Source of the DNA: Candidatus Omnitrophota bacterium
GTDB lineage: Bacteria > Omnitrophota > Gorgyraeia > 2-02-FULL-51-18
NCBI GenBank assembly: GCA_023247915.1
Contig: JAHFFN010000015.1
Coordinates: 1-34,013, forward strand
Reading direction: 5' to 3'
DNA: 34,013 nucleotides
This document shows positions 1-34,013 of the stretch, piece by piece. A model generated the notes under the pieces. That model saw only the letters and a program-made list of their open reading frames with translations. It was not told where the DNA came from and ran no database searches. Numbering within the stretch: the first letter of the stretch is position 1; every line of letters begins with the position of its first letter. The position numbers and the translations under genes were made by a program.

Positions 1-101
1 TTTTAGTCGGTTGGGATTCAAAATAGCGCTACCAAAAATTGTATATATGAATGGGAATTAGCATACAAAGAAAGGTTGAATCCGTCAAGAGAAGCAGGGA
101 T

Positions 102-1121
102 TTAGAGCGAGTTCAGATAATCAATTAATTGTCTGAGGCGGGCATAGCCGGAACGGTCAAAATGGAACTTGAGTCGTTGAAGTTTGGGGTCTTTATTGTC
201 ATCCTCCTCCACTCCCGCAAGAAGCTCAAAGTCTCCCCGGCTCAACAGATCCTTAAAGTCCGTATTTAATTTTGTGAATTGCTTGGGAGACAAGGGCTTG
301 CGAAAACGAAGCAGATAATGATCTTTGAGGAATCGCGAAGATTCATAATTGCTGTAAAAATGTTTCAATTCATACACCGCTTTATCCACATCTTGAAAAT
401 GGCGTATCAGCGAAAGATCATTGGGCGAAATCAAACGTTCCTTTCCCAGATGGACTTTGATGTAGCGCAACAAATCTTTCCAATAACGACTGCCCGGCAT
501 GTCCAAAAGAACGATGGGACGAGGTTTGGCTTTGCCGGTCTGCGTTAGAGTCAAAGACTCGAAGCCTTCATCAAAAGTTCCAAAACCGCCAGGGAAAAGA
601 ACCGTGGCCTGTGATTCTTTAAGAAACATCAGCTTACGCGTGAAAAAATATTTGAAAAAGATGAGCTTCGGATTATTTTTAATGACGGGATTGGCGTCTT
701 GTTCAAACGGCAACATGATGTTGAGACCAAAACTGTTTTTGGCGCCGGCTCCCACCATCGCCGCTTCCATAATCCCGCTGGCGCCGCCGGTGATCACCAT
801 CCAGCCCTTCTTCGCTAGTTGCTTTCCAAATTGAGCGGCTAATTTAAAGTGCTCATGATCGGTGGGTGTGCGCGCCGATCCGAAAACCGCCGCCTTGGGC
901 ACATCGCGATACGGCTTAAAAACTTTCAGCGCGTAACGAAGTTCTTTAAAAGCGGTGTTGAGAAGCCTTAATTCTCCGAGATCAAATTTTTCATCCCGAA
1001 GAAGGCCGACATTGAATAACATTTCGGAATAAATATAATCCATGTCGCTCCCAGGCTGAACCTCCATGAGCTCGATCAAATCTTTTTTGAAGCGTGAAAA
1101 ATCGTGTCCGACGCGTTTCAT
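102..1121 (-). CDS. LOG-family protein (putative nucleoside 5'-monophosphate phosphoribohydrolase)
   Basis: This 339-residue protein belongs to the LOG / lysine-decarboxylase-like family, whose studied members release a free base from nucleoside 5'-monophosphates (in plants, cytokinin activation). The Rossmann-like domain starts near residue 75 (AAVFGSAR). The family signature PGGFGTFDE lies at residues 177-185 and includes the catalytic Glu185; a glycine-rich GGASGIMEA loop is at 112-120. The first 70 residues and the tail after about 215 exceed the short (about 190 aa) members, so this is a long variant. Its ATG overlaps the stop of the upstream pseudouridine synthase gene as ATGA (1118-1121), so translation is probably coupled. 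It is the last gene of a three-gene unit. The substrate cannot be told from sequence. Confidence 0.88.
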   Translation of the reverse strand: MKRVGHDFSRFKKDLIELMEVQPGSDMDYIYSEMLFNVGLLRDEKFDLGELRLLNTAFKELRYALKVFKPYRDVPKAAVFGSARTPTDHEHFKLAAQFGKQLAKKGWMVITGGASGIMEAAMVGAGAKNSFGLNIMLPFEQDANPVIKNNPKLIFFKYFFTRKLMFLKESQATVLFPGGFGTFDEGFESLTLTQTGKAKPRPIVLLDMPGSRYWKDLLRYIKVHLGKERLISPNDLSLIRHFQDVDKAVYELKHFYSNYESSRFLKDHYLLRFRKPLSPKQFTKLNTDFKDLLSRGDFELLAGVEEDDNKDPKLQRLKFHFDRSGYARLRQLIDYLNSL

Positions 1122-1915
1122 GCGGCTACCTTGAGAACATCCTCGATGAATTTCGGGGAAGGTGAATGAAACATCACGATTTCTTTGGTGCGGGGATGTG
1201 TAAATTGTAGCGAGGTGGCGTGCAATGCCTGACGGCGCAACTTGATGCGCGCGATCATGGCCGCATCCATGCCTTCGATCACGTAGCGGCGAAAAATATT
1301 CAAATCGATGTAAATTTTATCCCCCACAATCGGGTGACCGATGAGAGCCAGATGCGCGCGAAGCTGATGGGTGCGACCCGTCAAAGGCTCGAGCTTGAGA
1401 CGCGAGTATTCTCCCAGCGTTTCGATAAGCTCATAACGCGTCGAGGCCGCTTCCCCCGTCTCAAAATCGGCGATGCGCACCGTTTGAAATCCGGAGCTTA
1501 GGTCGCGGCCCAAAGGTAAATTGATTTCCCCCTTGGCTTCTTTCGGTGTCCCAAACACCAGCGCTTCATAAGTTTTTTTCACGCGGCTATTCATAAATTC
1601 AATGCCAAGAAAACGCGCGGACTCATAATTTTTGGCGACCAGGATCAAACCGCTGGTTTCGGCGTCCAATCGATGCGTGAAATGAATTTTGGAGTCCAGC
1701 CAGCGAGGATCTTTTTTCATCAGCGTGTGGAGATTGAGCTCAAAATAACTGCCGACCGGATGGACGGCGAGCGGCGCGGGTTTTTCAACCAGGAGAATGT
1801 CTTCGTCTTCGTAAATCACCGAAAAATCGACATTGATAAAAAAATCGGCGGCTTTGACGCGATTGCGCTGCCAAAACGGCGGAACCGGAACGGCGTCCGT
1901 CAGTTTATTTTCCAA
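1118..1915 (-). CDS. RluA-family RNA pseudouridine synthase
   Basis: 265 residues. The enzyme isomerises specific uridines in rRNA or tRNA to pseudouridine. The RluA catalytic signature HRLDAETSG is at residues 81-89, with Asp84 the expected nucleophile. Upstream is the family pattern YEDEDILLVEKPAPLAVHP (36-54), and later RTHQLRAHLA in the second half. There is no N-terminal S4 RNA-binding domain, as in the short RluA/RluC-like members. The start is TTG (1913-1915), inside the last codons of the deoxyhypusine-synthase-like gene (11-nt overlap). No clear Shine-Dalgarno is visible, so translation probably depends on coupling. Which RNA and which position it modifies cannot be read from the sequence. 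Confidence 0.88.
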   Translation of the reverse strand: MENKLTDAVPVPPFWQRNRVKAADFFINVDFSVIYEDEDILLVEKPAPLAVHPVGSYFELNLHTLMKKDPRWLDSKIHFTHRLDAETSGLILVAKNYESARFLGIEFMNSRVKKTYEALVFGTPKEAKGEINLPLGRDLSSGFQTVRIADFETGEAASTRYELIETLGEYSRLKLEPLTGRTHQLRAHLALIGHPIVGDKIYIDLNIFRRYVIEGMDAAMIARIKLRRQALHATSLQFTHPRTKEIVMFHSPSPKFIEDVLKVAA

Positions 1916-2870
1916 GAACGTATTGGAAAATCAGCGGCGCGACAATCGACGCGTCGGATTCAATCACGAAGCGAGGGGTTTTGACGTCGAGCTTGCCCCA
2001 AGTGATTTTTTCATTGGGAACAGCGCCGCTGTAGGAGCCGTAAGAAGTGGTGCTATCGGAAATCTGACAGAAATAACCCCAGAGACGGCATTTTTCTTTT
2101 AAATCTTGTTGAATCATCGGCACCACGCAAATCGGAAAGTCGCCGGCGATACCGCCGCCAATTTGAAAAAATCCGATCGATTGTTTTTTGGAATTGGCTT
2201 TGTACCAATCTGTCAAATACGCCATTTGTTCCACGCCGGATTTGACAACATGGAAATTAGAAACGTCTTTGCGCATCACGTTGGCCACAAAAATATTGCC
2301 GAGTGTGGAATCTTCCCAGCCTGGCGTGAAAATGGGGATATTTTTCTGCGCCGCGGCGATCACCCAAGAATCTTTGGGGTCGATTTGATAAAACTTTTTG
2401 ATCGTGCCGCCCTGAACCAGTTGATACATGTATTCGTAAGGGAAATAACGTTTGCCCGCCAGATCCGCTTTTTGCCAGTACTTCAACACTTCACGCTCAA
2501 TGCGGCGCATCGCCTCTTCTTCGGGGATGCAGGTGTCGGTGACGCGATTTAAATGATTGTTAAGAAGCTCGAGCTCTTGTTTGTCGCTCAGGTTTCGATA
2601 ATGCGGGACACGCACGTAGTGATTGTGCGCGACGAGATTGAAAATATCTTCTTCAAGATTAGCGCCGGTGGAGCAAATGCCATGCACTTTGTCCTGGCGT
2701 ATCATTTCGGCGAGCGAGATCCCAAGCTCCGCGGTGCTCATCGCGCCGGCGAGTGTCACAAACATCTTCCCGCCTTTTTTCAGATGCGCGTTGTACGCAT
2801 CGGCAGCGTCTACCACAACAGCGGCATTAAAATGACGATAGTGATGCTTCATAAATGCTTTCACGCTCAT
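1905..2870 (-). CDS. Deoxyhypusine-synthase-like protein (DHS family)
   Basis: 321 residues, with matches to the deoxyhypusine synthase family along its length: TLAGAMSTAELGISL near residue 40, GICSTGANLEEDIFNLV near 65, and the C-terminal PNEKITWGKL block. Lys293 in WGK corresponds to the catalytic lysine that forms the enzyme-butylamine imine in eukaryotic DHS. Eukaryotic and archaeal enzymes use NAD+ and spermidine to modify eIF5A/aIF5A. Bacteria have no canonical eIF5A, and bacterial homologues are thought to make homospermidine or related polyamines, so the substrate here is open. A GGAGG sits 8 nt before the ATG and supports this start. It is the first gene of a unit with the RluA-type and LOG-type genes. 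Confidence 0.85.
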   Translation of the reverse strand: MSVKAFMKHHYRHFNAAVVVDAADAYNAHLKKGGKMFVTLAGAMSTAELGISLAEMIRQDKVHGICSTGANLEEDIFNLVAHNHYVRVPHYRNLSDKQELELLNNHLNRVTDTCIPEEEAMRRIEREVLKYWQKADLAGKRYFPYEYMYQLVQGGTIKKFYQIDPKDSWVIAAAQKNIPIFTPGWEDSTLGNIFVANVMRKDVSNFHVVKSGVEQMAYLTDWYKANSKKQSIGFFQIGGGIAGDFPICVVPMIQQDLKEKCRLWGYFCQISDSTTSYGSYSGAVPNEKITWGKLDVKTPRFVIESDASIVAPLIFQYVLGK

Positions 2871-2984
2871 CGTTTCAATCCTCCGTCAGTTAAAAATTCC
2901 AAAAAAATTTAATGCCCGTATAACAATAACATGAAATTCTTATTCCTTCAAACCTTTTGGGTATTTTGAATTCTATCTGAATTA

Positions 2985-3002
2985 CGCAAACTGAAGTTTG
3001 CG
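2985..3002. repeat. Short perfect palindrome (8-bp arms)
   Basis: The arms CGCAAACT and AGTTTGCG are separated by two bases, in the 154-bp gap between the small membrane protein gene and the DHS-like gene. It has the look of a short dispersed palindromic repeat. There is no U-tract, so it is not a standard terminator. The rest of this gap is AT-rich with no gene. Confidence 0.5.
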
Positions 3003-3024
3003 CTACCCTTCACCGTGGGATTTG

Positions 3025-3276
3025 TTAGCGACGGAAAGAGTTAATAATATCCCGCAAAATCACCCAAAGGATAAACAGGGCTATTAGAGGAAGGATGATG
3101 GTGACGAAAAATGAGAGGAGGAGTAGGAAAAATCCGATGCCGAGGGCGGCGCTGAGAATTCGGGAGAAGGTTTGTGAACCGCGGGAAGGGACGGAAGATT
3201 TGGAGCGAGTGTACTCCACCTTTCCTTCTTCGGTAGTCTCCGGCTTAAGCTCAATGATTTGCTTGGAGTCGCTCAT
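3025..3276 (-). CDS. Small membrane protein of unknown function
   Basis: I place the start at the ATG at 3276 (83 residues, beginning MSDSKQ), because it overlaps the aconitase stop codon as ATGA, the coupling pattern also seen between RluA and LOG. A longer in-frame start at 3318 would run inside the aconitase gene and is less likely. The first 40 or so residues are polar and charged. The C-terminal half is a hydrophobic stretch of about 35 residues ([19 protein letters not shown], then [15 protein letters not shown]), enough for one long or two short membrane helices, ending in a basic NSFRR tail. No family recognised. The coupling suggests co-expression with aconitase but does not show a shared function. 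Confidence 0.6.
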
Positions 3277-5504
3277 GCTTTTTTCATGAGATTCAAAGCA
3301 CTGCCGGCCTTGAACCATTCGATTTGCTCGGCGGTGAAAGAATGTTTGAGTGCGATGCTTTCGGTTTTTCCGTCCGCGTGCGTGATCACGCCCTCTAAAT
3401 TAATTCCCGGCGCCAAATTTTTCAGCCCGCGAATCGCCAGACGGTCATTTTCTTTTATTTTTTCATAATCGTTTTTATCCGCGAATGTTAAAGCGAGAAT
3501 GCCCTGCTTTTTAAGATTGGTTTCGTGGATACGCGCGAAACTCTTGGTGATCACGGCTTTGGCTCCTAGAAAGCGCGGTGACATCGCAGCGTGCTCGCGG
3601 CTGGAACCTTCGCCGTAATTTTCATCGCCAATGGCGACCCAGCTATTTCCCGCCTTCCTATAATCCCGCGCGGTTTCTGACGGCGTGGTGACTTCTCCAT
3701 ATTTCAGCCAATTTTTGACAGTGCCGGGTTTTTCGGTGAACGCGTTGACCGCACCCAAAAACATATTGTCCGAAATCTTATCAAGATGGCCGCGGTATTT
3801 AAGCCACATGCCTGCGGGTGAAATGTGATCCGTGGTGCATTTTCCCTTAGCCTTAAGGAGCACGAACAAATTTTCAAAATCTTTTCCGTCCCACGCTTTG
3901 AAGGGTTCAAGAATTTGAAGACGGTCGCTAGTGGGGTTTACCAAGACTTGAACTTTTTTTCTTTCCGCCGGCGGAAGCGGCGCGATAAATCCGGCCTCGC
4001 CCGGAGCATACCCTTTTTTGGGCAATTCATCGCCGGTGGGAGCCGTCAAACCTTCGAATGGATTGACGTCCAAACGACCCGCAATCGCGAAAGCGGTGAC
4101 CACTTCTGGAGACGCTATAAAGGAAAGAGTCTCAGGATTGGAGTCATTCCGGGCAGGAAAATTGCGATTAAAAGAAGTAATGATCGAATTTTTCTCGCCT
4201 TTGACAATATCATCACGCTTCCACTGGCCGATGCAGGGGCCGCAGGCATTGGCGAGTACTGTGGCGCCGATCGATTCCAACGTATCCAGCTGGCCGTCAC
4301 GGCGGATGGTGTTTTGGATCTGATCCGAGCCGGGTGAAATCAAAAAGTAGCATTTGGATTTTTTTCCGGCTTTTTTGGCTTGAGCGGCAACATTCGCGGA
4401 GCGGCTAATATCTTCATAGGAAGAATTGGTACAGCTACCGATCAGCGCGGCTTTGAGTTCGGCGGGATAGCCTTTTTCTTTTACTTCTTTGGCGAATTGA
4501 GAGACGGGTCTCGCCAAATCAGGCGTGTGCGGACCCACCACATGCGGCTCGAGCGTCGAAAGATCGATCTCGATAACTTCATCATAGAATTTTTTAGGAT
4601 CTTTTTCGACTTCGGGATCGGCCGTCAAAAAGGCCGTGTATTTTTCCGCAAGAGCCGCCCAAGAACCACGCCCGGTGGTTTTAAGATACGCGGACATTTT
4701 TTCGTCAAAAGGAAATACCGATGTGGTAGCACCCAGTTCCGCGCCCATATTGGTGATCGTGCCTTTGCCGGTACAGCTGATAGACTTCACGCCGGAACCA
4801 AAATATTCGACGATCTTATCCGTGCCGCCTTTTACCGTCAAAATCCCGCAAAGCTTCAAAATCACGTCTTTGGGGGACGCCCAGCCGCTCAAGCTTCCTT
4901 TTAAATGCACACCGATGAGCTTGGGGCATTTCACTTCCCAGGCCAGACCACTCATCACATCCGCCGCGTCTGCGCCGCCCACCCCGATGGCGAGCATTCC
5001 CAATCCACCGCCATTAGGCGTGTGAGAATCCGTGCCGATCATGAGCCCGCCGGGAAATGCATAATTTTCCAAGACGACTTGATGAATAATTCCGGAACCC
5101 GGCTGCCAAAAACCCATGCCGTAACGTTGGCCGGCAGTCTTTAAGAAATCATAAACCTCTTTATTGGTGTCGAGCGCGTTTTTCATGTCGGGAGCCGCGC
5201 CCGTGCGTGCCAAAATCAAATGATCGCAGTGAATGGTCGACGGCACTGCCACCGACTCACGTCCGGATTGCATAAACTGAAGAATCGCCATCTGCGCCGT
5301 CGCGTCCTGCATCGCCACGCGATCCGGATGAAGTGAAAGGTAGCTCTCTCCCCTCACAAATTCCTGCGTGTTTAAATCCACCACATGCGCCGCGAGTATT
5401 TTTTCAGCCAACGTGATGGGACGTCCGAGTTTTTTTCTGAGCGCCGCGCATTTGGATTCAAAACTGGAATAAAGATTTTGGATTTGTAATTCAAATTCGT
5501 TCAT
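3273..5504 (-). CDS. Aconitate hydratase, mitochondrial-type
   Basis: 743 residues. The enzyme interconverts citrate and isocitrate in the TCA cycle using a [4Fe-4S] cluster. The cluster ligands are Cys358 (in IGSCTNSS), Cys421 and Cys424 (in NACGPCIG); the spacing 63 then 3 equals that of mitochondrial aconitase. Substrate-site motifs [10 protein letters not shown] (158-167) and the C-terminal swivel signature [13 protein letters not shown] are intact. Length and motifs fit the mitochondrial-like aconitase branch rather than AcnA/IRP (about 900 aa) or AcnB. An AAGGGA ribosome-binding site precedes the ATG, and a promoter is visible at 5549-5577. The gene is followed by the coupled small membrane protein gene. 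Confidence 0.95.
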
Positions 5505-5548
5505 GGCATTCCCTTTTCTATAAATTTTTTTTAAAAACTGTGGCAGTT

Positions 5549-5577
5549 AGTATACCAAACGATGGGATTCTTGGAAA
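5549..5577 (-). promoter_or_regulatory. Probable sigma70-type promoter for the aconitase gene
   Basis: On the minus strand there is a -35-like TTTCCA and a -10 TATACT separated by 17 bp, about 45-70 bp upstream of the aconitase ATG. It lies in the 84-bp gap after the giant gene, so aconitase need not depend on read-through from the 21-kb transcript. The -10 is good, the -35 weak. Confidence 0.45.
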
Positions 5578-5588
5578 GAAGACGAGGC

Positions 5589-8500
5589 TTACGCGGCGGT
5601 ACCGATGGCTTCGATGACCATTTGAACGGCTTCGAGGATATGTTTGAATCGGATCGGTTGCAGAGGTTCAAAAAGAATTTTGAAATAGAGCGTCTCTTTA
5701 GTTTTGTCCGCCCGAAGCATTGCACTGATAACCTCGGCTCTATCGGTAATTTGAATGTATTTGCTACCGATGGCCATGCGTAAAAGTTGTTGAAAAAAAT
5801 CATTGGCGGCGAGTCTCGCGCCAGCACCCTCCTCCATATTGGGCGCCGCAAGATCCGCCAGCATGAATGCGGCTGCGTAAGGCCCGGCCTCGATAAGCTC
5901 TCCGTTGGCTTTCACCTCAGGCATCGGGAAAAATCCGGCACGACCATCAATATTTTTAAGAATCTGGGTACGTCCGGGATGCGCCAACACAATCACACGG
6001 AAATCTCCCGTTGGAGCAACGCCATCGACAAGATTTAATGCCTCTCCATTAAAAACTCTTTCCTTGGTATACACCAGGCTAACATTGCATTTAAAAATTG
6101 GCTGAAGCGCTTTGAAAATTTGAGCAGTGATTTGTTTTTCCTGAGCCGAAATCGTCGCATCTTCCGACAGAGGCACGGCAATCACAAGATTCGAACGTGT
6201 GTCGACCCGAACCTTTTCATGCCAGCGCCGAGCCTGCATGACACTGGTGAAATATTCCAGAGCTGGTGTAGCTTCGATTTGGCGAGTCTTCACAGAAAGC
6301 GCCGCATGAGACAAATGCGCTTCCTCCATCAAAGCCGGCTCGATTTTCAGGATCGCGAACGGTTCGACGCCAAATTTATCAAGCTCATTGGGGCCATAAA
6401 ATCTCACAACGCCTTCTTTTTCGCCTGTTTTCGTTCTTGAAATATCCCCGCCGATCACTGCGATTTTTTCAGAACCCTTGATCGTCAAATTGATCGGAAT
6501 ATTCCGAAGTCCATTCGCCAAAAGCGCTTTCGCTAAAAGTAGTTTGGATTCTCTGGCAATTCCTGATACATCCTCCGCCGCGAAAGCAGTCGTCGTCAGC
6601 CGCGCTCCAAATCTCTCCAAAAATCTTGGCGATTCCGCTTTCTGTGAAATCGAAGGAATCCGTATCGAAGCCTTGATTCCGATCCCTGGTTTTCCGCCGA
6701 TATTTTCGATAAAAATACTTCCGCCGACGTAAGTCTCAGATCGAAGATCAGGAGTTTTTTTAGCGAGCCTTGCGCCTGAATTTACCGTCGCAATAAAATC
6801 TCTAAAAGAGGGGTCTTGCGGGTTGGCGGCGGAGAAGAAATAGGGGCTCAATAAATCCACGGATATTCTTGAAGTTTCCGTAGCCTCTGAAATGTTTTCA
6901 GAAATTAGAATAATAAAAGAAGGGTTAGGATTGTCTTGCTCCAGAACGGAGAAACTTTTTATCAGGCTTGTGGCAAGACTAGTTTGATCATCGATAATGA
7001 TGACATCAAAAAACTTTCCTGTTCTATTGGCAGCTTCATAAGCATCAAAGCCATCTTGGGCAGCCTGAGATCCTTGAGGTGTATAAAATTCAATACCGCT
7101 TCTCCCGAGAAATTCAAATTGATCTTTGAACATTTTTTGTCTGACGGGATTATCGGCGATAATCAAAACCCTATTAATTTCTCTGCTCTTCACTGCGCTA
7201 GACGCGATGTTTCTCTTCAACTGCTGAACTTGATCCCGTAGCGATAGCAATATATTTCCCGCTAAGCGAGCGCCGACTTTCCTAGAAAGACCCTGCTCAA
7301 GAAAATTTAAGGTAGCCATCGGTACTTTATTTTTAGCCTCAAGAGATACCCATCGAAGAGTGTGCCGGCTCTTGAGATCCAAAAGCTCAAGCGCCACAGC
7401 GCGAGGTGTCTCGCTCTCGGAACGACCCATGACGCGAATAGTTTGGGGCTCAAACTCTGGAACGCCTTTCAACATAAAAGTGAAAGCAACGCTAAACTGA
7501 CCGGGCTTAATCGCTTCAACTTTCACCTGAATCCATTCATTCGCATCCAACGCGATATTAAATTCCACAGGATTGTTCACCGAAAAATCCAAAAGCGCTT
7601 GAACATCTGTGTCGTCGCCTTTTGATAGCCGCGCTCCGTATGCCCCAAATCTCAGCGTCACAAGCCCCGAAGCCGCTAGAGCCGCAATCGTTTTATCGGA
7701 AGACTTCAACCCTTTCTTGCTCAAAATATTTTGCATTTGATGCCGACTTTCATCGTCCAAAGAATCAAAAGAACCGTGCAGTAACGTCAGCGTCAATGCC
7801 AAGAAAATTTTATAATTATCGGATCCTGTGGAGCGGCCTAACTCTCGTATCACGGCATTCAAAAAGTCATGGCGCTGACTCTTGCTGGCTCTATGCTCAA
7901 TCAAACCGGCGAGAGCCAGGGCGGCAAACAATCTTGTTCTTACATCATGGTACTGATAAGGCTTCTTTCGATTCAAACCCTCCATTAGCCTATGAAAAAT
8001 ATTCAGATAGGTCGGATCGTCAATTTCAATCTGGAGTTCATCCCAACTGATTTCCGCGAAGGCCGCCGCTGCTAATAGCGCTTCCGCGTTCTCATCTTTG
8101 TTCGCCGCCGGTGCCCTATCCAAAAATAAGCCGATCTCCTTAGCTTTTTGAGGCAATAATTGCTTTCGCAGAAAATCCCTGACGGTTTGAACATCTTTAT
8201 CGGATCGAATCCACTCAGGGCTATACCAACCCTTGGTTAACGCCTTGTTTAGCTCTGCGAACCCATGAAATGTCGTTCCATCAAAGTGACCGGTCGCCAA
8301 AGCGTCAGTTAAAATAACGGATATTTTCTGATTCAATTCTTTAAAAAGCGCGGAAGTAGTGAACACCCGTAAAGTCTTGGCGTTAAAATTAACGACTGAC
8401 AATAAACCTAATTTTGAGCTGATCTTTTTTCTGGGAGACAGTTCACTGTGATCAATTTCGTCAAATTTTTTCAAAACTGAAGCAATAAATGTGCTTGGCG

Positions 8501-11500
8501 CTTCTTGGCTATAGAAAAGAACGAGACCCGCACGCTCCGCGTGATAATAATCCCCATCATGCACGGTATGAGCGTGTTGGCGGCTCCACTCTCTAAAATC
8601 GCTCGTTTCTCCAAAACCGGGTGCGCCCATCCCGGTGTCAAAAGAGACGATGACATGCAATTGATTCAATAAATATCCAAGATCATGCCTCTCGTCAGAC
8701 GATAACGGCGCTTGATCATAAAATGCTCTAAGATCGTCAGTATCCAAGCTTAGTTTTTGAACAGCCGGCTGGATAAATTCACGTCGGATCATGGAGTCAT
8801 GTATTCTGAGCCCATGACTCAACGCGATTCCCATTTCTTTTAAATCCGCCCAGGCCAAGCGCGCACCTTTCTGGGGATTTAAAATCTTAAACATGTCATC
8901 AAATCGTTCAACAAGCCGCGCTTGCGATGCCAAAAAGAGAAAATCATGATCGAGAGTTTCGGGATTGATCTGCGTCTGGAATCGTCTGATAAATACGTCG
9001 GTGTCACTTTCATGCTCCGCCATGCAAAGTACGACAAGGCGATGAGACTGACTCTTGGCTCTCAGGATTCCCTTCGCTCTTTTAACACCGGCATCCGAAA
9101 TGCTGGACGCATCGACAATCAGAAGATCGACGGCGGATTTTTCCGAAGAAATCGTTTGCTTTTTAAGCGTAGGATTAACGAGTACCCACCGATGGCGATA
9201 AGGAGCGCGCCTCGACTGGTCAAACGTATATATTTTTGCCACCTTCGACTGCAAAGCTTCTACGGTTTGCTTCAACATCTCTTTTTTGATTTTGTGGGGC
9301 TCGAAAATGAAGATACGGCGGATCGAGGACTTCGGATGATGTTGTCCAATGCGCTTAAGCTGGGCTTGCCAAACCTCCGCTGCTTGCGTGTGACTTTGCT
9401 CCCTAAGCGCCTCCAAAGAATGCCTCATGGTGAGACGAGCGCCACGAGGAATTTTCCCGTCGGCTAAAGAACCTTGAAATCCGGAAATATTGAGCTGAAC
9501 GGCTTCCAGCAATAATTTCCGCTCGTCTTGAGAAATAGTATTAAACCGGCCTTCTTTTATTTTCTTTTCGAGAGTCGCCTTGCGTTTTTGAGCGGAACTG
9601 ATCAGTTTAACCGCAGCTTCCCCATCGGGATTTCTGCCACGCATACGGTTTCGGGCACTTTGAAGATCAGCGTAAATGGCGTCCAGCTCCAGATAAAAAT
9701 CAAAATGATTCTGCAGGTCTTTCCATTCAAATCCCTCTCGGAATATTTTGTGAACAAACCATGCCTTTAAAATCAGACGGTCTTGAATGCTTTCGCCGGG
9801 TCTCCAGATTTGTTTATAGACTTGGGCGATTGTTTTGTAATCATCGGCCTTCGGAAGGGTGAGTTTGTTCTGAAAGAGTCCCTGATAAATATTCAAAATC
9901 GTAAGCCTGGCTATCATATCCGGACTCTCTAACATTTTCTTTAGATCCGTGACAAGAGAAGCGTCTTTATAGGATTTATTTTTTCCTTGTTGGCCTCTTT
10001 CTTGTTCGATCCTGTCGGCCAGGCTGCGTATTTCTTTTTGCATCTGCAAAGAAAGCCCTTTCAACAAAACTATTTCTTGCGCGGAACCGCGATAAGCCGT
10101 CAGCGCCCGATTGAGGATGGTTTTGGCCTGTTCCGGCTCGATTTGCACGTCCGAGATCATGGCAGGCCCTCCTCCCAACTGCTGGCGATGATGAATGCTG
10201 GTTTCAAAAAAAGCGATGGAGGTCCACAGCGCGACAACATCTTCTTTTTCGGAAGGTGCGAAAAGATTGGTTCCATAGAGATCAAATAAGATGCGATAAC
10301 GGTCGATAGCCGTATAAGCGCGATTGGTGATTTGCTGAAAAGAAGAGGTAGATTTGCTTGGAATATTAGTCAAATTGGAAATCGTAATCTGTGAAACCGG
10401 AGCCGGAGGCGCATTGGTCTGAGCCACCGTCGTCACCGCTTGTTTTACCGGAGAATTGGAGTCAAAAAGCCAGAAAGCCGCTATAGCATACCCCAAAAAT
10501 GCGGCCACATTAATCGCTGCAAACCACTTAAACCATCCAGGCATTCCCTTAAACCAATTCCAAGCCTGTTGTATGCTTCCAAGCCTGGAACCCTGCGTAA
10601 ACGCCTCCAAAAGATACGCTTTTGGCTTTTCTCCGCCCTGATAAATTACCACTTGATTGGTAGCGGGTCGATAAACCACTCCCCAGGTAAGTAGCTTTGG
10701 TTGATAGAATGGGATGATCCGATTTGTCGTGATGCCTTTTCTTTTTAAATAGCTCTCGGAACCAGAGATGATATCCTCATTCTCCGCCGCCGTGCTTTTG
10801 ATATAAACGGCCTCTTTTTCTCCTTCTCCCAGAGCTTCCAAAATAAAATCGATATGATAAGTTCCCAACGCATGTTTGATACCCTCCCAGACATGCAAAA
10901 ATGCCTGCCGCTGATTAGTTTTATTGCGAATGAGGATGATGTGACAATGAGTCAAATTGTCGCTTCCGGCGGAAACCAAGGCATCCATTATCTCCTGATG
11001 ACCCTGAGAAACATTCATGGCAAGTTTTGGATTTTGTGTCTCTGGAATGTCGGGGCGTCCATTTTTGAAGAAAATTTCTCCTGTCTTTTGCCGCTCAAGA
11101 TTCATGGCGCTCATCACCGCCTGAGGAATATTCTCCAGCGACATCCCAACGCCGACAAGATGGTCTCTGTACCGCTCTTTCACTCGGGCGATTTCGTCAT
11201 CAAAATTTTGTTTTTCAAATTCTTCGAAAATAAACTTTTCGAGGATTTGGTGGGCTTCCTGTCTGATGGCCTCGTTTGCCTTGAGATTCAACGCCAAAGT
11301 CTGCAGAGCCCGGAAAGCATGACGTTTTGGCCATTTTCCACCTACTTCAAGCACATGACCCACCGCCGATACAAGGCTCATCGGCACAAATTCCGTCTCA
11401 TCAATAAACAAGGGGAATAAATTATCGTTAATGAGATCACTCTTCAGCGATTCCTCAACTGAATCCGGCAATTTCAGCAAAGCCTTTTCGTAAATACCCA

Positions 11501-14500
11501 TGACAATCTCGCCGGCTGCTTTCCCTTGGATACTCGTCTTCTTGTTATCCCTCCTTATCCCCTTCAGAGCTTTGAAGGCTAAATGGATCATTCGGCCTTG
11601 CGCAACTTCATCGAGTTCAAATATACATTTTTCAAGCACTTGGATCGCGATATGAATTTCTTCTTCCGAAAACACTTCTGTTAACTCCTCAAAAACTTTT
11701 TCGTCTCCGGCCTGTATTCTTGCAAAATAGGTTCCTACAGCTACCTGGGAATCTGCCAGGCGAGCGCCGGTAGCAGCCGGATTGTTCACCGCATAAAGGC
11801 GATTAGGTATTCTGTCTAACTTATTGTACCCATCATGGAAAAACCGACCGGCGGCTAAAAGCTGAGGATCTGTGAAAGAACCGGGGAAATTATCAATGAG
11901 AGAATTTTTGCCCAAATTTGTCTCATCAATAACTAGATAGGCTTTAGATTTCAACAATTCAGAAGCTTTTTTGAGCCATTTTCCGGGGTCACCCTCCGGC
12001 GCGCCTCCCATAAGACCCGCAAAAGTCATGGCGTCATAAGAATGCGGCGACAGACCATGCTCCGACAGATTCAATACCCCTATTTCGCTAGTCACGGTTT
12101 TAACGCGCAATTTAAAATTTACTTTCCGATTCAAAAGAAGAACCGCCTCTTCTATCGCATAGGTTTTTTCGTCATTTTTATCAACAAACAAAACTTCTTT
12201 CCCCATCAACGCCAAAAATAATGGGAGAGTCCTCAGTCCATCGCCCACCACCACCATTTTATCAATCGGATGCCGGGTTAACTCCGCCGCCAAAAGCTCC
12301 GACCAACCCAAATCTTTTTCTAATTCTTCGCCGCTTAAATTAGCTACCTGATGTAAACCGCGCAATAACACCGACGCCTCATCAAGACTTAAGCCTTTTT
12401 TCTTTGCCGCCAGCCGCGCGGCGGCATCTGGAGGGTTGATAGGAATCAGCTCTTTTTGAATGCGTTTAAGTCCGGGCACCGTAAGAGAGCCGTCCTGATT
12501 TTCGATAATCTGCTGTGTACGCCAATCCTCATAGATTATCTGAACCTGCTCAGGAGTCAGTGGCGTCAAAATATGAGTGGCTTGTCCATCATCGGCAAAA
12601 TAATAGGTTTGATTATCAAAAGTGGCAGAATAAACCCCGGTGCGGGAATCATAGAAACCCTTCACATCCTGTGCGCGAGAATAAAAAGAATAGGTTTCGA
12701 TAGCATAAAGCCTTGCGAGCTCGCCTCTTAATCTCATCCCTTCCATGCTCTCGGCTATAGCGCCGTTCAAATCTCCGTATTCCTGGGAAGCCGTCCATCC
12801 TCTATAGGAAGATTTGTTAAGTTCTTCCACGGTATATTCAATCTGCGCTTTATTCAGAGCCACTAAATCCACCGGCTCCCGATTGACAGAAAATGGTCTT
12901 TGCCGTCTAGAAGAAGTTTTTTGAAAAATATTTCCTGGTTCGCTCCACGAAACCTCGGATACTTTTTTCTTTTGTGTTTGCGTCTGCGCTACTCCATTTT
13001 CTTCGGAAGACTTGGAAGCACCCTTACGAGATTGAACCAACGGAATCAACATCAATAAGGCCGCCAACGTCGGCACCCACACCCGTTTCCTGATTCCTTC
13101 TTTCGTTGAACTCGCCAACCTCGCCCCCGCCGCGGGAGGTTCGAACATCTCATCACTGACTTCGAGTCGGGACGAACTTTCCGCAGCGGCTTTAGTGTTT
13201 CGGGCGGTTAAAAACAGGAGTCGATCGCCCAGGCTCTTTGAATTATCCGTGGGATCTAAATAGGTTAGACTGGGATATTCGTTCATGACTCTATCCTGGA
13301 CATCCCCATACACAAAACTTGCGTCGCCATTTGTTCCAATGGATAGATGCAGATCGAAATAATCTTGCTGATACCTTCTGGCTCTTTCGAAGTCTTCCGG
13401 TGCTCGACGAATTAAAGTAAAAAAGCCATAATCATAATCTTTTTGCTCTAGGCCGGTAAAATTCGACAGAGCCTCGCCGGCTACATCGAGGACATCCATG
13501 GGAGCTGCCGGTTCCATGGCCATTACAAGCTTGGGAGCTTCTTGTGCTTTTCGAGCTTTATTGAAACCAAAAACAGATTGCGGTTTCCATCCAAATTCAT
13601 AAATCTGACTTAAGAACAGTGGATGCGCCGCGTAGGTGAGCCCAAGCGTTCCGCCTTCTTTCAAATAAGTATTCGCCTCGGATAAGAGCCGATACACCAA
13701 CTTATCCTCTATCCATGAATTCATAAAAATATGATCAAATTTCTTGCCTTTGAGTTCTGCGATATTAAATAGATCCCCTTTCAAGACTACGATTCTGTCT
13801 CTAAATTTCGACTGGCTCACATTTAGCTCGATATTGGCTGTGTTTAAATCTGTCACATAGACTTTCTTCGCACCCAAACTCGCCGCCAAAATGGCGTCCG
13901 CTCCAGTCCCTCCTCCCAAAATCAGAACTTCTGAGCCTGGCTTAATCTTCATACCTTTTCTAAAAATCACACTGCTTCCGGTGCGCGGAGAATAAAACCC
14001 TTTCAAAACAGTTGTTGGTTCAACCAGCCGAAGCCTGCTCAAATCTCCTGCTCCGTCAATCACTTCGGAGCCATCCCTCCTAGTGCTTAACCGCGCGCCG
14101 CTAGCCTCAAAATTTCTTCGGATGTGACGCTCCAAAAAGCCAACCCAAACAAAGTGAATAAACGTTTGATTAGTGAAAAACAAGATCTCATTATTGCCTG
14201 CGAGAGAGTAATTGATTGTGAGCGCCACATACCAGAACAAGAAATTAATAGGGTAAAGTCTGAGTATTGCTTTGACCGTGTTTGAACGCCAAAGATCGCC
14301 AAAATTTCCCTTGGTGATATCTTTCCAGACATTTATTTTTTCTCCAAAAATCATTCCAAGCATCATGGTGGAAGGCACATGAGCAAAGGTGCTGGCAATT
14401 CCTTGATCAAAGATAGTTCTTAAAAAAGCTCCTGAAACGGAAGTCCCCAAAATAAACGGCATAAAAGCCGTATACAGCATAAAGCGACTGATAGTCGTCA

Positions 14501-17500
14501 CGATCAAAGACCATCGCAGCGAAGAATAAAAAATTTCTTTGGGTGATTGGCTGCTGGCCTTTGAGATATACCCTTTTGACAAAAGAGTTCCGGCGAATGT
14601 GGCCAAAACCCCACCTATGGTGAAAAGCACTTGTTTTAACCCAACAGGATGCCCCCCAAGAAGTCCGATCCAAACGATGGGGAGAGCCATAATTCCAATC
14701 TGCTTCCAAACATGCCCTTGAAAGCGGCTGGCAAAAATCGCCGCGCTGATGATGAGCCAAAATTTCAATACCGTCGGCAAATAACTAACCAGAATAGAAG
14801 GCCCCAAGAAGCTCAGCGTCATGACAGCGCATGACGCAATGCCGATGATCCCTGCCACAACAAGAGACTTTCTCAAAGAATCTTTGTAAGTGTTCGCATC
14901 CGCTAACCGGGCGCCTTTCCCTGGTCTGAGCGAGGCTTTTTCGATACCATTTAAAACCGATAACGAATGATTTCTTCCTAAGATAACGAAAATCTTCTCT
15001 ACACCAGGATTGTCCTTAATAACTTTAGTGACAGCTTCTTCCGTTTTCTCATCAGCGACTCGCCTTATCAAGCTCTCGAGCTCCCTATCGCGAACTGTGA
15101 AGACAGGTCTCTCGCGATCCGGGGACGGGGCGGTTTTCCGAGCTAAAAGTTCTTTGGCGATCTCAATAATTTTTTCGCGATTGAAAGCGTAGCCGCTGGC
15201 TTCTTTTTTCCAATCAGAAAGTAATCTATCTGTTTTAATCCCAACAACCTCATCCGCGATGTCCGGCCGGTATTGCGCGAGAGCAAATAGAGTCACCGCC
15301 ATCGCTATCACTTCTTCGGGAGAATAAGGATTGAGAGCGTATCCTTTGCCGCGCTGGATAGCTTCCTGGATAACTTCCCACTGCGCCACCGTTTTGATGG
15401 GGCCTATTCTTGGAATATTAAAATGCTCGGAAGTTCTAATTAATAGATCGTGCGGATTTCCAAGACCTTTCCCATCTCTTTTCATAGTTGCTTCACGAAG
15501 CAAAAGATTTTCATCGATAAAAAGCCATTTTTTTGGATTTTTACGAAAATCCGGCAGGCGATCTCTTAAAAAACTAACAGCCAATTCAAGAGAATAAGTT
15601 TCAAAATGATTTTCGTTGAGCATATAAACATCTCTGCCCGAAACCAGATCACGCCCTATAAAAGAATTTGTAGATTCAAAATATTTTTTGTTTTCAGCGA
15701 TAGCTTTGTAGCCTTGATGTATCTCTCGAGTCGTTTTTACAAGCTCGCCAAACCATTCTTCATCCGTGAGCTTGCGAGGCCGGGCTTGAACCGGAGCTTG
15801 GTTTTGAGTCTGACGCTTGGCGTTTAAAAGCCTTGTAATAGCAGTCCCCCCAACCAACAACAGTCCGCCCCCCAAAATAAGCCCTGTCTGCAATAGTCTT
15901 CGCCGGCCAATCTCTGGCTTTTTATTTTTTGAATCCTTCGCCAGCCGCGCTCCCCGATGGGGGGTGCTGTTCAAAGCGCCGTAGACAAGCCGGCCAAAAA
16001 GAAAACCAATGGAAGATAGAAAAATAAAATCTCCCGGGGATAGTGCACTAAAATACCAAAAATAATCAAATACGGCTCGGAATCGAACCATATCGGCTGT
16101 ATTCAATGCAACCGCGAAAAATGTTATCACCGAAAATACAGATATTGTTTCGTTAAAAAAATATCCCTTGTCTCCTTTTGACTTTTTAGAAAGGTTGGAT
16201 AGGAGATAGAGACATAGAAGTGGGACAAACACAAAAGCAGACAAGCCTAGAGCGATAATATTTTTATTAGAAACATAATGAATCGTCGGACTCAAAAAAG
16301 TGGATGGCTGTTTGAGCTCTTCCTGAGGGTGATTAATCCATATTTTGTATTTAGTCTCAGGGTAGCTCTTAAAAAACTCCTGGTAATAACGTTCGATGGA
16401 AGCTCTGTCAGCCTCGTCCTTTTCATCGACAGCCACCGTGATTTCCGGGAAAGCCTTGAAAAGGTGCCTCTCGATAAAGTAATTTCCCGTCACCAGCGCC
16501 AAAGCAATCGACAAAACCACCGAGAAATTTTTCAGCGCTGACAGCCGCGCGCCCGCCGCCACCGGAACACCAGAAGTGCGTCGACGCCCGTGGCGGATCT
16601 GTCTTTTAGCCCATTCCTGATAATCCGGATGATACGGTTCCACTGTTTTTGGGATCAAAGAGAAGCGGCCTTTTGAGACTTGGAATCTTCCGTTAAGCCC
16701 CAATACCCAGCCATCCAAAATATGCTTGAAAAACGACAGCGTGTCCGGAACTTTGTGATCAAAATAAGTGAGAGTTCTGACCTTATCGTGCTCAAAATTG
16801 TAATCGTCAAAATTAAGATCAGAATGATGCCCGGCATACAGCTCTTTGGCCATCTGAATGTATTTGGGAGAGGCTTTTTTAAGAATTTCCTCAAGAGTTT
16901 CAATTTGGCGATGTTTATAAAAATAAATTTTACTGGGCGTTCTTTCTGAAACTTTTTTCTTAACTGTGCTCACAGAGGCACGGGTCATGAATGGAACAAG
17001 AACATGAAAGCGCAGTTTTCTCTCCGGAAAATGTTCCTGAATCCGAAGAATGTAAGAACCTAAGGCATCCCCGGTATAAGACGCGTCATCGGCAATGACC
17101 ACATCTAACACCTCAGGATTTGCCCTAAGCGCTTCTATCATACTTTGGCTTAGATCCGGATTGACAGGTGCCGGCAATCCTTTTTCAAGAACAAGGGAAC
17201 GCACCCATTCCACACTGTCAGGCTGGGACATCTCTAAATTCATCATGAGATAGGATCCTGAAAACTTGGATTTAAAATCATCCACAGCCTCTTGCAAAGC
17301 TTCTTCAAATTTTTCCTGGCTGACATGATGGATATTCTTCGCGATAAGCCGAATCAACGGACGCCATTTTCTGGGATGCGCGTTTACCCATCGCCTGAGT
17401 TTCTCAAGATCAAAAAGGTTGCTCAGCCATGGTCTTTGCGCCAGCCGCGTGCCTTTAGGGACTTCATAGGTCATGCGGATCCTGCTTAAAGAATCGCCAT

Positions 17501-20500
17501 CATTAATCTTTTCAACTCGATGAATCCATTGATTTCCAACCAAAGGTAGGTCTAAAAAATCCGATGGATTAGCAGTCCTTTGACGAGTCAAGCTCCATAA
17601 TTCAAAAGTTAGTTTTTTAAGAGGCATATTATGAAGCGTAGGGATAATGCCGTTTCTATAACCTATCCTCAATAAACTTACTATTTTTCCGTTGGCAGAA
17701 AGAATTCCATACTGAACCGCCTCGTCATCGGCTGAGGGGCTAAACATGCGCTCAAAATCAGCCCTTGTTTCTTTGGATAAACCGACTGCCAAATAAACCT
17801 CAAATTCATTTCCGAACTCTGACATCAACTCTTCAGTTTCTTCATCATCTTGCTTTACCAGGCTAATCTCTATTTGTTTTTTGCCTGATTTGGATTCATT
17901 TTGTTTTTTCTCAACAGGATGAGCACTTTTGATGTATTCAACCAAAGCTTCGATATCTTCAGGTGAAAAATCTTCATTTTTAGATTTGTTGACCAATGTT
18001 CGTAAGGCATACTTGAGAGTGTCGTTGTCTATGCTAGGACGAGCTTCGCTGAAGTGTTTTCCGACAGCGTCCACATAGCGCGCTTCCCAGTCATCCTCAT
18101 GAATCGGCCGCTGAACCAATTCTTTAAAAGCTTCTGCCAAAGCATGAAATTCAAGTTCCGGATAACGCTCCGCGTAATCACTTAAAAAAGCATCGATCCA
18201 TTCTTGATAAGCCTTTAATTTTAGCGAAAGAAGCGTGGGGTCTGACGTAAAAGGTTGAGCCGCCAATCGTGCGCCAAAATTGCGTTCAGTGGAAATCGTC
18301 AATCCAGCAAACGCGTGGGTTTTGACTAGATACGCCACGCAAGCTTTTAAATGATTTTGATAGCCCTCATCATCGGCAAAACCGCCTAAAAGTATGGATT
18401 GAATATTTTGATGACCCTCCCCTACGGGAATAGAGACATTTTTTGGAATATCGGCTGCAAGCCTTGAAAGAATGGCTTGAAAATCCGGCGAGTTTCCTTT
18501 TTGGACAAAATAACGAGCGATTAATGCTCTTTTCTCGTCATCACTCCAATCGACATGCGGAGAGTAAAATTCGGAAACCTTATCCTCGGGATAAAACATC
18601 AAAATAAAAAAGTTGGTGACAGCTTCCATAGCTAGATTGATGTGGACATCATGCTGAACAGGCCTTTCATCATCACTAATCACGTGCAATATCTCTTCCA
18701 AAAGAATACGCTCAAAACTGACAGGTTTTTTAGATGAGACTAAGTCACTGGTATACAACACAACCAAACCCGTCGTCGTTTCAGGCAACTGCATTTCTTT
18801 AAAGATTTGTGTCACCGATAGATTATTGAGCATAGACCATCTTTGAACATCTTTGTTTGAAAATGCCTGGCTTCCCACTGGAACCGTAACGTCTAAGTCT
18901 TGATCGAACTGGATCCACTTTCTCGTAAATATATCTTCAGGTTTTGGATCCACCACCACAGCGATGTGACGTGAGGCCGCCAATTTCTCCAAAACTTCGC
19001 GATTGGGCAGCCATGGAGGATTTTTGTATTCCGCCAGCCGAGCGCCCGCTTTGCCGGTGGGTTTGCTGGGATAAGCTTCTTTGATTCTTTTTTCGTATTT
19101 TTTAACTATGCGCTCGACAAGAGGCGCCAACCGTTTTGCGGAATTTCTAAATAATTCCTTGGGAACTCGTCCATTTTTCTCAAAATAGCTTCGAATCACC
19201 GCGGCTTCGAAACCTTTTTTCCCTTTTTGCATCTCCGAAACCACAAAACTGTCATAAGCAAACTGGGAGATGGGCGTGCGTGCCGATTGCGGATTAAATC
19301 CGCCCGCCACAAAATAATTGGACAGGCTTGGCGGAAGCCAGAGGCTCAATTCATATTCAAGAATAGATTCCAAGCTCGATCGCCTGGATTCCAGCTCCTG
19401 AAGCCAAGTTTTATTTGGATCGTCAGCTCTGATTTTTGGAGCAGGAATTGAAAATACGGCTCTCGCCCAATCCGCAACTTCCAATTGCCGATAAACTTCG
19501 AACGCCTCGCCGGCGATTGTAAAAGCCGCGAGCTTTTCAATATCTTGATCGTGTTTGGCTAGTGTTTTATCCGCGTCATAATTAAATTCTTCGAGAGACT
19601 TGGCTATATTTTTTCGGAGAATAGACAATTCATCGCCTTCTTCGGACGATTCCTTCAAATAGGCCAATCCCCACGCCTCTCTACCCAGCATGGACACCAC
19701 ATTTTCAAGAAATAACTCAGCGCTCTTGTCCCCACCTCCTTTGACCGCCGTCAAAATACCGGACAATGTCTTCACATTTATGCTGATAAGAGGCCGATCC
19801 TTCGTCAAAAGCATTTTAGTCAGAATGGGCGCTCTCTCAAGATCCCCCATGATCGGCGTGGCATTTTTCAACGCTTCCGCATAAGCATCCAACACGGCAG
19901 GAAACGGATAATTGGATTTTTTCATCCACTCAAGCGTCTGCAACAAGCATTCTTTGATTCCCTCAAAACTTTGAGTATCCTTAAAATCTTGCCAAGGCTT
20001 TTCTTGAGTCTTCGCTGTAGGCTGTTCTTGTGTCGCCAAGTCTCCCGCGCTTGCCGCTAAAAAAGCGGCTCCTAAAACATTTTTCAAAAATAAGCGCCTA
20101 TTAGGATTTTCCGCCAGCCGTGCGCCAGAAGGTTTGGGAAACAAATCAGTGAACCCATAATGCTCGGCTAGTTTTTGAGTCAGCGCCTCTAACTTATTTT
20201 TATTTTCGGGGAGTACAAATTTGTACAATTGAGCCGTAACAATGGATTGTTGGCTAACGGAGGAAGGGATGTCTGGGATACTCAATTCGATCAATGCCTG
20301 GTAGGACTTGGGGTCGTCCAAGATAATCTTAACTATCGCCTCTTTAATTTCTTGTTCGATTTGATTAACAAGAACATCCCCAGTATTTCCGGAATATTTG
20401 TGATGAATCGCCAAAGAAAGCATTCTGTGCCAAGGGGCATGGCGCAATGATTTAATTCTCGCTCTTAATTCCAAAGTTTTCTTATCTAGGTTTAGGCCAT

Positions 20501-23500
20501 AGTCACGCTGATGCTGCTCCTCATGATAGCCACCGTCCTTTAAGATTTCTCCCTCGACGTCTTTAGGCATTAAAGAAATGAGTCTTCGGAATAAATAATC
20601 TGATCCCTCCAGCACGTCGTCTTGAAAAAGCGATTGGACACGCTTTCCTTCGCGTTCGCTCTCATAGCTTAAAGCTTTACCAAAAGTTATCTTGTCTTTC
20701 ATCGTCTCTGCCCTAAGATTTTCTAAAGATTTTTTCTCTTCTTGAATGGCAGCCGAAGCAATCATGGGTGTGCCGTTGAGTGTGAACCCAAGCCCACGAT
20801 GTTCTTCAAAACTCCGATCCTTTCCGATAGAAACAACAACGGGAACGCCGGTGTTTTTTTCTACATCGACGACTATAAAGGCAAGAGCCGGTATAAAATA
20901 ATACGGCATTTTTTTACTGCGACCCTCATAGAAGACGACCATTCCATTAAAACCAAAGTAATCGCGGAGTCGGACATAAAATTGATCAATTGCCGCATCA
21001 TCGGCCAAGCGCATGTCTAAACCCGCTTTAAACTCATCGGGAAACAAATTGATTATTTTTCTATAAGTTTGTAGACACTGTTCTCTCAGTTGCGGCTCTG
21101 TTAAATTTGGGTCTTGGAGTTTTTTACGAAGCGGCACCAACTCTCCAAGAATTTTGTTGGAATTGTCCAATCCGCCTTCCGTAGACGGACGATAACCCTT
21201 TAAAAGCGGTTTTTGTGACAAGCTTTTCATAAACTGCTGAAATTTTTTGTCAGCGACTGACTCGTCCGGAACTTTTTCCGGTATCGCCGCAAAACAGGAA
21301 GCGAATGCACCGCCGGCCAACAACTTCGCTGCGTTTGCCAAAAACCTGCGCCTGCTAGTTAATTTAAATTTCGCTAGCCGCGCTCCTTTGAATTTTTTAA
21401 CCCAATTTGGGTCATAATGATGGCTATCGAAATAGTTGGATAGATACTGGTAAGTTTCAACGAATAAATTTCTATTCGGGAATGGAAGAGGCGCAATAAG
21501 CTTCTCAATAGCTGCTTGAGCCAACCGGAGAGATCCTGTTTTTTCAAACATGACCATGTGCTGCGCAAAGGCTATGATCCCCATTTCTGTGTTCAAGTGC
21601 TGCTTCCAATTTTCGGAGGACACGAAAAACCTGGGATATCTTTCTCGCGCGAATGCTGTTTTAAAACTTCCATTGGGCTGGACTTGATTCCGGTAAACTT
21701 CGGCCAAAAGATCGGACTCTGCTCTCCCGAGCCAATACATAGGATCCTGATCTTCGTGCGTCGGCTTGGTTTTATCTAGTCCGAACTTTTCTACAAGCTG
21801 TTCGCGCTGAAGTTTTAATGCGGCCTTCTCGGTAACTCCGACGGCTGTCTCATTCCAAACAATTCCTCCATTACTCTCAACCACATGCCCATAAGAATGA
21901 ATCAGAATTTGCGCGCTTGCCTCAGAAGACAAATTAAAATCTCGATCTCGAATACTAGCCAATAAACTCGCTAAATTAATTCGGGCATCTCGAAATAGAT
22001 TGGTAAAATCGGCAGGATAAACCTCGGCCGTAAAATCGGTTTCATGCAAATACTCGGGAAGTTGTACTCCTCTATTCGTTCGGATTAATTCTCTCTCCCC
22101 AGCTGGGATTCTTCTTAACGCTCTATTGACCTTTGCCGCCAACCGACGCAAATAAACAAGATTCTTCGGATCATTTCCCAAAGCAGTCACAACCGCGGGA
22201 AGGTCTTTTCTCAAATCTCCCGTCTCCGTCGTTTCCTCCGTCGAATTGATAATTGGAAATGAATAAGAACTCAGCCTGTGCTCCCACTTCGAACTCGCCG
22301 TCGCCAGCCGCGCGCCGTAGGGAGTTGCTTTTGCATAATAACGTCGAATTTTTTTGAGTACATTGGCAACCAGATCTCTCTCGATTCCCCAACCTTTAGC
22401 TGATGCGCTTACCCTGATCTGCGCGGTAATCCATGGCTGATGTTTGGAAATGAACTCTGAAATACTCTCTTTATTCAGTCCCTCTTCAACGCCGACAAGC
22501 GCCGCGACCAGCAATCTTTCTGCCTCCTCCAAAGAGCTGCCCATCTGGTTCGCCCGCGCCAAACGCTCCGCCAACGCGTCAAACCTACCCTTCTCTTTCC
22601 CTTCAAGAAATGATCTTACGATGGCTTTGGCTTCGTCGTTCAAAATCGGAGTGATGCTTAGACCCTTGAGCTCTTCCAGAACTCGTTCAATTTCGGCAGC
22701 ATCCTTTAATTCTTGAAGACGAGCCACCACTCGTGGGTTCTGAAAGCGCGCCATAACTTCTCTTAGCTCTGTTGTGGAGTGCTGATAAGCATGCTTTTCC
22801 ATGGACGTGAATGTGCCGGGCGGTAAGTTAAGCGCTTGCTCAGCGATTTTTTGTGTTATCCCCAGCGAACGACGAGTGCTTTCAATAAAAAATCCAAGCC
22901 GCTTCTTCTCTCTTCCCGTAAGCCGCCCTTTTACCTTGGGCATGCGCGGCATCTTAATCTTTAAATTGGGGTTAAGTTCATTCAGTACACGCCGAAGATA
23001 AGATATAGAAAATTCTTGAGGTTGCCCCTCTATCATTGCGACCACCGTTCGTGATTTTCCTATAACTTTACCAGCTTCTGCTTGCGTCAATTTCATCTTC
23101 TCGCGCATTTTTAGAAACTGCTCAGCAAGTGATTTTTTTATGGCTAGGATGCGCTTCTCTTCCCAAGTAATCGCAGTCTTTGGAAGTCTCTTGCGGCGAC
23201 CACCACTTTCAATAGTGCCTTGAAGCTTTGTGCCTACAATCCAACTTCCCGTCCATTCATAATAACGACGCCCCATCGAGCCGCGCCCTTCTTCTAGAAG
23301 TTTTACATAGCCTTTGCTTTTGGCGAGTTGTAAAGCTTTTACGATGTACGCGTAGCGAGTTGTGTGACTAAATTTCTTGGATGCAAAAGTAAGATTGACG
23401 TCTTCAGCAAGATCTTTTGTAGAAAAATGTTGGGCTATTTTTGGATTTCCGGCCAAGTAATCCAATATCTCGGATGCTACGGCCGCATCGGTTGGACTAA

Positions 23501-26500
23501 AATAAGCGCGTTCCAAAGGAACAGTGCTCGGAGTAAGAGCCAAATCTGCCAGCCGCGCGCCAACCGATGGCTGCGCCATCGGAGATTGTGGCGTTGCTGT
23601 TTTTCCACCATCCCTCATCCACTCTCCACCATTTGTCTTTCCTGCCAGCCGCGCACCGGATCCCAGATCCCTATCAAGAAGCACAAGCTCAATTAAACGG
23701 CGTTTTATATCTAACAACTCCTCTGACTTGGATTGAAGGTGGAGACTACGCGAATCAATGAAGTTATTGATAATATCTCTTACCACATTAATATCTCTTG
23801 CGGTATGGGCTTCCAAACGAACGTTTGAAAATTCACCAATAATGGACTCTCCAAGCATACCCTCCAAGTCGCGACTAACATTCTTATAGTCAAGTTCGAC
23901 GATCAACACCAATGCCGATCGCCTGAATTGTTCCAATGAGATTCCAAAAATCCAGCCGTTATAACGCGTTTGAGAATTTTGTATAATTTCAACGAGGTTC
24001 ACAGATCCAAATAATTTTTTCAAATAACCCGCTTCTGTACCCCCAGGAGGTATCATCTCTAACGCTCCGGTTACAAAATCTGCTTTATCTCGCACAACCA
24101 TGGGACCCATTACTTTTAGGGGCTCCGAAGCATCCACTCTTGAAATCAATAAATCTAGAAACTTCCCAGCCCCCTCTGTATTTTCTTTCTCTGCAAAGAT
24201 CGAAAACACCATGACGAGATTATCGGTGACCAACTTAGAATCTCCCGGCTCAGTGATTGCTTGATAAAACTGGTCAAATTCTTCCGCAGACGGACACTGT
24301 TCTCCATTTTTAGTTAATTGGTTTATGTCTTTCCTCAGCTTATATTGAGCTGCGACTTTAGCTGCTACGGTATCATTTCCACGCCGGCTCGATTTCTTTT
24401 TGAGGTAAATTTGGTATGCCTCTTCTTTTCTTTTTTTAAGAGCAATATTAAAATCAATATAGAGTTGTCCTTTTTGAATACTTTCAACTATTTGAGATGC
24501 CAATACTCTCAAGGGGATAAAATCGGGATGTTCCGACGCAACTATGATTTTTAAAAAATCAACGAATCTGTCGGCTCGAACCTGAAACTCTTCCTTGCTA
24601 TCTCCAACAAGTTTTTCGTAGCCTAAAGCGGTTGTCTCCCACAAATCCCGCATACTGTTCAAAACTCCCACTTTATCACTCGCTTGGATGAGCAGACTCA
24701 AAGCTTTGCTTTCTTGGCGTTCAAAAACCGCCTCCAAAATTTGTTGCGCCGCCACCAGCCGCGCCCCCCGAGGCGCCAAAGGCGCCGAGGAGAGACCCGC
24801 TGACTTTTTGGCGGACGCCGAACGATTCGCTCCAATCGCAGATTCGAGCATCATCGCCGCAGCCTTGTCTTCCGTGTGCGCTATTCGGGCAGCGGCGCCC
24901 ACCAATTGAGCCAGCCTAGCTCCATCAAGTGCCTCTGCGATTCTTTCAGTTCTTACATCGTCATTGGCCTTTTTTAACTGGATAAAGTCTTTTTCTAGGG
25001 CGCTCTCGGAGGAGGTTGAAACAATTTTGATTTCTTTTTTGACAGGCTCAAGAAGCAATCTTTCGTACTTGGCCTGATTGGTTTCGGAGGTCACCGTCGG
25101 AGCGAGCACAGCATAAGAATAGCCTTTTTCTTTGAAAAGCTTCGTGAGATGCGAGGTGTGATAGCCGCCGGCGATAAGGATGGCAACTTGGGCATTTTCT
25201 TCTTTCAGGATGCGTTCGGAGTTTTTCATGAAAGAGAGATCTCTTTCAGCGACGGAGGCATAGAAATTTTCTAGCGCCGCTTTCCCCTCTTCCAAATAGT
25301 TTTCATACGGCAAGAGATCCGTGAAGTAACCGAGTTCGGCGAGTTTGCGATTGATAAATGCTAGAGTCGCCGCGGTCAGGAAGTCGGGCTCGTTGACTTT
25401 AAAGAGCTCGAATTCTTTGGTTGTCATTTGAATGTGATAAGCTGTTTGGAGAAGCTGGATATAGCGATCAATTGCGTGAATTAACGCTATGTCATTGCGA
25501 GGAGCCGAAGGCGACGAAGCAATCTGAGATTGCTTCGCTTCGCTCGCAATGACAGCCTTATACACCTCGTCCTCCAACCGTTCGGATTCTTCTATGAGTT
25601 CTTCGAGATCGATTTTGGAAAATTCTTCCAGGTAATCGCCGTAAGCCGCGTAGTTGGGGTATTGAGTCAATTGGATATTCTTAGTTTTCGCGATATTCAA
25701 AGTATTTCGAAAGTAGGAAAATTGAGCGAGTTTGTTTTGATTTAATTTGGACGCCCTGGACAAATAATCCCGAAGCTCGCTGCCTCCGCCCTTTTTATCA
25801 ATCTCTTGGATCAAGGCGGCCTGCTCGAGATTGGCGAGATTAAAGTCGATGGATTTTTCTTGCTCTAAGAGTATGGAGAGTTTTTGTAAGGTTGGAAAAT
25901 TGTTGAGTTGTTGAGACGTTGAGGTGTTGAGTTGGGCGAGCTCAAGAAGTTTTTTTATTTTACTATCGCCTAACTCCTGCCTTCTATCTCCTAAAGCTTC
26001 GTATTCGATCAACTCCTTCGGATAAAGTTTCCGTTTTAATTTCTCAAGTCCGCTGTCGATTCGCTTTAGATATTCCAAAATCGCTTCGCGGCGTTCGGCA
26101 AGATCACCGTAAGCGCGCACGCTTTTCAGATACAGCTCTCGATCTTCGATGCCCATGATTTTCATCGGATGATCGGAAATCAAATTAAGATATTCTTCGC
26201 CGGAAATTTTTCCTTCCATCAAAAAGCTCTTGGCAACGCGTTTCCAAACCTCCGGCGGCGCGACTTCTTTGATCGGAGTCAGCGTATCGTCCTTCGAACC
26301 GCCTTCCACAAGCACCAACGAAACTTTGTACCTGGACATGATTTGATCAAGAGAATTAGCGAGATTTTGCTGACCGCTTAGATTCGCGTGGGCGTCTTGG
26401 ATATGAATAATAAAAGTTTTGTCATCCCCTTTGTGAATCTCTTTGAGCGAAGAAAATTCCACCGGCGCTTCAAAGCGTGAGGGGTCTTTCAGGAGAAGAG

Positions 26501-26657
26501 TTTGGCTTTCGCTAGCCGATAGGGACTGTCCCCGCCAGGGGACTGTCCCTGAAACGCCGCCGTCCGACGGATAGGCATAGGCCAAATCCGTGGCTAAAAA
26601 AGTAGCCACAAGAATGGCGGCGATAGACTTTAGTATAGGTCTTTTTTTTCTGGGCAT
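5589..26657 (-). CDS. Giant 7,022-residue GARLA-punctuated polyprotein-like ORF
   Basis: One unbroken reading frame of 21,069 bp; such a length without stops can only be kept by selection. The start ATG at 26657 lacks a strong Shine-Dalgarno, but a promoter lies about 45-75 bp upstream and the first 28 residues form a textbook signal peptide (basic MPRKKRP, hydrophobic core, cleavage near AYA-YP). Twenty-five copies of a GARLA-like pentapeptide divide it into 26 modules that resemble unrelated complete proteins, listed below as separate entries. Several begin with their own Tat-like signal or membrane anchor right after the motif. It is unlike ordinary giant adhesins, which repeat one domain many times. 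Possible readings are a proteolytically processed polyprotein, an operon fused into one frame, or a giant envelope protein with linker motifs. I do not recognise a characterised homologue. Confidence 0.9.
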   Translation of the reverse strand: MPRKKRPILKSIAAILVATFLATDLAYAYPSDGGVSGTVPWRGQSLSASESQTLLLKDPSRFEAPVEFSSLKEIHKGDDKTFIIHIQDAHANLSGQQNLANSLDQIMSRYKVSLVLVEGGSKDDTLTPIKEVAPPEVWKRVAKSFLMEGKISGEEYLNLISDHPMKIMGIEDRELYLKSVRAYGDLAERREAILEYLKRIDSGLEKLKRKLYPKELIEYEALGDRRQELGDSKIKKLLELAQLNTSTSQQLNNFPTLQKLSILLEQEKSIDFNLANLEQAALIQEIDKKGGGSELRDYLSRASKLNQNKLAQFSYFRNTLNIAKTKNIQLTQYPNYAAYGDYLEEFSKIDLEELIEESERLEDEVYKAVIASEAKQSQIASSPSAPRNDIALIHAIDRYIQLLQTAYHIQMTTKEFELFKVNEPDFLTAATLAFINRKLAELGYFTDLLPYENYLEEGKAALENFYASVAERDLSFMKNSERILKEENAQVAILIAGGYHTSHLTKLFKEKGYSYAVLAPTVTSETNQAKYERLLLEPVKKEIKIVSTSSESALEKDFIQLKKANDDVRTERIAEALDGARLAQLVGAAARIAHTEDKAAAMMLESAIGANRSASAKKSAGLSSAPLAPRGARLVAAQQILEAVFERQESKALSLLIQASDKVGVLNSMRDLWETTALGYEKLVGDSKEEFQVRADRFVDFLKIIVASEHPDFIPLRVLASQIVESIQKGQLYIDFNIALKKRKEEAYQIYLKKKSSRRGNDTVAAKVAAQYKLRKDINQLTKNGEQCPSAEEFDQFYQAITEPGDSKLVTDNLVMVFSIFAEKENTEGAGKFLDLLISRVDASEPLKVMGPMVVRDKADFVTGALEMIPPGGTEAGYLKKLFGSVNLVEIIQNSQTRYNGWIFGISLEQFRRSALVLIVELDYKNVSRDLEGMLGESIIGEFSNVRLEAHTARDINVVRDIINNFIDSRSLHLQSKSEELLDIKRRLIELVLLDRDLGSGARLAGKTNGGEWMRDGGKTATPQSPMAQPSVGARLADLALTPSTVPLERAYFSPTDAAVASEILDYLAGNPKIAQHFSTKDLAEDVNLTFASKKFSHTTRYAYIVKALQLAKSKGYVKLLEEGRGSMGRRYYEWTGSWIVGTKLQGTIESGGRRKRLPKTAITWEEKRILAIKKSLAEQFLKMREKMKLTQAEAGKVIGKSRTVVAMIEGQPQEFSISYLRRVLNELNPNLKIKMPRMPKVKGRLTGREKKRLGFFIESTRRSLGITQKIAEQALNLPPGTFTSMEKHAYQHSTTELREVMARFQNPRVVARLQELKDAAEIERVLEELKGLSITPILNDEAKAIVRSFLEGKEKGRFDALAERLARANQMGSSLEEAERLLVAALVGVEEGLNKESISEFISKHQPWITAQIRVSASAKGWGIERDLVANVLKKIRRYYAKATPYGARLATASSKWEHRLSSYSFPIINSTEETTETGDLRKDLPAVVTALGNDPKNLVYLRRLAAKVNRALRRIPAGERELIRTNRGVQLPEYLHETDFTAEVYPADFTNLFRDARINLASLLASIRDRDFNLSSEASAQILIHSYGHVVESNGGIVWNETAVGVTEKAALKLQREQLVEKFGLDKTKPTHEDQDPMYWLGRAESDLLAEVYRNQVQPNGSFKTAFARERYPRFFVSSENWKQHLNTEMGIIAFAQHMVMFEKTGSLRLAQAAIEKLIAPLPFPNRNLFVETYQYLSNYFDSHHYDPNWVKKFKGARLAKFKLTSRRRFLANAAKLLAGGAFASCFAAIPEKVPDESVADKKFQQFMKSLSQKPLLKGYRPSTEGGLDNSNKILGELVPLRKKLQDPNLTEPQLREQCLQTYRKIINLFPDEFKAGLDMRLADDAAIDQFYVRLRDYFGFNGMVVFYEGRSKKMPYYFIPALAFIVVDVEKNTGVPVVVSIGKDRSFEEHRGLGFTLNGTPMIASAAIQEEKKSLENLRAETMKDKITFGKALSYESEREGKRVQSLFQDDVLEGSDYLFRRLISLMPKDVEGEILKDGGYHEEQHQRDYGLNLDKKTLELRARIKSLRHAPWHRMLSLAIHHKYSGNTGDVLVNQIEQEIKEAIVKIILDDPKSYQALIELSIPDIPSSVSQQSIVTAQLYKFVLPENKNKLEALTQKLAEHYGFTDLFPKPSGARLAENPNRRLFLKNVLGAAFLAASAGDLATQEQPTAKTQEKPWQDFKDTQSFEGIKECLLQTLEWMKKSNYPFPAVLDAYAEALKNATPIMGDLERAPILTKMLLTKDRPLISINVKTLSGILTAVKGGGDKSAELFLENVVSMLGREAWGLAYLKESSEEGDELSILRKNIAKSLEEFNYDADKTLAKHDQDIEKLAAFTIAGEAFEVYRQLEVADWARAVFSIPAPKIRADDPNKTWLQELESRRSSLESILEYELSLWLPPSLSNYFVAGGFNPQSARTPISQFAYDSFVVSEMQKGKKGFEAAVIRSYFEKNGRVPKELFRNSAKRLAPLVERIVKKYEKRIKEAYPSKPTGKAGARLAEYKNPPWLPNREVLEKLAASRHIAVVVDPKPEDIFTRKWIQFDQDLDVTVPVGSQAFSNKDVQRWSMLNNLSVTQIFKEMQLPETTTGLVVLYTSDLVSSKKPVSFERILLEEILHVISDDERPVQHDVHINLAMEAVTNFFILMFYPEDKVSEFYSPHVDWSDDEKRALIARYFVQKGNSPDFQAILSRLAADIPKNVSIPVGEGHQNIQSILLGGFADDEGYQNHLKACVAYLVKTHAFAGLTISTERNFGARLAAQPFTSDPTLLSLKLKAYQEWIDAFLSDYAERYPELEFHALAEAFKELVQRPIHEDDWEARYVDAVGKHFSEARPSIDNDTLKYALRTLVNKSKNEDFSPEDIEALVEYIKSAHPVEKKQNESKSGKKQIEISLVKQDDEETEELMSEFGNEFEVYLAVGLSKETRADFERMFSPSADDEAVQYGILSANGKIVSLLRIGYRNGIIPTLHNMPLKKLTFELWSLTRQRTANPSDFLDLPLVGNQWIHRVEKINDGDSLSRIRMTYEVPKGTRLAQRPWLSNLFDLEKLRRWVNAHPRKWRPLIRLIAKNIHHVSQEKFEEALQEAVDDFKSKFSGSYLMMNLEMSQPDSVEWVRSLVLEKGLPAPVNPDLSQSMIEALRANPEVLDVVIADDASYTGDALGSYILRIQEHFPERKLRFHVLVPFMTRASVSTVKKKVSERTPSKIYFYKHRQIETLEEILKKASPKYIQMAKELYAGHHSDLNFDDYNFEHDKVRTLTYFDHKVPDTLSFFKHILDGWVLGLNGRFQVSKGRFSLIPKTVEPYHPDYQEWAKRQIRHGRRRTSGVPVAAGARLSALKNFSVVLSIALALVTGNYFIERHLFKAFPEITVAVDEKDEADRASIERYYQEFFKSYPETKYKIWINHPQEELKQPSTFLSPTIHYVSNKNIIALGLSAFVFVPLLCLYLLSNLSKKSKGDKGYFFNETISVFSVITFFAVALNTADMVRFRAVFDYFWYFSALSPGDFIFLSSIGFLFGRLVYGALNSTPHRGARLAKDSKNKKPEIGRRRLLQTGLILGGGLLLVGGTAITRLLNAKRQTQNQAPVQARPRKLTDEEWFGELVKTTREIHQGYKAIAENKKYFESTNSFIGRDLVSGRDVYMLNENHFETYSLELAVSFLRDRLPDFRKNPKKWLFIDENLLLREATMKRDGKGLGNPHDLLIRTSEHFNIPRIGPIKTVAQWEVIQEAIQRGKGYALNPYSPEEVIAMAVTLFALAQYRPDIADEVVGIKTDRLLSDWKKEASGYAFNREKIIEIAKELLARKTAPSPDRERPVFTVRDRELESLIRRVADEKTEEAVTKVIKDNPGVEKIFVILGRNHSLSVLNGIEKASLRPGKGARLADANTYKDSLRKSLVVAGIIGIASCAVMTLSFLGPSILVSYLPTVLKFWLIISAAIFASRFQGHVWKQIGIMALPIVWIGLLGGHPVGLKQVLFTIGGVLATFAGTLLSKGYISKASSQSPKEIFYSSLRWSLIVTTISRFMLYTAFMPFILGTSVSGAFLRTIFDQGIASTFAHVPSTMMLGMIFGEKINVWKDITKGNFGDLWRSNTVKAILRLYPINFLFWYVALTINYSLAGNNEILFFTNQTFIHFVWVGFLERHIRRNFEASGARLSTRRDGSEVIDGAGDLSRLRLVEPTTVLKGFYSPRTGSSVIFRKGMKIKPGSEVLILGGGTGADAILAASLGAKKVYVTDLNTANIELNVSQSKFRDRIVVLKGDLFNIAELKGKKFDHIFMNSWIEDKLVYRLLSEANTYLKEGGTLGLTYAAHPLFLSQIYEFGWKPQSVFGFNKARKAQEAPKLVMAMEPAAPMDVLDVAGEALSNFTGLEQKDYDYGFFTLIRRAPEDFERARRYQQDYFDLHLSIGTNGDASFVYGDVQDRVMNEYPSLTYLDPTDNSKSLGDRLLFLTARNTKAAAESSSRLEVSDEMFEPPAAGARLASSTKEGIRKRVWVPTLAALLMLIPLVQSRKGASKSSEENGVAQTQTQKKKVSEVSWSEPGNIFQKTSSRRQRPFSVNREPVDLVALNKAQIEYTVEELNKSSYRGWTASQEYGDLNGAIAESMEGMRLRGELARLYAIETYSFYSRAQDVKGFYDSRTGVYSATFDNQTYYFADDGQATHILTPLTPEQVQIIYEDWRTQQIIENQDGSLTVPGLKRIQKELIPINPPDAAARLAAKKKGLSLDEASVLLRGLHQVANLSGEELEKDLGWSELLAAELTRHPIDKMVVVGDGLRTLPLFLALMGKEVLFVDKNDEKTYAIEEAVLLLNRKVNFKLRVKTVTSEIGVLNLSEHGLSPHSYDAMTFAGLMGGAPEGDPGKWLKKASELLKSKAYLVIDETNLGKNSLIDNFPGSFTDPQLLAAGRFFHDGYNKLDRIPNRLYAVNNPAATGARLADSQVAVGTYFARIQAGDEKVFEELTEVFSEEEIHIAIQVLEKCIFELDEVAQGRMIHLAFKALKGIRRDNKKTSIQGKAAGEIVMGIYEKALLKLPDSVEESLKSDLINDNLFPLFIDETEFVPMSLVSAVGHVLEVGGKWPKRHAFRALQTLALNLKANEAIRQEAHQILEKFIFEEFEKQNFDDEIARVKERYRDHLVGVGMSLENIPQAVMSAMNLERQKTGEIFFKNGRPDIPETQNPKLAMNVSQGHQEIMDALVSAGSDNLTHCHIILIRNKTNQRQAFLHVWEGIKHALGTYHIDFILEALGEGEKEAVYIKSTAAENEDIISGSESYLKRKGITTNRIIPFYQPKLLTWGVVYRPATNQVVIYQGGEKPKAYLLEAFTQGSRLGSIQQAWNWFKGMPGWFKWFAAINVAAFLGYAIAAFWLFDSNSPVKQAVTTVAQTNAPPAPVSQITISNLTNIPSKSTSSFQQITNRAYTAIDRYRILFDLYGTNLFAPSEKEDVVALWTSIAFFETSIHHRQQLGGGPAMISDVQIEPEQAKTILNRALTAYRGSAQEIVLLKGLSLQMQKEIRSLADRIEQERGQQGKNKSYKDASLVTDLKKMLESPDMIARLTILNIYQGLFQNKLTLPKADDYKTIAQVYKQIWRPGESIQDRLILKAWFVHKIFREGFEWKDLQNHFDFYLELDAIYADLQSARNRMRGRNPDGEAAVKLISSAQKRKATLEKKIKEGRFNTISQDERKLLLEAVQLNISGFQGSLADGKIPRGARLTMRHSLEALREQSHTQAAEVWQAQLKRIGQHHPKSSIRRIFIFEPHKIKKEMLKQTVEALQSKVAKIYTFDQSRRAPYRHRWVLVNPTLKKQTISSEKSAVDLLIVDASSISDAGVKRAKGILRAKSQSHRLVVLCMAEHESDTDVFIRRFQTQINPETLDHDFLFLASQARLVERFDDMFKILNPQKGARLAWADLKEMGIALSHGLRIHDSMIRREFIQPAVQKLSLDTDDLRAFYDQAPLSSDERHDLGYLLNQLHVIVSFDTGMGAPGFGETSDFREWSRQHAHTVHDGDYYHAERAGLVLFYSQEAPSTFIASVLKKFDEIDHSELSPRKKISSKLGLLSVVNFNAKTLRVFTTSALFKELNQKISVILTDALATGHFDGTTFHGFAELNKALTKGWYSPEWIRSDKDVQTVRDFLRKQLLPQKAKEIGLFLDRAPAANKDENAEALLAAAAFAEISWDELQIEIDDPTYLNIFHRLMEGLNRKKPYQYHDVRTRLFAALALAGLIEHRASKSQRHDFLNAVIRELGRSTGSDNYKIFLALTLTLLHGSFDSLDDESRHQMQNILSKKGLKSSDKTIAALAASGLVTLRFGAYGARLSKGDDTDVQALLDFSVNNPVEFNIALDANEWIQVKVEAIKPGQFSVAFTFMLKGVPEFEPQTIRVMGRSESETPRAVALELLDLKSRHTLRWVSLEAKNKVPMATLNFLEQGLSRKVGARLAGNILLSLRDQVQQLKRNIASSAVKSREINRVLIIADNPVRQKMFKDQFEFLGRSGIEFYTPQGSQAAQDGFDAYEAANRTGKFFDVIIIDDQTSLATSLIKSFSVLEQDNPNPSFIILISENISEATETSRISVDLLSPYFFSAANPQDPSFRDFIATVNSGARLAKKTPDLRSETYVGGSIFIENIGGKPGIGIKASIRIPSISQKAESPRFLERFGARLTTTAFAAEDVSGIARESKLLLAKALLANGLRNIPINLTIKGSEKIAVIGGDISRTKTGEKEGVVRFYGPNELDKFGVEPFAILKIEPALMEEAHLSHAALSVKTRQIEATPALEYFTSVMQARRWHEKVRVDTRSNLVIAVPLSEDATISAQEKQITAQIFKALQPIFKCNVSLVYTKERVFNGEALNLVDGVAPTGDFRVIVLAHPGRTQILKNIDGRAGFFPMPEVKANGELIEAGPYAAAFMLADLAAPNMEEGAGARLAANDFFQQLLRMAIGSKYIQITDRAEVISAMLRADKTKETLYFKILFEPLQPIRFKHILEAVQMVIEAIGTAA
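5592..5807 (-). other. Module 25 (residues 6951-7022): C-terminal module, unknown
   Basis: 72 residues after the last motif copy, ending VIEAIGTAA and a TAA stop. Helical ends around two short strands. It does not look like an LPxTG, GlyGly-CTERM or type IX sorting tail, so no C-terminal surface-sorting signal is visible. Confidence 0.3.
5823..6593 (-). other. Module 24 (residues 6689-6945): unknown soluble module
   Basis: 257 residues with alternating alpha/beta character (NIPINLTIKGSEKIAVIGGD, NLVIAVPLSEDATIS, FRVIVLAHPGRTQI). No leader and no recognised motif. It ends NMEEGAGARLAA. Confidence 0.28.
6609..6761 (-). other. Module 23 (residues 6633-6683): fragment resembling the end of a histidine-kinase ATPase domain
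   Basis: 51 residues. GGSIFIENIGGKPGIGIKAS followed by IRIP resembles the last strands of HATPase_c domains (GGxI-x-V/I-E-N-x-x-GxGxxF-x-I-x-LP). The N, G1 and ATP-lid parts are absent, so it cannot bind ATP alone. Either a remnant of a lost kinase or a coincidental beta hairpin. Confidence 0.35.
6777..7259 (-). other. Module 22 (residues 6467-6627): receiver-like domain
   Basis: NRVLIIADNPVRQKMFKDQF (6495-6514) and FDVIIIDDQTS (6550-6560), then SFIILISENIS, match the strand order of CheY-type receivers, with Asp6556 or Asp6557 near the phosphoacceptor position. The usual conserved Lys after strand 5 is not evident. It sits next to a histidine-kinase-like tail (module 23), the order reversed from most hybrid kinases. 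Confidence 0.4.
7275..7622 (-). other. Module 21 (residues 6346-6461): small beta-rich module, unknown
   Basis: 116 residues with alternating hydrophobic strands (NEWIQVKVEAIKPGQFSVAF, TIRVMGRSES, HTLRWVSLEA), which suggests a compact beta domain. No motif recognised. Confidence 0.3.
7638..8852 (-). other. Module 20 (residues 5936-6340): unknown helical module
   Basis: 405 residues without leader or membrane segment. A His/Asp-containing stretch (REWSRQHAHTVHDGDYYHAERAG broken over 5936+105 onward) might bind metal. The C-terminal 130 residues are short helices (LFAALALAGLIEH, IFLALTLTLLHG) suggesting a HEAT-like fold. No family assigned. Confidence 0.28.
8868..9428 (-). other. Module 19 (residues 5744-5930): degenerate receiver-like domain
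   Basis: Strand RRIFIFEPHKIKKEMLKQTV, then AVDLLIVDASS, then HRLVVLCMAEHE follow the order of a CheY-type receiver (strand 1 with acidic residue, strand 3 with Asp, strand 4). The acidic pair after strand 1 is replaced by Glu-Pro, so phosphorylation is doubtful. It is the only module with a Met directly after the motif (GARLT-M), but no ribosome-binding site stands before it. Compare module 22. Confidence 0.35.
9444..10577 (-). other. Module 18 (residues 5361-5738): single-pass membrane module, unknown
   Basis: An aromatic-rich membrane helix (FKWFAAINVAAFLGYAIAAF) starts about 16 residues after the motif, followed by a Pro/Thr/Ser linker and a 300-residue helical domain. It has the topology of an anchored extracytoplasmic protein. 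A basic KSAQKR-like segment and charged coiled-coil stretch (KRKATLEKKIKEGR) lie near the end. No family recognised. Confidence 0.4.
10593..11753 (-). other. Module 17 (residues 4969-5355): unknown, helical repeat plus alpha/beta tail
   Basis: The first about 240 residues are a run of amphipathic helices typical of HEAT/ARM-like solenoids. The last 130 form an alpha/beta region with HCHIILIRNKTNQRQAF and KLLTWGVVYRPATNQVVIYQ. No leader and no catalytic motif recognised. It ends at the divergent motif GSRLG. Confidence 0.3.
11769..12407 (-). other. Module 16 (residues 4751-4963): second methyltransferase-like Rossmann module
   Basis: IDKMVVVGDGLRTLPLFLALMGKEVLFVDKND has the strand, glycine loop (4801-4810), helix, strand and acidic residue (Asp4826) of a class I methyltransferase, though the loop GDGLRT is degenerate. 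Later YDAMTFAGLMGG takes the motif IV place. Probably SAM-binding or a decayed relative; less certain than module 14. Confidence 0.4.
12423..13112 (-). other. Module 15 (residues 4516-4745): single-pass anchored module, unknown
   Basis: Begins with a basic stretch and one membrane helix (KRVWVPTLAALLMLIPLV), then a Gln/Thr/Lys/Ser linker (AQTQTQKKKVSE) and a polar domain rich in Tyr and Asp. It has the topology of a type II anchored periplasmic protein. No recognised family. Confidence 0.4.
13128..14084 (-). other. Module 14 (residues 4192-4510): SAM-dependent methyltransferase-like
   Basis: Class I methyltransferase motif I is clear: SEVLILGGGTGADAILAASL (glycine loop 4244-4254), followed by KKVYVTDLN with the acidic ribose-binding Asp4270. 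KFDHIFMNSW is in the motif IV position and GGTLGLTYAAHP in the motif V/VI region. It would bind S-adenosylmethionine in the cytosol. The methyl acceptor is unknown. The C-terminal 130 residues have no visible motif. Confidence 0.6.
14100..14900 (-). other. Module 13 (residues 3920-4186): polytopic membrane module
   Basis: About seven hydrophobic segments, beginning SLVVAGIIGIASCAVMTLSF 11 residues after the motif and ending with IHFVWVGFLERHIRR. Few charged residues. It looks like a complete transporter-like or Mpv17-like small membrane protein, but no signature is firm enough to name a family. Confidence 0.45.
14916..15938 (-). other. Module 12 (residues 3574-3914): membrane-anchored Tiki/ChaN-like module
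   Basis: GRRRLLQTGLILGGGLLLVGG is a signal-anchor or Tat-like leader (three Arg at 3585-3587). The body has VYMLNENHFETYSLELAVSF (His3684), KWLFIDENLLL and KIFVILGRNHSLSVL (His3897). This order of Glu/His strands resembles Tiki/TraB/ChaN domains and echoes module 0, so the giant protein may carry two such domains. Remote similarity only. Confidence 0.4.
15954..16538 (-). other. Module 11 (residues 3374-3568): integral membrane module
   Basis: Four hydrophobic segments: FSVVLSIALALVTGNYF right after the motif, ALGLSAFVFVPLLCLYLL, a helix around VFSVITFFAVALNTA, and DFIFLSSIGFLFGRLVYG. An 80-residue polar loop lies between the first and second. Unknown family; reads like a complete small membrane protein. 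Confidence 0.45.
16554..17438 (-). other. Module 10 (residues 3074-3368): phosphoribosyltransferase-like domain
   Basis: The segment LDVVIADDASYTGDAL (core DDASYTG, residues 3190-3196) matches the PRPP-binding loop of type I phosphoribosyltransferases (hydrophobic strand, Asp-Asp, x-x-TG). A second signature, LTYFDHKVPDTLSF (FDHK at 3299-3302), resembles the conserved FDHK-x-x-D block I associate with stand-alone PRTase-like proteins. This is an intracellular-type nucleotide-handling domain. Substrate unknown. The tail is basic (RQIRHGRRRTSG). Confidence 0.5.
17454..18260 (-). other. Module 9 (residues 2800-3068): unknown, two-part module
   Basis: The N-terminal half is helical (LKLKAYQEWIDAFLSDYAER) and joined by a Lys/Glu/Ser linker (KKQNESKSGKK) to a mixed alpha/beta half (FEVYLAVGLSKETRADFERM, VQYGILSANGKIVSLLRIGY). 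No recognised motif and no leader. It ends at the variant motif GTRLA. Confidence 0.28.
18276..19031 (-). other. Module 8 (residues 2543-2794): unknown, His/Glu-rich helix
   Basis: 252 residues with no leader. A segment SFERILLEEILHVISDDERP, followed by HDVHINLAMEAVTNFF, places Glu and His residues in helices as in some metal-dependent peptidases, but without a clean HExxH. Later VGEGHQNIQSILLGGFADD. No family assigned. Confidence 0.28.
19047..20111 (-). other. Module 7 (residues 2183-2537): Tat-signal-like exported module, unknown
   Basis: Begins ENPNRRLFLKNVLGAAFLAASAG immediately after the motif: Arg-Arg-x-F-L-K followed by a hydrophobic core and small residues, as in twin-arginine signals. 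The rest is helical and charged, with no known catalytic motif. It ends KPTGKAGARLA. It has the same layout as module 6 (motif, RR signal, about 350-400 residue body). Confidence 0.4.
20127..21371 (-). other. Module 6 (residues 1763-2177): Tat-signal-like module with HEEQH motif
   Basis: Directly after the motif comes TSRRRFLANAAKLLAGG, close to the twin-arginine consensus S-R-R-x-F-L-K, followed by a hydrophobic core with a possible lipobox-like GAFASC. There is no ATG, GTG or TTG between motif and signal. Residues 2045-2049 read HEEQH, an HExxH-type zinc-binding pattern, within GGYHEEQHQRDYG. This suggests an exported metallopeptidase-like or metal-binding domain. The third zinc ligand cannot be identified by eye. 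Confidence 0.45.
21387..22301 (-). other. Module 5 (residues 1453-1757): unknown soluble module
   Basis: 305 residues with no signal peptide or membrane segment. A His-containing segment ILIHSYGHVVESNGG and an acidic THEDQDPMYWLGRAESDLLAEVYR are the most motif-like parts. The HSYGH pair followed by Glu suggests a metal site, but it does not match HExxH and I assign no family. Confidence 0.3.
22317..23546 (-). other. Module 4 (residues 1038-1447): DNA-binding module with XRE-type HTH
   Basis: An N-terminal segment (about 1053-1138) resembles a winged helix. An XRE/HTH_3-type helix-turn-helix follows at about 1177-1228 (core MKLTQAEAGKVIGKSRTVVAMIEG). A second, weaker HTH-like segment is at about 1252-1304 (SLGITQKIAEQALNLPPGTF). 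The C-terminal 120 residues are helical. Basic segments GGRRKRLPK and KMPRMPKVKGR surround the HTH. A sequence-specific DNA-binding domain belongs in the cytoplasm, which clashes with the signal peptide at the protein's start unless this module is released. Confidence 0.6.
23562..23642 (-). other. Module 3 (residues 1006-1032): 27-residue linker
   Basis: The shortest interval between motif copies: Gly/Thr/Pro-rich and polar (KTNGGEWMRDGGKT, then PQSPMAQPS). Probably unstructured. Two motif copies this close could free a short peptide if the motif is a cleavage site. Confidence 0.4.
23658..24752 (-). other. Module 2 (residues 636-1000): helical module, unknown
   Basis: 365 residues, mostly charged and alpha-helical in character, with no signal peptide, membrane segment or recognised motif. 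It contains a basic stretch (KKRKEEAYQIYLKKKSSRRG). The pattern of short amphipathic helices could suit a HEAT-like solenoid, but this is weak. The underlying DNA looks more AT-rich than the flanking housekeeping genes. Confidence 0.3.
24768..24908 (-). other. Module 1 (residues 584-630): short Ala/Ser-rich linker
   Basis: 47 residues between two motif copies, rich in Ala and Ser (GAAARIAHTEDKAAAMML, then NRSASAKKSAG). Too short and low in complexity for an enzyme; probably a linker or the remnant of a lost module. It ends APRGARLV. Confidence 0.4.
25491..25553. repeat. 63-bp palindromic repeat element inserted in frame (SEAKQS type)
   Basis: Perfect 11-bp terminal inverted repeats (GTCATTGCGAG and CTCGCAATGAC) enclose an inner palindrome (GAAGCAATC / GATTGCTTC). 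The length is 21 codons and it is in frame, encoding VIASEAKQSQIASSPSAPR plus ND at residues 369-389 of the giant protein. The peptide IASEAKQS is the familiar translation of a small dispersed palindromic element found in many bacterial genomes. It interrupts module 0 without breaking the frame. Confidence 0.85.
26521..26550. repeat. Imperfect palindromic repeat next to the signal peptide
   Basis: Two copies of GGGACTGTCCC-type sequence (AGGGACTGTCCCC at 26521-26533 and GGGGACTGTCCCT at 26538-26550) around GCCA. They form both a direct repeat and, with one central mismatch, an inverted repeat. It encodes residues 36-45 (about SGTVPWRGQS), just after the signal peptide cleavage region. Probably another small dispersed repeat read in frame. 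Confidence 0.6.
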
Positions 26658-26702
26658 AAGCTATCTGTTTGATTTAATTAAAACTATTAAATTATTACTA
26701 AT

Positions 26703-26730
26703 AGTATACATTAATAAATACTAATTTCAA
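26703..26730 (-). promoter_or_regulatory. Probable sigma70-type promoter of the giant gene
   Basis: On the minus strand TTGAAA, a 16-bp AT-rich spacer and TATACT preceded by TG (extended -10). It lies about 45-73 bp upstream of the giant gene's ATG in a 221-bp AT-rich gap, implying a leader of about 40 nt. Both hexamers are close to consensus. Confidence 0.6.
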
Positions 26731-26833
26731 ATTAAACGCAAAGATATTTTATTCTTAACTCTTTTAACATCAATAGGTTATGACCTATAAAGTGATAGTT
26801 TACACAAGAAAAATGAAAAATACCAAATATTCA

Positions 26834-26871
26834 AAGGTGGGCTAATCAACTAAGGATGAGCACCCCACCTT
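26834..26871. terminator. Hairpin downstream of the OGG1-type gene (weak terminator)
   Basis: 8-bp stem AAGGTGGG / CCCACCTT with a 22-nt loop, 8 bases past the OGG1-type stop on the minus strand. The loop is long and there is only a short T-run after it, so it may be a weak terminator or only a structural hairpin separating the gene from the giant gene's promoter. Confidence 0.3.
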
Positions 26872-26878
26872 AGGGATT

Positions 26879-27682
26879 TCACAGAATATTAGTGCGGGCG
26901 GAGTGAAAAAGGTATTGTTGGACGTATCCGGCTTGAAGACCCCATCGTTTTTGGCCAAAAACTTGGATTTTTTTCTCGGAAACCTTGCGATTTTTGAAAT
27001 AAAGCTTACGCATGACGCGCAAGATCCACACATCCACCGGGAACGCCTCATATTTTTGAAATCCATAGAGAAGCGCGCAGTCAGCTACCTTGGGGCCAAT
27101 CCCGGGAAAACAAATAATTTTCTCGATCGCCTCTGGGTAAGGCAATTGGCGGATATGCCCCAAACAAACCGGATTATTCGCCACAAAACGCGCCGTGGCA
27201 TGCAAAAAGGGTGCCCGGTAACCCAATCCCAATTCTCTCAAAACACGCTCATGACTGGCAGACACCTGAGAAGCGCTGGGAAAACCTTTAAAATGCCGGC
27301 AAAGATTTTGCCAAATGCCTTGGATGCGTTTAACATTGTTATTCGAAGAAATAATAAAACAAGCCAGCGCTTCCCAAGAATCCTGACGAATCAAGCGAAG
27401 TCCTTTTAATTTTAATGCGGGTACAAGAATAGAATCGGCCTTGAAAATCCGGTAGAGCCCGTTCAAATCACGATCCAAGTCAAAATAATCGCGAAGATGC
27501 TGAGCCCTAAAAGCGGGCGTCTTGGCCGCCGCTTGGATATTTCCCTCTTTTTGGGATAGCCGAACAAAAACACCCCCAACCATCCCCTCATAAACCCCCT
27601 CGGAATCTTTCGAAAATCCGAACACTTGCCCGGAATCCATCGTCAAAGCAAGGTTAAAGTCATCGTGTCTAATTTTAAGCAT
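26879..27682 (-). CDS. ogg: 8-oxoguanine DNA glycosylase, OGG1 type
   Basis: 267 residues. The enzyme removes 8-oxoguanine opposite cytosine and nicks the strand by beta-elimination. The helix-hairpin-helix/GPD core is intact: CFPGIGPKVADCALLYGF with the Schiff-base Lys198, and FPVDVW with catalytic Asp217, equivalent to Lys249 and Asp268 of human OGG1. The upstream FIISSNNNVKRI (109-120) matches the DNA-contacting SSNNN block. Length fits bacterial OGG1-like proteins without the mitochondrial extension. It is divergent from the PuuD-like gene across 67 bp. OGG1-type enzymes are less widespread in bacteria than MutM. Confidence 0.92.
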   Translation of the reverse strand: MLKIRHDDFNLALTMDSGQVFGFSKDSEGVYEGMVGGVFVRLSQKEGNIQAAAKTPAFRAQHLRDYFDLDRDLNGLYRIFKADSILVPALKLKGLRLIRQDSWEALACFIISSNNNVKRIQGIWQNLCRHFKGFPSASQVSASHERVLRELGLGYRAPFLHATARFVANNPVCLGHIRQLPYPEAIEKIICFPGIGPKVADCALLYGFQKYEAFPVDVWILRVMRKLYFKNRKVSEKKIQVFGQKRWGLQAGYVQQYLFHSARTNIL

Positions 27683-27749
27683 AGGAATATGTTAACACGG
27701 GCTCTTAAAAGTGTTAAAATTACTGTGGAATTATCACACAGGAGGAATC

Positions 27750-28376
27750 ATGGCTCTTACGGATCTTTATACAAATTTGCAGTTTTTGCTTCGCTGGATG
27801 CACGTTTTTTTTGCGATTATTTGGATCGGCCATCTTTATTTTTTCAATTTTGTGAATGTCCCGCTTCAAGGCGCGATGGATGACGCGACCAAGAAGCTGG
27901 TCAACCCCAAGCTCATGCCACGCGCGTTGTGGTGGTTTCGTTGGGGCGCGATGGTTACCTTTATCACCGGTTGGCTCTTGTTCACCTTGATTTACATGTA
28001 CACACCCGGTATGGGATTTGGTCCCAGCGCTCTCTTTAGAGACGAAATGGGCATCACCAGCCGCGCGACTTGGATCCTTTTTGGAATGACATTGGCTTCC
28101 ATCATGTGGTTCAATGTTTGGTTCATCATCTGGCCTAATCAGAAAAAAATGCTGAAAGGTTTAGTTCCGGCGGATCAACTCCCGGCGGTTCGCAAAACAG
28201 CGTATCTAGCATCTCGCACAAATACGTATCTCTCTGCGCCTATGCTTTTCGCGATGTTAGGCCCCTCGCACTATGGCGCGGTTAATCCTATGACTCTCGT
28301 GGTGGCCGTTGTGATCGGTACTCTCGCGGTGTGGGTGGCTATCGCTCATGCAGGAAAAGTAGGTACAAGCGTTTAA
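27750..28376 (+). CDS. PuuD/urate-oxidase-N-like membrane protein
   Basis: 208 residues starting at the ATG at 27750, which has GGAGG 4 nt upstream; an in-frame ATG at 27711 lacks such a site. The first helix LLRWMHVFFAIIWIGHLYFFNF matches the His-containing first helix of the urate hydroxylase PuuD / Urate_ox_N family. About five membrane helices are visible, with conserved-looking WWFRWGAM and WFNVWFIIWPNQKK segments. PuuD proper carries a C-terminal cytochrome c domain (CxxCH), which is absent here, so urate oxidation is not assured. It is the only clear plus-strand gene and ends at a strong terminator. Confidence 0.75.
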   Translation: MALTDLYTNLQFLLRWMHVFFAIIWIGHLYFFNFVNVPLQGAMDDATKKLVNPKLMPRALWWFRWGAMVTFITGWLLFTLIYMYTPGMGFGPSALFRDEMGITSRATWILFGMTLASIMWFNVWFIIWPNQKKMLKGLVPADQLPAVRKTAYLASRTNTYLSAPMLFAMLGPSHYGAVNPMTLVVAVVIGTLAVWVAIAHAGKVGTSV

Positions 28377-28385
28377 ACAATAAAT

Positions 28386-28426
28386 AAAAATCCCCGGCTC
28401 CTTTCAAGGGAGCCGGGGATTTTTTA
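28386..28426. terminator. Strong bidirectional Rho-independent terminator
   Basis: A perfect 16-bp stem (AAAAATCCCCGGCTCC paired with GGAGCCGGGGATTTTT) with a 7-nt loop; T-runs follow on both strands. It lies between the convergent PuuD-like (+) and DnaJ-like (-) genes and serves both. Confidence 0.93.
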
Positions 28427-28434
28427 TGTCTACT

Positions 28435-29103
28435 CTATTCAACCTTAATTGTCAGGATTAAATCGCCGGGGTGCTGACAGGTCGGACAGTCTTTGCCCTG
28501 TCGAGATAATCTAAGTTTCTTTCCGCTGGTGATGCCGGCGGGAATCTTTACTGTAATTTTTTTTCCGTCCTGAGTGCCAAAACTGACTTCGCCGCCTTTT
28601 TGAGCGCGGGCTTTGGAGATTTTGAGTGTGGCGGTCACATCCGCGGAAACGGACTGCATCGCGCCGCCGTAATCTTCTTCCCCTCCTTGGGACATACCGC
28701 CGGAGAAAAGATCCGAAAAAACATCCTGAAATCCTGCCGCGTTTCCGCCTCCAAAGCGAAAAGTCCCGCCACGCGCTCCGCCGCCTTGAGCCCCACGAAA
28801 CGCGCGTAAGATTTCATCATAATCGAAGCCTTGCGCGCCCTGGAACCCACCGCCTCCTCCGCCACCATAACCTTGAGAGAACCCGGCCTTTTTATACGAA
28901 TCGTATTCACGGCGCTTTTTGGCGTCACTCAAAACATAATACGCCTCTGAGATCTCTTTAAATTTCTCTTCAGCGGCTTTGTTATTGGGATTAGCGTCCG
29001 GATGATATTTTTTAGCGAGAGTCCGGTAGATTTTTTTAAGCTCATCTTCGGTAGCGTTTTCACCCACGCCCAAAACTTTATAATAATCTTTTGCGGCGGC
29101 CAT
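28435..29103 (-). CDS. Truncated DnaJ-like co-chaperone (J domain, Gly-rich region, one C-terminal domain)
   Basis: 222 residues. The J domain is at about 4-70 with the essential HPD (KKYHPDAN), so it can in principle stimulate DnaK ATPase. A glycine-rich linker follows (GGGGGGG near 80, [10 protein letters not shown]). One C-terminal beta domain is present ([42 protein letters not shown]), and the protein ends at [11 protein letters not shown]. CbpA/DnaJ normally continue with a second beta domain and dimerisation segment; both are missing, as is the four-repeat zinc finger. A single CPTC pair sits where the GxxG of other proteins lies. Its start lies 2 bp from the HD-GYP stop, so the two are coupled. 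Confidence 0.85.
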
Positions 29104-29105
29104 GA

Positions 29106-29909
29106 TTAAAGCGAATTCGCTTCGGCATTGGATTCATCCAAAAATTCCTGGATTTTCAAATTGGCATTATAAATTTCATAAATACGCTTTTCATTTTTGG
29201 CGAAAAGCTCGACAAGCTTGGGATCCATATGCGTTCCTGAAAGTGTTTTAATGTAAGCGATCCCCTCTTCGTAAGGCCATTTGTCTTTGTAACAACGCTT
29301 GGTCGTGATCGCGTCAAAAACATCCACCAGCGCCACGATACGGCCGGCCAAAGGGATCTCTTCCCCTTTTTGACCGTTGGGGTAACCGGAGCCGTCAAAT
29401 TTTTCGTGATGAGTCAAAGCGATCTCAGACGCGACGGCTAAAAGCGGCGAGGAAGATCCCTGAAACATACGCGCGCCGATCACGGTGTGCGTTTTCATGA
29501 TCGTCCATTCCTGAGCGTCGAGTTTTCCTGGTTTTTGGAGAATGCGATCAGGGATGCCGATTTTTCCGATGTCATGCATCGGGCTGGCATAACGGATATT
29601 GGCGACTTCATCATCGGAGAGCTTGAGTGCCTCCGCCAGCGCCGTCGAGTAATCGCTGATACGCAGGATATGATTGCCGGTGTCGGAGTCCTTGTACTCC
29701 GCGGCAATGGCGAGTTTGTAAATCATCTCGACATGCGATTCGCGGAGCTGGCGATGCGCTTCTTCCAGATCTTCGTAAGCGCGCTGGAGTTTTAGGAGAT
29801 CAATGTCGCCAGGCTTGGCCTTGGTCGCGTGAGTCTCTCTCGAGCCTCGCCGGCGATCATCTTCTTTTTTTTCCCGTTCTTTTTGACTCTTGCGACCCGG
29901 GATATACAC
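29106..29909 (-). CDS. HD-GYP domain protein (putative cyclic-di-GMP phosphodiesterase)
   Basis: 267 residues. The HD-GYP domain occupies about 60-250: [11 protein letters not shown] with His112-Asp113, TLMKxH-like TIMKTH (to His141), [13 protein letters not shown] with His167-His168 and the GYP at 175-177, and [10 protein letters not shown]. Members hydrolyse c-di-GMP to pGpG or GMP with a metal centre. No receiver domain precedes it, only a very basic 35-residue head ([15 protein letters not shown]) and a coiled-coil-like helix ([17 protein letters not shown]). I take the GTG at 29909, 6 nt after the aldolase stop, as start; no Shine-Dalgarno is evident. Confidence 0.88.
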
Positions 29910-29915
29910 AGAAGC

Positions 29916-30959
29916 TTATTTCAGCGCTTTAGCCCGTACTTGGACTTTGTCGCGACCGCCGTAGCGGGAATGCCAGGGCTTGGCGCCCTTTTCAAGCACC
30001 GCGTTCAAAGCTTGAATATTTTTCACGCCGCGATCCAGCATCCAAGCTTCCATCGCTTTGGCGCCTTCTTTGGCGTAAACAGGAATGCCATCTTTCCAAG
30101 TCGCGCGACCGCAAAGAACGCCCGCAAAATCAACTCCGGCTTCAATCGCAAGCTCAAGATTTTCACGGAAAATCTCGTCGCTCACGCCGGCGGAAAGATA
30201 AATAAACGGTTTGTTGGTGCATTTGTCCTGACGACGGAAAATCGCCTTGGCCTGTTCCCAATCATAGGCCGCGTCTTTGCCGTTAAAAGCTTTGGAACCC
30301 TTCAGGTATTTGACGTCGATGGGAATTTCAACCTTGAGCACATCCACCTTGTATTTATCCTTGGAAAATTCTTCCATGCTCTTGATCACGATTTCCGGCT
30401 TGAGCTTGGCGTATTCCAAAGAATCGGTTGTGTTGCTCTTGGGATCATAGCCGACAAATTCCAAGAAAAACGCGATATCCTCTTCTTCGCATTCTTTGCC
30501 AATGCGTTCCATGATTTCTTGTTTTTTGGCATTCACCTTGGGCTCATCAAAAGGCGTGTAATACAAAAGCACTTTCACGCAGTCGGCGCCTTCTTGGCGG
30601 AGACGCTTGGCGGAATAACCGTCCAAGAAATCTGGGATACGTCCTTCCATCGTCGCGTCATAACCGGTTTTTTCATAGGCCAGCAAAAGTCCCGCGTTTT
30701 TGGAGCGCGCTTTGGAGGCCGGTAAACCAAATTCAGGATCCAGCAAAATCGCGCTGGAATAAGGCGTCAACACCTTAGTCACAATGATTTTGAATTCTTC
30801 CATCATCTGAGGAGTGACTTCTTTATCGCTCACGCCCCGGGCTTTGGCGATGGATTTCTGAAGTGAGCCACGCTGATCCATGGCGGCGGCGGTAATCACG
30901 CCTTTTTTATTGGAAACATTCTCTAAACTTTTTAATTTGCCTTCAGAAATAGTGACCAC
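29916..30959 (-). CDS. LacD-type (tagatose-1,6-bisphosphate-like) aldolase
   Basis: 347 residues from the GTG at 30959, chosen because AAGGAG lies 6 nt upstream; a TTG at 30998 would put that ribosome-binding site inside the gene. The protein matches the LacD/DeoC-FbaB class I aldolase family: VITAAAMDQRGSL at the start, SAILLDPEFGLP, ADCVKVLLYYTP, FFLEFVGYDP, VDVLKVEIPID (probable Schiff-base Lys) and FIYLSAGVSDEIF. These enzymes cleave tagatose or fructose 1,6-bisphosphate into two trioses. It may act as a glycolytic aldolase here. It heads a compact cluster with HD-GYP and DnaJ-like genes. Confidence 0.85.
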   Translation of the reverse strand: MVTISEGKLKSLENVSNKKGVITAAAMDQRGSLQKSIAKARGVSDKEVTPQMMEEFKIIVTKVLTPYSSAILLDPEFGLPASKARSKNAGLLLAYEKTGYDATMEGRIPDFLDGYSAKRLRQEGADCVKVLLYYTPFDEPKVNAKKQEIMERIGKECEEEDIAFFLEFVGYDPKSNTTDSLEYAKLKPEIVIKSMEEFSKDKYKVDVLKVEIPIDVKYLKGSKAFNGKDAAYDWEQAKAIFRRQDKCTNKPFIYLSAGVSDEIFRENLELAIEAGVDFAGVLCGRATWKDGIPVYAKEGAKAMEAWMLDRGVKNIQALNAVLEKGAKPWHSRYGGRDKVQVRAKALK

Positions 30960-31050
30960 GTGTTGCTCCTTTATTGACGGTTTGACAATGCCAAACAAGA
31001 TAAAAACTCGGATTCATATTGTAGCTTAAGACGGGAAAACTTCAATAAAA

Positions 31051-32148
31051 TTAGACGCTAAAGCGGAAGTGCATGACATCGCCGTCTTGGACAATGTATT
31101 CCTTGCCCTCGAGGCGAAAACGCCCCTGTTCCTTGGCGCCCTGTTCCCCTTTGTACTTCAAAAAATCCTCATAAGCGATCACTTCGGCGCGGATATAGCC
31201 TTTTTCAAAATCCGAGTGAATCACTCCGGCAGCCTGAGGGCCGGTGGAATTTTTGGCAACAGTCCAGGCACGGTTTTCGGTCTCCCCGACCGTAAAATAA
31301 GTGATCAGGTTTAAGAGTTTGTACCCCTCGCGCACCAATTGGTCGAGACCGGACTCCTTGAGTCCCATCGCTTTCAAAAATTCTTCGCGCTCTTCAGGCT
31401 CCAACTTTGAAATATCCTCTTCAACCTTGCCACTAATGGTAATCATGGCAGCGCCTTCATCGGCGGCTCTTTGACGCACAGCCGCGACATGAGGCCCATC
31501 GGGTTTTCCCAAATCTTCTTCAGCGACATTGGCCGCGTACAGGATCGGTTTTTGCGTTAATAAATTCACGTCTTTCAAGAGCGCTTTTTCATCGGCAGTG
31601 ACACTGACTTGGCGAGCCGGCTTGCCTTCATTTAAAGTTTTTTCATAGCGTTCCAAAATGGAAAGCACTTGCGACGCTTTTTTATCCCCCGCCTTGGCCG
31701 CCTTTTCAAAACGTATCTTGTGTTTGGATAAAATTTCCATGTCTTTCAGAATAAGTTCCATTTGAATGACTTCAATGTCTCTTAAGGGATCAATGCTTCC
31801 GCTGACGTGAATGATGTCCGTCCCTTCAAAACAGCGCACCACCTCAATAATCGCGTCGACTTCGGCGATATGACTTAAAAATTGATTTCCGAGACCTTCT
31901 CCTTGGCTGGCGCCTTTGACAATGCCGGCGATATCGACAATTTCAATGGAAGTCGTGACAATTTTTTTGGCGGCGACGATTTCGGAGAGCGCGTTCAGGC
32001 GCTTGTCCGGGACGGAGACAATGCCGACATTGGGATCGATGGTCGCGAAAGGATAATTGGCCGCCAGCGCCGAACTGCGTGTGAGCGCGTTAAAAATCGT
32101 GGACTTGCCCACATTGGGAAGCCCGACAATACCACATTTAAATCCCAT
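31051..32148 (-). CDS. ychF: Redox-regulated ATPase YchF (OLA1 family)
   Basis: 365 residues. An Obg-related P-loop protein that binds ribosomes and prefers ATP to GTP. Walker A GLPNVGKST (9-17), switch region FATIDPNVGIV (34-44), Walker B DIAGIVKGASQGEGLGN, and NVAEEDL in place of the GTPase NKxD motif, the change that gives YchF its ATP preference. A central coiled-coil insertion and a C-terminal TGS domain (LNLITYFTVGETENRAW to VQDGDVMHFRF) follow. Length is typical. AAGGAA lies before the ATG. Confidence 0.96.
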   Translation of the reverse strand: MGFKCGIVGLPNVGKSTIFNALTRSSALAANYPFATIDPNVGIVSVPDKRLNALSEIVAAKKIVTTSIEIVDIAGIVKGASQGEGLGNQFLSHIAEVDAIIEVVRCFEGTDIIHVSGSIDPLRDIEVIQMELILKDMEILSKHKIRFEKAAKAGDKKASQVLSILERYEKTLNEGKPARQVSVTADEKALLKDVNLLTQKPILYAANVAEEDLGKPDGPHVAAVRQRAADEGAAMITISGKVEEDISKLEPEEREEFLKAMGLKESGLDQLVREGYKLLNLITYFTVGETENRAWTVAKNSTGPQAAGVIHSDFEKGYIRAEVIAYEDFLKYKGEQGAKEQGRFRLEGKEYIVQDGDVMHFRFSV

Positions 32149-32165
32149 TTAAATTCCTTAAATTG

Positions 32166-32234
32166 AATGACAAATGAAAAAATTCAAATGACAAATAAAG
32201 TTGAGTTGTCATTTGTGCTTTGACATTTGTCATT
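32166..32234. repeat. Nested inverted repeats built from CAAATGACA units
   Basis: Outer pair AATGACAAATG (32166-32176) / CATTTGTCATT (32224-32234) and inner pair CAAATGACAA (32185-32194) / TTGTCATTTG (32206-32215). They lie between the GH57 stop and YchF start and could fold into a long AT-rich hairpin. It may act as a weak attenuator, or be a dispersed repeat. Confidence 0.6.
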
Positions 32235-33742
32235 TATTTTAAACTCACTGGCCGTGCCGTCCGGACATGCCGTTCAAACACATCCGCGCCGCTACCCTCT
32301 TCAGGCGCATTGCTTTTGGCGTGGCTTAAAACTTTCAAAAAAGCCGCTTCCATTCCCGGAGGACTGTAAGGTTGCAAAAGCTCCATCGCGCGCAGTGCAT
32401 ATTTCATCATTTGCACCGGCTCCACCCCCGCGATGTCGTCAAAAAACCAAGCACAGCTGGTGTACATAAAAAGCGTGAAGCGCTGAGCCTCTAAAAGCCG
32501 CCAAAGCTTGTTTTGATCCTCGGTGTTTATAGTCTTTTTGCACTGTCTTGACAAGAAATTTTTTCGCACAGCCTCTGAGGGATCCAGAATCACCTCGATA
32601 TAATCGTTGCGGGCTTGCCAGGGATCCTTTAGAAAAGATTCTGTTTGAGTCTCAAAAACATGATCTGCGGTTTTTTTGACGGTATCAAAAGCCAGTCGCA
32701 ATGTCGCCCGCCATTTTTGATTCCAACCGGGCGCGTGATTGATACGACAGCCGCAATCCGCCCGCCAACGCTCAACACCATGCGAGCAACTCCAGGAGCT
32801 GTTTTCATGAAGAGCCACTTCCCAGCGCGAGACAGAATTTTCAAGAAAATCGGCGTAATTGGTAATAACGGCTAAATTTTCTTTTTCTATTTTTTTCACT
32901 CCGTAAGCGATAGCCATTTCGCCAAATCGATGATGATGCCCGAAACTCTCCCCGTCGGTGGCGGTTGAGACCAATTGCGACGATTCATTGCGCCCAAAAG
33001 CATTTAAAAGTTTTTGAGTCAGTTGGTCGCCGTTATTCAACAAACCCTGGAACGCGATAGCGCGTGAAATTGGGGCATCATAGAAAAAAATATGGAATTG
33101 TTTTCCGTGCCGAAGCAAGATCCGGTAAGGATGACGCGAATCGACATTTTCATTGCGCACCGGGTGCCAGCGCTGATTAAATCCCACGCGACGTACACTC
33201 AGCGCCTGATGCGGCGCCAATACCGTAAATAAAATCCCATTTTCCGCTAAAATAGAAAGTGTTTCTCGGTCTACCGCCGCTTCTGAAAGCCACATGCCCT
33301 CCGGCTTTCTTTTATAATGAAATTCAAAATCTTTAATTCCCCAAACCACTTGGGTGATTTTGTCGCGGCGATCACAAAGCGGCATAATCACGTGATTATA
33401 AATTTGAGCCATCGCGTTTCCGTGGCCATTGTGTTTGAGTGCGCTCTCACGGTCGGCGGCTAAAATCGCCTGATAGGTTTTAGGGTCTTTGCGGCGGAGC
33501 CAGGATAAAAGAGTGGGGCCGATGTCGAAGCTGATTTTAGAAAAATTATTGACGGACTCGGTGACTTGGCCGGAAGCGTCTAGAATCGAGGCTTTGGTGT
33601 TGGGCTCATAGCATTCCTTGGCAATGCGCTCATTCCAATCATGATACGGCTTGGCGGATTCCTCGACATCCACTTCCCCCGTCCAAGGATTCTCCCGCGG
33701 CGGCTGATAAAAATGCCCATGAATACAAATATACTTTTTCAT
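32234..33742 (-). CDS. Glycoside hydrolase family 57 protein
   Basis: 502 residues from the ATG at 33742, which has GGGAGC just upstream; a longer in-frame start at 33802 would add 20 residues with no homology. GH57 motif 1 is ICIHGHFYQPPRENPW (5-20), motif 3 GMWLSEAAVD with probable nucleophile Glu154, motif 4 STATDGESFGHHHRFGE with probable acid/base Asp263. The His-rich order fits the branch often fused to a DUF3536 C-terminal region. GH57 enzymes are alpha-amylases, branching enzymes or 4-alpha-glucanotransferases acting on glycogen-like glucans. Members of this branch I recall are near 800 residues, so this copy appears shortened after the CAWFFDDI segment. No signal peptide, so cytoplasmic. 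Confidence 0.85.
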   Translation of the reverse strand: MKKYICIHGHFYQPPRENPWTGEVDVEESAKPYHDWNERIAKECYEPNTKASILDASGQVTESVNNFSKISFDIGPTLLSWLRRKDPKTYQAILAADRESALKHNGHGNAMAQIYNHVIMPLCDRRDKITQVVWGIKDFEFHYKRKPEGMWLSEAAVDRETLSILAENGILFTVLAPHQALSVRRVGFNQRWHPVRNENVDSRHPYRILLRHGKQFHIFFYDAPISRAIAFQGLLNNGDQLTQKLLNAFGRNESSQLVSTATDGESFGHHHRFGEMAIAYGVKKIEKENLAVITNYADFLENSVSRWEVALHENSSWSCSHGVERWRADCGCRINHAPGWNQKWRATLRLAFDTVKKTADHVFETQTESFLKDPWQARNDYIEVILDPSEAVRKNFLSRQCKKTINTEDQNKLWRLLEAQRFTLFMYTSCAWFFDDIAGVEPVQMMKYALRAMELLQPYSPPGMEAAFLKVLSHAKSNAPEEGSGADVFERHVRTARPVSLK

Positions 33743-33792
33743 AAGCTCCCATTTTACCACACATAGGGGCGGCAGGATCTGGCTCGATGCAT

Positions 33793-34013
33793 CACTCCCC
33801 ACAAAACATTCCCCCCGACACTCGCTCTATAGGCTCTTTTGGAGCATGGATTTGACATAACTTTTGGGGATGCCCCTCGCCAAAAACCGAGTGATAGGTC
33901 TTTGTGGCCTATCACAACGGTTTTTGGCGGCTCCCCTTAAAAGTTATGTCAAATCCATAAGCGCTCCAAAAGAGCCTAATCGCTCGTTGTCGGGGGGAAT
34001 GTTTTGAGAAGTG
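33793..34013. repeat. Large imperfect palindrome (about 100-nt arms), possibly a MITE-like element
   Basis: The two arms pair over most of their length around a centre at about 33899-33907. Matching blocks include AAAACATTCCCCCCGACA, TAGGCTCTTTTGGAGC, ATGGATTTGACATAACTTTT, CGCCAAAAACCG and GTGATAGG, with their complements in reverse order. A few mismatches and 2-4-nt insertions interrupt the pairing. It reaches the window edge, so the right border may lie outside. There is no ORF inside. The rest of the 271-bp gap upstream of the GH57 gene holds nothing else I can name. Confidence 0.85.

What the first reader, a model, noticed from the sequence alone, without database searches (positions are those of the whole stretch)
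5589..26657. A 7,022-residue bacterial polyprotein candidate punctuated by 25 GARLA motifs
Seen: one 21-kb stop-free frame containing 25 in-frame GARLA-like pentapeptides, separating 26 segments that resemble unrelated complete proteins. Known: bacterial giant proteins are usually repeated adhesin-like or NRPS/PKS-type domains; bacteria rarely encode viral-style polyproteins. Inference: the frame is a fused operon whose product is cut, or was joined, at GARLA. This would be a new way to express and deliver a set of proteins in fixed ratio.
Basis: partly seen in the sequence, partly recalled or inferred. Interest (0 to 1): 0.95.

Follow-up and report, generated by a model that had tools for sequence, protein, structure and literature searches.

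The report
Punctuated giant polyproteins in Omnitrophota bacteria
This uncultured bacterium strings dozens of unrelated, apparently complete proteins into single giant chains separated by the same five-residue word (GARLA), which marks the joints between modules and looks like a cutting site, so bacteria may use virus-style polyproteins on a genome-wide scale.

Summary
Window 26657..5589 (-) is one 7,022-residue open frame with 25 GARLA-like words (22 strict GARL). It is not unique: the same genome, an Omnitrophota MAG, holds at least nine more giant frames, about 9% of the assembly, with 89 GARL[ASTGV] where 0.6 are expected. Frames whose start is present begin with a signal peptide and one conserved ~530-residue domain carrying the active-site residues of the TIKI/EreA hydrolase superfamily; in this family they end in a conserved x[AS]A-COOH tail.

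GARLA marks module joints. Modules shared between different polyproteins and species end at the motif in both partners with unrelated neighbours beyond (16 coincident ends, 0.3 expected), and 0 of 19 Pfam domains are cut (6.4 expected). Signal-like helices follow the motif more often than chance. Codons vary, and in one genus the motif drifts to G-x-R-x-A at homologous joints, so selection acts on the protein.

Most likely: a polyprotein, exported or delivered, that is cut at GARLA. Cleavage is inferred, the protease unidentified, and uncleaved linkers remain the main rival. The motif is confined to one family-level lineage; giant frames with the same head domain are phylum-wide.

The parts
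5589..26657 (-). Giant open frame, 7,022 aa: head domain, about 24 cargo pieces, C-terminal domain
26571..26657 (-). N-terminal Sec-type signal peptide (MPRKKRPILKSIAAILVATFLATDLAYAY)
   Evidence: sequence; the same feature heads the other frames whose start is present
24993..26570 (-). Head domain (aa 30-555), TIKI/EreA/ChaN-like predicted hydrolase
   Evidence: shared by the giant frames; AF2 pLDDT 75.8; Foldseek best hits EreC, HopBA1, BcR135 but weak; one homologue hits Pfam ChaN/Tiki at 6.6e-4
26388..26399 (-). QDAH: acidic D88 and H90 of the predicted 2His/2acid site
   Evidence: literature PMC6254334
26304..26306 (-). E118, 28 residues after H90 as in Bcr135 and VvRRSP
25242..25244 (-). 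R472, invariant basic residue 28 before H500 (29 in VvRRSP)
25158..25169 (-). GGYH: H500, second predicted catalytic His
24909..24923 (-). GARLA 1 (aa 579), end of head domain
24753..24767 (-). GARLV 2 (aa 631)
23643..23657 (-). GARLA 3 (aa 1001)
23547..23561 (-). GARLA 4 (aa 1033)
22950..23159 (-). HTH_37/HTH_3 domain inside module aa 1038-1447
   Evidence: E 1.1e-7
22302..22316 (-). GARLA 5 (aa 1448)
21372..21386 (-). GARLA 6 (aa 1758)
21273..21371 (-). Twin-arginine-like signal directly after GARLA 6 (SRRRFLANAAKLLAGGAFASCFA)
20112..20126 (-). GARLA 7 (aa 2178); aligned with a motif in another species' polyprotein
   Evidence: G001d1
20034..20111 (-). Twin-arginine-like signal directly after GARLA 7 (NRRLFLKNVLGAAFLAASAG)
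19032..19046 (-). GARLA 8 (aa 2538)
18261..18275 (-). GARLA 9 (aa 2795); aligned with GVRSA in genus g12
   Evidence: L129
17439..17453 (-). GTRLA 10 (aa 3069)
16860..17345 (-). Weak PRTase-CE-like stretch inside module aa 3074-3368
   Evidence: E 0.0012, below Pfam cut-off
16539..16553 (-). GARLS 11 (aa 3369)
15939..15953 (-). GARLA 12 (aa 3569)
15828..15938 (-). Twin-arginine-like signal after GARLA 12 (GRRRLLQTGLILGGGLLLVGG)
14901..14915 (-). GARLA 13 (aa 3915)
14085..14099 (-). GARLS 14 (aa 4187)
13650..13928 (-). Methyltransferase domain inside module aa 4192-4510
   Evidence: E 1.8e-7
13113..13127 (-). GARLA 15 (aa 4511)
12408..12422 (-). AARLA 16 (aa 4746)
11754..11768 (-). GARLA 17 (aa 4964); aligned with GARLA in G010 polyprotein b
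10578..10592 (-). GSRLG 18 (aa 5356)
9429..9443 (-). GARLT 19 (aa 5739)
8853..8867 (-). GARLA 20 (aa 5931)
7623..7637 (-). GARLS 21 (aa 6341)
7260..7274 (-). GARLA 22 (aa 6462)
6762..6776 (-). GARLA 23 (aa 6628)
6594..6608 (-). GARLT 24 (aa 6684), last joint before the C-terminal domain
5592..6593 (-). C-terminal domain (aa 6689-7022), family shared by several polyproteins
   Evidence: AF2 model poor, pLDDT 48.7
5808..5822 (-). GARLA 25 (aa 6946), inside the C-terminal domain: an exception
5592..5606 (-). C-terminal tail IGTAA; 28 of 31 closed frames end in A, 30 of 31 have A or S before it
26703..26730 (-). Promoter-like site just upstream of the start codon
   Evidence: consensus match only, number of such sites no higher than in shuffles

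Best explanation
A giant secreted or delivered polyprotein. One mRNA is translated into one chain: signal peptide, TIKI/EreA-type hydrolase head domain, up to about 30 heterologous cargo proteins, conserved C-terminal domain with an x[AS]A tail. Each joint carries the five-residue site [GA]-A-R-[LM]-[AST], which is probably recognised by a dedicated endopeptidase that releases the modules as separate proteins beginning near a small residue. SHOWN here: the frames, the constant head and tail, module shuffling with joints exactly at the motif, protein-level conservation of the motif, purifying selection on the head domain and on one shared module. INFERRED: that the chain is translated as one, that it is exported, that the site is cut, where the scissile bond lies, which enzyme cuts (the TIKI-like head is a candidate, not shown), and that the cargo acts on prey or host cells.
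For: Motif excess 89 vs 0.6. Modules shared between different polyproteins end at the motif in both partners: 16 coincident ends vs 0.3 by circular shift (maximum 3 in 1000), motifs inside shared stretches 12 vs 41 expected. 0 of 19 Pfam domains cut vs 6.4 expected, P 1.5e-4; receiver domain, GNAT, LRR and a complete glycogen synthase fit between two motifs. Only the five motif positions are strongly conserved, flanks are mildly P/S/A-rich, like a short site in a linker. Signal-like hydrophobic segments start 5-45 residues after a motif 25 times vs 10.3 (sd 3.1), no excess before it; seven look like twin-arginine signals and TatC is present. The position after L is A, S or T in 85 of 90, a small residue that would make a stable new N-terminus. 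The motif drifts to G-x-R-x-A in genus g12 at homologous joints: GVRSA opposite GARLA, GSRAA opposite AARMA, as expected if site and enzyme specificity change together. The head domain has D88-x-H90, E118, R472, H500 with the spacings of the TIKI endopeptidase VvRRSP. Omega 0.11-0.37 for the head domain, 0.18 for the glycogen synthase module, 0.50 for a C-terminal domain. A 1.59 Mb contig of G010 carries frames of 6.8-12.7 thousand aa, so this is not an assembly artefact.
Against: No cleavage product, peptide or transcript is available. No protease was tied to the motif: no C14 caspase; the C80 search is uninformative because no control rang. The head domain also leads giant frames in other Omnitrophota families that lack any GARLA enrichment, so it cannot exist only to cut GARLA. 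One motif lies inside the C-terminal domain. Some giant frames in the lineage have few motifs (C53: 9 GARL/AARL in 10,105 aa; G002c1: 1 in 6,890). A Sec signal at the front and twin-arginine signals inside one chain are hard to reconcile unless cutting occurs early. The RRxFL motif alone is only mildly enriched after the site (11 vs 5.3).
Confidence: 0.6

Rival explanations
1. The chain stays whole. GARLA is a linker or docking word in a beads-on-a-string giant protein, bound by a chaperone, export machine or cross-linking enzyme, or used as an anchoring site, without being cut.
For: Omnitrophota giant ORFs are interpreted as intact adhesion or coat proteins; peptides of a giant ORF were detected in Ca. 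Velamenicoccus (PMC10066038). Related giant frames in other families have no such motif yet persist.
Against: Modules include complete heterologous enzymes and signalling domains, not repeated adhesin domains. N-terminal-type signals right after the motif make most sense if a new N-terminus is made there.
Confidence: 0.27
2. The motif is a scar of the module-shuffling process: joints were made by recombination at a short conserved DNA word and the peptide has no function of its own.
For: Codons of the motif are locally GC3-rich (0.69 vs 0.43 in G000; flanks normal) and slightly more alike within one locus than between loci (0.714 vs 0.685).
Against: All four codons vary synonymously; the residues stay while the DNA word varies; the word changes to G-x-R-x-A in one genus while staying at homologous joints; the codon bias differs in the GC-rich G010.
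Confidence: 0.09
3. The pieces are separate genes after all, expressed through internal starts, and the missing stops are an accident or a misread genetic code.
For: None direct; some joints are followed by Met (for example aa 5744).
Against: No enrichment of Met just after the motif; no RNA element by Rfam at gathering thresholds; promoter-like sites across the frame no more frequent than in shuffles, terminator-like sites only slightly above (30 vs 24, sd 4.8); neighbouring household genes are read by table 11 with ordinary stops; the same design recurs in other genomes.
Confidence: 0.03
4. Assembly or binning artefact, or a chance run without stops.
For: The genome is a fragmented MAG (81 contigs, 89.6% complete).
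Against: Independent genomes, one with a 1.59 Mb contig, show the same architecture; 7,022 codons without a stop at 45% GC cannot be chance.
Confidence: 0.01

Closest known systems
Giant ORFs of Omnitrophota (Seymour et al. 2023, PMC10066038; Ca. Velamenicoccus 39,678-aa protein)
   Same: Same phylum, frames over 20 kb, poorly conserved content; the head domain found here leads many giant frames across the phylum.
   Different: The main text has no hit for 'polyprotein' or 'cleav', and the passages read mention no punctuation motif or common head domain; they stress TM helices and adhesion domains.
MARTX toxins (multi-effector chains cut between effectors; PMC2900308)
   Same: One long secreted chain with constant ends and variable complete effector domains, cut after Leu (consensus small-Leu-small) in unstructured segments between effectors; GARL|A would fit P1 Leu and a small P1'.
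   Different: No C80 cysteine protease or RTX repeats were found in the scanned frames, up to about 30 cargos per chain, several loci per genome, and in genus g12 the Leu is not kept.
TIKI/TraB/EreA/ChaN hydrolase superfamily (VvRRSP endopeptidase, Bcr135, ChaN, HopBA1; PMC6254334)
   Same: Head domain keeps [DE]-x-H, E 28 residues on, Arg 28 before the last His, GG[FY]H; the top structural hits include EreC, HopBA1 and BcR135.
   Different: Large helical insertion, Foldseek E-values of 0.085 or worse, used as the head of giant polyproteins.
Viral polyproteins
   Same: Heterologous proteins in one frame with a recurrent short site at joints.
   Different: Cellular genome, household genes around the window, many loci, cargo of metabolic and signalling enzymes.

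Membership tests
TIKI/EreA/ChaN superfamily (head domain) | 2His/2acid active site with the spacing of Bcr135 and VvRRSP (acid-x-His, Glu 28 on, second His) | tested here: met
   D/E-x-H90, E118, H500, plus R472, in every aligned sequence that covers the sites (two of A1 are cut before H90); H-to-E gap 28 or 29 (reference residues from PMC6254334)
TIKI/EreA/ChaN superfamily (head domain) | Common core fold | tested here: inconclusive
   AF2 pLDDT 75.8; EreC (ranks 1, 2), HopBA1 (6), BcR135 (12) but E >= 0.085; one homologue matches Pfam ChaN at 6.6e-4
TIKI/EreA/ChaN superfamily (head domain) | Hydrolase or endopeptidase activity | not testable with these tools
   needs biochemistry
MARTX toxin | C80 cysteine protease domain in the chain | tested here: inconclusive
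   no Pfam hit in the scanned frames; family search found none in 13 genomes but no control genome rang either
[quoted passage not shown]
   ends are the TIKI-like head and a C-terminal domain; no RTX repeats in Pfam scans
MARTX toxin | Leu at the joint between effectors with small residues around | tested here: inconclusive
   Leu and a small following residue are there, [GA]AR[LM][AST], but Arg precedes the Leu and the Leu is lost in genus g12
Omnitrophota giant ORF | Open frame longer than 20 kb in an Omnitrophota genome | tested here: met
   21,069 bp; head-domain relatives are Omnitrophota MAGs apart from one record titled only 'Bacterium'
Polyprotein (processed) | Modules are independent proteins with the site between them | tested here: met
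   one exception at aa 6946
Polyprotein (processed) | Chain is cut at the site | not testable with these tools
   no proteomic data at hand
Tail-specific protease (S41) substrate, suggested by the x[AS]A C-terminus | S41 protease present in the genomes concerned | tested here: not met
   not found in G000, G001, G003, G011, present in G005 and G010; some of these genomes are incomplete

The most novel reading that the evidence does not exclude
A bacterial lineage expresses a sizeable share of its proteome (about 9% of this genome) as self-processing polyproteins: a TIKI-type peptidase at the N-terminus, or a partner enzyme, cuts up to about 30 joints per chain at GARLA and releases a shuffled set of complete enzymes and effectors, probably for predation or epibiosis; site and enzyme specificity co-evolve (GARLA to GxRxA).
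Probability: 0.3. Interest if true: 0.97.

Novelty: categorically new. Interest (0 to 1): 0.9.

Why it matters
Processed polyproteins of many unrelated proteins are thought of as a viral and, rarely, eukaryotic or toxin device. Here a cellular bacterial lineage carries hundreds of punctuated joints in giant frames, with modules shared between frames and species and bounded by those joints. It gives the poorly understood giant ORFs of Omnitrophota a shared architecture (head hydrolase, cargo, tail), predicts exactly where to look for processed ends in existing metaproteomes, and offers a site that may be cut by an unknown protease, possibly of the TIKI fold.

Tried and rejected
DNA-repeat origin tested by codon analysis: weak DNA-level signal only. 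Internal starts or RNA elements: none. Equivalent punctuation in giant frames of other families: searched by enriched gapped words; only internal repeats or Pro/Ala/Val-rich linkers found. Caspase-like C14 not found; C80 uninformative. Tail-specific S41 protease as reader of the x[AS]A tail: not supported, not found in four of six lineage genomes tested. C-terminal domain structure: model too poor to use. Direct orthologues of the whole window frame in relatives: none, only isolated modules inside other giant frames. Literature: no paper found on a bacterial polyprotein of this kind; the library lacks most subscription papers and all preprints, so a description there could be missed.

Full report
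WHAT IS THERE. The window carries one uninterrupted minus-strand frame, 26657..5589, 7,022 codons, starting with ATG. The other five frames of the same stretch hold 231-451 stops. It contains 25 GARLA-like words: 22 GARLx, one GTRLA, one AARLA, one GSRLG. From composition 0.08 GARL[ASTGV] would be expected in this frame. The surrounding genes are ordinary and read by the standard bacterial code: aconitase, deoxyhypusine synthase-like, pseudouridine synthase, OGG, DnaJ, HD, DeoC, YchF, GH57.

NOT A SINGLE CASE. The window is contig 11 of a 1.65 Mb MAG. A pattern search of the genome put most of its GARLx sites in clusters. The stretches taken hold ten further giant stop-free frames or frame pieces (contigs 63, 32, 8, 26, 35, 57, 66, 81, 46, 53; C35 and C46 overlap by 40 identical residues and are probably one). 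Together with the window they make about 154 kb, 9% of the assembly, and hold 89 GARL[ASTGV] against 0.6 expected; no other order of the four letters exceeds 12. The head domain of these frames was used as a profile: the 80 relatives kept from 484 are all from records titled Omnitrophota or Omnitrophica, except one titled only 'Bacterium'. All 13 genomes of the same family have it, in frames up to 12,701 aa; of 236 genomes over the phylum 112 have it, in frames up to about 12,000 aa in many families, and in some lineages as a stand-alone protein of about 530 aa. In G010 the frames of 9,531, 10,129, 6,789 and 12,701 aa lie on one 1.59 Mb contig, so assembly error is excluded.

ANATOMY. Frames whose start is present begin with a signal peptide and the head domain, aa 1-555 here. 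The closed frames of this lineage end alike: 28 of 31 in Ala, 30 of 31 with Ala or Ser before it; frames in other families also end in small or short hydrophobic residues (-AA, -SL, -SV). The C-terminal ~330 residues form a divergent family in at least nine of them, which could not be modelled (pLDDT 48.7). Between head and tail lies the cargo.

GARLA IS THE JOINT BETWEEN MODULES. Three tests. (a) Local alignments between different polyproteins, head domains excluded, gave 41 unique shared stretches. In 16 cases the end of the shared stretch falls within 12 residues of a motif in both partners, with unrelated sequence beyond; circular shifts of the motif positions give 0.3 on average and never more than 3 in 1000. 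Motifs inside shared stretches number 12 against 41 expected. (b) Of 19 Pfam domains placed in the cargo none is cut by a motif against 6.4 expected (P 1.5e-4); a receiver domain (107 aa in a 126-aa module), a GNAT, an LRR, a beta-propeller and a complete two-domain glycogen synthase (GT5+GT1 in 605 aa) sit between two neighbouring motifs. (c) Hydrophobic, signal-like segments begin 5-45 residues after a motif 25 times against 10.3 (sd 3.1), with no excess before it. Seven of the sites listed there look like twin-arginine signals, three of them in the window; TatC is encoded. The exception is the last copy, aa 6946, which lies inside the C-terminal domain.

PROTEIN OR DNA? Every codon of the motif varies synonymously. 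The codons are, however, locally richer in G+C at third positions than their flanks in most genomes, and copies within one locus are slightly more alike than between loci. So a weak DNA-level trace exists, compatible with joints being copied or used in recombination, but it does not explain the conserved residues. In genus g12 the word drifts: G-x-R-x-A is enriched (18 vs 3.1, 8 vs 0.8 and 8 vs 1.1 in three frames), and at homologous joints GVRSA stands opposite GARLA and GSRAA opposite AARMA. The constant core is G or A, then R, then a small residue. Giant frames of other families show neither word, so the punctuation belongs to one family-level lineage.

THE HEAD DOMAIN. The window's own sequence matches no Pfam family convincingly. 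AlphaFold2 gives pLDDT 75.8; the best PDB hits are erythromycin esterase EreC, with HopBA1 and BcR135 further down, all members of one superfamily but with E of 0.085 or worse. One homologue matches Pfam 'Haem-binding uptake, Tiki superfamily, ChaN' at 6.6e-4. The residue test is stronger: the TIKI endopeptidase VvRRSP needs E3900-x-H3902, E3930, H4030 and Arg-4001 (PMC6254334); the head domain has D88-x-H90, E118, R472, H500, conserved across the family, with spacings 2, 28 and 28 against 2, 28 and 29. It is therefore probably an active TIKI-type hydrolase. That makes it a natural candidate for the processing enzyme, but it also heads frames without GARLA, so this is open.

WHAT THE CARGO IS. 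HTH, methyltransferase, PRTase-CE-like, HEAT, beta-propeller, LRR, FHA-like, GNAT, protein kinase-like, receiver, PAS, carrier protein, fucose pyrophosphorylase, phosphomannomutase and glycogen synthase domains (some of these hits are weak). All six genomes tested have an ordinary stand-alone glycogen synthase; four have a second, divergent match inside a giant frame. So the cargo, where testable, is extra and not the household copy. With the signal peptide and the predatory or host-associated habits proposed for Omnitrophota (PMC10066038) this suggests proteins for export or delivery; that is inference. The head domain and a shared module are under purifying selection (omega 0.11-0.37 and 0.18; a C-terminal domain 0.50).

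HOW IT MOST LIKELY WORKS. One chain is made, and is cut at [GA]AR[LM][AST] into its modules. The site is short, has no other strongly conserved neighbour, lies in mildly P/S-rich linkers and is followed by a small residue, as in multi-site processed chains such as MARTX, whose cysteine protease cuts after Leu with small neighbours between effectors (PMC2900308). The scissile bond cannot be placed: R-L, L-A or after A are all possible, and the loss of Leu in genus g12 speaks for recognition of G, R and the small residue. I give 0.6 to cutting, 0.27 to an uncut chain with GARLA as a docking or linker word, 0.09 to a mere scar.

NOVELTY. Giant ORFs in Omnitrophota are known (PMC10066038, PMC11573180); a common head hydrolase, a conserved tail and a recurrent joint word are not mentioned in the passages read, and no paper on a bacterial polyprotein of this kind was found in the library held. 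Preprints and most subscription papers were not searchable. I rate the architecture as categorically new for bacteria while noting that the principle of multi-site processing is known from viruses and from a few toxins, and that processing is not yet shown here.

Noticed in passing
window 25485-25544 (aa ~372-391) and head domains of L009, L008, L003, L005: Short repeat-like peptides inserted in frame in head domains: SEAKQSQIASSPSAPRND, SSVERIAxTKDKNNIAY.LNAIRSTL, IASSTSSPRND, HSERSEESIDEILRFSQDD. They look like small interspersed DNA repeats that landed in frame.
   Followed up: no
L003, L008 (G000 C32 and C66): Two polyproteins with about 81% identical head domains (omega 0.22) but different cargo: a duplicated head with exchanged modules.
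   Followed up: partly
L176-L177 (G101), L180-L181 (G230): Giant frames of other Omnitrophota families carry internal repeats of about 90 aa (LSxxALSLAKRFADSLRDVR) and about 87 aa (GRVNxxTV).
   Followed up: no
C-termini of giant frames across the phylum (L084, L089, L108, L111, L117, L121): Outside the GARLA lineage giant frames end in -SL, -SV or -xAA, a small-hydrophobic C-terminus that may be a signal of its own.
   Followed up: partly
L163:5732-7591 (-) and L172: A divergent complete glycogen synthase inside polyproteins of two genera, besides the normal stand-alone gene.
   Followed up: yes
motif codons in all loci: Local rise of third-position G+C confined to the five motif codons (0.69 vs 0.43 in G000), with CGG and CTG over-used; unexplained.
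   Followed up: partly
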